Below, in pieces: positions 1 to 64,000 of a stretch of DNA of 64,000 nucleotides (position 1 is the stretch's first letter; every line of letters begins with the position of its first letter). Below the pieces are notes generated by a model. That model saw only the letters and a list, made by a program, of their open reading frames with translations, was not told the DNA's origin and did not search any database. The translations under genes and the position numbers were made by a program. Where the stretch lies: contig JBANDB010000014.1 in NCBI GenBank assembly GCA_037576215.1, forward strand, positions 2,294,001 through 2,358,000, written 5' to 3'. This DNA comes from Armillaria gallica (Eukaryota; Basidiomycota; Agaricomycetes; Agaricales; Physalacriaceae).

Positions 1-1888
1 TCGACCGCATTCTGGACCTTGTATTCCTTCGACTACTGGAAGTCCAAACCGTCAGGTTATTACCATTCATTTTTGGGTCTAAACTCGCTTGATATCAGCT
101 GTGAACGGTTGAACGTCAAGTCGATCACACCTCTCAGAATAAGTCAAAAAGTGTTCAATTTGACACCCTTCCTTTCAAGCTCATCGTAATCCACAATCGC
201 CTCTAGTACCAACAAACACACTCAGTCCTTCAGCGTCGCCTTTGTTGATGCAACTTCTCGGTTGGACTGGTGAGCAATGCAGGGGTTGTTCCATATTGAG
301 ATCGAAGGAGACAGAGAGCCGCTGTCCCATGGGTCGTGGTAGTTCACCGAAGGGTTCCGGAATCCGGACCGGTCAGATAGGCCAGGATTTTTCACTTCGT
401 CCACTCTTTCCGTCTTTCTCGTCACCACGCGCAACCTGGAGGACCTCAGCGCCAATTTTGAGATATATTCAACAGGGAACAGACACCGTCGACGCTACCA
501 TATAGAAGAGATACACCGGGCGGATGGACATGAAAAACGTACGTCACCTTTTCTCTGATTGTGGCGCCGCAATACAACGTCCTTCCACTCATAACGCAGG
601 CCGGCGACTCCATGCATTCTCACATATGCGCCTTGGATCGACCTCGTTTACGTGAAATATGCCTCGATAATTCGCCTCGACGGCACCAGCAATGCTCCCC
701 AAACTGGCGCACTGACGACTGCTATCGCATCTCAGATTTCCACCATATTCGTTTCCATTCAACCACCATCACACCTTCATGTCGGTGTCCTGTCCGCATC
801 CAGGACGCGTAGCCCTCGTCATCAATATCGATCGCCCAAGCCCGGAGATTATATCAGTCAAACTGATAAGCGCGGAGGAGTCGTCTATGATGACTTCGAT
901 GGCGGAATTTGGCTGCGTGGGACTTCTACTCGGAGCATCCATTGACTGGTCCTGCAAACTCAGTTATGCGATCGCCTTCGATTTCGTTGGACGCCCTACG
1001 CTATGCTCCCCACTCGCATACTTTCCACGATGTTGGTGACAGCCGCTCCCCTTTCTTTTCGCCTCCGGCCGACCGTTGTTTATCTCATGCATCCATCCTA
1101 CACCTCGGTATACGTTAGACCAGGAACAACAGAAGTGGGTAGGTAGGTGGAAGTGATAGCTAAAGCAAGTCAATCGACGTTTCAACTGTAATCGTCTTTT
1201 CTTAACTTTCTCGGTTTTACATTCACATTTTCCTGCCTAGCATCCTGTGGAACCTCATTGATCATCTTCCGGCAGGTTCAGAGACAAAAAGGAAGGAGGG
1301 CAAGCGTTGGTTAGCTGGGAGGGTTATTAGGGAAGGAGATCAGCAACGAGAGCGAAGCGGCCAATCAGTAGGGCCATGACTGACGTAGCTGCTATGTGAA
1401 ATTGTTGACTCGCTCGTCTGGTGGAAATGGCATTTCAGATCTATCGACAACGGAAACTCTGTCAATCATGGTCTCAATGTAAGAAAAGCCTCTATTCTGT
1501 GTATCCTCCTTCTCATAATGCGTCCATCAGGATTTGCCATTTGGATATAACAGAGACTGAAAAGTGGAGCGAGGACCACGAGGAACCCGAAGCTGGCATG
1601 ACCAGCTCCTCCGATGCATCCAGCGACCAATTGAAGTGTTTTTCCGACTAGTTAAGGACATACGAGGTGTTCAACGCGTTCATTCATTGTATTAAATAAT
1701 AAAACTGATATTTCAGAGCAAAGCAGAGCGATAAACATGACAGATATGTACACTAAGCATGAGAAAACAAGACGATATCCAAAAAGCTCATACATTGTTG
1801 TGTTTACAGACATTTTCATGACGCATTACTTTTTACACAGAACGACTAAGGAACTGGAGATGAATGATGGAATTTGTTCGCCGCTTAT
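1..1888. other. Leading segment, no supported gene; paralogous to 59070-60142
   Basis: No reading frame here is supported by splice logic or recognisable homology. About 650-830 resembles 59070-59190, and about 1660-1888 resembles 59950-60142, in the same order and orientation. The stretch therefore looks like a duplicated copy of the flank that lies 3' of the family gene at 60143-60902. A 97-codon frame at 652-945 is open across the first block but has no intact counterpart in the other copy, which argues against coding. Confidence 0.5.
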
Positions 1889-2734
1889 CTAATCAAGTTG
1901 ATCGGCCCAGGCTTCCGCGCCGTGTGCCGCGCTGTAGGGATAATCCTGGTGAAATCTCGCGCGCGAGTCCTGGATGTTGACACTGAAGTTATCGTCCTGG
2001 TATTGAACTCCGTAGGAATTCTCCACTTCCGAGTGGGAATGAGCCTCGATCTGAGGGACGGCCAATTGAACAACGGGTTGTGGGGTGGGTGTGAAGATAA
2101 CTGTGTCGCCGTAAGGGTAGGATGGGTTGACGTTAGGAGAGGGAGAGGGCATGTATGCGGGAGTGAATGGGATGTCCGTCGCGTCGCTGGAAAACATGGT
2201 GGTACTGTAATTGGAGGACGGCGTAGTGTTCGGGGAGAATGGGCTATTGGCGTAGTTAGAATAGCTGCTCGACGTGGCACTGGGAGGAGGACCATCATTG
2301 TCTGCATTGAAATAGTCCAAGACAGTCCACGGCTCCGGAAGTTGATACGGATTATAGGTAGCGGCGTGCTCGCAAAATCGGGCTCCACAGGTACAAAATT
2401 ACATCAGGCGCGTCTACCGCGCAAGTTACCATGAGTTCGGGATATTGCGTAAGTGGAGAGCAGCATACCTTCTGGGCATATGCCGCGCATTGGTTCGCGG
2501 GATAACGATTGACGACGGTCGAGACATAGTCGGTATGGGCATGAATACCGTGTTCACACAGGCCGCAGATGTCCTGGGAGAGCATAAGCACGAGAATATA
2601 GGTGAAGGTGAATGAGAGCCTACCTGGTCTAGCAGGGGCGACTCGGGAGGGAAGAACTACAGACACTGACAAGGCTGGCTGTTGTCAGTGACATGGATGC
2701 ACCGTCCTCTAGATGGCAAGACGATTGAAGACAT
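1889..2734 (-). pseudogene. Broken copy of the CGHG Cys/His family
   Basis: This is a three-exon family member in the same layout as its paralogues: exon 1 2624-2734, intron 2574-2623 (GT-AG), exon 2 2469-2573, then a third exon from about 2399 to 1889. Exon 1 has an in-frame TAG at 2657-2659 where paralogues have TGG (Trp). The 3' splice acceptor before exon 3 is gone (the usual CAG reads ATG), and a TAA follows. In exon 2 the invariant CGHG reads CEHG. The tail stops early, at AWADQLD, because of an insertion compared with the copy at 60143, whose AWAD motif continues further. Its closest relative is that copy. With three independent lesions I call it a pseudogene. The tail frame alone (143 codons) is still open. 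Confidence 0.85.
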
Positions 2735-2800
2735 AGTGGGTGCGGGACTGAGTGCAACGCCAGCAGGAGAGGAGGCAATAGAGATTCGGTTTGTCTCGGT

Positions 2801-2816
2801 GCATTTTTAAAGGTCC
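2801..2816 (-). promoter_or_regulatory. TATA-like core promoter of the broken family copy
   Basis: On the minus strand the sequence reads GGACCTTTAAAAATGC, about 70 nt upstream of the ATG at 2734. Nearly the same string stands in the same place upstream of the copies at 8491, 55895 and 60143, and in weaker form at 30286 and 49849. The TTTAAAA core would serve as a TATA element. This is inferred from conservation and spacing. Confidence 0.5.
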
Positions 2817-3076
2817 AAGTGGCTGTAGGGAAAGTAAAATTGGGGGCAAGATGATTTGAACAAGTGGTGGGAAGCTTATAGAAAAGGCGGCAGATTATTT
2901 GATACCCGTGTGTTCCAAGACCTTCTTCTACGGTTCCGTGCCTGGCTCCCTTCCGTAATGCCTCTTTGGGGCTTGTCCGATGAGGCAGATTTCCTCTTGA
3001 AAGTGGGATGACACCTCTCCAATGTATTCTGTTGACACGACCCTATACAGACACAAACTTGCTCAAGCGCTCAAGC

Positions 3077-4292
3077 CCAGTCAAAAGTCTGGAGACGTGG
3101 GTGGACGACCATAGATCTTCATCGATTCATCCATGGGCGTCGGTAGTCATCGATAAATGGGGCATTTCATGGCCTTTGAATTGATGCCTATTGATGATCA
3201 TATACCCTTATTGATGTTCATCTGTACGCATCTATAGGCATCCATATAATGAATACATTTTCTCCGCTACAGTACGTACACATCCAAGTTCACCGCCCTG
3301 GTCCTTTCCGCCAACAGACTCCATCCCCGCAACATTGGTGTCGCATAGTGGCATAGCATCCAATCCGTCCATGTAGAGTGCGCACTGGTAGAGCCTGACA
3401 GCAGATATAATCAATGTTGGGGACAAAAGATTGTGGATTCCCGCATACATACCATAGTAGATTGTGCAGGCAGGTATGGACACCGTGATATAAAGGTACC
3501 GGAAAGCCGAAATCTGGTGCGAGGGCGTAGGCAGTAATAAAGGCGACAAGTGCAAACGGTGCAAATTCAGGACACGTCGCGGCTACACTGAAAAAGAAGG
3601 TGAGAGAATGGATAAGAAACAAACAAAGCACTCGCCTGATACGCGTCACGTCGTTCCCTTCTGTTCCGCCCCATATACCTGCATATATGCGCCAGTCGTG
3701 GCGCAAATAAGTGATTTTCCTGCCTATATGAGCTCTGGAGATCGTTCTGAGCAAGAAAATAAGAATAGTCAGAGCGTTGGAAACAGCGTGTGTAATATAC
3801 CTTTCTCCCCGAATTTACGAAAATTACGATGAAAGCAGTGCATTATCGGTGGCCTATGGTGATAGAAGCCGCATATAGCGCATTGCACGACAGAAGTGGC
3901 GACCAGAAGGCGAGAAGACAGGGAAAAGAGACTCGGCGTGAACCGAAGTAGTGGTGATGGTGGTGGTAAGAGGGAAAGGATGGGCGTGGGAATTCTGATT
4001 TGGACTTGCTCATGATCTACGCGCAGCGGCATTATGCAGCTCTAGCATCATGGAAATAGCATTACGAGCAGCCAGACTTTCGGGTACAATGAATGTGCAT
4101 GCCAGGAACGATTTTAAAGGAGTCGCAAACAGACTTAAGTCCGGCACTTGTATGGTACGTGTTGGGTGCGTGCTTCATTCTCATTGTATTCATGACGACG
4201 GCGTCGATAGACATCAACTGACATATATAGGTAGATAATATATCGATACACGTCCCTGACCGTCTCCAGACGTCTCCAGACTTTTGACTGGG
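3077..4292. mobile_element. Non-autonomous hAT-like element, 1.2 kb, with 8-bp target duplication
   Basis: The two ends are inverted copies: the left starts CCAGTCAAAAGTCTGGAGAC, and the right end is its reverse complement for about 22 bp. The direct repeat GCTCAAGC flanks it at 3069-3076 and 4293-4300. An 8-bp duplication with ends close to CAG fits hAT-type transposition. The inside has no transposase. It has a broken-looking minus-strand reading frame (3290-3754) rich in hydrophobic residues and with plausible GT-AG introns, which could be captured host sequence. The superfamily assignment rests only on duplication length and terminal bases. Confidence 0.65.
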
Positions 4293-4300
4293 GCTCAAGC

Positions 4301-5309
4301 GTTAAACGTTAAACGTTACTGTAACGTTCAAAGGTTGACGTTCATATTCCAATTACCTACCGCCTACCAGCTGCCACACCTGATGGCAGTATGATGGCTA
4401 GCAGGAGGGCTACGAGGTCGCTCGTGCAGGCCCGCACCATGATACCAGTATGCGTACATCAATTGCGGTCGCTTCCAGTCGTTGTTGTCTTTCCACCAGC
4501 TCCGTTCCTTACCCACGCTTCATTCGTTCGTCTCGTCTCTGCCAAAGCTCCACGAATTCTGTTCATTCTTTCAAGTTTCCAGAATTGATTTCACCTCAAA
4601 AGGCTCCGACTCTTTGATCCGCCCTCTCGGTAAGTTTACTCAGCTGTTGCTAGCGATGGACCTCATCTTTCTATCACTGTCAGGATCTTTTCGTGAAATT
4701 GCCCGCCATACGCTCGTCTCCTCTCATCGGCACATGACGTGAGATCTCGAAGAAAGCTGCACACTCTCTCGAGTCTCTCCTCATGGAACCCTGCCTCCCC
4801 GGTCATGATCATGTACAATCTACACAACCTCCCACGCCATCATTATCCGAATATAGTCCCCATCAAGACCTCACATATCGGAACACCGTCTTTCACTGGA
4901 AATTCCTCTACAACGGCTATGGAGGGTATGGGCGACATAAGTTGCAGACTAGGTCGGAGGGAGGATGCTTGATGCTTGATACCGCCGGTATCCGATGCTT
5001 CGTTTTCACGAGCAAGGCATCGTCGCCCATATATGCCCTTCCGATTTTTTCTTCCCTTCAATCGTTACAGAGATTGGGAGGAATTAACTTCCCTTATCCT
5101 CGCTCGTTCGTCTTCCGTCCCAACACTCTCTATTTTTTCTCTTCCAGGATCTCATCTTGCTTCAAGCCATCCACTGACAACTGTAGTTGCTTTCCATGCA
5201 GAATAGGCTGTCAACCCATCAGCATCACACCCAGCTCTACCCTGCCATTTCTCGCGACCTCTCTTCTCTGCTTCGCGTAGGACAGCATCTGTTATCGACG
5301 AATTCTAAT
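4301..5309. other. Intergenic, no supported gene
   Basis: Nothing recognisable. A short stretch at about 4301-4345 has overlapping palindromic repeats of AACGTT type. A 165-codon plus frame at 4783-5280 is open but shows no motif and no counterpart in the inverted copy beyond position 5310, so I do not call it. Confidence 0.4.
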
Positions 5310-5889
5310 AGCCATGTAGGCGGCCAAACTCTCTATTTTACCACTACGTGCTCAACACCGGCAGTATACTTGTCAGCGTTGGTTTCGAAGGAGCCAAGTC
5401 CTCTATCTACGCATTTGCGCTGCCAACCCCGGTTTGGAGACATCACACGAGTTCGCTGGACTTGGAATTGGACATTTACCTGGCGATGGCACAGGCGCAT
5501 GTCTGTCCTGTGGATCATCCTTCTTTATTGGATGAAAACGGTTAACAAGGAACAACTCCGCCCACCTTCCGGTCCTCCAAGAAAAGACCTGAAAAGACTA
5601 ACAGTGCTCCGAGTCTACATGTCCACGCAGACGACAGCCCCAGCCACCCATCATTCGTTGAATGAACCTTGGGATTCATTTGACCCACAGCGACAGATAT
5701 CATCCTCTGGGTCATGGCAGTCCAGCATTTTCGAAGTCCATCGAGGCGATCCGACTCGAAGTCCTTTCGACTAATCACCATCTTACCCTCTGATGTGACA
5801 AAATCTCCTACATGTTCCGGTGAGGTATGTTCGAAACTTCGACGTCTGTCGCTGCGTTTCTCTCGCTGATGACCTGCTCCAAGAAACAC

Positions 5890-6050
5890 TGGATTGTGTG
5901 GATGGCGCTACTTTCGTGTATGTCTGTTGTCGACAGTGCTATCCTCCGCCCCCATATACAGAGTATTGTCGATTCCGTCTTGACGCCTCAAACACGCGTA
6001 CATGCACGGCGCTTCTGGACGACCTTCCCTTGTTTGCAATGTGTATCGTT
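5890..6050 (+). pseudogene. Relic of exons 2-3 of the CGHG family
   Basis: The stretch lines up with the better preserved relic at 58061-58261 (inverted copy) and, through it, with the copy at 26734-27443. The exon 3 signature is degraded to TRTCTALLDDLP at about 5997-6032, where the relatives have ECTC(T/M)ALL. The exon 2 region has lost the CGHG block and most Cys/His. No intact frame links the parts. A different frame (5827-6201) is open and hydrophobic but does not match the family reading frame. Confidence 0.5.
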
Positions 6051-6750
6051 GAACGTTCACTTGTTACTCTACCTTATAGCCTTGATTCTATTCAATACGT
6101 TGCACCGCCTTCTACATGTCCCGATCTTGCCTGTCTCAGATCTCTCCAGTGAGCTCTCACAAAATCAAAACTCTGAAGATTGGGACCCAAGTTCGCCATA
6201 ATGACCCCGGGAACGCAAATCCAACGAATACTCCCATAATTGCCGGGAAATGCAGCGGTCGATCCTAGGGGGACAGGACAGCCTGTCCTCATAAAGACTT
6301 CTGTAGAGGCATCCGTGTGCTAGTTCTCTGGCACGCGGGTGGTCGATGCTGCTAACCACTGATAATCCTGGTCAGTGGAGGTGCGCGAGCTCGCCTCGAC
6401 GGGGATGATGTCTTGGTTGACTGACCCGTCGGTCTCGAAGCGTGTCTGGAAGGATTCGGAGGGCGGCTTGTGTCTTTTCCATTTCCGGAATGCGAAAGCA
6501 GATGAGGATCTGGATGCGAGGCAGACGATCGTCTCTCCACTGCGACCACCTTCCCCTCCTCAGTAAGTCTAGAGTAGCCTAATCAGGAAAGGTGGTGCGC
6601 ATATCACGAATAGATATCGAATCACGCGAGAGAAATGGTCGATCAGGAGACGTTGAACGAGCAAAAGTGAGTGTTCCTTCTTGTTGCCGCTGAATTTGAA
6701 ATCTCCAAGCGGTGAATACCTCTTTGGGATCGGATACTGGGTTTACTTCC

Positions 6751-7869
6751 GCTGTCCGTATGCAAAAATTTGACTCTGGATCTAGATAGTATGAAGCTAA
6801 AGAATGTATAATTTGAAATACAAGTATAATTTAAGAATTCAAACGAGTACGAGTCATAGTAGAGATCATCCTGTGGAGCCGCAGGTAGAGAAAATTGAAA
6901 AACAGACTGTCGACGTCATTTTTGATCTCCCTGGGAGCTGTGCACCGTAATTCCAGAGGCGACATTGACAGGATGGAGGCACGTCCGAGGCGCGCCCTCG
7001 ACGTATTTCGGGTCGAATCTCTGCCGCTTCCTCGCGAACGCGACTCCTATACGAATAATAAGCGCTCTCTAACAGACGATCGAGCCTGGCTCGTTCTCTT
7101 TTGCCGACTTGGGTTCAGCGTGGCCTCGCGACCGCCTCAAACATTTATCCAGCTTGCCTGTATGCCATCAGCCATTCGGAAAGGCTGAGGAACGGAGAAA
7201 CGCACCTGTGACTACTTTCACATTGCTTGTTACCTCCTTCGCCCTCGCCAATCTTCCCGTGACCGCCTCCATCTCTTTCCTGTACACATCTTTGCTTTGC
7301 GTGACGAAGCCGCCTCTCCGACCAATAAGAAGATTCCAGGAAGACACGATAGCTTGTCATAACTATAAGCAAACGTGTAACAGACAAGGCAAACCGAAAA
7401 ACACTGACCTTTGGTTCCGAGATGTCCTAGCATTTATCGTTGAATTTGAAGAAGTCGGTAAATGTTATTCATATTCATCCCGCTTTGCCTAAGGAAGGTT
7501 CCCGCAATGCTTTCTTGACGCGAAGAAGTTCGATTCACAACCTTTTGCATTCCGATGAATACATAAAAAGCAGAGAAGGATGTGCTACTTACCTTGAGAC
7601 TACGACGAGAACAAAATATATTTGTTCCGTCAGACGAACGAGCCGGTCATACGACGGTAGCCAGCCAGACTCTACTGTCATCACTACCAACCGTCCGACT
7701 TTTTTCTTCCATTCCATATTGCTGTTGCTCCCTCAAGCTTGGTCTACAGTCGTCATCTTAGCATGGCCCCACTTTCCAGACAGCAGTAGCGCTATGGTTT
7801 GGAGGCCATTTGATCGAAGCGTAATCTCAATGCCCACCGTCGTCGTAGGGAGATGCTGATGAATCGGGG
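6751..7869. other. 1.1-kb stretch unique to the left duplication arm, no supported gene
   Basis: This stretch interrupts the alignment between the two arms of the inverted duplication. I found neither inverted ends nor a clear target duplication, so it could be an insertion here or a deletion in the right arm. The frames inside (for example 7109-7492 plus) carry no recognisable motif. 6780-6860 is AT-rich. Confidence 0.35.
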
Positions 7870-8490
7870 TTGCGCGCGATGACATCCAGCATAAACGGTA
7901 GAGTAGCAGGGGAGAAAGGATTATGTCGGGCGATGGTCATGATGGGTAAGAGGGAGAGACGTTCGGACTTTGCCGGCCTTGATCCTGTAGGGGTTCTGAT
8001 GATGCGGAATGTTGGAAAGAAATGTATATGATCTGTATATCCTTGTTAACGGTCCTTCCTTAGTAGTAAATTTGAACTACCAATCAATGATAATAATTCG
8101 ATTTCAAAGCAATAGAGGACAGACAAACAACGACAAGCTAAAGCAACGAAGGTGATAGATATATCCTACATAGACCAAAGTGTATATCCCGATAGAACCG
8201 ATAGCAAATACAACAAAGAAAAGAAAATGAATCGTAGGCATAGCGGGGCCAAAAACAGTATCAAGAGTGAATCGAGAACGTTAGAAACTGGGATCCTGCA
8301 TTGAAGTGATGATTGGAAAGAGAAGAGCGGAGAGTATAAATAGAAAGCGGAATACGGAGTGCATATAATCAATCGTCAGGAATCGATTGAGGATCGAATG
8401 TCGAGAATCATGGTGTAGAAAACATGAGGGATGGTGACAATCGGAGGGATAGAAGAAGTGATAAGACGCGAATTGCAACGTCTGTGTGGA

Positions 8491-9308
8491 TCAAGCGCCG
8501 TATGAGCCTGACCAGTCTTCAGAGGGCTCAGAGTACATCGCATTCCCATAATCCTGGGATTCGAAACTCTCATTCGTCGCGCCATCCTCTGATGGACCAG
8601 CATAGGGAGAGTGAACAATATAGTTCAGATGCTGAGCGAAGTAATCATCTGGGCTGTAGCCTAGGGTCTGAGTGGTATTGGGTTCGATAGCGGGTGAGTT
8701 GCTACTGCTGGCAGAAGGAGAGGAAGAGGGTGCAGGAGTGAGAGACATGTTCCTCGCGTCGTCGGACAGAATAGCAGTGTTGTACTCGGAGGACATGGTG
8801 TTCAGGGAGAATAAACTATTGGCGAAGTTGAAATAGCTGCTCGCGGTGGCACTAGGAGAGGATCCATCATCGTCTGCATTGAAATAGCGCAGAACAGACC
8901 ACGGCTCTGGGATACGATACGAATTATAGGTACCCATGTGCTCGCAAAATTGGGCTCCACAGGTACAAAACTGCAACAGATGTGTCTACCGCACAAGTCA
9001 TCGTGAGTTCGAGATACGGCGCGTAGTAGTGGAGAGTAGCATACCTGTTGGGCATACGCGGCGCATTGATTCGCGGGATAATGATTGACGACGATCGAAA
9101 CATAGTCGGCATGGGCGTGAATACCGTGTCCACACAGGCCGCAGACGAGCTGGGAGACTGAGCACAAGAAGATGGATAAAAGGGAATGGGAGCCTACCTG
9201 GTCTAGCAGGGGCGACTCGGGAGGGAAGAACCACTGGCATTGACAGGGCTGACTGTCGTCAGTGATCTGGATGCACTGTCCTCTGGACGGCAAGAAGACT
9301 GAAGACAT
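8491..9308 (-). CDS. CGHG Cys/His family protein, intact, 231 aa predicted
   Basis: Exons are 9198-9308, 9045-9149 and 8491-8970, separated by GT-AG introns of 48 and 74 nt, both in phase 0. The ATG at 9308 is the start shared with paralogues (MSSVFLPSRGQC). Exon 1 gives RGQC and CQC. Exon 2 gives CGLCGHGIHAHADY and CAAYAQQ. Exon 3 gives CTCGAQFCEH, then about 140 residues rich in Ser, Asn, Thr and Pro, ending near NAMYSE. No signal peptide or membrane segment is visible. The spacing of nine Cys and several His in the first 90 residues suggests metal binding, which is inference. Its closest relatives are the copies at 49849 and 55895, including their 3' flanks. It forms part of the left arm of the inverted duplication. 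Function unknown. Confidence 0.75.
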
Positions 9309-9370
9309 CGAGGGTGAGGCACTGAGTGCAATCCCAGGAGGAGAGAAGGTGATAGAGATTTGAGTCTGTC

Positions 9371-9386
9371 ATGGCGCATTTTAAGG
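9371..9386 (-). promoter_or_regulatory. TATA-like core promoter of the 8491-9308 gene
   Basis: The minus strand reads CCTTAAAATGCGCCATGA about 65-75 nt upstream of the ATG. It matches the conserved upstream block of the copies at 55895 and 49849. Confidence 0.5.
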
Positions 9387-10651
9387 CAGTGGATGCTAAT
9401 AATAGTTCGAAGTCACCGCGTGTAAATCCCAATGCGGAAGTTGGAGGGCACAGCCACCTTCACTTTCATTCTTCCCTTTCCCCCACCTCCCTCACCTAGT
9501 CTGACTCACCAACCGTCGCATTCGTCACAGAGTCAGGTCACGTGTGTATATGACGTCATGTTTTTGGAAGGGAATGTCTTAGTCTAAGTCTACGCGATCC
9601 GTGTAGCGACGCGTCCCGCGCCGGTCCCCGATTCTTTCCATTTGTTTCAACCTCCAAATCTCAGAGTGAAGGAACAACTTCAAGCACAAGCTGAAGGATT
9701 CCTGACTATTCAGCATCATCATTGTAATTTTTGTCACGATACCAGGATATATAAAGTACTTTAGAATATTCTAGATATACGCGAGCTCTAGTATCTGATT
9801 CCCATTGCTACTAAGCATAGTCACGACATTTTCTGCTGGCGACCTCCGAGCTGGAACAATAAGCAGGTAATAAGTATGAACATTCATGGCAAATTCCAGG
9901 TGGAAAAATACAGCGACCGCGGATGACTTGTGAACGATCTAGACATAGAAAACAGTAGAAACCTGAGTAAAGACAAAGACTCATGCACCTGGCTCGAAAA
10001 AGACTCACCAGCTCGCATTTTCTCGCCAAGGCTACAGAAGCAGCCATGTAACTGAGGTAAGTAGAGAAACACTGGCCTAACCACTCTGACAGTAGCAAAC
10101 GCGGAGCAATGAAAGTGTGGACAATACAATGCATCACATTAGACAGGGTCTTGCCACAACACGCTCGCCATAGCCATCTTCACAATCAAATATGGGAACA
10201 GTATTGCACAAGAGCCTTACCAGAAACATACTTAGCAAGAGTACTAGTATAATTTTACAATCAAAAATTTTCAGGCAGCATCGAATGACAAGTTCAAGGA
10301 AGTTTCCACAATTAAAAATGACAAAATTCGAGCCGGGCTGAACTGCTCATGCCCACGCATGGCTGAGAGTGTTAGATGATGTCGCAAGAAGAAGAGGAGT
10401 GTAGTCGTTGTATGAAATCTGCGGTGTTCGCTATGTACCTTGACTTTTGGTGTGCAGACTTTGGAACAGTGACTCTTGGGGTAGTGGGCCTTTTGCAGAA
10501 TGAACGGATGCTCTGTTTCTCAGTGGCAAGCGACGAGTGATTTGCAGAGGCCTGCCTCCTTAGTCGCTTGCTGCCATGGGGAAGAACATCATCAGCGTCG
10601 GATGGAAGCAGACACAGAGCCGAGCCAGTATAAATGCCTGGGACGCGTAAG
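9387..10651. other. Upstream flank of the family gene, no supported coding gene
   Basis: 9638-9920 is a diverged direct copy of 61161-61420, which lies upstream of the family gene at 60143-60902, so the duplicated unit extends beyond the promoter. A perfect palindrome TGACGTCA (CRE/ATF-type site) is at 9551-9558, next to a CACGTG box at 9540-9545. A TATAAAT at 10629-10635 could be a plus-strand promoter interrupted by the next element. The remaining frames show no motif. Confidence 0.4.
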
Positions 10652-11202
10652 GCAGGGCTAAAAAATGGGTATTAATTAACATCGGTTTATTAACACTGTT
10701 ATTAACACGTTAATAACAAGTTAATAACAGGGTACCCCAACACACCTTGTGAATAAAGGTGAATAATCGAGCTTGGCCAGGCCTGTGACCGCCGCGCTGT
10801 TCCACTCTGCCAGGCACAAAAGCGGTACTCCTTTTTCATCACCCTTCGCTATACGGTCAAACTCGAAAAACATGAATCTTGATGCTTCTTCCTCCGAAGC
10901 AGATGCTGCTTGGGTGCTGCACACAGTTGGCGGAGTTTCCGATTTGATGGAGTTGTAAACAGCATTGGCAGACACGTCGAGAGCGACTGAAAAAGATCAA
11001 TTGAGCCCGGATGTATGAGTGGTTTTGGATTTTTTAACTGACCTTTTGTGATTAGCTTGTTAAAAATCTCTTTTTTCACCTGTTATTCACATTATTTCGT
11101 GAGAAAGTTATTGACTGTTAATAACCTAGTGAATAAATGTCCCCTCGTGGCCCAATGTTAAATAACATGTTATTAACAGGACTGGGGATTATTAGCCCTA
11201 CC
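10652..11202. mobile_element. Putative AT-rich element with imperfect inverted ends and TTAATAAC repeats
   Basis: The ends read GGCAGGGCTAAAAAAT on the left and, in reverse complement, GGTAGGGCTAATAAT on the right. Next to both ends are clusters of TTATTAAC/GTTAATAAC repeats, three or more per side. I could not find a matching target duplication, so the element call is weak. The CAGGGCTAA type end resembles the TAGGGCTG end of the element at 11651-12182. Confidence 0.4.
10721..11079 (-). pseudogene. Gene fragment with one intron inside the AT-rich element
   Basis: On the minus strand an exon ending at 11043 (VKKEIFNKLITK) joins an exon at 10721-10986 across a plausible 56-nt intron (GTCAGT...TTTTTCAG, 10987-11042). 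Together they read through to a stop without interruption, in a hydrophilic, ordinary-looking composition. There is no convincing start upstream and I do not recognise the protein. It may be a host gene piece carried by the surrounding repeat, or a chance frame. Confidence 0.25.
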
Positions 11203-11642
11203 TGGCCCCGGACATGCTACAGAGCAGCAAGAGTGTTCAACTGGAAACATAGTCCACTGGCGTCACTTTGCCCTAGAGGACGATATAAGAATCAGCAAGA
11301 AACACAACAAAGCGACAAAACAAATGGAGCATACCTAAATGAACAAAACACAATATGAGGTTCATGTTGAGTCGAAGTGCAACACCAATGAATCATAGGG
11401 AGTGTACACTAAAGGGAACCTGTTTTATAAGAGCAAATCTCGCCAACAGGCGACTCCGCCGTGAGACGTCTCAGTGGGATGAAGTACAAATCACTCATCA
11501 ATGCGGAATACAGTCCCAGTACCGAATATATCAGATAACAGGGAAGGTCATAGTGTACATATTTGACTGTAGTGAAGCCAAAGTTTTACCAATGTCAACG
11601 ACGTGTGTAATTATGCACAAGTAGATTCTCGACATTGTTCCA
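11203..11642. other. Intergenic, no supported gene
   Basis: Only short frames occur (longest 89 codons, 11355-11624 plus), with no motif or paralogue in the window. Confidence 0.4.
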
Positions 11643-11650
11643 GCATGAAT

Positions 11651-12182
11651 TAGGGCTGTGCGCCGTCACCGTATTGTACGGTGATATGGCTTCTGTGTAC
11701 GGTATACATACCGAAGCTGTGAGCACTCCCAGACATACTGTACAATACGGCCGTCGACGGCCGTAGGTGTGTGGCAGTGCAACAAGATGCAAGGAGGCAC
11801 TTCTAAGCTCCGTTTTAGCTCTCTGACATCAATCTAACATGTATCTGAGTATCTGAAAATTATCTCCATTGATCTCACCATCTATCCTAGCCCTCGACAG
11901 CTCAAAACTTGGCCTTGAGGGAACTATGATGCTATGGTATGGCTCTTGAACTGACAAAAAGTAGCATTTTCCCAGCAAGGATACACACGCAATGTGTTGA
12001 ACTGTTTAGTATGTCATTATAATATCCATTGCCTACCATACTGATGTATTTAGATGAGATATACTCTCGACAATGAATACGGCCGTATATACAACCGTAA
12101 CGGCCGTAATTATATGGACTGACACCGTCAGCAACCTTGCCCATACGGTATACGGTACAGATATGGACGGTGCACAGCCCTA
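11651..12182. mobile_element. hAT-type MITE, 532 bp, 8-bp target duplication
   Basis: The left end TAGGGCTGTGCGCCGTC is repeated inverted at the right end (TAGGGCTGTGCACCGTC read on the minus strand), one mismatch in 17. The perfect 8-bp direct repeat GCATGAAT flanks it at 11643-11650 and 12183-12190. Eight-base duplications and TAGGGCTG-like ends are typical of hAT elements. There is no coding capacity. The interior carries several ACGGCCGT palindromes and GTACGGTATAC-like repeats near both ends, possible subterminal transposase sites. Confidence 0.85.
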
Positions 12183-12190
12183 GCATGAAT

Positions 12191-13281
12191 ATGCGTCAAC
12201 GGGCAGGAGTCAAGGAAGTGTCATACCACGGTGCGGGGGAAAGACGAGAGGGGAAGAGGGTATAGAGGATAAAAAGCCCAGTTTATAAGAACAGATTTAA
12301 ACACCCAGTCTATAAGAACTTATTATTGCAAACGGGCGACACTGCTGCAACACAGTCTCGGGGGAATATGGAGAGAAGATAGACACTGTGTTTGGACCAG
12401 AAGCACAAGTACGCGAACTCTAACAGGTACAAATAGCCCCTGCCCACGGTCTATGGTGGGCAAACAGTCACGGAAGGCATGACAATTCCCTCTCTTCTCC
12501 TCACTACGTTCAGAAAGAATCGGGGATCCATCCCTGGCTCGCATTTAATCATGACCAGCAAAACAAGTTAATGTACAGAGCGCAGGTTTGTTCAAGGTAT
12601 CCGAACCGATGGTCTACTGGTAGGATGCACCGTACTGGGCCGCCCACTGATGGAGGAGAAATAAACTGTTTGAGGCCCGACTGCGGATCTTTGTGTGCAG
12701 TGGATATGAGTCTCTGAGAGCAGTATCTCAGTCCATTGTGCGTTGCTCCCTATGCTTCCTATTTTACGCTGCTTGCTTACTCTGGGTGTAAATGTCCTCT
12801 CTCTCAGTGTGCCCATTGGTATTGGGGCAACACGCAGTCATGATGATGGTGGCGATATGACAGAGGCGTTGAAGTCGAAGAAGGCTAGACTCTGTGTTAA
12901 ACCTCATCGTCGCTTCCCGGTATACACCAGTTGGTCCGTACTACGTGTCAGCATACGATGGGATTCTACGAATGACGATCACAGTCTTCTGTCATCGTCG
13001 TCTATCTGCTAACCGATTCCGACCCTGGCACTTTTCCTTTCTCACCCAACACTTGTGATAAATGCGATGGATAAGAGGGCAGCGTCTCCCACCTCGTCGA
13101 AGCTTCAGCTTCATGAGCTGTGTTGTTTTCTTTGAGTCCTTCCAGGCTCAGGTTTCGGTTTCACTCAAGAGTTCAACACTTTGGCCGCCCACTCTGTAAG
13201 TTCAGCTCAACTGTTGGCAAGGATGGTCTCACTTCTTTCTAACAGGCTCTTTCCTGCGGGAGATTAGTGTTGTCCTTCATC
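12191..13281. other. Intergenic, no supported gene
   Basis: Short frames only (73-89 codons). I see no motif, splice-supported exon, or copy elsewhere in the window. Confidence 0.4.
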
Positions 13282-13288
13282 AACGCGT

Positions 13289-13989
13289 CTGTAACCTGAC
13301 CAACTTTTCTTAAGATGCCTAATTAAAATCAAACTGAGATGAGTTAAGATGAGTCATGCTTAAGTACAACTTAAGCATACAAAACCACTGTCTTAAGATA
13401 TCTTGAGTTCTCAACTTTGTAATAAAATGAATGCTTATTTTTCTATATCAATTGATTTTTATAATATAATTTTCCTGCTGAACATGTTTACCCTAATTAA
13501 ATAAATCATTATATTTGTATTCTTTTAGAAACATTCTTTCTTCTGTATGGTTAATATCAACAAGGAGGTTTTGATAGAGGGATAGTAGAAAACTAGGTCT
13601 ATTTGGCTCTCTGGAAGTAACATAAGATATTTGCTGTTCTGCCAAGGAGTTTAGAGTAGCAAGGATGCCCTTATGGTTTTATTAAATCTCTGAAGACTAC
13701 AGTCAACATTTGTCAGTAAATCTCTTGCTATGATTTATTGGACTTAATACAATTGGTATATTTTTTGATATATGATGTATGTGGACAAATAACTTTGAGG
13801 TATGATATTTTAAGATCATCTTAAGACAGTCTTAAGTTTATCTTAAGTCACTTATTCCAGATGCAAAGTACTTGAAATATCATTTTTATAATAGAGGAAC
13901 ATGCTTAAGTTATACTTAAGATGGCTCATCTCAACTTATCTCAGTTTGATTTTAATTGGACATCTTAAGAAAAGTTGGTCAGGCTTTAT
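13289..13989. mobile_element. AT-rich MITE with about 70-bp inverted ends and CTTAAG arrays
   Basis: From 13295 and from 13983 (reverse complement) both ends begin CCTGACCAACTTTTCTTAAG and stay similar for about 70 bp. AACGCGT occurs directly outside on both sides (13282-13288 and 13990-13996), a likely 7-bp target duplication. CTTAAG palindromes recur near both ends (about ten in total), and the centre is very AT-rich without a gene. I do not assign a superfamily. Confidence 0.7.
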
Positions 13990-14091
13990 AACGCGTTGCC
14001 TCTAGACGATACATATCTCCACCAGAGTATCGCCTATGTCCTTCCAATACTTTCTCTCTTCACTCCGAGTCATTCGAGAGAGGATGTTGAG

Positions 14092-14610
14092 TGTAAGACC
14101 CGAACTCCAACTAAAAGGTGAATTAGATCGGCTGTATCGCGTTCGTACAGTCACCGTCTAGCCCTTTTGGATAGTTGATGCCCAAGACTCACTTTAGAAG
14201 CTTTCCAGCAAAGTGGGGATGTGGGAGAATATTCGGTATGAATAAACTTTAGCTCAAAGCTAGGGAAATACAGGCTTTGAGTAAACTACTTATATACTAA
14301 AGTCAGGGTCCGTAAAAGGGTCTAAGATGAGGCTATCGTGTTAGAAAGTGAATAAGCCAAGTACACGATAGCCGAGAAATAAGACGTGCTCAAGACGTGC
14401 TAAGTCGTATTGAGTACGTGTCGCATACGCGTTGGTCGAATGTGACGTGTGGAGTACGTGTCGCGTACATGTCGACCGAGTGTGACGTGTTAGCGATGTG
14501 AAGATTTATGAAGGCTCCCCGGGAGTCGCGGATCTAGGAACGTGGTGAGTTATCTTATCTTATCTGTCGAAGATAAGATAAGATAAGGAAAAAATGAATA
14601 AATCGTAACA
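14092..14610 (-). repeat. 3' LTR of the chromovirus
   Basis: 519 bp, bounded by TGTAAGACC at its plus-strand left edge and CGTAACA at the right. It matches 22907-23425 base for base as far as I can read. It is the downstream LTR because the element is transcribed leftward. Confidence 0.95.
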
Positions 14611-14612
14611 TT

Positions 14613-14623
14613 ACCCCCCCCCT
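14613..14623 (-). other. Polypurine tract for plus-strand priming
   Basis: The minus strand reads AGGGGGGGGGT, followed by AA and then the 3' LTR beginning TGTTACG. This purine run just inside the 3' LTR is where LTR elements start plus-strand DNA synthesis. Confidence 0.75.
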
Positions 14624-14639
14624 AGGGCAGGTGTCCCAA

Positions 14640-15050
14640 CTGCCAGTACATCGGCGTTCCGTCTACGTCATCGTCATGCCGTCCCTAGAGATCTCATGCC
14701 CTCGAGCAGAGTTTTCGAAGAAATGTCATATGGGCTGCAGCTTGCTCCAAAGGCCTTGTTCGCCCAGAGGAGGAGAGGATTTTCCATATGATGGTGACGC
14801 GAGTGGTAAACTAGACCCGTATGTCTCGTTGAGCAGGCCTGATTATGCGCATCTGCCAGTGGATCAGCGTTCCGTTTTGATTTCATCATTGTCTGTCTCG
14901 TTAAACCTCTAGCGTTTAACGAGCGGTGTCATACGCGCTGCAGCTTGTCCCGGGGCCTTGTTCGCCTTCCGGGCATGGGGGACTTTTCGTATGACAGCAA
15001 TGAGAGGGATCAAAAGGGGATCCATATGCGCGGTAGGCAGATTTCTTGTG
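14640..15050 (-). repeat. Two tandem imperfect units with conserved stem-loops in the retrotransposon 3' UTR
   Basis: Unit 1 starts at 14640 and unit 2 at 14853; both begin CTGCCAGT. Each holds a 68-nt foldable segment (14725-14792 and 14928-14995). The outer stem pairs GTCATATGG with CCATATGAT in unit 1 and GTCATACG with CGTATGAC in unit 2. An inner stem uses CTCC/GGAG in one and TCCC/GGGA in the other. Both keep GGC-CTTGTTC-GCC at the tip. Unit 2 has one more perfect 10-bp hairpin (14897-14923). The stretch lies between the Pol stop and the polypurine tract and codes for nothing. A role in packaging, export or RNA stability is speculation. Confidence 0.6.
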
Positions 15051-15166
15051 GTGGCGCGTTAGTATTCGTGAAGGTCGTGAGTAGGATGCATCCTTGTCGT
15101 AAAAGTTCGTGAGTGAGGGTCCGTTGCTATCCCCCGTTATAGGGCACGTTTCGACTGCTTGTTTGT

Positions 15167-18100
15167 TTATGGGATTTCTGTTGCTTCGTACGGCGATTTC
15201 GAGCCTGTCGAGGGTTCGTCGTTGCCACCAAACCAATCCCAGTCGCGTGCCTGGTCGTACCAGATTTTTTGACCAGTGAATGGGTCTGTATAAGACTGCC
15301 AATCTCCTGTCTTTTGTCTGGTGCGGTTCACTTTTTCTGCGCGGTATTTGTCGACTAGTTCGTCGGCATCCATGTCGTTTTCCTTCACCCAGCTGTTGGA
15401 TTCGGGTCCATATCCTTTCCATTTCACGAAGTAGTCTGTAGTCCAGCGCCACGGTTCGCCAGCCCTTCCTCGGACCTTCCGGTCTCTATGCTCGAGAACT
15501 TGCTCGATTTCATAGTGCTCCTCCCCGTCGATAAGATCGGGTGGTGGCGGAGGCGGCTGTTCCTGGTTAGGGAATGCGGGTGGTGTATAGGGCGTTAGGA
15601 GTGATTCGTTGAATACTGGATGGATTCGCCAGCCTGTAGGGAGTTTTAATTTGTATGCCGAAGCTCCGATCTTGGCGATGATACGGAAGGGGCCCGTTTT
15701 TTTATCTGCAAGTTTTTTCTTCGGACGTGGGAGTGCCAGATTGCTCGTGTCGAGCCACACTTCGTCTCCCACCGAGTAATCAACTGCAGGTCTTTTCTTT
15801 TTGTCGTATTGGGCTTTCATCTGGTCGGCGGCTTTCTCGAGTGCTTGTTTTGCCTCGGCATGGATTTTCTGCATATCTGAAACGAAAGTGTTTGAGGCCG
15901 GTGTTCTGAAGGGTGCTTGGGGTCGTACGGCACCAGGGAGGACCTCGACGATATAGCCATGGGTAACCTCGAAGGGACTTTTACCCGTTGCGGAGTGGGT
16001 GCGGTTATTGTGGGCGAAAGCCGCGAGAGAGAGCCATTCTACCCAGTCGTTCTGGCGGTGATTGACGAAGATCCGGAGGTATTTTTCAACCTCCTGATTT
16101 ACTCGCTCAGTCTGTCCGTCAGTTTGTGGGTGGTAGGCGGTGGATGCGTTTGCCTTGATTTGAAGCAAGTCATAAAGGTCTTTCATGAACTTGGATACAA
16201 ACACGGTGCCTCGGTCGCTGATAACGACCTGGGGCATTCCATGTTTGGCGTAAACTTGGTCTCGTAGGATTTTGGCCCACCCTTCCGATGACATTTCCGT
16301 AGTGCATGCGACTGGTATGATTTCCTTAGAGAAGCGATCGACGATCATTAGGATCGCGTCGAAGCCTTGACTCTTTGGTAAACCAGTCACCATGTCGACG
16401 GAGATATGAGTCCAGGGTCGGGAGGGTATTGTGTTGGGATGTAGCGGTGCTGCTTTTGCTTGAGTGCTCGATTTCGTTCGTTGGCACGTTTCGCAACCGC
16501 GGACATAATCTTCTATGTCCTTTTTCATCTTGGGCCACCAATATTCTCGTAGGACGAGTTCTTTAGTCTTTTCTATGCCGGGGTGTCCCGCCGTGATGTG
16601 GTCATGAACTTGCGAGACAATCTCGCCTCGTAACGCGTGGTCGGAAGGAACGTAGATGCGGGAATCGTAATAGATTAACCCGTCATCCATTTTCAGTCCT
16701 CGGTCGTGGTTTAGGGAGGTCGCAATGTTCTTGTCCCATCGTCGGTGGTCGAGCGTGGCTTGCTTTATCTTGGAATGGGTTTCCTCGATAGTGGGTATGA
16801 CTAGGGCCCGGAAGTGCTCGGGTTTGAGGACGATAATTTCGTCGTTGTCCTCCTTTCCTTGCTCGTGATCTGCTCTGCGACTAAGTAAGTCGGCTTTCTT
16901 GTTGGCGGTTCCTGATTTGTGGTGTAGCGTAAAGTGGTATTCGGCCAGCTCAGTAACCCATCGCGCTTGTCGCCGATTGAGTTTCTGGGGTTTTCGGAAA
17001 TACTGGAGATTCTGGTGATCCGTCCATATTTCGAAGTCCTGAGCTGCGCCCATTAGATAGTGCCTCCACTCGTCGAGCGCGATCATTATCGCGAGCAGCT
17101 CTTTGTCGTAAATTTCGTAATTTCGTTCTGTCGTGGTGAGGGATTTGGATAAAAATGCGACCGGGCGCCATTTTCCATCCTGCTCCTGCGTCAATACCGC
17201 ACCTATCGCTCCCTCACTTGAGTCCGCCTCCACGCGGAATTTTCCTTCCTCTGTGGGTATTGCCAGTACCACCTCTTCGGCTAATAGGCGTTTTAATTCT
17301 TCAAACGCGTCCTGTTGCGCTTTTCCCCATTTCCATGGATCGTTTCCTGTCAGCTGGGTCATTGGCTTGACGACCTTGCTGTACCCTTTGATGAAACGCC
17401 TGTAGAAATTGGTAAAGCCTAAGAACGACTGGAGCTGTACTTTCTTGGTTGGTACAGGCCATTCTGCGATTCCTGCGATTTTGACTGGGTCCATGCGGAT
17501 GCTTCCTTCACTGATGATGACCCCGAGGTATTCCGTTTCCAAGGTTTCGAACTCGCATTTTTCCGCTTTAAGGAATAGCTTGTTTTTTCGGAGGAGCCTT
17601 AGAACTTCGCGCGTGATGCGGCGATGTTCTTCCTTGGTTTTGGACATGATGAGGATGTCGTCGAGATAGACAGTGACGTCGCCTGATGCAATGAGATTTT
17701 TGAAAATATCATTCATCATCCATTGGAAGGTAGCGGGCGAGTTGGTGAGCCCGAAGAACATAACCGTGGGTTCGAACAACCCGCGGTTAGTTCTAAATGC
17801 GGCCTTCCATTCGTCGCCACTTTTGATGCGCACGTTGTTGTATCCCCATCGAACGTCAAGCTTGGAAAAATACTTAGCCCCCCGCAACTTGTCCATTAGT
17901 TCTGAGATTAAGGGAAGAGGATAACGGTTTTTAATCGTCATCTCGTTGAGTTTCCTATAATCCTGGACTGGTCGTAGCTTGCCGTCCTTCTTTTTAACGA
18001 AGAAGAATGGCGAAGCCATGGGTGACTTAGATGGTCGTATTCGTCCACTCGAGAGGTTTTCGTCTAAAAACTTGTCGAGTTCCGCTTGTTCGTTCCGGTT

Positions 18101-20341
18101 CAAAGGGTATACCTTGCAGTCTAGATTGGCGCTCGCATTTGGAGTAAGTTCGATGGCGTGGTCCCACGTCTTTGGGTTAGGAAGTTCATCGAAGCTGTCT
18201 TTGTTGAACAGATCGTTGAAATCCCGACACCACTCCGGGACCATTTCTTCAAACGTTTTGGCCTCCTTGTCTGCGTTGGCCGCGGCGGCTAAGTCATTGG
18301 CGTGATGTGCTCGAATGAGAATGGCCCGCGTGAAATCGACTGCTAGGATGGTGTCACCCTCTTCCAGTTCCTCGTCCCAGTTGTCGTCGGGATCCGCATC
18401 AGGTAATGTGAACAGGTTTTTACGGCATTCACATCGTGCAAACGTTAATCCTCCAGTCTTCCAATTGATGATGGGATTATGTCGGGCTAACCAATCGTGA
18501 CCAAGGAAGATCTCTTTATCACCGAGATCTGTTACGGCTAGATCTATTCGTTCAGAATGATCCCCGATTTTGAGTTCGATCTCGGCGTATTCGGTGATTG
18601 ATCCTCCCGAGTTCTTGGTGCCGTCGGCATTGTAGACTGGGATTGGAGCGGCTGTTGGTCGGGTCGGGATGTGGTGTTGCTTAACGAATTTTCGATTGAT
18701 GGCGCTGCTGGTGCATCCGCTGTCTATCAGCGCAGTAGTGGCAACTCGGGGAATTGTTCCTGGAGCCCCAAAAATGATGGGGATCACCAAGTCTTTCCCT
18801 TTGTTGCTTAGTGCGCTGATAAGTCGCTTTGGCTCTTGTAGCTCGTGAAGCCACCAGAGCGCATCAATTCGCTTCATCCCCCTCATTGCTTCGACCATTG
18901 AGTCGACGACCTCTTCTGCGCGTGCTTTGTGAATCCAGTTTTTGAGAATTGCCTTTGCTTCTGACTCCGTCCGCGCTTGTACTACGCCGCGTAGAGTCCA
19001 CTCTGCGCCGAATGGTTTGAGCCATTCTCTATAGGTCTGTCCCTTTGTATAGGTTCGGGACAGTTGCGGGGCCTCTTCAACCTTCGCGTCGCCCCATACG
19101 GGCGCGACTACCGTCGGTGAGGTCACCGCATTTTCTAAGTCTAAAGGGGTTAAATTAGTGCTCTTGTTCGTCATGAAACTGGTAATGTCCTCGTGGTCAG
19201 GTACTTCAATAAAAGCTACCTGATGCCCCCTTTGCACTGCCTGGGCGCTAGCAGCTTCCAAGCCTACGGCTTTCTGGTCGGTCGTGGAACGGGAGGCGCT
19301 TTCCTCGAAGGCGTCGTCTCGTGAAGAGACAACGGGTTGGGCTGACACCGCTGGATGACGATTGCCTGCGCTTCTCATCGTCAACGAGTGGTCGCCTTCA
19401 CCTTGTACCTTCGGGCCCGTCTCTGTGATGACCGGGACCCTCGTTTCGTTCGGCGTTCCCCCTTCGTCGGGTCGCCCTACGTCTCGATAGGCGTTGGCAA
19501 CTGATCGGGGGCACTTACCCGACTCCGGGTTGTCCATCTTCGGGACCGAGGGCAATACCCCCGTCGTGTCCGTCGTCGTCTTCAGGACGGAGGGCAAATA
19601 GATCCCTCCGTGTTCTCTAGGTAGTCTCTTGGCGTCGCGATCTTTGTCGTTCGAGGCGTTGTCTAAAAAGCTCAAGTCAACTGTGTTGCACTTAGCTTGT
19701 CCAGTGTTGCGGGAGCTGGTCTCCGTTGGAGTCTTGGCGTCTGGTGCCTCATCCATGGGTCCAGTGTTACGGGAGCTGGTCTCCGTTGCTGTCTTCAGAG
19801 CCCCGTCGTGGGATTTACACTCTGCAGCCCGTGTGCAAGTCTCTTTTACCAGAGGAGGTTTCGCCGAAGCTATTCCCTCGAAACTCCCTGCGCGGCAGGG
19901 ACTCCGTAGAGCTGCGATTTCAGTGAGGGGACGTTTACGCGGGAGCGTAGCTGTCTGCCCTCCTGCCCCATCCGGTCGAACATTCGTCACTGCGGCTTCC
20001 TCCTGGGAAGGCCTCGACTGGTGCTTCGCCGCTATGGGTGGCGATCTGGTGGTCGCCTTGCCGTCCGCTTTCGCCTGTAATAGGTTACTTGCCAAACGCT
20101 GAGCCGATAGCTCATTGACTACCGCACCCGTCATCGTAAATGGTCCCACCATTACGACCGTCGCTTTGTTAGGCGAGGATGGTCCTGAGTCGCCTTTGTG
20201 GTCGTCCTCAGCTTGTCCAGTGTTACGGGAGCTGGTCTCCGTTGGAGTCTTGATGCCTCTATCGTTGGTCGTCTCATCCAGTGGTCCAGTGTTACGGGAG
20301 CTGGCCTCCGTTTTCGCTTCGTTAGGCGAATGGTGATTCAA
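15167..20341 (-). CDS. pol: Pol polyprotein: protease, RT, RNase H, integrase, chromodomain
   Basis: The frame opens just after a TAA at 20345-20347 and codes for about 1724 residues. Numbered from 20341: protease with ALIDSG near 538-542; RT with Asp829 in KLD and YLDD at 892-895; RNase H near 1036-1155 with TDHQN at 1107-1111; integrase zinc site His1248, His1253, Cys1283, Cys1286; catalytic Asp1316, Asp1376 and Glu1412 (D-D35E); a GPF/Y-type module near 1549-1584; chromodomain about 1609-1670 with aromatic residues in YFVKWKGYG. There is no ATG in the first 63 codons. The first Met is residue 64 (20152), in good context. The frame is +1 to Gag and begins about 140 nt after the Gag stop, so it may need reinitiation, splicing or another route. 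Four SSRNTG repeats mark the 430-residue leader before the protease. Confidence 0.93.
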   Translation of the reverse strand: MNHHSPNEAKTEASSRNTGPLDETTNDRGIKTPTETSSRNTGQAEDDHKGDSGPSSPNKATVVMVGPFTMTGAVVNELSAQRLASNLLQAKADGKATTRSPPIAAKHQSRPSQEEAAVTNVRPDGAGGQTATLPRKRPLTEIAALRSPCRAGSFEGIASAKPPLVKETCTRAAECKSHDGALKTATETSSRNTGPMDEAPDAKTPTETSSRNTGQAKCNTVDLSFLDNASNDKDRDAKRLPREHGGIYLPSVLKTTTDTTGVLPSVPKMDNPESGKCPRSVANAYRDVGRPDEGGTPNETRVPVITETGPKVQGEGDHSLTMRSAGNRHPAVSAQPVVSSRDDAFEESASRSTTDQKAVGLEAASAQAVQRGHQVAFIEVPDHEDITSFMTNKSTNLTPLDLENAVTSPTVVAPVWGDAKVEEAPQLSRTYTKGQTYREWLKPFGAEWTLRGVVQARTESEAKAILKNWIHKARAEEVVDSMVEAMRGMKRIDALWWLHELQEPKRLISALSNKGKDLVIPIIFGAPGTIPRVATTALIDSGCTSSAINRKFVKQHHIPTRPTAAPIPVYNADGTKNSGGSITEYAEIELKIGDHSERIDLAVTDLGDKEIFLGHDWLARHNPIINWKTGGLTFARCECRKNLFTLPDADPDDNWDEELEEGDTILAVDFTRAILIRAHHANDLAAAANADKEAKTFEEMVPEWCRDFNDLFNKDSFDELPNPKTWDHAIELTPNASANLDCKVYPLNRNEQAELDKFLDENLSSGRIRPSKSPMASPFFFVKKKDGKLRPVQDYRKLNEMTIKNRYPLPLISELMDKLRGAKYFSKLDVRWGYNNVRIKSGDEWKAAFRTNRGLFEPTVMFFGLTNSPATFQWMMNDIFKNLIASGDVTVYLDDILIMSKTKEEHRRITREVLRLLRKNKLFLKAEKCEFETLETEYLGVIISEGSIRMDPVKIAGIAEWPVPTKKVQLQSFLGFTNFYRRFIKGYSKVVKPMTQLTGNDPWKWGKAQQDAFEELKRLLAEEVVLAIPTEEGKFRVEADSSEGAIGAVLTQEQDGKWRPVAFLSKSLTTTERNYEIYDKELLAIMIALDEWRHYLMGAAQDFEIWTDHQNLQYFRKPQKLNRRQARWVTELAEYHFTLHHKSGTANKKADLLSRRADHEQGKEDNDEIIVLKPEHFRALVIPTIEETHSKIKQATLDHRRWDKNIATSLNHDRGLKMDDGLIYYDSRIYVPSDHALRGEIVSQVHDHITAGHPGIEKTKELVLREYWWPKMKKDIEDYVRGCETCQRTKSSTQAKAAPLHPNTIPSRPWTHISVDMVTGLPKSQGFDAILMIVDRFSKEIIPVACTTEMSSEGWAKILRDQVYAKHGMPQVVISDRGTVFVSKFMKDLYDLLQIKANASTAYHPQTDGQTERVNQEVEKYLRIFVNHRQNDWVEWLSLAAFAHNNRTHSATGKSPFEVTHGYIVEVLPGAVRPQAPFRTPASNTFVSDMQKIHAEAKQALEKAADQMKAQYDKKKRPAVDYSVGDEVWLDTSNLALPRPKKKLADKKTGPFRIIAKIGASAYKLKLPTGWRIHPVFNESLLTPYTPPAFPNQEQPPPPPPDLIDGEEHYEIEQVLEHRDRKVRGRAGEPWRWTTDYFVKWKGYGPESNSWVKENDMDADELVDKYRAEKVNRTRQKTGDWQSYTDPFTGQKIWYDQARDWDWFGGNDEPSTGSKSPYEATEIP

Positions 20342-20487
20342 GTTTAGTTCCTGGTCTGATTGCGAAGTCGCGGGTATATTCGAATGCGCGTTTGACGCTA
20401 TAGGCGATATATAAGTACAATCTTGAGACGTGATAGGCGTACCAGCCGAAACTAAACCTCGGGCCGCCGAATAGACTGAATCATCAT

Positions 20488-22689
20488 CTAGACGGCGGTC
20501 TCTTTTACCTCCTCAATCGTTGAGAGGCCTTCTTTCCTGTCCCAGTAAGTGTTTGCGCGTCGCAAAGACTCGGCCCGGGTTTGTGGCGCTCGGCAGTCTT
20601 TCTTGAAGTGGCCTTTCCTGCCACATCCGAAGCATACCGTATCCGCCGTGGCGGCGTCGATGTTCATCGGCTGTCCGCGTCCTCCGTAGGTCGTCCCTGT
20701 CACTGGTCTACTTACCGGTGCAGGGGCCTTGGTCGAACCGCCCTGTGTAGGCGCGGTTTTCTGAAACTGTGGTCGAGGTGGTCCTGTCGTCCCTTCTGCC
20801 TGCTTGAGGCGCCAATTGAGATCTATGCGGAGGAGACGAGCCTTCCATGCCGGGTAGTCGACTGGTATGTCCCCGTCGGACGAGTATATCGTATTTTTGC
20901 TCGACTGACGGGCGGCCTTCTTGATCTGGTGAAGCATTACCTGGTCGTTGTTTCGTACCCCAGCAAAGAAGGCTAGTTCTTCGAATAGCTGGAAGAACCT
21001 GTCGCCGTCTTTGTGCTCCGATTGCTTGAGTCTCTCCCACTGCGCATACTTGATCTGCGAGTCAGCATCCTTCCAAAACCTGTTGTTGAGCTCCGTCTGG
21101 AACTCATCGTAGGTTGGATACTTCTGCTCGCCGTCTGGAGTCTTTCCTATGACTTTGGCACATAGCTGCCACCATCTTTCAGCCTCTCCTGCGAGTCGGG
21201 AAACGCAGAAGACAACCCGATGTGGGTGTTGGCGGAAATGCCGGTTAAACACCTCGAAGTGCAGTTCGCACTTCAGGAAGAAGCGGGCGATGTCGTCTGA
21301 GTCCCCTGAGAAATCGTCGACTTCCTTTAGGATTTTTGGCTTGAAGTCGTCGTAGGGGGCTACCGCTCCAGCTTGTAATTCCCAGGGTATGGGCGGGTCT
21401 GGCATGTTTGGTGGTGCTGGGAATCGTGGAAGCATTACCCGTACCGGTGGTGCGGGAGGTGGCTGTGCCGGTTGCGCGCCGCCTCCACCGCCTCCATTAG
21501 CTCCGGCGAATGGCATGTATCCGGGCGTGTACGTTCCTGGTGCCGCCATTCTTGTTGCATAGGCAAAGGTGTTAGTGACTCGGGGAGGTGCAACTGGGGG
21601 CTCATCTGGCATGGGCTCCTGGGTCTCCATCTCTAATGCGGCTTCTTCATAATCGGGCCAATCCTCGATTATGGCGTCTGGGTGGACACTATTCCACAAG
21701 GCGCGAGCATTCCGCTCCGCCTCATACTGCAGGATCTCATCTGCTGGTAGACCTCGGTTCATCTTCATAAAATAATCGTTCCCGGCTGGGGTCCCACCCC
21801 AGATTCGGGAAAATGGTAGCTCGAAGGCAAAATAGTTATAGATGTCTAAAAATGGTGCTTGCCTTAATATAATGGGAGTAGGGACTGTGGGGTCATCGTC
21901 TGTTTGATTGTAAAAGTTGATGGCATCAGTTAGCGTCATCATCGCTGGGGTAGTAGGGCGACTGCTGGCGCGCCTGCTCGGAGGTCGACTCAGAGATCCC
22001 ATCGATCCTGGGGTAGGGGGTCGAGGGACGTATTGGCCGGCCGACGAGGGTCGAATCACTGGGCTCCTCTGGTGGACGCGTGAGCTCGGGCGGTGGCTGT
22101 GGTCGCTCCCTGAATCGCCGCTGAAGCTGCTCCCAAGCACTTGCTCGAGGGGGTCGGAGCGGGGACCTTCGAGGCTGTGCTCGCCAACCACTGCGCCTGG
22201 GGTTTGAGGGACCGGCGACGGGTTCACCGATCTGTACAGGCTCGAGTGGCGGCTCGCTGGTCTGGACAGGTGCATTCCGGACGGGAGCGGGGAAGTAGGC
22301 GCTGTAGGGGATGTCGAGGTTATCCCAGAACTCGCTGGTAGTGACACCGGCTGCGGGTGTTGGAGTATTGGTGGTCGCGACGGGTCGAGTGTCGCGGCCC
22401 ATGTTGCGTCTCCTTCCGTGTCTGGCGCGGGCGTCTCTGCCGGGTGAGGGAGTTCGAGGGACAAGCGAGGCATAGTAGGCAGCGGGATGGTCGGAGGTGA
22501 TGTCGACCCTAGCCGGGCTCCTTCTGGAAGGGGTAATAGAGCTTCCCTCCGGGATCGCGGTAGAAGTCGACTCAGGAATGTCGACCTCCTCCTCGTTGAC
22601 TCGCTGTCCAGGGAACTGGTGGATTGGGATCGGTCGGCGTGGTATGGGTGCGAAGAGTCGGGGTGGCTGCTGCTCGAGCGGGATGCCAT
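20488..22689 (-). CDS. gag: Gag with retrotransposon gag domain and zinc knuckle, 733 aa
   Basis: I start at the ATG at 22689 because its context (AAAATGG) is strong. The frame is open upstream to 22797 but has no other ATG. The N-terminal 250 residues are Ser/Pro/Arg-rich and probably disordered. A proline- and glycine-rich linker precedes the retrotransposon gag core, recognisable from the run with FSGDSDDIARFF, AERWWQL and ELNNRFWKDAD (roughly residues 460-600). The C-terminus has one CCHC knuckle, CFGCGRKGHFKKDC, at about 686-699. The protein would form the particle and bind RNA through the knuckle. The first quarter overlaps another long frame (21926-22864). Confidence 0.9.
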   Translation of the reverse strand: MASRSSSSHPDSSHPYHADRSQSTSSLDSESTRRRSTFLSRLLPRSRREALLPLPEGARLGSTSPPTIPLPTMPRLSLELPHPAETPAPDTEGDATWAATLDPSRPPILQHPQPVSLPASSGITSTSPTAPTSPLPSGMHLSRPASRHSSLYRSVNPSPVPQTPGAVVGEHSLEGPRSDPLEQVLGSSFSGDSGSDHSHRPSSRVHQRSPVIRPSSAGQYVPRPPTPGSMGSLSRPPSRRASSRPTTPAMMTLTDAINFYNQTDDDPTVPTPIILRQAPFLDIYNYFAFELPFSRIWGGTPAGNDYFMKMNRGLPADEILQYEAERNARALWNSVHPDAIIEDWPDYEEAALEMETQEPMPDEPPVAPPRVTNTFAYATRMAAPGTYTPGYMPFAGANGGGGGGAQPAQPPPAPPVRVMLPRFPAPPNMPDPPIPWELQAGAVAPYDDFKPKILKEVDDFSGDSDDIARFFLKCELHFEVFNRHFRQHPHRVVFCVSRLAGEAERWWQLCAKVIGKTPDGEQKYPTYDEFQTELNNRFWKDADSQIKYAQWERLKQSEHKDGDRFFQLFEELAFFAGVRNNDQVMLHQIKKAARQSSKNTIYSSDGDIPVDYPAWKARLLRIDLNWRLKQAEGTTGPPRPQFQKTAPTQGGSTKAPAPVSRPVTGTTYGGRGQPMNIDAATADTVCFGCGRKGHFKKDCRAPQTRAESLRRANTYWDRKEGLSTIEEVKETAV

Positions 22690-22864
22690 TTTGGCTGTTT
22701 GTAATGACTGAGGGGGTCGTGCGGTGCTCCTCTTCCTGTCGTCGGAGCTGTAGTTGTCTCGTTCTATAGCGGAACCTGGCGGCAAGAATGAGGGCAATGG
22801 AGACGAGAGTGGCGCCTGGTATTCCTAGTGCGATTGCTATAATCCGAGCGTCGTCGTTCTCCAT
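21926..22864 (-). CDS. Candidate overlapping ORF with N-terminal membrane segment, 312 aa
   Basis: It starts with the first ATG downstream of the primer site (22864; context TTTATGG, weak at -3) and runs in another frame over the first 764 nt of Gag. Residues about 7-28 form a strong hydrophobic helix (IIAIALGIPGATLVSIALIL) followed by Arg-rich sequence, like a type III or signal-anchor topology. The rest is Pro/Ser/Arg-rich, and the end is acidic (SDDDAN). As the first AUG in weak context, it could be translated with Gag made by leaky scanning. Against it: GC-rich, Ser/Pro-rich Gag sequence often leaves alternative frames open. I know no family match. Confidence 0.4.
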   Translation of the reverse strand: MENDDARIIAIALGIPGATLVSIALILAARFRYRTRQLQLRRQEEEHRTTPSVITNSQNGIPLEQQPPRLFAPIPRRPIPIHQFPGQRVNEEEVDIPESTSTAIPEGSSITPSRRSPARVDITSDHPAAYYASLVPRTPSPGRDARARHGRRRNMGRDTRPVATTNTPTPAAGVTTSEFWDNLDIPYSAYFPAPVRNAPVQTSEPPLEPVQIGEPVAGPSNPRRSGWRAQPRRSPLRPPRASAWEQLQRRFRERPQPPPELTRPPEEPSDSTLVGRPIRPSTPYPRIDGISESTSEQARQQSPYYPSDDDAN

Positions 22865-22891
22865 AAAGGTTCTGATGCAGAATCAGTAGAG

Positions 22892-22905
22892 TAGCTTTGA
22901 GCTAA
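22892..22905 (-). other. Primer-binding site complementary to the transcript's own 5' end
   Basis: On the minus strand the site reads TTAGCTCAAAGCTA, one base inside the 5' LTR. Its exact complement, TAGCTTTGAGCTAA, occurs on the same strand in the LTR at 23064-23077, where transcription should start. This is the arrangement of self-primed elements such as Tf1. I see no similarity to a tRNA 3' end. Confidence 0.75.
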
Positions 22906-23103
22906 TTGTAAGACCCGAACTCCAACTAAAAGGTGAATTAGATCGGCTGTATCGCGTTCGTACAGTCACCGTCTAGCCCTTTTGGATAGTTGATGCCCAA
23001 GACTCACTTTAGAAGCTTTCCAGCAAAGTGGGGATGTGGGAGAATATTCGGTATGAATAAACTTTAGCTCAAAGCTAGGGAAATACAGGCTTTGAGTAAA
23101 CTA

Positions 23104-23111
23104 CTTATATA
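23104..23111 (-). promoter_or_regulatory. TATA box of the LTR promoter
   Basis: TATATAAG on the minus strand. The self-primer sequence TAGCTTT begins 34 nt downstream of its first T, a normal TATA-to-start distance, so the primer would sit at the very 5' end of the RNA. Confidence 0.7.
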
Positions 23112-23364
23112 CTAAAGTCAGGGTCCGTAAAAGGGTCTAAGATGAGGCTATCGTGTTAGAAAGTGAATAAGCCAAGTACACGATAGCCGAGAAATAAGAC
23201 GTGCTCAAGACGTGCTAAGTCGTATTGAGTACGTGTCGCATACGCGTTGGTCGAATGTGACGTGTGGAGTACGTGTCGCGTACATGTCGACCGAGTGTGA
23301 CGTGTTAGCGATGTGAAGATTTATGAAGGCTCCCCGGGAGTCGCGGATCTAGGAACGTGGTGAG

Positions 23365-23401
23365 TTATCTTATCTTATCTGTCGAAGATAAGATAAGATA
23401 A
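23365..23401 (-). promoter_or_regulatory. Palindromic GATA array in U3 (hairpin)
   Basis: Two perfectly complementary 16-bp arms (TTATCTTATCTTATCT and its complement) surround GTCGA. The arms hold three AGATAA sites each, on opposite strands. Fungal GATA factors of the AreA/NIT2 or white-collar type bind HGATAR, so nitrogen or light control of the element is possible. The same hairpin is at 14550-14586 in the 3' LTR. Confidence 0.5.
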
Positions 23402-23430
23402 GGAAAAAATGAATAAATCGTAACATTGAG

Positions 23431-24118
23431 GATGTCGTCACCACCACCGCCTATTGCCCCATCATTTTCAGTCCTTTATCATGCAGGTTTGCTTCTGCAC
23501 GTCTCTGCCATGGTTGGATGTGACTATTTCTCACTCCCACCCTCTTGTTCCCCTGAGCTCAGATGATACATGGCCCTCCTCGATCCCAGAGTCGCCCCAT
23601 CCTCTGCTCGATCATGCGTTGCCACACCGTCATCCAACATCCTCGTTGGTACCGCCTCTTTCTAATAATCTCACATTGCGACTATGTTCAAGTTAATCCC
23701 TACCTGATCCGCCGCATTTATCTATACCCTTATGGTACGGCGTTCATCCCGCCACCGGATACTTTATCGATATCATTTTGCAGGTTTTCTAGCCTTGGAG
23801 TTCAGTTGTATACGGGGGTTGTTGACGATGGATACATCCAATCTTGATACCATTCTTATACCACGGGTTTGCCTTCGCAGGTGCCATCTGATGGCAATAT
23901 TCTTTTACGGCACTGGGATGATTTCCATTGCACCCACCGTCTGTCGCACAATCACCTGCATCACTTCAACAGCACAGTGGATCGGGGACAATCGACGCTG
24001 TGCATGACGCTGGCGTCGACAAAATCATCCAGAGGCCCGCTACCTGCAGGCTTACAGGATGGTGTGTCTTTGTCATCGATGACTGGGGATCTTGACGATG
24101 AATGTGGAGGACAATGCC
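23431..24118. other. Right flank of the retrotransposon, no supported gene
   Basis: Continues the sequence interrupted at 14091. Plus frames of 80-94 codons are open but without motifs. I could not identify exons 1-2 that would belong to the family relic that follows. Confidence 0.35.
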
Positions 24119-24560
24119 AGCAGAGCGGTTTTGCACCTGTAAAGCTCGGCTTTGCGACCATGCTACCAATAACGAGTCGTACTGTCCCGTGGAGTCTTGG
24201 AATATTTTGGATTATTTTCAGGACAGCAATATCCTTCTTCTCCCGACTCGAACAACTGCTCCCAGAATGCCAATAGTTCGTTCGCCCCAAACACCGTGTT
24301 CTTAAGTTCATTTTGATAGATTTTGTCTGACACTGTCATATTTTCTCACGACGCGAACTTTATGTCATTCCGGCGCCTATTTTCTCCCCCTGGTCATCGT
24401 GCATTCAGACCTTCCAAAGATGGGAGGAACATTCCCCTCACTTCTGCATTCATTTCCTCCCCTTCGTCTGGTAGGGCATATACAGCATCCAACTGTCTAT
24501 CTCTGAGATGCATTTGTTATTGTATTTTCCAGTCCTCCTGTCGAGCGTTTATTGGTTATC
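24119..24560 (+). pseudogene. Relic of exon 3 of the CGHG family
   Basis: FCTCKARLCDHATNNE then ESWNILDYFQDSN matches exon 3 of the copy at 30286-31109 (CMCEAQLCDHIATDN, LDYFQGSN). A frameshift follows near 24235, the matching frame then reads about 20 residues to a TGA, and similarity can be traced at DNA level to about 24480. No exon 1 or exon 2 is recognisable upstream. A dead copy in the subgroup of the 30286 gene. Confidence 0.6.
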
Positions 24561-24740
24561 CCTTCCCATAGTTTCGAGCTCTTCATAAAATGACCAAGCG
24601 TGCTAGTTTGTTCCAAATGCTTGTCGCGTCCTGAGCATATCCAATCTCGGCAATTTCCGACCAACATACAGGCGCCATGATATTCTGTGCCTGCATCAAT
24701 ATGATGGCCAGAACTGGCAGACCATACGCCACAGCACCCT

Positions 24741-24930
24741 CACAGCTGGGCGGCGACTATTTTGGGCGAGTCAAAATAGAATCAAAGTGCAAAATGTCGG
24801 ATTTTGCCTCAGTCAAAATCCGGGGAATTTTCCAATAAGGAAATATCGAAGGATTTTGCCTCGCCCAAAATCAGCATCTCGGATTTTGATTCTATTTTGA
24901 CCATCCACAAATAGTTGCCCCCCAGCTGTG
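24741..24930. mobile_element. Short MITE, 190 bp, inverted ends
   Basis: The ends begin CACAGCTGGG and, inverted, CACAGCTGGGGGGC. Both then contain GTCAAAATAGAATCAAA at the same distance, about 45 bp of imperfect inverted repeat. CCT lies directly outside both ends (24738-24740, 24931-24933), possibly a 3-bp target duplication. The inside has repeated GGATTTTG/CAAAATCC motifs. Superfamily not assigned. Confidence 0.6.
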
Positions 24931-24933
24931 CCT

Positions 24934-26652
24934 CTTGATGGTCTGGATACATGCTGATGACGACATATCTGCCTGTGCTCCGTGACTTCGCTTCTTGTTC
25001 TGCAGACCCAGAGCACCCAATTCCAGTGCTTCAAGGGATAACTTTTCCAACAACCTTTTTAACAACAACTTCTATCAGGAAGTCCCATTATACATGTCAG
25101 CGCTTTGGCGACTGCTCAAGCGCCTCCTCTCAATTAACTCGTCTGTTGATTGTATCCAGATTGCTGTTGAGATTTCAGATTTCCTCCTACTTCCAAAAAC
25201 ACAAGCCCATCGGAAAGACGCCCTTCACCTTTCTCGCTACAGCTTATACGCCAAAGTCAGCGAGGAATCAAACGATTGATTGTCAGCAAAAATAGGCCAT
25301 AGACCAGCATAGTCCCGATGGCCTGGATGTCGAAGAAAGTGACTCCAGCATCCAACCTTCAAGCTTCAACTCTAAGTTCTTAATTCCCCTTGGCTTATGA
25401 ACCAATACTATCTGCGTGCGCAAGGTCCTTCCCTGATCTTATATTCAGCGTTCACACTCTGATTGGAAAAGGAAGTGTCTCTGTTCAATGACCAGGACTG
25501 CAATAGTATGACATTCTGTTATCCGGTAGCCGACTGCATTAACTCGGAATCTCCTGGGAACAAGAATTTATTTCTGGTCACCAGAAGCTCACGTCTCGCC
25601 CTTGGGGTATCCTATCTATGCGACGATGCGGATTGCGATCCAGGTCGGAATCCCCACTTTCCCTCCCTCTGCGTATAAGGAGCCGATTGATTTCTTTCTT
25701 TTCACTTGGCAGGGATTAATCCTTTTGAATTCTATGGCGCTTAATCAAACATAGTACCACGATACCATCACATCGGCAGAGTTCAGTCGATCAGATTGCT
25801 TATTCAGACTTGGACCACACAGGAATAGAAAGTGAGGTGTATCATCAGCAAGCATGGCATATACAAAGCATTGGAATGAGCTGCTTACGATCCGCATGTG
25901 CGTACTATTACAGAAATTTGAAAATCTACTCCTACAACTATTATCAAGCATATCATACATGGAATAGAAATCGTTTGCACCGCGTATGGACACATCAAAG
26001 GTCGTGCTGTGCATCTCATTCCGGTACGCTGAGGCGGGGTGAGAAATGAAGCTTTTTCTGTCGCATTTGGGACCATTTTGAAAGCTGCCCCATCATGCAT
26101 TCGTCCTATCCCTCGCCTGTGCGTTCCAAGAAGCCGTCTTTCTCTCCTCACCGGCACTAAGCCATCTCATCCAATTGGTTCGCGAGCTCCCGTGGTCATA
26201 TCAAGCTGATGCATATCAGGATACCGTCTATATCCAGGATGTCCCCTCCTCATAGCTGCATCAACCACAAGAGGCCGCCCTTTTCACGATATCACTCATC
26301 GTTCAGAAGTTGGAAGCGCCTGGGGAAGATGCTCAAAGCGAGATACTACCCAGAGCTCTGCCTCAACCCCTTACCGACTTCGGGTTCATCATTGATTCAT
26401 GGACAGCTTTAGCGACGTGTTGTATCCTACAGCACATGGAATCATCGGGGGACGGGTAGAGCGAAGAATGGGCGCTACTGTGTCAAGGACTTAGATATGT
26501 TCCTCTATTTATAGACGGCGTCTACTATTAGTAGCTATAGCGCGCGCCTACATTCAGCCCATTTTGCTCGAGTCAATTGCCAAGATCGGCGCTTCATCAC
26601 TCTCTGGCGCTCGCGGTAGAGATCCAATCTGATTTGTTTCACAGACTCTCAG
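24934..26652. other. Intergenic, no supported gene
   Basis: Frames of 60-115 codons on both strands, none with a motif or a paralogue I can trace. 26505-26560 contains an inverted TA-rich stretch before the promoter of the next family copy. Confidence 0.35.
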
Positions 26653-26659
26653 GTATAAA
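26653..26659 (+). promoter_or_regulatory. TATA box of the 26734 family copy
   Basis: TATAAAG 81 nt upstream of the ATG, followed by CACTGCCTTCTCTCCAGC, which resembles the leader of the other family genes. Confidence 0.45.
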
Positions 26660-26733
26660 GAAGATCACGATGAAGGCCAACCTCCACTGCCTTCTCTCCA
26701 GCTGTTCTCAGTACTAGTAGCATCTCGCCCTTG

Positions 26734-27443
26734 ATGTCTGCAGCAGCCCCGCTTCTCATCAGAGGATGATGTGTTGAGCACACTGACAATGCTTTATGTC
26801 AGTGCTCATACTTCGCTCCCTGTCGAGATCTATTGCAATGGCATACTCTAGATCAGGTGCATAAATTTCGCTGCTAAATTCCTCATAAATGCTTACGACC
26901 TCCCAGTCCCATTGTGTTTGCGGTCATGGCATTCACGCTCATGCAGACTACATCTCACATGTTGTCCACCATTGCCCTGCCACTAGCTGTGTGGCCTACT
27001 TACAAAAAGGTACTCCTATCGGCCATCATATCCTGAGAAACACTGATCCAGACCTGTTGATCTAGACGCCCCAGATGCAGGAGTGTACATGCATGGCACT
27101 TCTCGTCGATCACAAGCCTGTTGTGAACTTGTACTGCACCGTTGCTGCTGTTACCAAGAATCGAGAGCATCTTGTTGGCGGTGTGCAAGGCATCGTATCC
27201 TCTTATGGTGCTAGTACGAACCCAAGCACTCCTATCCTCATTCCTATTTCCTCTCCCAATGCCAATGCTCTTCCACAAAGTCAACAAGGTTCCACTCAGG
27301 CAGAAGCTGGCGTCGTTGCCGTGCATCACCTTCCGGGATATGCATCAGATGGCAGTGCGCCAAACGGGGCTTTTGATTACCATCCGGATGCCGTTTATGA
27401 CGCGACTCCTGAAGGTGGAGCTTGGGCACAATCGTACGTGTAG
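26734..27443 (+). pseudogene. Nearly intact CGHG family copy with a stop in exon 1
   Basis: Exon 1 26734-26856, intron 26857-26906 (GTGCAT donor, CCCAG acceptor), exon 2 26907-27009, intron to 27074, exon 3 27075-27443. Exon 2 keeps the whole signature (CVCGHGIHAHADY, VVHHCP, CVAYLQK) and exon 3 keeps CTCMALLVDH and a complete tail ending near DAVYDAT. Two lesions stand out. An in-frame TGA at 26767-26769 replaces Gln in RGQC. A run of five A at the end of exon 2 adds one base compared with paralogues and would shift exon 3. Both could be sequencing or assembly errors, or real. I call it a pseudogene, but the tail is so well preserved that the loss must be recent. Confidence 0.65.
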
Positions 27444-27959
27444 CTGTCGATAGTTCCCGGCCACAGCTACTTGTCAGGCTCTCCTCTTTCCTCGCTATGT
27501 TCAAGAATCTGCTATCATATGTTGCTGAGTCATTATTTAGATATTAATGTTGCTTTGTATGTGCTTTGAGAATATATGCGTTTGATTATCGGAGAACAAG
27601 CGCGTTCATGAAGTTCACATTCATCACGAGTAGTAACTGTACATTGTTGGTACTCGATGGATGTCAAGGCTTCGCAACCAAGTACAGCCCGGATATTGTA
27701 CCAGCAGGTGGATTTCTGCGATATACACCTCCGACAGTAAATTAGGTGCTCCAAAAGCTGAGCCAGGTCGACATTGATGAAGATTCCTGTGAACCCTTCT
27801 TGATTTGACTGATGGAATCGAAAAGAAGTGGCCAACGACAATCCTGCAGGCACAACCTCACATGTACGTGCGAATCCCAAGCCTGAAAGTATACAAGAAT
27901 GCCGAACTAAGATGGGATGAACAGGGATGAACACCGCACTAGTAATCTGCAGAGCAAGG
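27444..27959. other. 3' flank of the 26734 copy
   Basis: No motif. Part of a 221-codon minus-strand open frame (27533-28198) begins here. It has hydrophobic stretches but no recognisable family, and its paralogous segment at 42.3 kb does not keep the frame. Confidence 0.35.
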
Positions 27960-30285
27960 GACCACCAGTTGGAAGAGTGTGTTAGAAGAGACGGCGATGC
28001 GCCGAGGAATGGCTTTGGATGATACTGTGCCATGTTGGTGTCGCACAAGGTCAAATATATGGCGATACAATCAAAGGAGGAGAAAGAGCTCGAATGACGT
28101 ATAGGCGACTTGTGGGCAAACAAACCTGTCGGAATGTTTGCCAGAGATATGGGTAATATCTCGTTCCAAGCACCTCCAGCTAACATCGAAATCTTCATGA
28201 TGCGTCACCAGTAAGCGATGGCAACAGTATCTGCCCATCCGTAGCAGATAATGAGAACGTCCTGGGGCCAGATGGTGTTCTGACGCATGAGGTTATTGAT
28301 TGAGGCTGATGATGAATCGAAAGATTGCCCACGCCTGTGATATGGCGAGATATATAGTCGTAATTTGACCAGGGGAAGGTGCTTTCTTGGCGCAAGTAGG
28401 TGAGGGACAGTCAGGTATGGTGGGAAAACCTCATACAGGAATATGCCCGCTAGCAAGGTGAGATACGTCGCTCCTAGAGCTGCTCATTCGAATTCAGAAA
28501 ATTGGCAGACCATTTTTAAGGATTCGGGGCACTGGAGAAGTATACATATTGGCGATGGATGACTGCGGCAGATGGAATAGGGACCAGCGTGAGGAACAAA
28601 TTCTCAATCTTCCCAATCTGAGTAGACTGTTGGGAAGGCCACAAAGACGTCAGGACGAGGGGAGGGGGTTACCCACATGCAATTAAGCAGAGGAAGGTCA
28701 ACATGGAATCCAGATATGATACATCAGTTTCTGTGGACCAGCGAGAGGTGAACGAGAAAAGGACGCATCAAACAACGGTGGAGGAGACGGGCCTCGTGAA
28801 AGCATGGAGAAAGAATAACTGGCGGGATGACAGACGGCGACGATGAACTAGCGAGACTGGGAATGCCGCCTGGCTCATGGGAACGCTGCGGCACTCAGGC
28901 TGGTCGAGGTGTGTGTGTCTAGGTAGAGAAACGGTAGTATCCCGCTCCAAGCATCCTTCCTATGCAACGTCTGTGAACGTTTGAATGCCAAGTGACGACG
29001 ATGGCAGTATCTCCCCTCCGCAGCCGAAGATGAGGAGTTCTGGACTCGAAGAGGACACTACGGCTTGAGCGAGTGTCTTGGGCCAATGATGGCGACTCGG
29101 GAGGTTGTTAAGGTATGCGATGGGTGAGTCAGGTTTCAGTGGGGAGGGAAAGGTGCACTCTTTGTCACGCCTAGAAGTGGGACAACGTGAATGTATGGCA
29201 GCCAGTCGCATACGGAAAAGATCCCAGTAGAAAGAGACGAGGTGCGAACAGCTGGGCAAAACTACAGAAAACTAAGCCGGAGCCTTGAGTTGAAATTGAT
29301 CCTAGTGAGGAACGACATAATTCATGAAGTTTCGATAACGGCGGACGGGGTCGAGATGGAGCGCAATCATAATATGCCCTCTTGTTGGCGCCCTCTGAAA
29401 AACAAAGATCGGTAAACGTTCAAAGCCGGGACATTTTAGGTGGGAAGTCACCTCATTTCGATGACCTGTGTCTTGTCAGTCATAGCTGTGGGAGAACAGA
29501 CACAGGTAGAGGCGATAGCTGGTGGTTGAGTCGCTGACGACAGTGATGTAAGTCAAAGGGCAGGAATCAGGTGGTGAGGTATGGCTGGCGGTAACATTGA
29601 AAGAATGAGGCCCGGGCATTGGGTTAGGTACAAACCGGCTGGCACGAAGATGACTGAAAGAGACATGGGCAGTCGTTCAGCAGTGGAACCCTGTGGGCGG
29701 TACAAGGGGTCCACAGGTGGCACGTCTACGGTCCCAGGGGGCCAGATTTACAACCTCATTCGGACGTCGATCCCCCTGATGGCTATGAGTGGTACAAGCT
29801 TATTCTGCCAGAATCTTGTCCGATTGGCAATTGGTTTAGATCAGTCTTGGGACCGAGGTTATCAGGGATGAAATAACGTGAATCAGGCCAAATTGATGTG
29901 GTTATGCTACTCCGTCCCTCCTACAAAAAGTATGTAGCAACCTTCGGCCTCGAGGCTTGCATTAGGTATCCATGAGAAGTTTTGCCTTCCTGTTGGATGT
30001 TCCATGAGAAAAGCGGACACAGTGCAGTGCCAGATGCCTACTACCTCATTCGGACGTCAATCCCTCTGATGTTGGCACTTTTGGCAAATAGTCCAACAGC
30101 AACATCAGCTACCCCGTGCCTCACCATTAACGTTCAGCCTCCGCCGCCATTATCGAATAAGTGGATTGCTTTGGCGGTATCTGGAATTGCTACTCGGCTA
30201 CTTGGACCTATAAAATGCACCAAGATGAACCCAAATCTCTATCACCTTCTCTCCTGCCAGTGCTGCACTCAGCACCTCACCCTCG
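27960..30285 (+). repeat. Direct duplication block, first copy
   Basis: Matches 42330-43500 in order and orientation: about 27960-28450 with 42330-42750, 29170-29660 with 42820-43320, and the promoter region before 30286 with 43390-43500. Minus-strand frames inside (28205-28456, 28960-29259) share short motifs such as YGWADTVAI with a frame at 51666-51935, hinting at remnants of an unrecognised, possibly membrane-bound protein gene that travelled with the family genes. I cannot give exon borders. Confidence 0.55.
30209..30215 (+). promoter_or_regulatory. TATA box of the 30286 gene
   Basis: TATAAAA inside GGACCTATAAAATGCACC, 77 nt upstream of the ATG; a variant of the upstream block shared by the family. 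Confidence 0.55.
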
Positions 30286-31109
30286 ATGTCTTCAATTGTC
30301 TTGCCGTCAAGAGGAAAGTGTATCCAGGTCATTGACAGCATCCAGAGTTGTCGGTGTCTATGGTTCTTTCCTCCTCAGTTGCCCCTACATGATCAGGTAG
30401 GCTCTTATTCGTGACTTTCATACCCATATTCTCGTGCTCACGATCTCCCAGAACATCTGCGGTCTGTGTGGACACGGGATTCACGTGCATGTCGACTACG
30501 TTTCGACGGTCATTCATCATTATTCCATGAATCAATGTGCTGCGTATGTCCAAAAGGTATGCCTCTCCCTGCTCCGCATAGCGTGTACAACTCATGCGGC
30601 CTATGTCATAGACGCCTCTGGTTCAGCGTTGCATGTGTGAAGCGCAGCTTTGTGACCACATCGCCACCGATAACCTGTACCGTTCTGCAGAGCCATGGAA
30701 GGCTTTGGATTATTTCCAGGGCAGCAATAACTTGAACAGCTATTCCCACAATGCCAGCAGTCCACTCGGCCCAAACACCACATACTTTTCCTCCACCGAT
30801 TCGGCCAACGCCAACGCAGATCTTATGTCAAACTCTCTGGCACTTATTTCCTCCCCTGGTTTCCACTGTCCATTCAGCCCTTCTGATGATGCGGGAAACA
30901 TGAACATTCCCATCACTCCCACACCCATTTCCTTTCCTATCAACAATGTTCCATCAGTCATCCAGCTGGACATCGCTCAGAACCGAGTTTATAGCTCAGA
31001 TGGTTATTTCGTTAACTCCTATGCTCAGCCAGACGGCGACATGACAAACAGGGGTTACGAATACCAGGATTATCTGAATGCGATGTACGGCATGAGGCAC
31101 GAGGCCTGA
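30286..31109 (+). CDS. CGHG Cys/His family protein, intact, 232 aa predicted
   Basis: Exons 30286-30396, 30452-30556 and 30627-31109; GT-AG introns of 55 and 70 nt in phase 0. The start MSSIVLPSRG is common to the subgroup. Exon 1 gives KC and CRC. Exon 2 gives CGLCGHGIHVHVDY and CAAYVQK. Exon 3 gives CMCEAQLCDH, NLYR, LDYF, then a long Ser/Asn/Pro tail ending with NAMYGM. All signature Cys and His are kept. The ancestral block it stands in was duplicated to 42.3-43.6 kb, where only a relic survives, and a second relic of this subgroup is at 24119. Function unknown; metal binding is inferred from Cys/His spacing only. Confidence 0.75.
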
Positions 31110-32122
31110 GGTCTGGTCGTGCACGTATACTTAGTTCATGCGTGACGATGGAACCTTTGTAAACACTCTCTTCTCATCTTTATCCTCCAACTGCTCTGAT
31201 GTTTTCATTTATGCTTTGCTCATCATTATGATCCTTGCTATTCTATTTCCTGTCCTTGTGCTCTCCTTTCCCTCATCCTCATCGTAATGTTTCTGTTTCA
31301 GGACAAAAATCACTGATGTCCTCGGCTCACTGCTCAGGCCAGAGGTGTATGATTTGTTGGCTTCACAATTTTTTTGTTTTTTCCTCGCTTTGTTTTTTTA
31401 CCCCCAGTTCTGCTTGGTATTGTATCCTGTTATCTGTCCATGAGACCCCGCTATGAATTCTTCCACTTTCACTTATGATAAATGTCTATTTCTTACTTTA
31501 GTTCCATTGCTGATTCTGTCGTCTGTTTGTCTGTAATGCCATGTGACTACTTTGGAATCTATGCGATTGCTGAATTCAAAGTAGGTGCAGCATGCTAGGA
31601 AATCAGACCCCTCACAGATGTATGTACAGGCGAGTAATTCACAACGGGTACCAGCAACGCTAAGCTGAGCCTGTTCATGTTGACCAGACATTAGTTCTCA
31701 GGTTCTCACCAGTAAAATCCACTAAGATAAGTAAATTTACTTCAATAAAACTCCATTATCCTTGTGCTACATCTTCTTTCTCTTCTTTACGCTTTGATCG
31801 CTGACTGACTTGACAGTCCTTGGGTTTGACCGTGTAGACCAACCTCTCGTATTACCTGCTTGCTGACCAGCACTAGCATCATTGTGCCTTCCTGCCGCTG
31901 CAGCTTCGTCCCGTGCCTCTCATTTGAGATCTCTCCATCAACCTTGTCGACAGACTTCGTAGTAGTCACAGTGCCTCTTGAGGGGACACATTCACCGGAG
32001 TTGTTGGTGTCATGTTCTGGAGGGTCGAAGTCAGCATAGTTCTTTTCTTTGAGACCGTCAAGAGGCCAGTTGACCTCATCCTCTGCTCCTTCATATATAG
32101 GCTGGTCTTCTAGTTGGAAGGG
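31110..32122. other. Intergenic between the family gene and the kinase relic
   Basis: Pyrimidine-rich plus strand to about 31450, probably the 3' UTR of the 30286 gene. Nothing else I can support. Confidence 0.4.
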
Positions 32123-33323
32123 TCAAACATCCATTATGGCTTCTGTAACTGCCTTGTTCAGCCCTCTGAAATACCATTTTTTGAACAGATTCACAAAGTG
32201 ATCGTATTGGGGAAGGTCTTTCTGAACTTCCGCAGATTTGTACGTGCTATTGAGGACCATGCGAGTGGGGCCGCTACGACCTGAAATTCATTAGGAAGAC
32301 ACGAGGTAATGTTGGTATATGCTGAAAATTGTGCTTCAAGAAAGCTGCTGCATCTCGGAGACCGATGTGGGAATAGGTTTTTGAAGTGTACCTTCTGTTT
32401 TCTCCGAGTATTCTGATCCCTTTTGGTTGTCAAAGTCTCTGTGGTAAACAACGAGTGAATGCCGATCCACCAAAGAGATTCCACATCATGATAGAAATTG
32501 TAAAGAAACGGTTGATGTGGCGCCACATCTTGCTTTCCCGAGGATTTTCTTGTTATTTTGGAAATGGTGATTGTTAAATACAAGGCCAACCATTGAGCAA
32601 TGACATATCACCTACCTCATTTTCACCTTCCCAAGTGTCCTTAAGCTTGTATATTCCTCAATTTCAGCATGGCCACATGCCAATTCAACCTGTGTTGTGA
32701 TACAAACCAGAAATCAGAACATACAGGAATAAGATAGTGCCTTACCGTGCGTTCATGCAGGCATGCCAGCGGCTTTCCGTACTGGGCAGAAAACTCATAA
32801 TTAACGACACGGGCACACCTGGATTCACACATAGTGGCCATCAGATATAACTGCCTGCTCTGGCCTTCAAAAAAAGCAGCTTACATTGGTCGGGTCTGTG
32901 TTATCGAAGTTGGGTTGCAATTCAGCAAGACCTTTGCCTCTTCGACAATAGCCATAGTGAGTGTTTCCAGACGTTCAAAGCAAATATTATCGTTTATTTT
33001 CATACATGGGTCGATAGGAAATAAAGTCCACTGTCTGTTTGGTTGAAGAGATCCATTGGTCCGTAGATGAGAGGCTATGGCCAATTTGCACTGAGCTAAG
33101 GACCTCAGGGAGGAAAGACTGCTGAAATGCATCTAAAGATACAGAAGACACATTGCAAACGTCATCCAGGATAAATTTTATATGTTCATTCATAGTAGAT
33201 CTGGCGTAGGTGCTGTTTTGGTGATGCAAGCGTGACGAGGGTGTTCTTGATTTCAACGGCAACAGCACAGGGTATTGAGAGATCAGACGCACATGAAGTA
33301 GTTGCCTGAGAGCTATCAGACAT
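32123..33323 (-). pseudogene. Decayed FunK1-type fungal protein kinase
   Basis: The minus strand holds pieces of the C-lobe and tail typical of the basidiomycete FunK1 kinases. YNFYHDVESLWWIGI (about 32458-32502) corresponds to the conserved YNPLHDLESLWWI stretch. Next comes RRKQKVHFKNLFP, then the family's terminal helices, with KDLPQYDHFVNLFKKW close to the stop at 32123. These last pieces lie in different frames, broken near 32240. Upstream, exons ending ACLHERT and starting VELACGHAEI join across a clean GT-AG intron. An N-terminal part with DAFQQSFLPE fits the FLP region of the family, but its frame is also interrupted. The glycine loop and the catalytic HRD and DFG motifs were not found. 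So: a pseudogene, identity moderately sure, exon borders approximate. Confidence 0.55.
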
Positions 33324-35424
33324 GGTGGACAACACTGTCAGGGCAAGCAGATGCTGAATAGAAGACCTTATATTATACCTGCAACTGAGAAGATGCAACC
33401 ACTACAGACAAGCTAGATGCACAAGCACGATGGGCAAAATAAACGCTTACAATGACCATTGACAATAGGTGTCACAGAGAGAGGGGGACTTCAGGATGGC
33501 AGGCCTGAAGCTTGAACCACGTCAAAGTTCGAATTGAAGCATAAGGTACATGATCAATGATTGCGGCCAGATCAAGACACATGGCAGCCGAGGATGGCCG
33601 ACTGTGACTATTGGTCCAGGTGGGCAACTGTGGACAACTGCTTGGCTGATATCACGGGAGATTTCGGGCTCCACATAAGTAGCATAGTCAGTTGGTCACC
33701 GTTGGGAGGTTCTTGCACATATTCACTTACCTGTAAATATGGAACCCATTCCTCGAGACTTAGCCATGGACCGTTTCAGAGATGCAAGTTCAAACCCCGC
33801 AGGGAGACAATATTCTTCACATCATAGAGATTAACAATGAAAACAGCTGAGGGCTGTATTGAAGAATAACTACTATAGAATGTATGTAACACATTTAATA
33901 GAGCATACTGTTACGAGTTGATGGCCTTGGCATATGCTGAGGATCAGCTAGCAGATCAGATGCGCTGCTGAGCGTTGCAGCAATCTCACGAGATAGAATG
34001 GAGACCACCATCGAAATTTCCCGTGTCAAAAATGGCAGTGTAGGTCTGATTATGGTTGTATTGCAGTGGAGGGTCTGGGATGCGGCAGCAAAGGGTAGGG
34101 GAGTTGTCATTGTAGTAGACAGTTTGTCAGAGAGAGGAACCGACCAAAGAACTGTGATCCCCCATGTCGAAACTGGGGGATAGGATCTGTCGAGAACTTG
34201 AGGTCGGTGGTAAAGCCCTATAATGGATTTAGGCAGGAGTGTGAGTGGTCATGTTGCTTGAAGCTCAATATTATTAGTTGGGCCATATGATCGATACCCT
34301 CATCGCTGCCATGGCCGTCAGCTGTTGGCACTCCAAACCTCATCATGCCCTCCTGCTCATAGTTGCCTTCCTCACTTCACATCCTGTGTGAGGCCACATA
34401 TCTGACCAAGGAAGATGTTGGATACATACTGGTACCGACGAACACTGCCGAAGTTAACTATTTAGCCTTTGTCTGCCCCGATAAGTATTCAGCAAGCAGT
34501 CATTGTGAAAGGTGGCTATCTTTTCAGAGAAATGGCAGGTCTAGATTTGACGAAGAGCTCTGAGCTGTCAGTGAATAGTGGCGAATGGACTTGGATAAGC
34601 TCTTCAAGATGAGAAAGATGGAGATCATTCCATCATTCACCTTGTCACACTCCAATGATCTGCGCCTCATCGGCCAATATTGTAGGACAACAAAACATCA
34701 TCAACATTGCAAAGCTGGTGATATTATTGATCGAAAGAGGCTAGTAGACGATGAGTGGGAGAGTCTGTGATCGTTGTCCATATTTTACCAGGTCCAGGAT
34801 GTGGCTTGAGTGCAGGATCCGACCTTCGACACCTTCATCATCATTGTCATCATCAGTTGGCACTATGGTGGAATACCTAATGAGCTGCATGAGCTGCTGT
34901 TTTGATTAGGCAAAAAAGTGAGGATAGTTGGAAGAATTCCGACACATGGTAGATGCCGGTGGTTATGCCGAGTACTTGCCGGTGATGAGGCTGGTGATGG
35001 GCACCCGTGAAACTGAGCACAGCCTAGCGTGAACACACACCAAACCCAACTCAACCCCACTAAACACACACACACACAATCTCCTTAAGTGCAGAGGGGA
35101 GCAAGGATTTTAATTCTACTTGCATGCTGACAGTATCCCAATCTCTCTCAGTGAGCTCGCTAGAATGATACGCGCAACAACATAGTATTTTCAAGCTAGT
35201 CTCAAATTCTCTAGCTCTTCAGAGCTTTTTACAAGAGAGCACGGTGAACCACGCAACCCTCGAGGCAAAATATATTTCAATAGCCGGAACACACAGATAC
35301 GCAGATCCGCAAGTTGACCAAGTTCAGTCAGTGAGCTCGCTAAGTACGACTCGCTGCTAGATCTAATCTATGCATGACGCTGCCTCTCTCTTAGTGGCTA
35401 AACCTGACTTCCAAACTTGTCACG
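33324..35424. other. Intergenic, no supported gene
   Basis: Short frames only. A CA microsatellite is at about 35060-35078. CAGTGAGCTCGCTA occurs twice (35149-35162, 35329-35342), with a diverged third copy near 35793, of unknown meaning. Confidence 0.35.
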
Positions 35425-36015
35425 ATGGAGGCCCTTGGCACTCCCACTCAAGTCTTAATTACTTTCAGAACTGTCCCCACAAGTCCTCACACACAGTGTG
35501 CTCGCCCTAACAATGGTGCCGCGAGGTCCAACTGTGCACACCTGTCACACTTTGTGCAACTGCTAGAACAACTCAAGCTGGCTGATTCCCTTGCAACTAC
35601 TCCTAGACCTACACAGAGGCCGACACAACACAAATTCTCTTTTTACACTGAACCAGAAAAGGAACAGAGCTCTTCTCTCAGATTTATCTCAGCAAACTCT
35701 CAAGATGGGCGCAGTGTCACTGCCCCGAATCTCTTTCTTGTCTCAAGTAAACTGAAGTTTTTATCCAAAATGTTTCTCTTGTTCTATTTCTCTGTGAGCT
35801 TGCTAAACTTGCGTTCTAGCCAAGACTCGAAGCTACTAACTCTTACACGCTGCAACAAGTCCAGATCCAAACTGAAACTTTATTACTGTATGTGGGGGGT
35901 AGGTATCTTGCTTTTACTACATGAAAATCTACTCTACTTATACTATGGAAGATTGATTGTTACAAACAGATTTTTAGTAATTTATTTCTTTTTCGGCCGG
36001 GTATCCCTTATCTGA
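35425..36015 (+). CDS. Unassigned ORF, 196 aa
   Basis: A continuous frame from ATG with polar, Thr/Ser/Pro-rich first 100 residues (including FVQLLEQLKLADSLA, a possible short amphipathic helix) and a second half full of Leu, Tyr and Phe that looks like translated AT-rich non-coding DNA. I recognise no family. The first half could be the start of a Gag-like or other element-borne protein, the second half read-through. No paralogue in the window. Confidence 0.25.
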   Translation: MEALGTPTQVLITFRTVPTSPHTQCARPNNGAARSNCAHLSHFVQLLEQLKLADSLATTPRPTQRPTQHKFSFYTEPEKEQSSSLRFISANSQDGRSVTAPNLFLVSSKLKFLSKMFLLFYFSVSLLNLRSSQDSKLLTLTRCNKSRSKLKLYYCMWGVGILLLLHENLLYLYYGRLIVTNRFLVIYFFFGRVSLI

Positions 36016-36282
36016 GTTAGCCCAGCACTCTAGGCAGCACGCCATTTTTTCCTCTTTTTAGTATCCTCAAAGGGCTAAGCGATGTCTACGTTGCTTGCCC
36101 TAGCAGCAGAGTAGCTCACGTGCATGCACTCAATAGCTGCTTAATCCTTGATCACCAATCACACTTCGTATTCGGCTTTCGGGTCTGCTCCGAAGGTGAC
36201 AGTGCCATGTTCTAGACTCGGTAACCAAGAAATGCCTCGGCTTTCCAGTCCGCTCGCTACTTCCATTGGCCGAAGCCTGTTT

Positions 36283-36759
36283 CTAGGCTATGCCTGGGTT
36301 TCTCTTGATTACCCCATGCCTGATATCATTTTTCCGGATCTCCAGGGACCACACATCATAGATTACAGACACGTCATTATCTAAATTAGCCTTGGCCTGC
36401 ATACAAGCACATCCCACTCCAGCTGAGTCCTCTATTGCAAACGGGTGGTTTGGCAATCTAGCTCGCCCTTCGGCCTTGTTGCCATGCATGTCCGTAAGGT
36501 ACAGTGCAATGACAAAGTCCTTATGTTTTAATCCCGTTGCTTCTTTTTCTGTTATAGAGCTCTCTACCTCGGTGACCTTGCTTCTTTGCATGCCACTTGC
36601 ACTGTCAGCCTGCTCGCGATGCCTCTGTATTGTTAAAGTGTAAGGTATGACATTTTGCAAAATTACACCCTTAGACATGCTGCGGGCATGACACTGGCTG
36701 ACAGACCTAAAGAGGCAGGATCTTGCTTTGTTTTTCCTGTGAGCTCCAAAGACACCCAT
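36283..36759 (-). CDS. Unassigned ORF, 158 codons
   Basis: An open frame of mixed, soluble-looking composition (segments such as DFVIALYLTDMHGNKAEG). Its first residues abut the repeat at 36763-36858. No intron signals I trust, no known motif and no paralogue here. It may be a fragment of a mobile element or an old gene. Confidence 0.22.
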   Translation of the reverse strand: MGVFGAHRKNKARSCLFRSVSQCHARSMSKGVILQNVIPYTLTIQRHREQADSASGMQRSKVTEVESSITEKEATGLKHKDFVIALYLTDMHGNKAEGRARLPNHPFAIEDSAGVGCACMQAKANLDNDVSVIYDVWSLEIRKNDIRHGVIKRNPGIA

Positions 36760-36762
36760 AAG

Positions 36763-36858
36763 GTTTCCAGATGAGCAGCGTGCCCAGATAGTCCTAGAGT
36801 CAGGCTAAAGGTCACAGAAATAGCAGTGGTGTATCACATGACCAGTGTGACTCTAACA
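36763..36858 (+). repeat. 96-bp dispersed repeat, CpG-depleted copy
   Basis: Starts GTTTCCAGATGAG and ends ACTCTAACA, about 80% alike to 38104-38200. Nearly all differences at CpG positions are C to T or G to A in this copy: GCGTGCCCAGAT here against GCGCGCCCGGAC there. Confidence 0.7.
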
Positions 36859-37541
36859 TCTGCTCTGCAAGGCAGCGATGAAGATAATAACACGTTCTGC
36901 AAAGCATGTCAGCGATGCTGCTGCAGGTCCAAGGGTTCCAACATTCACGCATGACTTAGAACAAGGACCTGGCGATACACAGGCGGTAGACGATAAAGCA
37001 GGTGCCAGCAAGGCAAGCAAGACAAAGAAATGACAATTATGTGAAGAGGAACGATGAGGACGATGAGAAGCCGATGCTGTCAGTGCGAGGAATGGAAACA
37101 GGAGGATGGCATAATTTCCCAGGGGGGGGGGTTATATAGGCGCAGCAAAGCGGGAAAGAAAAAAAACAATATTTATCCGGTAGCATTTTCTTCACCGTTA
37201 CACGTGTATTTTGCGCCGATGTCGTCTTCCCTTTTCTGGATGATCGGGTTGCCATTAAGTTTTTCTCACATCGGGTTTCCCTTTCTAGGCCAGTTCCTGG
37301 CCCAAGTTACTGCAGTTTAGGCTCGATTCTTCTTGATTACATCCAAACCCAGTTCCGTAATTGGCGCTCGGAAGCGCTTTCGCTAATTCAGCCCGCATTC
37401 ATGCCTGCCATTGAACCTATCATAACAAGCTGACATGGCCCTTGTCTCTCGGATTGGCCATATCCATTTGGCAGGCCTTTATATACTGACCATTGCAGGG
37501 CGGAATAGTCAATAAATACAATACTTGTTCTCCAGCAACTA
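36859..37541. other. Intergenic, no supported gene
   Basis: A run of nine G at about 37123-37131 and otherwise unremarkable sequence with short frames. Confidence 0.4.
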
Positions 37542-37816
37542 CTGTAGCTCCGTGTATGGAAGCAACGTAAGGCGTAAGGGGGGGTCCGTTGTGTTGCCTA
37601 TTATCAACACCATAAGGCGTAAGGAGGGGCCGGTTGCTTAGGTTGGACAAGTCCAAAATTCTCAGTATGTGACTGGTGACTCAAAAAATTCGTTCCCTGC
37701 GGGGCGGTTGCTTAATTTAGGCAACGTAAGGGGTAAGACTCCCCCGGTTGCATGAGTAGTATGAATTAGTCAGCGTAAGGTGTCCTCCAAAGTTGCTTCC
37801 ATACACGGAGCTACAG
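37542..37816. mobile_element. Tc1/mariner-type MITE, 275 bp, TA target
   Basis: The ends CTGTAGCTCCGTGTATGGAA are exact inverted copies for at least 25 bp. A TA dinucleotide lies outside on both sides (37540-37541, 37817-37818), the target duplication of Tc1/mariner elements. The inside is non-coding, with four or more degenerate GTAAGGxGTAAG / GGTTGCTTA repeats. Confidence 0.8.
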
Positions 37817-38103
37817 TAATTTGCTCGGAGGCAGATCTGGCCCAATTCGCGTACCGTTACCTTGTCAACCACATTGCTGCTTGAAAGTTACATTGAGCGG
37901 GGAATGTCCTTCCGAGGCACAAGGGTAAGACCGGTCAGGAAGCGCTGTATATTATTTTTTATCGCCCAAACGTGGCGGCATTCTCTACTGAAGGGATGCA
38001 GATTTAAATGGGATGTCGGACGCCGAGCAACAATACATTTTATTCATTGCATTGCCACAATATACCGTTGCCAGCCTCTCAAATGTCCAGATTCGCCCGT
38101 AAC

Positions 38104-38200
38104 GTTTCCAGATGAGAGCGCGCCCGGACAGTCCTAGAGCGTGAGGCGAGGGTCGCGGAAATAGCAGTGGCGTATCACGTGACCTAGTGTAACTCTAACA
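38104..38200 (+). repeat. 97-bp dispersed repeat, CpG-rich copy
   Basis: Partner of 36763-36858 in direct orientation. Keeps about nine CpG sites and an intact CACGTG box (TCACGTGAC), which reads TCACATGAC in the other copy. A plus-strand frame of 71 codons follows at 38206; I see no support for it. Confidence 0.7.
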
Positions 38201-38499
38201 TTCCTTTGAAGTACTCCCAAGATACAAGCACGTCCGACTCGATGCCGGCTCATCTGTGGCCTGTCGACCAACCTTTCGATATATGTAGTGCTTTCAATCG
38301 CCTGTTACAGGATGAGCAAGTCGGTCTTCTAACCCTCTCCAATGGAAGCCCGAGACTCACTTACGCTACCATGTCAAGGTGTCAACCCCCCTTGCTGCGA
38401 TCCTTGCCCTCGCGGAATTAATGGAAAATTTTTCTGGTGCGTACTCAAAGGGCCTTTAAGGTCTAACGTTTCCTCGATTTCGATATCTCAGCGGGGACC

Positions 38500-40247
38500 A
38501 TATTTGAATTGATGAATTAACTCGAAGCCGGTACCGAGAATCTCAAGATACAGTCGTCAAAATTGCATCAGCTTGAATGTGGGTTGCGAGCTGTTCATTG
38601 AGTCTGTCACTTTGTTCCCTCACGATGCATCCGTAAGCGTTCCTTTTCAATTCATTTTACTCCGTTCTTACCAGGGGCGTTCATCAAAGTTTCTCAGAGC
38701 TCAAGACCGAATTGATACGGCAAGGGCATCAGTACGTCACCCAGGCGCTTAGTTATCGCGCAGAGCTTGCCTTCGACTTTCTAAGGGATGATTCGGCGGT
38801 TGGTCCTTTTCCTATCAGGAACACTCTTCTGTGATGACATCTCGTCCGACAAGATACTCACACATTCGTATTCGAGAGTCGTGATAGCGAATATCAGGTA
38901 ATAGAATGGCCCATCAATAATACGGTCCATCATCAGCTCATATTTAGCATCGTAGTCTTCGTTACAGAGGCAAGACCCCGTGGCCAAGGTACGTTGATGC
39001 TTTCTCCGGCTTTTTGCCAACGTCTTATATCTATCATGGTCTTATTAACCTAACGGCTACCGGGATTCCTACAACTGTGATTCTTGATTCTGTAGTTGCA
39101 TAATGCATGGACATATATTTGTTCTCGTTGGATCCGAAGCTGTGGTAGAGAGTGGCGGAGTCATTAATGCTCATTGCTGTCGGCAGCAACCAGATAACAA
39201 TCATTGCAAAAGCCGCGAATAAACCCTTTTACGCTCTAGCAGAAAGGTACCATGTGACGACCGGAAAACCTGTTCGCTATACTTCTGACGTATCTTACAC
39301 AGCTCTAAGTTCCACCGGCTGTTCCCATTGTCGCAATATGATCTGCCAAGTCATACTCCGGACCTACTATCCTTCTCTCTACCTAAAGGGCGACACCTTC
39401 GCAACTCCTCCGTTAATCCGTCTCCGAAACCGTCTTCTGTCTCCGGCGGATCAACTTTGGAGTCATTCCTCGAAGATGCCTCGGACCCTGCCGCAAAGGT
39501 CAAAATCAGTCAAGAACAAATCCCCCGAAATAATCCAAGTGTAGACTACACCAGGTCTGTCGCCTAGTCTTCCGATTTTTTCCTTTGTTAACAGGATCAC
39601 TTAGACCCGATCTCATCTCTTTGGTTTTCTCGGATGTAGGCAGCTTGATTCCGGAGGGAGTAAGTCAGTACCTTGTCGGGACGTTCGCAGGGTGATCGGA
39701 TATAATTTCGATTTCTTTGCTGGCCGTTCTGGACTCTCTGATTGAGTAAATGACTGCCTTCTGAATGCGGGTCATTGTCTACAGTAGGTGCCATACTTGC
39801 CTTTGGGAAAGATCACGAGTGCAAATTCGAAGTGATGCCTGTAGCATTGGGGGTGGTCCTTTGGCCCCTTGGGTATTAGCCGTCGATTAGACGAAATCGG
39901 CGGTTGACAAAAAACAAACAATACTTGAGGTAAAGAATTATAGTAACGGATTGCCACTTTGATTAGTCGACGTCGGGTACCTGTTTCGTTCTGTTAAGAC
40001 ATGCGGAAACCATAAGAACTCTGAATGCGTGGACCGACATCTTGTATTAACTTTTTAGCAGGGTGAAACTGACGCCACCACTTGCAATCGAAGACGAAGG
40101 TAGCAAGAAGCACGTACCCGATGGTCGGACGGATCTCGACTGCAGGTGCGGTTCTTCTTAACGAGTACTCAAAGTTCTTTTGATTTCGCGGGCCGAGAGT
40201 GATCAGAGCCCAATCGGTGTCCTTATTTTACTTTTTGGTTTGAGGGC
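38500..40247 (+). repeat. Direct duplication block upstream of the 40331 gene, first copy
   Basis: Matches 44930-46402 in order: for example TACGGCAAGGGCATCAG near 38717 and 45118, and the stretch leading into both TATA boxes. Inside, a plus frame around 38688-38832 (HQSFSELKTELIRQG...) and another at 39328-39567 read like exon remnants, but both are broken in the second copy. I cannot name the product. An inactive gene that accompanied the family gene is the simplest reading. Confidence 0.55.
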
Positions 40248-40255
40248 TATATAAG
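40248..40255 (+). promoter_or_regulatory. TATA box of the 40331 gene
   Basis: TATATAAG, 83 nt upstream of the ATG. The paralogous gene at 46445 has TATATAAA in the same sequence context (GGCTATATAA). Confidence 0.65.
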
Positions 40256-40330
40256 TTCGACCGTCCAGACCTTTACTTTGAATCAACGCCTCACCTTCAT
40301 TTTTACAAGACTTTTAAAATCGCCTCGCGC

Positions 40331-41116
40331 ATGTCTCCAACGATCTCACCTCCCAGAGCACGATGCACCGATGTTATTGACGGGACTGTAACCTGTCATT
40401 GTCCGTGTTTTAATGCTCCTTCGTTGCCATCCCTAGATCAGGTAGGCCCTGTTTCTATACGACAGATACACTCATGTAACGCCTTGGTTCTCTCAGTTCA
40501 ACTGCGTCTGCGGACATGGCATTCATGCCCACGTCGACTACGAATCGAAGGTCGTCTTTCATAACCCCACCACTCACTGTGCGGCTTATGCCCAAAAGGT
40601 GCCCATTACCGGTCTGCATTAGTCTGCTTGATACTCACGTTATTCGCGTTGAAGGCTCATAAATCCCATGCGTGTACTTGCACCGTACAGCTTATTGACC
40701 ATGAGCCCATCGTGAACGCGTATCGTTCAATCGCTCTGTTCCATAGTCAGGCTCTCATCGCGAGCAGTCTCAACACCATCACCCCTTCTAATGCCGACAT
40801 GACCGGACCTTCCAGCGACACTGGCACCTTTGTTGTTACTTCGACACCCATTCCCTCCTTCAATGTTAACCCTTCCATCGACACCAATTCCATGCTCTTT
40901 GCTCCTGTACCTGCTCCCTCTCATTCCAACAGTGTCTTCCGTTTCTCCCAGAGCGAAGCATACGCTTCTGTTTATCACCAGCAATCAGACGACGCGTCCT
41001 TGGTCCATGACTTGGCTGGCAGCCCCGCCGTCCATCACGCGCCGGAGGGTTATAATGACTACCAAGGTCATTCATTTGGGATGGATGGTGCACCATCTAC
41101 TGGCCCGTATGCCTAA
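40331..41116 (+). CDS. CGHG Cys/His family protein, intact, 224 aa predicted
   Basis: Exons 40331-40441, 40497-40598 and 40655-41116; introns of 55 and 56 nt in phase 0, the second ending with a plain AAG acceptor. Exon 1 MSPTISPPRARC then CHCPC. Exon 2 FNCVCGHGIHAHVDY, HCAAYAQK; here the first pair is CxC, one residue shorter than the CxxC subgroup. Exon 3 ACTCTVQLIDHEPIVNAYR, followed by a Ser/Thr/Pro/Asn tail. The usual NAMY end is not obvious; the tail finishes FGMDGAPSTGPYA. It shares upstream sequence with the 46445 gene (duplicated block) but its coding part is well diverged. Function unknown. Confidence 0.72.
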
Positions 41117-42329
41117 GCAAAGTACGCCTAATTGTCCCTCGTACCAGTTCTTCCCTTTCATTTCATCGTTGCTTCTTTTGTTTTCACACTAGCCCTAGGA
41201 TCCCATCCCTTCAACCACCTGTTTGGTTATCCTTTCTTTTTGTTGTATTACTATCTGGAAACTATCAAAGCTGGAACGGATTTACGGATTGTCTGTGCTT
41301 CTTGGATGCATTCATATTCCTTCACTTCGTGCTTTGATATCTGTACAAATACTGCTTTGAATGTTGTCTGTATGAACGTATTGGATTTTATATTATCATA
41401 TCGACTTTACTAGGAAACTGAACGTCGGAAAACTCGGGTTCAGATAAGCACATCGTAGCATTGGAGAAGAGATGGAAAAGGAATCCTATTCCAACCATAG
41501 TTGGACCGCAGAACATCCAATCAAGCAGATGTACTTTCTGATTGCAAGGCGAAGGCCATCACTCCGGTCTTCCAATAACTATCAGCAAAGTTCGATCTGA
41601 TCAAGAACCTAATGATATTTGCTAGTAAGAAAAACGAGAGTGCTAAATGCAAAGCGTTACCAGCTGCTGTCCTCATCGGCTCGAAGGGCCTCGCCTCGCC
41701 TGAGTCATGTTGAGCCGCCCACCTTCCCACGCAGAAAGGCGAAAGGGCCGTCGCAGCCGATCGGCAGGGCTTCGTTTTTCTGCATCCGTCCCGCCATCTG
41801 GTTGGTCTCCGTGCGGCCTTTCGTTTTCTCTTTTCATCCTTCGCCTCTGTGTTCCTTCAGTACGTGTTCCTGATCTTCATCGATCGATCGAAGAATAGAG
41901 TATTGCAATTGCAAGAATTAAGGAACGAGATCCGAGCGAAGATGGACGACTCGATCAGGATTAAGCTTCGAGCTTCCTTTCGACTCTCCTGTCCGACGTT
42001 CTTCCACGGTCGATGCAAACGGAACTTCGGACTTCCTGGGACAAAGATGATATGCATGGTCCTGGGTCCTGATAGGCCGTCTACGGATTATGGAGATTCA
42101 AGCGGCCGATTATACGACATACAACGGGGATCGAAGAGAAACGGGTTCCATCTTGGAGTCTCGAGGACATGCAGATGCGAGCACGAACATGCGTGTGCAC
42201 GCATGAATGTGAAATATCTGAGAATGCATTGAAGAAACATACGAACGCCGCGCTGAAAATCTGCAGAACTTCGAACTACCCTGGCGGGAGTGAGAAGAAT
42301 GGAGCGGGTAGGCCAGGGATCTTAATAGA
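41117..42329. other. 3' flank of the 40331 gene, no supported gene
   Basis: AT- and pyrimidine-rich to about 41400 (likely 3' UTR). Later short frames (41849-42232 plus, among others) have no motif. Confidence 0.35.
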
Positions 42330-43390
42330 ACGGGAAGCTTGTCGAGAAGAGACAGTGAATGCGCCGAGGTTTTGGATGATGGTGCGGCATGTTGACTGGG
42401 ATCACAGAAGTCGAGTAGATGGAGAGGCAATCCAGCGGGGAGAGGATTCGAAACGCGCGTAGAAGATACGGCGTAGCACGTGGGCAAGCAAATATGTCGA
42501 GGTGTAATGGGCCAGGCGGAGATGCGGATGATATCTCGCTCCAAGCACCTTATCCGACATCAAAATCTTTGCAGTGCATCACCCGTAAGCAATGGCAACA
42601 TCAACATAATTCGCCCCGAGAGTTTGGATAGATTGAGCTGATGACGAATCGGGAGATGGCCCAGACCCGTATTATTGCGGGATGACTGGAATTCGACGAA
42701 GGAAACACGCTTTCTTGCCCCAGGTAGGTGAGGGACATTAAGACATGATGAGACTCGGGAGGTGTTTTAGATATGTGTCGGGTACATTGACCTTCAGCGG
42801 GGAAGAAGAGGCAGACTCTTGGTCACGCGTAGATGAAGGACAACGAAAACGTATGTCGGCTGGTCGCATACGGAAAACCCCTGGTAGAAAGAGACGAGGA
42901 ACGAACAGTTGAGTGACTGCAGAAAGTCAAGATTCAAGTTCGGAGCCTTGGGTTGAAATCGATCCTGGAAGGGAACGACGTAATTCGTGAAGTTCGAGAA
43001 CGGCGGACAGGATCGAGATGGAGTGCAATCATAATATGCCCCTCTCGTCGTCGCTATCTGGAAGATAAACGTTGAAAATTATAGGTGGGACGTGACCTCA
43101 TTTCCTTTGACCCTCGTCTCAACACATACATTCAAAAGAGTGGACATTCCGACGTCCTAGTCATAGCTGCAGGAGAACAGACACGCGATATCTGGTGAGA
43201 GAGATGTCACTCGAAGGCCATGAATCAGGCGTCAAGGTATGGCCGGCGGTAACACTGAAAGAATAATGAGGCCGAGGCGTGCGTTGGATACAAACGGGCT
43301 GGCATGAAGATGACATGGGACATGGTCGTCCCAGCAGGGAGCGACTTCTTACTTAAGCATCACGTGCTACCTACCATCCCTTCTACCTTC
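42330..43390 (+). repeat. Direct duplication block, second copy of 27960-29660
   Basis: Collinear with the first copy but shorter and more decayed. Shared landmarks are GTCGCATACGGAAAA near 42868 and 29206, and GCAATCATAATATGCCC near 43026 and 29363. No intact frame. Confidence 0.55.
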
Positions 43391-43640
43391 CTCGCCGCCA
43401 TCGTCGAATAAGCGTACAGCTTTGGCGGTACTTTCGGAATCGCCATTCAGTACATCAAGACGAAATCAAATATCTATCGCCTTCTCTCCAGCCAGTGCTG
43501 CACTCACCGTCAATCCTCACTTACCCAGAACATCTGCACTTTGTGCGTACACGGTATTCACTCACACGCCGACTGTGTTTCAGTCGCTGTCCACCAACAT
43601 CCCAAGAAGCATCGTCTACGTTAAGTACGTCGCCAATCCG
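43391..43640 (+). pseudogene. Relic of a CGHG family gene: leader plus exon 2
   Basis: The leader (TATCGCCTTCTCTCCAGCCAGTG) matches that of the 30286 gene, then exon 1 is missing and exon 2 follows after an ACCCAG acceptor: NICTLCVHGIHSHADCVSVAVHQHP, with the glycines of CGHG replaced and the frame lost afterwards. No exon 3. It is the expected partner of 30286-31109 in the duplicated block. Confidence 0.65.
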
Positions 43641-44929
43641 GCCCCATCCCTCAAACGGAGATCGGCCCCAATCGCTGCAAGCCGCAACCATCCTATCACG
43701 GAATGATACCGTTTATCCAACAGGATCGAATATCGAATGTCATCTGGGCATTCAGGCCTTCAGGGCCTTGCGCGATGCTAGTAGCCCACCCGGGGGTCGA
43801 CGGCTGGGATATCGGCCTGCGTCGTGGAAAGGACGGTTCGTTTTCGAAGGGACGATGCGTATGAAGATGGTGCTGAGTTGTGGGGGTGGATGAAGAGGTG
43901 AGGCTAGGAAGGTCGGGAGCGTGGGAGCGGGTGAAACGATAGCGACGACGGCAACACTTCCGGGCGTCGATTGACGCACACCACCAAGACCAGTTGCACC
44001 CGCCCGCCGCGGCCACCCCTACCCAATACCAACATTGGAAGGGCCGACTGGTGTGAGTAGGAGGGCAGGAGCAGGTCGGACTCCCGATGTCCAATCTTAA
44101 CGAAAGTACGCGGCGGACGACGAGCGTCGATGGCCTCACCGCTGCCACTGCGCGAATCCAACATCGATTCCCCATTCCCGCTCTCGCCATATCCCGCACC
44201 CTCAACCGATCGTATGATCATCCTCGGACGCCCCGTTTTCGACATTGGTCGATCCGATGGTTGCCTCTGTTTATCCTCGCGAGCTCATCCCAGCAATGTA
44301 CCCTTCTTCATCTCCACATGCATGCGACCGCGCCGGTACCTCTTTCCGAGTCTTTCGATGTCGGAGAGCACATCCCCTTCGTCATCCCATCCCTCCCCGT
44401 GTTCTGCACACCCCCAGTGAAACTCTCTCCATGTATGCTCCCTTGCCGGTTCATAGTGCCGTGCGAATAGTACTCGACCTTGGCGTTTACCTGCAGTCAC
44501 ATAGCAGTTTGTTTAAGAGAAATGTATCTATTAAGACCCAGATACAGCAGTCAGAACAGAACATACGGGTACGGGATGGGAGGATGGGGAGGTGGTGAAT
44601 GGATCATCACTCTTCAAGCTTCATCGGCGACCCAATTTCATGACATCATAGTCCAACGATCGGCAAACAAGTCATGGATTACAGCTCACAATGAGTCTTA
44701 GAATATATCTTGCATAAACTAATTCGCACAATAACCCCCCGTAATTCCTGACTTTCGAAGTCGTATGTCGACGGCTGACACCACTGAACAGGACCTGAAG
44801 ATTTGGGAGTGCTGCGTGCAGCCATTCCTGTGACAAACATCGGATTACTGCGGTCATTCAAGCTACTCTTCCGCCACTCATGATCAACTTTGGGAATTTC
44901 TTCTGGGGCATCTTCAATAGGTCCCAAAG
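43641..44929. other. GC-richer intergenic stretch, no supported gene
   Basis: Overlapping open frames on both strands (43904-44245 minus, 44130-44420 plus and others), as expected of GC-rich DNA. A minus frame at 44679-44927 has an ordinary composition but no motif. I call none. Confidence 0.35.
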
Positions 44930-46402
44930 ATCTGGCTCTCAGTATCTATATTTCAACGAGGATTATGTTTGAGAATCTCATTGGACACAAGCATTGAATT
45001 GAATGCAGTTACTGCCTGTTCATCGAGTTTCTCCCCGTGACACGACCGTAAGTGTCTAATTCCTTTTGTTCCTTCCACACACGAATGTTCACCAAGTGTT
45101 TCTCAGAGCCAACTAATACGGCAAGGGCATCAGTGCGCCACGCACGCGCTTAGTTATCGCGCTAAGATCGTATCGGACGGTTCAATGGTTAGCCCATTTC
45201 TCATCAGAAACGTTCTTTCGTGGTGACATTCGGCAACATTAGAGACCGATATATTCATATTCGAGAGTCGTAATGCAAATACTTTAAAAGGATCATGGAG
45301 CTGAATATCGAGTAGAGGTTCCCATCAATAATACGGTGCGTCATTCACTGCAATCATTCAGGTCATGTTTATAGGAAGGTTTATATCCACGAAGGCAAGA
45401 CCCTGCGGCCTAGGTTATGCTTAGACTTTTGTTGGCTCCGAAACTGTGGACGAGGGCGGACTCATTAATTCTGTCGACAGCAATCATTTCAAACACTGTG
45501 AATACACCCTTTTACGCTCTCGCAGATGGGTACCGTGCGACGATCGACAAAACTTTGTTTTGTTCTCTATTTCGAACCTCGACTATCTTGATTTGAGAGT
45601 GTGCCTAGGGGAAACTACGTCCAAATTTCAGCTACAAGTTCCACCGGCTATTCCCATAAGTTATGATCCGCCAAGTCCTACTCCAGATCTCTACTCCAAG
45701 TTCTGCACTTTGGAACTCGTCCATTGATCCGTCTTTGAAACTGTTTCTTGTCTGGAGTCGTCAGACCTCGATAATAATATGGAGAAATAGGCTCGGATTC
45801 TGTCGCGAAAGGTCACAATCAGTGAGGAACCAGTATAGATTCTACCAGGTCCGTGTACTTCCAATGTATTCCTTTGTTGACATGTGCTCTCACTTGGACC
45901 CGCTAGTCTCTCTGATGTTCTGCCATGTATGCAGTTTATCTCGAGAAGAAGTAAGTCTACACCTTGTAGAGATGTCCGCAGGATATATTCCAAATTCTTT
46001 GCTCCTGTCACCCCGAGTAAGCGGACAGCTGGTCATGGGTTCTGAATGCGGAACCCTGTCTACACTAGTGCCGTACTTTCCTTAGGCAGTGATCACAAGA
46101 ACACCCTCGAAGCAACACAAGTAGCGTCGGGGGTAACCCTTGGGTATTGGTCGTCAATCAGACGAAATTGGCCACTGACAAACGACGAATACTCGGGGTC
46201 AACCATCGCGATATCAGGTTGTGGGATAAAGAAGTCATCGAATACCTCTTTCGTTCTTTTCCGGACACACGGAATCCACAAAAACTGTACATGTGTGGAG
46301 TGGCATCGAAGAATTCTTGGTTTCGAGCGGACCGAGCCTGGTCAGGGAATCGCCACGTTTATTGTGCCTTCAGATAACTCTGACATTGGGAGGTTGAATG
46401 GC
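44930..46402 (+). repeat. Direct duplication block upstream of the 46445 gene, second copy of 38500-40247
   Basis: Collinear with the first copy up to the TATA box. Frames that are open in the first copy carry stops here, so any companion gene is dead in this copy. Confidence 0.55.
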
Positions 46403-46410
46403 TATATAAA
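46403..46410 (+). promoter_or_regulatory. TATA box of the 46445 gene
   Basis: TATATAAA 42 nt before the ATG at 46445, which leaves only a very short leader. Confidence 0.6.
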
Positions 46411-46444
46411 CACTCTACGATGTCGACTCTAGTGTTCATCCTCG

Positions 46445-47137
46445 ATGTATTCGACAAACTCAGCATCTTCAATCAGAGGACAGTGCGTTGAGCACACTGA
46501 TCACGCTTTCTGCGTCTGTCCACGCTTCCTCCCTGCTCGTGACGAGACTCGGCAGTATCCCAACTCGGACAATGTCGTCCCTGCATATCACTGCACGTGT
46601 GGACATGGCATTCATGCGCACGTTGACTACCTGTCTCCGGTCGTCCACCATTGCCCTTCAACTCACTGTGCAGCCTATGTTCAAAGGGTGCTACCATTGT
46701 CTTCTTCCCAGTTTCGTAGCGATGCTGATATGCTAGTTTATCCTTAGACACCCCGAACACAGGATTGCACTTGCGGAGCTCCCCTTGCAGACCATGTCGC
46801 TATCGTGAATTCATACCGATTGCCGGCAGCTATTTCCTATGCAGGCAATATCCAGAACATCTGCCCTCCTTCCAGTATGGGCCCGGACAGCGCATCCGAC
46901 AACATGAATATCATACTATCCCCTCAGTCCATCGTTTCCTCTCCTTCTCCCAACATCTATCCATCGGGGACCCTACAGGGTACCATCCAGGAAGAAGTTG
47001 ATGTCTCTAGTTGTCGTCAGGGCCCGAGCGGCGTATTCAAAGGTGACAGCGACGAGAACGGGCATTTATATGACCCCTTGAACGCGATGTATGGCGCGAC
47101 CTCGGTGTCAGACGCTTTGACAGGCTTCTCCGCCTAG
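46445..47137 (+). CDS. CGHG Cys/His family protein without intron 1, 205 aa predicted
   Basis: The first 81 codons (46445-46687) read through what are exons 1 and 2 elsewhere: RGQCVEHTD, FCVC, then CTCGHGIHAHVDYLSPVVHHCP and CAAYVQR. Where paralogues have a 50-nt intron, this gene has about a dozen in-frame codons and no splice sites. One GT-AG intron remains (46688-46762), then exon 3 46763-47137 with CTCGAPLADHVAIVNSYR and a Ser/Pro/Asn tail ending PLNAMYGAT. The gene at 54751-55459 has the same structure with exactly the same number of codons before the intron, so the two form one subgroup. All signature residues are present. An ATG at 46424 is in another frame and ends quickly, so I prefer 46445. 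Confidence 0.75.
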
Positions 47138-48482
47138 GATATCGTTTGTCCACAGTCAGGACGATCTAGCTATCTTTTATTTTTTATCTTCCTTCCGAAC
47201 GGTACTCACGCTGTACGGGCTTCCCGTCCATTACATGTTCCCATTCTCGCCGCTCCCATATATGTTGGCAAAGTTCCTAAAAATTCAGTGTGGCTTTGAC
47301 GAACGATCTACTTATCTCATACATGTCCTCTTTACTGACAACTTTCTGGATTTCTACTCTTTTTATCCTGCTAGTGGGACCCACCTTTGATATCAAAAAC
47401 TTCCTCTTTGATCCATCTACCTATCTGTACTGTATTGTTTCGGGTTGCCTTGAATTTGACGCGTCTCAGAAAGAACGTTAGGCTCAGGAGTTCTCTTGTA
47501 AAGTTTACTCGAGCGACGGATTGGCTAATGCCATCCTGAGTTCTCCAGAAGGGCGGTGAATATTACGATATCGTCGTAGAACAGAGCAATGGAGATCCAT
47601 TAATTTTGATATACCGTACGGGTAACTGGTGTAGATGGTGCATGTGAAAATAACCAATCGCACCGCCTTCTACATGTCCCCATTCCGAGACATCTGAGCC
47701 CTCACAAAATGAAGCGGTGGGCCATCGCAGGGCGTGACATATCCGAGCCCTGCAGTTAGCCAAGGTGGGCTGCTCTGCGTGGGCGTGGCACAAAGTTCAT
47801 GTTCAACGCAATGGCAAATCGATATTCAATTATGACATGGAGCTTCTCTCGCCGTATTAGCTGATACTCATCAGTCGATATCAACATCGTCGCTTTCACG
47901 TATGAAGTCAAAGAGAGAACACTCACTTGGATATGCGACTGGCAATCATAGATAGTGGGTGCACTCAGAAGGAGCAAACGATCTAACTTCCATGCGCAAG
48001 TCAGACAAGGCGCTCGACGAGGTGCAGGTAAATCTATGAATGCAAGTCAGGACAGGCCATCCACAAAGATACAAAGAACGTACTTTTACTATATTCCCTG
48101 AAGACAACCTAAGACATTCATCTGTTCCCAACTCAATGTCTCGTTAAGATGTTGTCGGGCGTAAAAGTCGATCAATATGCTGCCAACAAGAACACGGTCA
48201 GTAACGAAACAAAAATAGATAAGCAGAACGTACACATATACCCAAATATGGATATGCCGTTTACTGAAGTATTTCAGCAGACGATGGCAGGCCACAGCTC
48301 CCATGGACACCAACTGGCAACCACCCTCTCTTCCCCTTTTCATCGACTTGAATTCCTGGACGTCCGATACCATTGATATTCATTTATGGTACGGCCTAGA
48401 TGCTCTGGGTATGAATCAAATGGTTTCCAGAAGCCGTAGCTATAGGCCTTGGCAGTGGACTGGGACATGTAGGGATGTAATT
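47138..48482. other. Intergenic with a small relic
   Basis: 47658-47712 (CACCGCCTTCTACATGTCCC and onward) matches 6108-6170 of the inverted-duplication arm, so a fragment of that block is here too. Minus frames at 47756-47977 and 48089-48373 are open but unrecognised; the second has one hydrophobic stretch. Confidence 0.35.
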
Positions 48483-48625
48483 AAAACCAAGCCTAGTTAT
48501 GCTTGGTTTTACTGGACAATAATCCGGGGTCTCGCGAGGTCTCGCGCGGCCTCGCAAGATCCCGCAAGATCTTGCGAGGGATTGCGAGATCTCGCGAGTT
48601 ATGCAGAGATCTCGCGAGATTTCAA
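48483..48625. repeat. Hairpin and array of TCTCGCGAGA-like palindromes
   Basis: A perfect 10-bp hairpin (AAAACCAAGC, 8-nt loop, GCTTGGTTTT; 48483-48510) is followed from about 48528 by at least seven overlapping palindromic units related to TCTCGCGAGA and CTTGCGAG, spaced about 10-15 bp. Non-coding. It could be a site array, a small foldback element, or a simple repeat degenerating from one unit. Confidence 0.6.
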
Positions 48626-49758
48626 GAGGGCAGGTGCTCTCATATCTTATATGTCATTGAGAAGGACACCTGGCAGTGTGACCGGAGGGTGACGCCTACT
48701 TTAGGCACTCGTTCCGAGCCCTCATCTGTTTTTTCTAATCAAATAGGAACATCCATTTTCGCCTCAATCGCCACGCCGCCACGGTCCGACCAACCGACCA
48801 ACGATCAAGTGGCTGTGCCTTTTCTTTCGTAGTCTTTTACCACCATCGACCACCATCCCATTTCCCATCACGACAGACGGTCATGTTCCTTGCGTCTACA
48901 TGGACCACGAACGATGTGATATGGATGTTCTGGCATTCATAGGCTCGAGTACTGCATCCATGCATGCTGTTTCTGGCCGAAACTGCAGGCTTGGTTTCTC
49001 GCAGTCGCCCGGTGTCTGCTTTCGGTAGCTGTCATAGGCTCGAACATCGCTACGAGTACATTGTTTATTATCTAAATGGTGCGCTCGGCTGCTTGTCGTT
49101 GTTCGATGGTGGCGACATGCCCCAGGAAGATGACAATAGCGACGACGACGATGCAGAAGCAGTGGATGAAGAGGTGGAAGCCATCATGCAGATTTCGGGG
49201 GACCCTGAGAAGGAATGAATATATATCAGTAGAATAAACTGAGAATCAGATTTTTGCCCAATTTTCCGGATTTTCGAGCTTTATTTGAGGGCAGTAGAGC
49301 ATTCGCGACGTCGAAAGAGTTGGAACGATGTGCGCGGCGGCGGGATCAATGGCCGGGACATCGGAACAGCGGTTGCTAGGCGGCACTGCCGCGATGACGA
49401 AACCCGAGGCGGAACGGCACCCAGAGCACCCAAGTTTGCCTTGAAGGCGGCTTGCTATTCAGGTGCTATTGAAGTGTAGGGGGTAAAGAGAGAAATCACT
49501 ACAATAATAGCGTGCCCGTGACCACGGGAAACCCTATTATATTAGTCGCCATGTGGGTCTATCAGGTGTTTTCGATCTTTTCGGTCTTCTACAAGACCAA
49601 AAAGACACGAAAGATCAATGCTGGGTTTTCCTGATGTGTATGTTTACATTTCAGACTCTCCAGGTGTCACCCATCAGCAACCAAAGACGCCACATTTGCC
49701 ATCAAATTGATTCACACCCAAAAAAGATCGACGCGTGTGCCGGTACCAATATCTGGTC
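48626..49758. other. Intergenic with one weak ORF
   Basis: A plus frame at 48964-49218 (84 codons) ends in a strongly acidic run (Asp/Glu in 48-residue tail) and might be the last exon of a lost gene. No family match. Confidence 0.3.
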
Positions 49759-49766
49759 CTTAAAAG
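49759..49766 (+). promoter_or_regulatory. TATA-like element of the 49849 gene
   Basis: CTTAAAAG within GGTCCTTAAAAGTACGCC, 90 nt upstream of the ATG, and followed by CATGACAGA as at 55832-55840. Confidence 0.5.
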
Positions 49767-49848
49767 TACGCCATGACAGACATAAAACTGTATCGCCTTC
49801 TCTTCTTCCAGTCCTGTCAGCGCTTCCAGTGCTTCACCCTCGAGGCCG

Positions 49849-50644
49849 ATGTCTTCAATTGTCTTGCCATCTAGAGGACAGTGCATCCAGGTCACTGACA
49901 ACAGCCAGCGCTGTCAGTGTCTAGGGTTCTTCCCTCCCGTGTCGCCCCTGTTAGACCAGGTAGGCTCTCATTCACCTTCACCCATCTTCCCGTGCTCGCG
50001 TTCTCCCAGGACATCTGCGGTTTGTGTGGACACGGTATTCACGCCCATGCCGACTATGTTTCGACCGTCGTCAATAGTTATCCCCCGAATCAATGTGCGG
50101 CATATGCCCAGAAAGTATGCTGCTCTTCCCTCCACGCAATATCCCGAACTCACGATGACCGCGTCTGACACAGTTAATTTGTACCTGTGGAGCCAAACTT
50201 TGCGAGCACATCGCTATCCATAACCCGTATCGACTTCCGGACTGTTTCAACCCGGACAGTCTCAATGGCCCTTCTCCCAGTGCCACCACCAGCAGTCATT
50301 TCAACGACGCCAATAGTCCATTCTCCCCCGGGCCGGGTACCACATCCCCCGATTACGATATCACCATTTTGTCCGGCGACACGAGGAGCGTATTTCTCAC
50401 TCCCGCACCCATTTACTCTCCTTCTGCCAGCAGTTCCTCATCCGCTATTCAACCCGATACCACTCAGACCCTAAGCCACTACTCAGACGGTTATCTCGCT
50501 CAGTATCCGAACCATTTCGTCAACTCGCATTATGCTGGTCCGCCAGAGGGTGGCGCGACGAATGAGAGTTTCGAATACCAGAATTATGGGAATGCGATGT
50601 ACGCTGAGCACCCTGAATACTGGTCTAGCTCATACGGCGCTTGA
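49849..50644 (+). CDS. CGHG Cys/His family protein, intact, 228 aa predicted
   Basis: The clearest family model. Exons 49849-49959, 50010-50114 and 50174-50644; introns of 50 nt (GTAGGC...CTCCCAG) and 59 nt (GTATGC...ACACAG), both phase 0. Residues: Cys12, Cys22, Cys24 from exon 1; Cys40, Cys43, His45, His48, His50, Cys66 from exon 2 (CGLCGHG, HAHADY, CAAYAQK); Cys75, Cys77, Cys82, His84 from exon 3. That is nine Cys and four His in 73 residues, then about 140 residues rich in Ser, Thr, Pro and Asn ending NAMYAE...SSSYGA. No signal peptide or membrane helix. The pattern suggests a zinc-stabilised head on a flexible tail, which is inference. Closest relatives: 8491-9308 and the broken 55895 copy, which also share its 3' flank. 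Confidence 0.78.
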
Positions 50645-51519
50645 TCCATGACAAAGACATCGTAACTCATGTTTTCTTGCTTCAATCCTCCTTCACGTCG
50701 TCCTGATCACTCTTCTATCCATCATTGTTCCCATGCTTGCTATCTTCATTCTCAACACTCGATCCCATATTTATTTTTGGTGATTGATTATATGCCCTAT
50801 GCATTGCGCTTTCTGATCATCCTCTCCGCTCTTCTCTCCCCGATCGTCACTTCAATTCAGGATCTCAGTTCACCTAGTTTTGATGTTATTCCGCCACATT
50901 TCATTCTCTCCTCTTCTTTGTTGGTTTGCTATTGATTCGTTATCACCTTTTTTGCTTTGGTCCATGATATCTATTACTTTCATCGCTTTAGCTTGCTATT
51001 GTCCGTCTGTCTCTGTCGATTAATAATGCTTTGTAATTATCATCATTGACTGGTGCTTTTGAAATCACTGGAATAGCTCGTTAACAAATCCGCCAAGAAT
51101 ACACAGACCACTGTCCATTTCTTCCAGCACGAGGAACACGTTCAGTCCGCTTTGGGTGCGTCGCCCTACATTTTACAGGAGTCGACAGCTGATCTCTTCA
51201 TGTGCCTCGCTCCGCTTTGCTCCGCGATGCGTATGGGTTAAATTCAGTGTTGAAGGGAAAGACTTTGGGCGCGTCTACGTAAAAGTAGGGGATGTACGCA
51301 TATGTGTGTATCAAAACCTAATCTGCGACATGAAAGGAAGGAGAGGTAAGATAGTCCAGTCTTTGCGAAGTTTCATACAATTGTCGGCCAGTCTTGAGGA
51401 CCGAGAAAGGCATCGCCAAATCGAGACCTTTTGGTGCTTCGTTCTTTAACAGTTAAAACGCGCTGGTCTCTGCTGTGTCCGCGCGATGCATAGTGAGAGT
51501 GACCATCCAGTTAAAATGT
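50645..51519. other. 3' flank of the 49849 gene
   Basis: 50645-51060 is shared with the 3' flanks of the 55895 copy (56695-57120) and, inverted, of the 8491 copy (8040-8490), so it probably contains the 3' UTR and terminator of this subgroup. Nothing coding that I can support. Confidence 0.5.
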
Positions 51520-54200
51520 ACGCTAATCCATACAAAGGGTGAGAAGTGGGAATCCACACTTTTATGACAATACGCGCGTGAATTCATTCATTCTTCTACT
51601 TCTTTGGCTTATGATACGCGTGTTTGACGTGTCTTCCGTTTCTTCCAAGTGAAGAGCGCGTCATCTCACGTGCTACCGGTTCCGAGTATTCGGGCCGCGG
51701 CAACGGCGGTAATTTTATCATTAGCCCCGGGGACATCGGTAATCAGGGCAGTCATATCAACGTGACGGGGGAACAAAGGTAAGATAGCCACGGTGTCGGA
51801 CAACCATCCGTAACAGTAGAGGTTGTATTTCTTCATCGTTTCCTGATGGATGGCAAATATATAAGCTGGAAGCCAGAAATCAGCCGGCGTGGTGCTAAGA
51901 CTGCCAACAGCACTGAAAAAACGGGGCACAGGCAAGGGTCGGTGTGTCGGCGACGATGCACGGCGGAAAAGACAGCGGTATTCAGGATATTGCAGTAATA
52001 CTACGGAGCCGGTACCATCGTAAGGGCCAGCTGAAGCACAGAAAGTGACGGTGAAATCCAGACTGGTCTAAGGCGCCGCTTGCAGACGGAGATGAAATGG
52101 ATGCGGAAGGGATGTCCTTCGTGTTGTAGCGAACAGTCGCTTGGTGGTAATCTGGGGTGATAGTATGCCAGTTGGGCTAGTAGGGAAGGGAGAGAATCAA
52201 GCACATTCTGTGATAAGGGAGAGCTGAAGGATGGAAACAGACGTCGCCAAGTATTTTCCTAGGCTTTGAATTTGAGTCTTCGAACGAGTCCGACCCTTCC
52301 GCGAGCAGATGCAATGCGAAGGAAGCGCATACCTAGTGTTAACGGATGGACATGATACACTCTTCGCAGCCCTCTTAGTATGGACGTCTCTGTAGACCCA
52401 AGTTTAGGGAGAGAACATGCATACTTGTAAAGCGACTGGGTGTACCGTCGCGAGGGAGCATCACATTCCTCGACTAAGACTCACAAAATGTCCAGTCGTA
52501 GAGACAGTGGCTGACAAAAAGGGAGCATACGGGCACCTGTAGTAGTTGTAAGAAGATTGCAAGAGAAAAGTTGGTGGTGAAAGCAAGGTTCGATCAGGAC
52601 CCTGTGCCGGCGGCTGAACTCGGACTCTGTCGGAGTCTGACCAGCTATCTTGCTTACATATCCACTGTTCTTCTTTGCTCGTTAGTACTCCTACCGCACC
52701 AATTATCGTCAACGTTCATTCCGACTCACTTATACTTCCTCTCTTCGTCTGTTTCTCGCTCTGGGGCCGTTTGTTGACGTCGCCGACTATACTACGAAGC
52801 GTTATCGTCAGCAAGATGATTCCTCATCTGCATAACCTACCCGCGCGGGCCCGACCTTCACGTTGTAGTACCTTGGACCATCCTGTTTTCGCTTTCTGTT
52901 TGACAGCAGGAATCAGCAGATGCATCGTGCATATCGACCGAGCTATAGTGATTCGGACCCATACGAAAGGGAGGAGGAAACCAAGCGCCTGTTGCACAGC
53001 AGACCACTACAAGGATGAATTGGAGTAACTGGCTAGGGTTAAACCAGTGAAATATCCACGGTCTCTACCCTCGCTGTACGAACTCTAGTATCGGGGCGTG
53101 GCGAATGCAATGGTGACGCTGGCTTGTGTTCCTCCAATTCGCAGTTGTCGTGAACCACTTTTCGCTATCTGTATTTCACGATGGATTTCACCTTACCATC
53201 TATATTCAACTCTTGGCTTATGCCACGCGATCTAACTATGCAGCACCCGCCAACTGGCCACGAACGCTCTCTTTTTTCCGCTGGCACCGCCTTTCCGCAC
53301 TGCGTCATCGCCCCGCACTCCCAAACTATCGATGTCTACCTACGACGAAGTCATTTTCCAGATTAAAATCGTGTCCCGAGGTTCTGTCCCAATATCGTCG
53401 CTTTTTGGGAAATGGAACCACGATAAGACGATATCGCAGATCTGGAGCAATGAAAAACAAGGTTGAATAAGAAGGTGATTCGACAAAGCGGAACAGGGGT
53501 CGAGTCTTGCTTTCTTGCTTTCCTACTCTCACCTCGGCCGAAGAAGATACTTTCTACAAATTTATCAGTGGTACCGCCGAAATTCTAAAGTGAGAGGCGT
53601 TTTCTGTTCTTATGAGAATACGAACAAGGTTTTCGACTTGCTTGAACATTTTCGCATAGCCAACTATGTGTTGGATAACACGCGCACCGTGTGATCAGGC
53701 ACATTTGCCTAGCGAGTTAGGAACGACACTCCATGTTTGCTTAGAAGGCAAACGAGCACAGTAAACTACGAAATCTAGCTACTTAAATACCAGTCTGTAT
53801 CTTCTGGTACTTTCTTTCTCTTAGTAAACCTTTACTCAGCAAAGCTCGGGCTCACTGGGCATTGCGCCAGCTCGCACAGCCACAGGCTCATCAATATTCC
53901 ACACTATGTTCTTCTGTCGCAGAACTACACGATTTCCGAGACTAGGGGAAGGATGGGTACGAAGAGGTCACAGCTTTGCGTACCTCTTCGGATCAAAAAT
54001 TATCATGCACTATGTCGTGATACGCAAAGGTATGTGAATCTCTATTCCTCTCCTCCAATAACACTTTTGCTGAAAGTAAAATGCCAGGATAAACTGTCGG
54101 GTATATGCTATCTTCTTGGCTAGGTTTGCGTTTATTTGTTTCTTTTACTCGATGGACATTGTGATAAGCATCGCGACTATTTTTCTTCTTGTGCTAACTA
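51520..54200 (+). repeat. Direct duplication block, first copy (partner 61610-64000)
   Basis: Collinear with 61610-64000 from GTACGCTAATCCATA (51520 and 61619) to GCGACTATTTT (54173 and 63978). A minus frame at 51666-51935 (YNLYCYGWLSDTVAI...) and plus frames near 52571-52777 are open here but altered in the partner. I cannot name a product. The solo LTR inside is absent from the partner. Confidence 0.7.
53669..53903. mobile_element. Solo LTR, Ty1/copia-like, 235 bp
   Basis: Begins TGTTGGATAACACG and ends CAATATTCCACA, the TGTTGGA...TTCCACA style of copia LTRs, and is flanked by CTATG on both sides (53664-53668, 53904-53908). The paralogous block at 63.7 kb goes straight through the site (TACTATGTTCTTCTG near 63746) without the insert. 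Contains a possible TATA (CTTAAATACC). No internal element remains, so it arose by LTR-LTR recombination. Confidence 0.88.
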
Positions 54201-54750
54201 CACGCGGTATTTATAAATATCGATTTTCGTTGCTTTTTTTTACGAAGATATCGCCATGTTTACTCTTCTTACTCTTCTGGTGTACTACGTATGTCAGTAG
54301 TTGATTGATCGTATATTGAGCAAGGCTGGAATGGAACACTCTGGAGAATACACATTGAATTCGAAAACAATTCAAAAGCGGTACAAACAGCAGGTACGTA
54401 GGAGTACATAGCCTATAGGTCAGCAAGGGAATGTTAGATCTGATAGCAAGGATAATCAAAATGAAAAACAGACGATACCAAAAATTCAATATCAACAAAC
54501 GGAAAAGATAAAACGGGTGAGATATGTACAAAGGATCTTCGGTCGTCAACCATCGAAGATATTTTAGGATGTCAGCAAAAGAAAAAACCATACGGCAGAG
54601 ATGGATATAGAAACGATTGACGCGTACGATATGAGTAGCTTGTTGGATGATCGTGCATCGAGAGTTGAAAGAGACAGTGGTAATGAGGGAATGATAGACG
54701 AAGCCAGAACATTTGGAAGATGGAAGCCAAAGATAGGTAGGTTGTCGTGA
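54201..54750. other. 3' flank of the 54751 gene, no supported gene
   Basis: AT-rich. The minus frame 54211-54591 is hydrophobic because of the base composition and has no motif. Confidence 0.4.
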
Positions 54751-55459
54751 TCATGGACTGTCGACGCCATTGGCATCCGTGCCTGCCCAAGCGTCTGTTG
54801 TCGCGCTGTACATCGCATCGGAATGATCATGGATGTACCCATTCGCCGTGTCGTCGTCGACTGTGTTGTTCAGATACGGGTAAGGACCACTGGAGACATC
54901 AGCCCGGGTGATTTGAACCAGCTGAGTCCCCGATGGATAGAGATTGTGAGAAGGAGAGGGAACAGGATGCGGAGGGGATAGCACGAGATTCATGTTGTTG
55001 GACGGGCTGATCGCGTCGACATTGGAAGGGGTGCCAATGTTCTGGACGCTCACGAAGGATCCCGAAACGTAGGGAATAGCCGCAGGTACTCGGTGTGGAT
55101 TCACGATAGCGACATGGTCTGCAAGGGGGGCTCCGCACATGCAATCCTGTGTCTGAAGCATCTAAAATGACCTATATCAGCGATAGTTCGGATACGGGAG
55201 ATAATGAGGGTAGCACCTTTTGGGCATAGGCTGCACAACGAGTCGCAGGGCAATGGTGGACGACCGAAGATACGTAGTCGACATGCGCGTGGGCGCCATG
55301 CCCACACGTGCAGAGGTGCGCCTGGGAGGTTATGAGAGTAGGGAAGACACCATCGGGGTATCGACGAGCGGGGACGAAGCGTGAACACAGGCAGAATGCG
55401 AAATCGGTGTATTCAACGCACTGCCCTCTGACTGAAGGTACCGAGATTGCTAAAGACAT
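54751..55459 (-). CDS. CGHG Cys/His family protein without intron 1, 212 aa predicted
   Basis: Exon A 55217-55459 (81 codons), intron 55147-55216 (70 nt, GTGCTA...ACACAG), exon B 54751-55146. Signature: RGQCVEYTD, FCLC, CTCGHGAHAHVDYVSSVVHHCP, CAAYAQK, CMCGAPLADHVAIVNPHR, and a Ser/Pro/Asn tail with DAMYSAT near the end. Between CLC and CTCGHG it carries codons ending ...ITSQ that still look like an intron tail (CATAACCTCCCAG), which suggests that the ancestral intron 1 became coding. Same subgroup as 46445-47137. It is divergent from the broken copy at 55895, with 435 bp between the two starts. Confidence 0.76.
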
Positions 55460-55894
55460 CGAGGACGAGCTGCTGAGTGCAGGAGAAGAGGCGATGGAAG
55501 TAAGAGTTCATTACGACGGGTCTTTATACATGTTCTAACGTGACGTTGATTGGCCAGATGGAAAGACCGATCGGGTGTTCAGGGTCCTACAAGGTTTTTA
55601 AACTGACGGGACCGATCAAATGTTCGAGTCCTAAAAGGTTAGTCGTGTTCCTTCTTCACGCCACATCATGACGGACCCGGAGCCAGTGTGCAACCAAAAA
55701 TACCACGTACCGCCGACGGCCAATATTGCATTGCCGAGTCCCAAAATGGACGTTGCACTTTCGTCACTTCACACTCACAATTTTATTTCCTTACGCGCCA
55801 CTAGGATCTTAGACCTTTAAAAAATGCGCCATGACAGAACCCAATCTCTATCGCCTCCTCTCCTGCTGGTGCTGCACTCAGTGCCTCATCCTCA
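55460..55894. promoter_or_regulatory. Divergent promoter region between two family copies
   Basis: For the leftward gene: TATAAAG (minus, 55522-55528), about 65 nt from the ATG, with a CCAAT box (GGCCAATC, minus, about 55546-55553) behind it. For the rightward copy: CCTTTAAAAAATGCGCC at 55814-55830, the family core promoter. Two short GACCGATC(G/A) repeats near 55565 and 55610 lie between them. Confidence 0.55.
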
Positions 55895-56694
55895 ATGTCT
55901 TCAATCGTCCTGCCGTCTAGAGGACAGTGCATCCAGGTCACTGACAACAGCCAGCGTTGTCAGTGTCTGTGGTTCTTCCCTCACAGCTTGCCCCTGCTAG
56001 ACCAGGTAGGCTGTCATCCACCTTTTCCCATGTTTCGGTGCTCACGTTCTCCCAGAACATCTGCGGTTTGTGTGGACACGGCATTCACGCCCATGCCGAC
56101 TTGTTTCGACGGTCGTCAACCATTGTCCCGCGAATCAATGCGCCGCGTATGCCCAAAAGGTATGCTGCTCTCCGCTACGTGCCGTATCTCGAAGTCACAG
56201 CTACGTTCACTGCAGACAACTCTGACGCAACGTTGCACCTGTGAAGCCCAATTCTGCGAGCACGTTGCTACCGATAACTTGTATCGGCTTTTGGACCCGT
56301 GGGCTGTTTTGGACTATTTCAATCCAGACATCAATGGCCCTTCTTCCAGCGCCCCCACGAGCAGCTATTCCAACGACGCCAATAGTCCATTCTCCCCGAA
56401 CACCACGTCCTCCGATTACCACACCGCCGTTTTGTCGGGCGACGCGAGGAACATTTATCTCACTGCCACATCCACTTCCTCTCCTTCTGCTGCCAGTACC
56501 TCATCTGCTATTCAACCCAATACCACTCAGACGGTTACTTCGCTCAGTATCCGAATTATTTCGTTAGCTCGCCTTATGTCGGTCCCTCAGAAGGTGACGC
56601 GACGAATGAGAGTTTCGAATACCAGGATTATGGGAATGCGATGTACGCTGAGCCCCCTGAAGCTGAAGGCTGGTCGGGCTCATACGGCACTTGA
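55895..56694 (+). pseudogene. Frameshifted CGHG family copy
   Basis: Splice sites and all three exons are in place: 55895-56005, 56056-56159, 56216-56694. Exon 2 has 104 nt instead of 105: one base is missing in GACTATGTT (here GACTTGTT at about 56098), which shifts the frame in the middle of the DYVS motif. Exon 3 then has a 19-bp deletion near 56530 between two ACTCAG repeats, compared with 49849-50644. The start, CQC, CGLCGHG and CTCEAQFCEH are otherwise perfect and the promoter block is the best conserved of all. A fused frame (286 codons) reads through the introns, but by accident. Recent pseudogene; right arm of the inverted duplication. Confidence 0.75.
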
Positions 56695-58060
56695 TCCATG
56701 GCAAAGACATCGTGATCCATTTCTTGTCGCTCAATCCTCTTTCACGTCGTCCTGACCATTTGTTCTTTCCTTCATTGTCACCATCCCTGCTATTTTCTAC
56801 GCCACGCTTCTCGACATTCGATCCCAAATTTATTACTTGCGATTGATTATATGAACTCTACTTTCTATTCATCCTTTCCGTTCTTCTCTCCAAGCATCAC
56901 TGCAGTGCAGGATCTCCTCTAACGCTCTCAGTTCGCCTTTTTTGATACTGTTTTCGGTCCGGCTATGATTCGTTTCCTCTTCTTTGTGGAATTTGCTACC
57001 ACTTCCGTCGCGATATATATGCGTTGGTAGTATATATCGACTACCTTCATCGCTTTAGCTTGTTTCTGTCCGTCTGTCCCGATCGTTTTGTAATCGCTTT
57101 GGAATTAAATTATCATCATTGACTGGTGGTTTAATAAGGATATACAGATCACATGCATTCTCTTCCAACATTCCGCATCATCAGAATCCCTACAGTATCA
57201 AGGCCGGCAAGGTCGGAACGTACTCTCCCTCTTACATCATGACTATCGCCCAACACGAACCAGCCCCTCGCTACCCTGCCATTTCCGTTGTATGCCAGAA
57301 GCCCACGGCTGCGGGCCTAGCCCGAAGGAGCAGCAACAACGTGGATTGAAAGAGAAGAACCATCCGCGGAATCGAATCTACTGTGATCCCAAAGCGGTAT
57401 TCACCGCTTGCGCATTTTCAAATTCACGACGAACAAAAAGAACCACTCACTCACTCAACTTCTCTTATTCCATCGTTTTTCTTTCGCATGATTCGATTTC
57501 TAGTCTGATGTTAACACCGCTTTCTTTGATCAGGCTTACTCCAGGCTTACTGAGGAGGGGAAGATGGTCGCAGTGAAGAGACGATCGTCCGCCTCACACC
57601 CAAGTCCTCATCTGCTTTCGCATTCCAGAAATGGAGAAGACACAAGCCGCCCTCCGAACCCTTCCGGACACGCTTCGAGACCGACGGGTCAGTCAACCAA
57701 GACATCATCCCCATCGAGGTGAGCACGCGCACCTCCACTGACCAGGATTATCAGTGGTTAGCAGCATCGACCCGCCGCATGCCAGAGAACCGGCACACGG
57801 ACGCCTCTACGGAAGTCTTTATGAGGACAGGCTGTCTTGTCCCCCTAGGATCGACCGCTGCATTGCCCGGCAATTATGGGAGTAGTCGTGGGATTTGCGT
57901 TCCTCGGATTATTATGGCGAAGCTGTGACTCAATGTTCAGAGTTTTGATTTTCTGTGAGTTCACTAGAGATCTGAGACAGGTCAGATCGGGACATGCAGA
58001 AGGCGGCGCGACGTATTCAAGTCCAGGCTATAAGGATAAGGTAGAGTAACAGGCGAACGT

Positions 58061-58261
58061 TCAACGATACACATTACTAACGAGGGTAAGGTCGGCCAGA
58101 AGCGCCGTACATGTACATTCCTGCGCTTGAGGCGTCAAGATTGCATCGGCAACTCCGTATACGGGGGCGGAGGATAGTGCTGTCGACAAGGGACATACAC
58201 GAAAGGGTCGCCATCCACACGATCCATTGTTTTTGGGAGTAGCGCTGAAGTAGCTGATCAA
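58061..58261 (-). pseudogene. Relic of a CGHG family gene, exon 3 start
   Basis: QECTCTALLADLTLVSNVYR on the minus strand is nearly the exon 3 start of the 26734 copy (QECTCMALLVDH...VNLY), including the preceding GACGCC of the intron end. The stop follows at once and there is no tail. Exon 2 upstream is eroded beyond the first Cys. Inverted partner of 5890-6050. Confidence 0.6.
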
Positions 58262-58535
58262 GGAGAGAAACGCGGCAACAGACGCCGAACATACCTTGCC
58301 AGCATTTGCAGGAGATGTTGTCGCATCGGATGGTCAAGGTGGTGACTAGAGGGAAGGACTTCGAGTTGGATCGCCTCGATGACCTTCGAAAGTGTTGGAC
58401 TGCCGCGACCTCGATGATCGTGGACGTGTGGACTCGGAGTGCTAGCTCCTTCGACGCTGGCAAATATACTGTTGGTTGGAGTACCTGTGAGCAGTTCGTC
58501 GTAAAACAGAGAGTCGGGCCGCATACGCGGATATC

Positions 58536-60142
58536 AGAACGGCGACCAAGCGAGACTAATAAGGATGGGATGGCGACATTGATGGGGTGGATTAAGCCAA
58601 CCACGGTGACTCGAGATGTCGTGCAGGCAGGCCGTACATGGCCCAGATGAGGGCAGAGATGATCCTTCCTTATGTATGGCGCAACATTTGTCTCCCTTCC
58701 TTTGGAGCCCGTCGCAATCGTCATCTACCAAGTCAGTCTTTCATTCACCCTTATTGATGCTGCTTCGTAGTAATATTTATCCCAGTGAACTGCAACGTGT
58801 AAAGGCATCTCGTATTGACATTGATGTTCGAGGAAGTCGAAAGACAGAGAGCCTCGGATGGTCGTCGTGGTTAACGAAAGGCAGCGACTCAGAGGAGCCA
58901 GAGCACGGGATCAATTTCAAACTCAGCTTTTCCCATAACCGTGGCGACCTTTCAGCGGGAAACAGGCACTAAACCTGGACTACAGCATCTTCTCCCCCAC
59001 GCTAACTGCTCTCTAAGTCTGGGATGCTCAATCCGGGGAATTTCGTTCATCGACCTATAGTGTATGCAAGAGACGGTGCCAGCAAGGCCCCGACTGCTAT
59101 TGGTGCAGCCCAGTCGCATCCGTCTTCAATCAACCACCGCCATCACCAACCGTAGCGTCTACATCTAGGACGCCTAGCTCTCGGTGTCAGTGACAAACAC
59201 ACGAGCATGGGGGTTTGGCAGATGGATATAGAATGGAAGGAACTTGAGGAGGATGCTGGTACGTATGACTATCTAGTCCATGGCTGATTTTCTGGGCTCG
59301 ATGATATTTCCGGCCTTGCTCATAGACGGGAATTTTAACAGCTCGGAAAGCCATCGACATGACCCATCTGAGCTACTTCGCTGTTTTCTAGTCGCCCTTC
59401 CCAAACGTCTTAATCGGCATTCCCTCATGGTTCTGCTGCTCCCGATATCTCTCTTTGGCCAGCTTTCCTCTGCATTCATCACACACCCCACTACACGTTA
59501 TACAGGACAACGGTAGCACTAGAGGTCTCTGACCCTTTTACCCCGGTCAATCATCGTTTCAACATTCATGTATCCGCATCTACGACCTGGTTTCCCGAAT
59601 TCGCGTATATCCTGATCCGCGAGCGCGTATCATGATCGAAGCAAGCTACGGATATCAGCGCGGATGCATCAGTTAGCTTAAATGGCCATTGGAGAAGGCG
59701 GGTCGAGTGGACGACAACGAGAGTGAAGCCGGATACCGGCGAGGCCACGGCTACTGGCTCAAAATCGTCGACCCACTCGTCTGACCGATATGGTATTGCA
59801 CATTCGCCGACAATGCAACGCCAGGTAGGGAACACTTCGATTCTGTTATCCTTGCTCAAGACTTTGATCAGGTTTTGAATCAGGCGTTCGAGGAGATAGC
59901 GACCGCTCAAACTACTTGAAGGGGTTTGGCTACATGTAGAAAGGATTTTTTAGGACGTAAAAGGTGCTAAACACGTTCCTTCGGGTCCAGTTTAGTTACA
60001 TAAATAATAAAACACGTATGATTTCAGAGCAAAGCTCAGCGATAAAATGAAAACAGGTACACAAAGCAAGAGAAAGCGAGACGATATACAAGATGTACAT
60101 ATATTGGTACGTTGTTGTGAGACGTTGTTACGACGCGTTAGT
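58536..60142. other. Intergenic, 3' flank of the 60143 gene
   Basis: 59070-59190 and 59950-60142 are the partners of 650-830 and 1660-1888. Frames at 58616-58972 and 59566-59910 have no motif. Nothing else supported. Confidence 0.4.
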
Positions 60143-60902
60143 TTATCCACCAAACGACGAAGGAGCTGGAGATGAATGAGGATCCGCCCACGCTTCCACG
60201 CCATGCACCGAATTGTAGGTGGTCAAATGATCCTCGCGAAAATTCGCGCTCGAGTCCTGGACGTTATTAATAACGCTGGAGTTATCGTTCTGGTGCTGAG
60301 CGATGTAAAAATTCCCTACTTCCGAGTGAGAATGAGCGTCGACCTGACTCAAGATGGCCGTTTGGATAACGGGTTGCGGGGCGGGTGCTAAGATTTCGCC
60401 ATAAGAGTGGGATGGGTTGTCGTTAGAGGATGGAGCGGGCATGGGTACCGGAGTGAACGGGATGTTTGTTGTGCCGCCGGTGAATGGGATGGCATTGGAA
60501 GGAAGGGCACCCGCCCCGGTGTAGGGCAGAGGTGGAGGCGAACGATACGCATTTATGACCGGCATATGCTCGATGAGAGACGCCGAGCATGTACAAGCTT
60601 GTATCCGGGACGTCTACAATGATATACAGGTTTATTGTTTCAGACACCACGGCCAGAGAGTATCTACCTTCGGATAGTACGCAGCGCACTGATGGACGGA
60701 CATTGAAATGTAATCGACGTGCGCGTGAATACCGTGTCCACACCAACAGATGTGCTAGGAGAACGTAAGCACGGATGCCAGGCGAAGATGAAAGTGGACC
60801 TGCCTGATCGAGGGTCGACGCGAACGATAGGCACTGACAGAGCTGGTTGTTGTCAGTGACCTGTGTGCACTGTCCTCGGGGCGGCAAGAAGACTGAAGAC
60901 AT
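60143..60902 (-). CDS. CGHG Cys/His family protein with a GC-AG intron, 218 aa predicted
   Basis: Exons 60804-60902, 60668-60754 and 60143-60613; introns 49 and 54 nt in phase 0. Intron 1 starts GCAGGT where every paralogue with this intron has GT (CAG|GTAGGC), so it should be a GC-AG intron; the rest of the donor is a strong match. Exon 1 MSSVFLPPRGQC, CQC. Exon 2 HICWCGHGIHAHVDY, then a 5-codon in-frame deletion before CAAYYPK. Exon 3 ACTCSASLIEHMPVINAYR, then a Pro/Ser/Asn tail containing HSHSEVGNF and VEAWAD, motifs shared only with the broken copy at 1889-2734. No stop or frameshift. If GC is not used as donor, the first exon cannot join in frame, and the copy would be dead. Confidence 0.68.
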
Positions 60903-60960
60903 TGGGTGAGCGATGACGATGAGGGCGATATGTACTGAGGACCCGATGGCCATTCGAATC

Positions 60961-60984
60961 CATCTCGGGGCATTTTAAAGGTCC
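60961..60984 (-). promoter_or_regulatory. TATA-like core promoter of the 60143 gene
   Basis: Minus strand GGACCTTTAAAATGCCCC, 70-80 nt before the ATG; same block as at 2801 and 55814. Confidence 0.5.
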
Positions 60985-61609
60985 AGGTGTACAGTACGCA
61001 GTACGGAAGCAACGGGATTGGTTTTGATTTGGGACGTACTTTTTCCTTTTGGAGATGAAGGCGGTGTTGGAGCTGTTTTCTCGATAAGACGCGTGTCGCG
61101 AGGTGCCGCGTCGGTATCCAATTTCCTTTTTGGGACCTTGTCCGGTTATCTAAACGCTTTCCATTTGTTTCAATCTCAACAACTTCAAGCCCAAGCCGAA
61201 GGATTCCTGAATATTCGGCACCATCATTTTGTCGCGATACCCGGATGTATGGAGTATTTTGCGTAGAATATTCTAGATACATTCTGCAGCATATTGAAAA
61301 GGAGCTCGCAGCAAGCTGATTAATTGAGTATTCTTACTGAGAAAGTTACCCATTGCTAGTAAGTAGAATTACAACATTTTGTACCGGCAATTTCCAAGTG
61401 GAAAATACAGCGATCGCCGATACTCGTCAACGATCCGCGCCGCAAAGACAAAGGCTTGTACACCTGGCTCGAGATACTGCTGGTAGAAGGAGAGTAAATG
61501 GGTGCGAGAGTGAGAGATACGTTCCTCGCGTCGCCAATAACAACTGTTTGATTGATCACTCTGGACAAAACCAGACTCCGCGATGCACGCCATGAGCATA
61601 ACCATCCTG
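60985..61609. other. Upstream flank of the 60143 gene
   Basis: 61161-61420 matches 9638-9920 (TTGTTTCAA..., AGAATATTCTAGATA), so this gene and the 8491 gene share an upstream unit as well as the promoter. No coding feature. Confidence 0.5.
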
Positions 61610-64000
61610 CCAAATTGTACGCTAATCCATAGAAAAGGGAATTCACTTTATGAAAATATGCACGTAAATACGTTTCTTCTTTCTCTTTGGCTTATGATAC
61701 GCATCTTTGACACGTCTTCTGCTCCTCCTACTTAATTGGAAAGTACGTCATTTCACGTGGTACGGGGCCCGAGTATTCGAACCTCAGCAACTGGCATTGT
61801 TCTCTTTTGGACGAACAATGTGATGAATCAAGGCAGTGATTTGGAAGGAGGATAGAACATAGGTAAATAACGGGTATACAGAAGGTAAGCGTGACAGGGG
61901 AACGAAAAACGGCTTCCACAAAGATGAAATAGTCGTGGTGATGTCGGTCATCCAGGAATACAGACACCATCGGTAACGATACAGGTTGTATTATCCACCA
62001 AGGGCAACAACGTAAATCGGAGGCCAGAAATCAGGTCCCGCGGTCCTATGGCTGGCGACATCACTAGAAGAACGAGGCATGAGCAAGGTTTAACTTGGTT
62101 AGTGGGTTAACGACGATGACTGGAAAAGACGACAGTGGTCTGCAGGATATTCCAGTAATACGACGGTGCCGGGTCTTGCTGAAGGCATCAAGTAACAGCA
62201 AGATCCAGAAGACGGTCTGAGTCTGAGGTGCTACTTGCAGAAGACAAAACAGATGTGCCGGTGATGTTGTTGTGAACAAGCGCTTGGGGCTTGCTGGGAA
62301 TCGGGGCGATGGCACAGCCATGGAACCAGGGAAAGACGTGAGAGAGTCTCGGTGTACATTGCCGTGAAGAAGGAGACAGATATTCCCATAGAGTTTCCTG
62401 GGCTGCGTGTCATTGCACAAGTCTAACCATTCCGTGATCAGTAAAGCAGACGCAGTGCGAAGAAATCGCATACCCGGTGTTAACATCCATTCATGAAATA
62501 CTCTTCGCAGCATTCCCAGTGCGCCGACGCCTAGATCCAGGAAGAGGACATGTAAACTTGTAAAGCGACCAGGTGTACCGTCGTGAAGGAACATCACATT
62601 CCTCAGCTAGTAATCAAAGGAGCATATGGACACCTGTATTCGCTGTATGAAGACCGGAAGAGAACAGATCGGAAGAGAACGTGGTGGAAGCAGTTCAAGG
62701 TTCGATCAGGACCCTGTGCCGGCGGCGCGGCGAGCGACTTTGGCCAGTACACCACACACACCGTCACGGTTCTCTTGCACCTTGCTCATATATCCCCTCC
62801 TTTTCCTCATTGCTCCTGCCAATCCGTTTTGTTGTCAACGTCCATTCCGACCCGCATGTACCGCCTCTCCTCGTCTTTTACCCGCTCTTGGGACTTGCTG
62901 TTGATGTCGCCGACTATACTACGAAGCGTTACATGTGTATGGAATTCGCCATCTGGTTGACATCAAGAGGAGTCGGAATCAGAGGATGCATGTCGACGGA
63001 GCCATAGTAATTGGGACCCACACGAAAGGGATGAGGAAGGAAAACAAGCGCCTATTCATGAACAGCTGATCACTGCGAGGATGCTCCGAAATGACTGGCT
63101 AAGCCGACCGGCTACCCTCCCCGTTGCGATCTCTAGTATCAGGGCCTGGCGAATGTAATGATGATGCTCGCTTTGTTCCTCCATCTTGCCGTTGTCGTGA
63201 CCCACTTTCAGCTATCCGTATCCCGCGGTAGATCTCACTCAGCCATTCATATTCAACTCTTAGCTTATCCCGCGCGACTCTAATCACCCGGGCACTCGCC
63301 AACTGGCCACGACCACTCTCATTTCTTTCTCCCTGACACCGCCTTTCCGTACCGCGCCATCGCCCCGCACCCAAACTATCGACGTCTTCCTACGGCGAAG
63401 TATTTTATCGACATCAAAACGGTCTCCCGAGTCCCAGTCCCAGTACCGTCACTTTCCGGGAAATGGAACCATGATGAAACGATATCGCAGGCCAGATAAA
63501 CTGGAGCAATGACCAAAAAGGTTGAATAAGGTGATTTGACAGAGCGGAACAGGACTCGAGTCTTGTTTTCTAGCTTTACTATCACCTCGGCGGGAGAAAT
63601 TACTTTCTGCAAACTTATCGGTGGTACCGCCGAAAGTCTAAAGTGAGAGGCGTTCTTTTCTGCGTTTCTGTTCTTATGAGGATGCGATCAGGATACGAAC
63701 AAGGATTTCGACTCGCTTGAACTTTTCCGCATAGCAAATACGTGTACTATGTTCTTCTGTCGCAGAATTAGGCGATTTCCAAGACGAGGGGAGGAATGGG
63801 TACGAAGAGGTCAAAGCTGTGCGCACCTCTTCTGCGCTGTGTCGATACGGGAAGGTATGCAGATTTCCATTCCTCTCCTCTAATATCACCATGTCAGGAT
63901 AGGCGAGCATATGGTATCTTCCTGTCTAGGATCGCGTTTATTTGTTTCTTTCATCCGATGGACATTGTGGTGAGCATCGCGACTATTTTCCTTCTTGCGC
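61610..64000 (+). repeat. Direct duplication block, second copy, cut by the window end
   Basis: Partner of 51520-54200, without the solo LTR. A minus frame at 62064-62597 (177 codons, hydrophobic patches) is open here but broken in the partner, and a minus frame matching YNLYCYGW at 51.8 kb is altered here. No gene I can name. Confidence 0.65.

Follow-up and report, generated by a model that had tools for sequence, protein, structure and literature searches.

Among described proteins, FAM221A and FAM221B (PF14753) come closest in their Cys and His residues to the gene family analyzed here: the two share, in a common order and at roughly common spacing, a C-x-C-x2-aromatic group, a Cys-Cys-His group with further His, a Cys, and a C-x-C-x6-H group. 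Beyond these ligands there is no likeness, and the family has a different tail and many copies. For the tail, we take the activation segment of yeast Gcn4 to be an acidic-aromatic comparator; the likeness, seen by eye alone, lies in an acidic stretch with a short aromatic-hydrophobic helix, EPWxVLDYF, although not every family gene has this helix. Clear homologues, alike over the whole length or over the head, exist among Armillaria and Desarmillaria proteins such as ARMOST_07939 and EDD18DRAFT_1421008, but their records say only hypothetical or uncharacterized, and no description of them or of the family appears in the titles and opening abstract lines of the open-access papers listed by literature searches.

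Armillaria species are tree pathogens and are among the largest and longest-lived organisms. Here we analyze a 64-kb stretch of the Armillaria gallica genome (the window; C14:2294001-2358000 of an 86-Mb assembly in 28 contigs), and we follow the family found there through the rest of the genome and into related species.

Results

The amplified gene family reported in an initial annotation of the window is real. When the coding sequences of the family were searched against the DNA of the window, 14 loci came up on the two strands, spread from 1889 to 61535; seven have intact frames and seven are broken or remnant. This bears out the earlier count (seven intact copies, seven or more broken), with the caveats that the intact copy at 60143 needs a GC donor and that short remnants make up two of the broken loci. 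The loci are as follows.

1889-2734, minus strand: broken copy, stop in exon 1
8491-9308, minus strand: intact gene, 236 aa; exons 9308-9198, 9149-9045, 8985-8491
24110-24512, plus strand: fragment, only exon 3 and part of the tail
26734-27443, plus strand: broken copy, stop in exon 1
30286-31109, plus strand: intact gene, 237 aa; exons 30286-30396, 30452-30556, 30612-31109
40331-41116, plus strand: intact gene with a tail of different type, 224 aa; exons 40331-40441, 40497-40598, 40655-41116
43495-43625, plus strand: fragment, only part of exon 2, motif altered
46445-47137, plus strand: intact gene without intron 1, 210 aa; exons 46445-46687, 46748-47137
49849-50644, plus strand: intact gene, the example used in the initial annotation, 228 aa; exons 49849-49959, 50010-50114, 50174-50644
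54751-55459, minus strand: intact gene without intron 1, 217 aa; exons 55459-55217, 55161-54751
55895-56694, plus strand: broken copy, frame shift in exon 2
58037-58136, minus strand: exon 3-like remnant, single weak match (E 4e-5)
60143-60902, minus strand: gene with a frame open only with a GC-AG intron 1, 218 aa; exons 60902-60804, 60754-60668, 60613-60143
61471-61535, minus strand: short remnant from the DNA search

The 54751 gene and the broken copy at 55895 form a divergent pair. The 60143 model was set by hand, one automatic procedure having taken another splice path and a second having given no model at this locus, and its exon 2 has six codons fewer than exon 2 of the 49849 gene. At up to three mismatches, the head-motif DNA pattern matched the window 16 times (mean of 100 shuffles, 5.06; largest, 12); 11 of these matches lie on the coding strand of family loci, and the other five are opposite-strand echoes or chance.

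Several other features lie in or near the window. A Ty3/gypsy-type LTR element on the minus strand (14092-23427), with reverse transcriptase, integrase and chromodomain matches, has 521-base repeats that are 100% identical and, by eye, is bounded on either side by a 5-base duplication (TTGAG); it entered the cluster recently. A repeat at 57386-58012, adjoining the broken copy at 55895, has up to six overlapping matches elsewhere in the fetched sequence, and a short tandem repeat with the unit TCTCGCGAGA occupies 48530-48628. The open frames at 4783-5774, 27533-28198 and 35425-36015 (165-221 aa) had no Pfam match at E 0.01, and a Pfam scan of twenty open frames outside the family, in the window and neighboring C14, gave one match, MSS51_C in L026.

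Five of the seven intact genes have three exons and two have two exons, with introns of 48-60 bases. The earlier statement that the copies share splice sites holds for intron 2, which is present in all seven; intron 1 occurs in only five (four GT-AG, one GC-AG), and the 46445 and 54751 genes lack it. Of the 37 models labelled intact by the automatic procedure, a set that contains two wrong splice paths and two pairs of identical palindromic copies, 17 have a TATA-like box within the stretch from -140 to -60, compared with 2.3 in shuffles; in six of those 17 models the box is at -77. Further evidence on splicing comes from P0075, a continuous 252-residue open frame across both intron sites that is known from one source only, labelled 'lgn', in contigs of at most 1,408 bases. 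When P0075 is compared with C14, its two best pieces join at residue 71, the intron 2 position of the nearest gene. The source would be assembled public sequencing reads, and P0075 is best read as a spliced transcript from a relative; a processed copy is a possible alternative.

The protein has two parts. The head, of about 80-105 residues, carries 12 conserved Cys/His positions, which in the 49849 protein are C12, C22, C24, C40, C43, H45, H48, H50, C66, C75, C77 and H84. In an alignment of 105 homologues (from 136 proteins found, fragments removed), each of these positions is kept in at least 90% of sequences and six are kept in all. Seven Cys and three His are present in 34/34 gene models from the genome, and one further Cys and one further His in 32/34, a count biased towards conservation because the models were chosen by head pattern; the pattern had removed three of the 37 models, one of them genuinely without a head Cys, and among the 34 left are the two pairs of identical palindromic copies. 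The nine Cys and four His originally noted within about 73 residues of the 49849 protein are indeed there (residues 12-84), and the ninth Cys, residue 82, occurs in only half of the 34 models. Twelve ligands suffice for three metal sites, and from this we infer that the head most likely folds around about three zinc ions. Its charge is near neutral (median -1, 34 models), which argues against direct DNA binding. An AlphaFold2 model (whole-model mean 53) was most confident in residues 51-100, where the best blocks scored 72-79; the head model, of low to moderate confidence, gave no clear PDB match.

The tail, of about 140 residues (median 139), has a median pI of about 4.2 across the 34 models and is rich in Ser (15.5%), Pro (10.4%), Thr and Asn, with little Lys (0.4%) or Cys (0.3%). 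In the main subfamily it starts with the short aromatic-acidic helix EPWxVLDYF, which several genes lack, among them 40331, 46445 and 54751. AlphaFold2 places a helix at residues 100-107, and 9 of 13 blocks beyond residue 110 score under 50; the tail is predicted to be mostly disordered. None of the 34 models has a strongly hydrophobic N-terminus (best 9-residue Kyte-Doolittle value: median 0.78, highest 1.68) and, by hydropathy alone, no signal peptide is apparent in them.

The proposal that the head is constrained while the tail diverges faster is supported, with dN/dS of about 0.3 in the head, not near 1, and about 0.6 in the tail. Pairwise medians were 0.27 for the head and 0.57 for the tail (pooled, 0.35 and 0.67) over 78 pairs, those close enough among 561, which share genes and hence are not independent; the head value was about 0.3 among close paralogues too. 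A codon model of 15 of the 34 genes, with kappa fixed at 1, gave omega values of 0.29 and 0.57 for head and tail, respectively, both of which may be biased by recombination. The tail is under weaker constraint; since its omega is below 1, positive selection on it is not demonstrated, and simple relaxed constraint fits this value as well.

Heads and tails have different histories. The nearest non-identical head to that of L030_2642923 is in L031_2824184 (dS 0.21), whereas its tail is much closer to that of L031_2823325 (tail dS 0.14 vs 0.68). In trees of 17 models that we chose from the 34, five genes that share a tail type group together on tail data with support of 100/100, a clade that head data reject (AU test: p 0.0008 for all five and p 0.017 for a subset of three). 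Conversely, tail data reject the pairing of L030_2642923 with L031_2824184 (p 0.0002), for which head support is weak (42/17). These AU p-values are optimistic because the groups were named after data inspection.

Homologue searches returned 65 proteins at first, 146 with a profile and 13 with the C14:2388029 gene as query. Among the matches listed (120 of the profile search's 146), all named rows are Armillaria or Desarmillaria, some rows being nameless, and judged by these named matches the family appears so far to be present only in those genera. The named homologues are called hypothetical or uncharacterized in the records shown, with no function described, and the family would therefore merit a new domain entry. 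The identities of the matches in themselves point to an Armillaria as the source of the window. Eight A. ostoyae members among the matches listed have locus numbers in the range ARMOST_07913 to 07960, which suggests a cluster in that species as well. Seven named species (A. luteobubalina, A. fumosa, A. nabsnona, A. mellea, A. solidipes, D. ectypa and D. tabescens) carry relatives of the C14:2388029 gene at 69-96% identity, the match in A. solidipes spanning 60% of the length, and the gene seems to be a conserved member present in nearly single copy. It and C12:2495795, which are 91% identical to each other, have a C-terminus that differs from the rest and perhaps represent an ancestral-like member.

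Genome-wide, the motif pattern occurs at 136 places with at most one mismatch, compared with 10 for a reversed control pattern. By manual count, 79 matches are exact: 38 on C12, 36 on C14 and five elsewhere, one of which, on C9, may be chance. Other genome-wide tallies were 40 listed DNA matches and 171 exon-level matches. An automatic scan of C14:2234001-2468000 (234 kb) gave 48 exon-match clusters, labelled as 26 intact, 9 broken and 13 partial; on manual review, the 'intact' copy at 2256822 is actually broken, the 'broken' one at 2362234 is an open frame without the last His, and the partial clusters at 2283775 and 2284347 look like a single gene. Neighboring copies on C14 are in tandem in 31 of 47 pairs, and inverted duplication is therefore not the main arrangement there.

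A divergent subfamily with HGIHAHVDAQS heads in long open frames (L033, L034 and L035, on C18, C2 and C4) is 91-94% identical between contigs, flanks included, and apparently spread as a dispersed repeat. A retrocopy origin of these copies, through a supposed loss of intron 2, was dropped because the six-frame reading agrees with a short intron that contains no stop.

Several head-to-head inverted pairs are present: one at C12:2641-2644 kb has 100% identity and arms of at least 1,291 bases, and others are found on C4 (98.7%), at C12:2546-2549 kb (97.6%), on C11 (89%), at C12:2823-2825 kb (85%) and at C14:2393-2395 kb (74%). The divergent pair at 55 kb of the window gave no inverted palindromic match. 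The most similar palindromes could be assembly fold-backs, an explanation that does not easily extend to the older ones.

The ends of C12 and C14 match each other. C14:2130001-2131500 corresponds to C12:2907980-2909479, inverted, at 100%, and C14:2540001-2541500 corresponds to C12:2367815-2369302, inverted, at 97%, whereas both control stretches (C14:1000001 and C1:4000001) are single-copy. Between these flanks, the two contigs are 95% identical over 8.3 kb at one place and 84-91% at another, and the order of motif matches suggests partial inverted collinearity, with some copies lacking an evident counterpart. The two ends are probably unmerged haplotypes of one chromosome-internal, strongly differing region; segmental duplication is possible. 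If they are two haplotypes, the haploid copy number is about half of the census count. A subtelomeric placing of the C14 cluster was abandoned: the cluster overlaps the C12 end and is thus more likely chromosome-internal.

Discussion

Our results lead us to propose, tentatively, that the family encodes two-part, probably intracellular regulatory adaptors with a zinc head and a variable acidic tail, the repertoire of which turns over at a haplotype-variable region. The head, as a putative zinc module, would bind a conserved partner, and further proteins would be recruited by the varying tail, which may act as an activation-type segment. Growth and decay of the repertoire would proceed through duplication, inverted duplication and head-tail recombination, in a region that is apparently very different between two haplotypes.

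A rather doubtful alternative is a recognition or conflict repertoire, that is, variable intracellular proteins selected for diversity and directed at self and non-self or against mobile elements or viruses. The copy number, the birth and death of copies and the conflict between head and tail histories are what such a repertoire would be expected to show, as is a cluster that is 84-95% alike between two contigs with flanks at 97-100%. However, a repeat-rich, weakly recombining region could give the same picture, and a tail omega below 1 means that positive selection is not demonstrated. Nor does the cluster lie at a mating-type locus: none of the STE3 (19) or Homeobox_KN (7) matches is on C12 or C14, the pheromone receptor matches falling on C5, C2 and C1 and the homeobox matches on C10, C6 and C2, so we rejected mating-type linkage.

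It seems unlikely that the copies are largely dispensable duplicates in a repeat-rich region in which an old constraint is now relaxed. Half of the window loci are broken, and the automatic scan of 234 kb labels 22 of its 48 loci as partial or broken, as relaxation would predict. Yet head dN/dS stays at about 0.3 even among close paralogues, TATA-like boxes are retained and one member is kept across seven other named species.

We consider it similarly improbable that the family is a divergent branch of FAM221, with the same zinc module by true common descent. Searches of Pfam, NCBIfam, PHROGs and the PDB gave no match above threshold, and the early remark that no named family is known to have this pattern agrees with the Pfam profile search, in which no match passes the cut-off. 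FAM221 is the Pfam family with the most members matched (6 of 105, tied with the recombinase zinc ribbon); its best E among the 105 is 0.018, the match covers the expected stretch, the order of the Cys/His groups agrees, and a FAM221A segment scored against the head profile surpasses 2957 of 3000 full shuffles, 43 reaching the real score, a modest agreement in spacing. Against common descent, 99 of the 105 members have no match even at E 1, the two bit scores available (12.8 and 13.4) do not reach the Pfam cut-off of 25 bits, and single-sequence hhalign gives a probability of 1.5%. When shuffling leaves Cys and His where they are, 1486 of 3000 shuffles do equally well or better, and nothing beyond ligand spacing is therefore common to FAM221 and the head. 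A genome scan with the FAM221 profile misses every locus of the family and yields a single sub-threshold place, on C5, where no such head is visible by eye. With scores below the cut-off and a likeness in Cys/His spacing only, we do not accept FAM221 membership. The description of the family as apparently undescribed stands with respect to Pfam and the listed open-access titles and abstract openings, and is to be qualified by this weak likeness.

Finally, a role as small effectors against host plants would suit a fast-evolving, lineage-specific family in a genus of tree pathogens, but it is very improbable given that no strongly hydrophobic N-terminus was found in 34 models.

A bolder reading goes further than the adaptor model that we favor and is correspondingly speculative, with little chance of being correct: a new intracellular zinc module would be the constant part of a repertoire with tails swapped by recombination and palindromes, at a locus kept extremely different between the two haplotypes of long-lived individuals, and the whole would serve recognition or genome defence in armillarioid fungi alone. 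A lineage-specific family of many copies, probably zinc-binding, with head-tail recombination and a variable cluster is in any case a concrete place to look for self-recognition, regulation and genome defence in these fungi.
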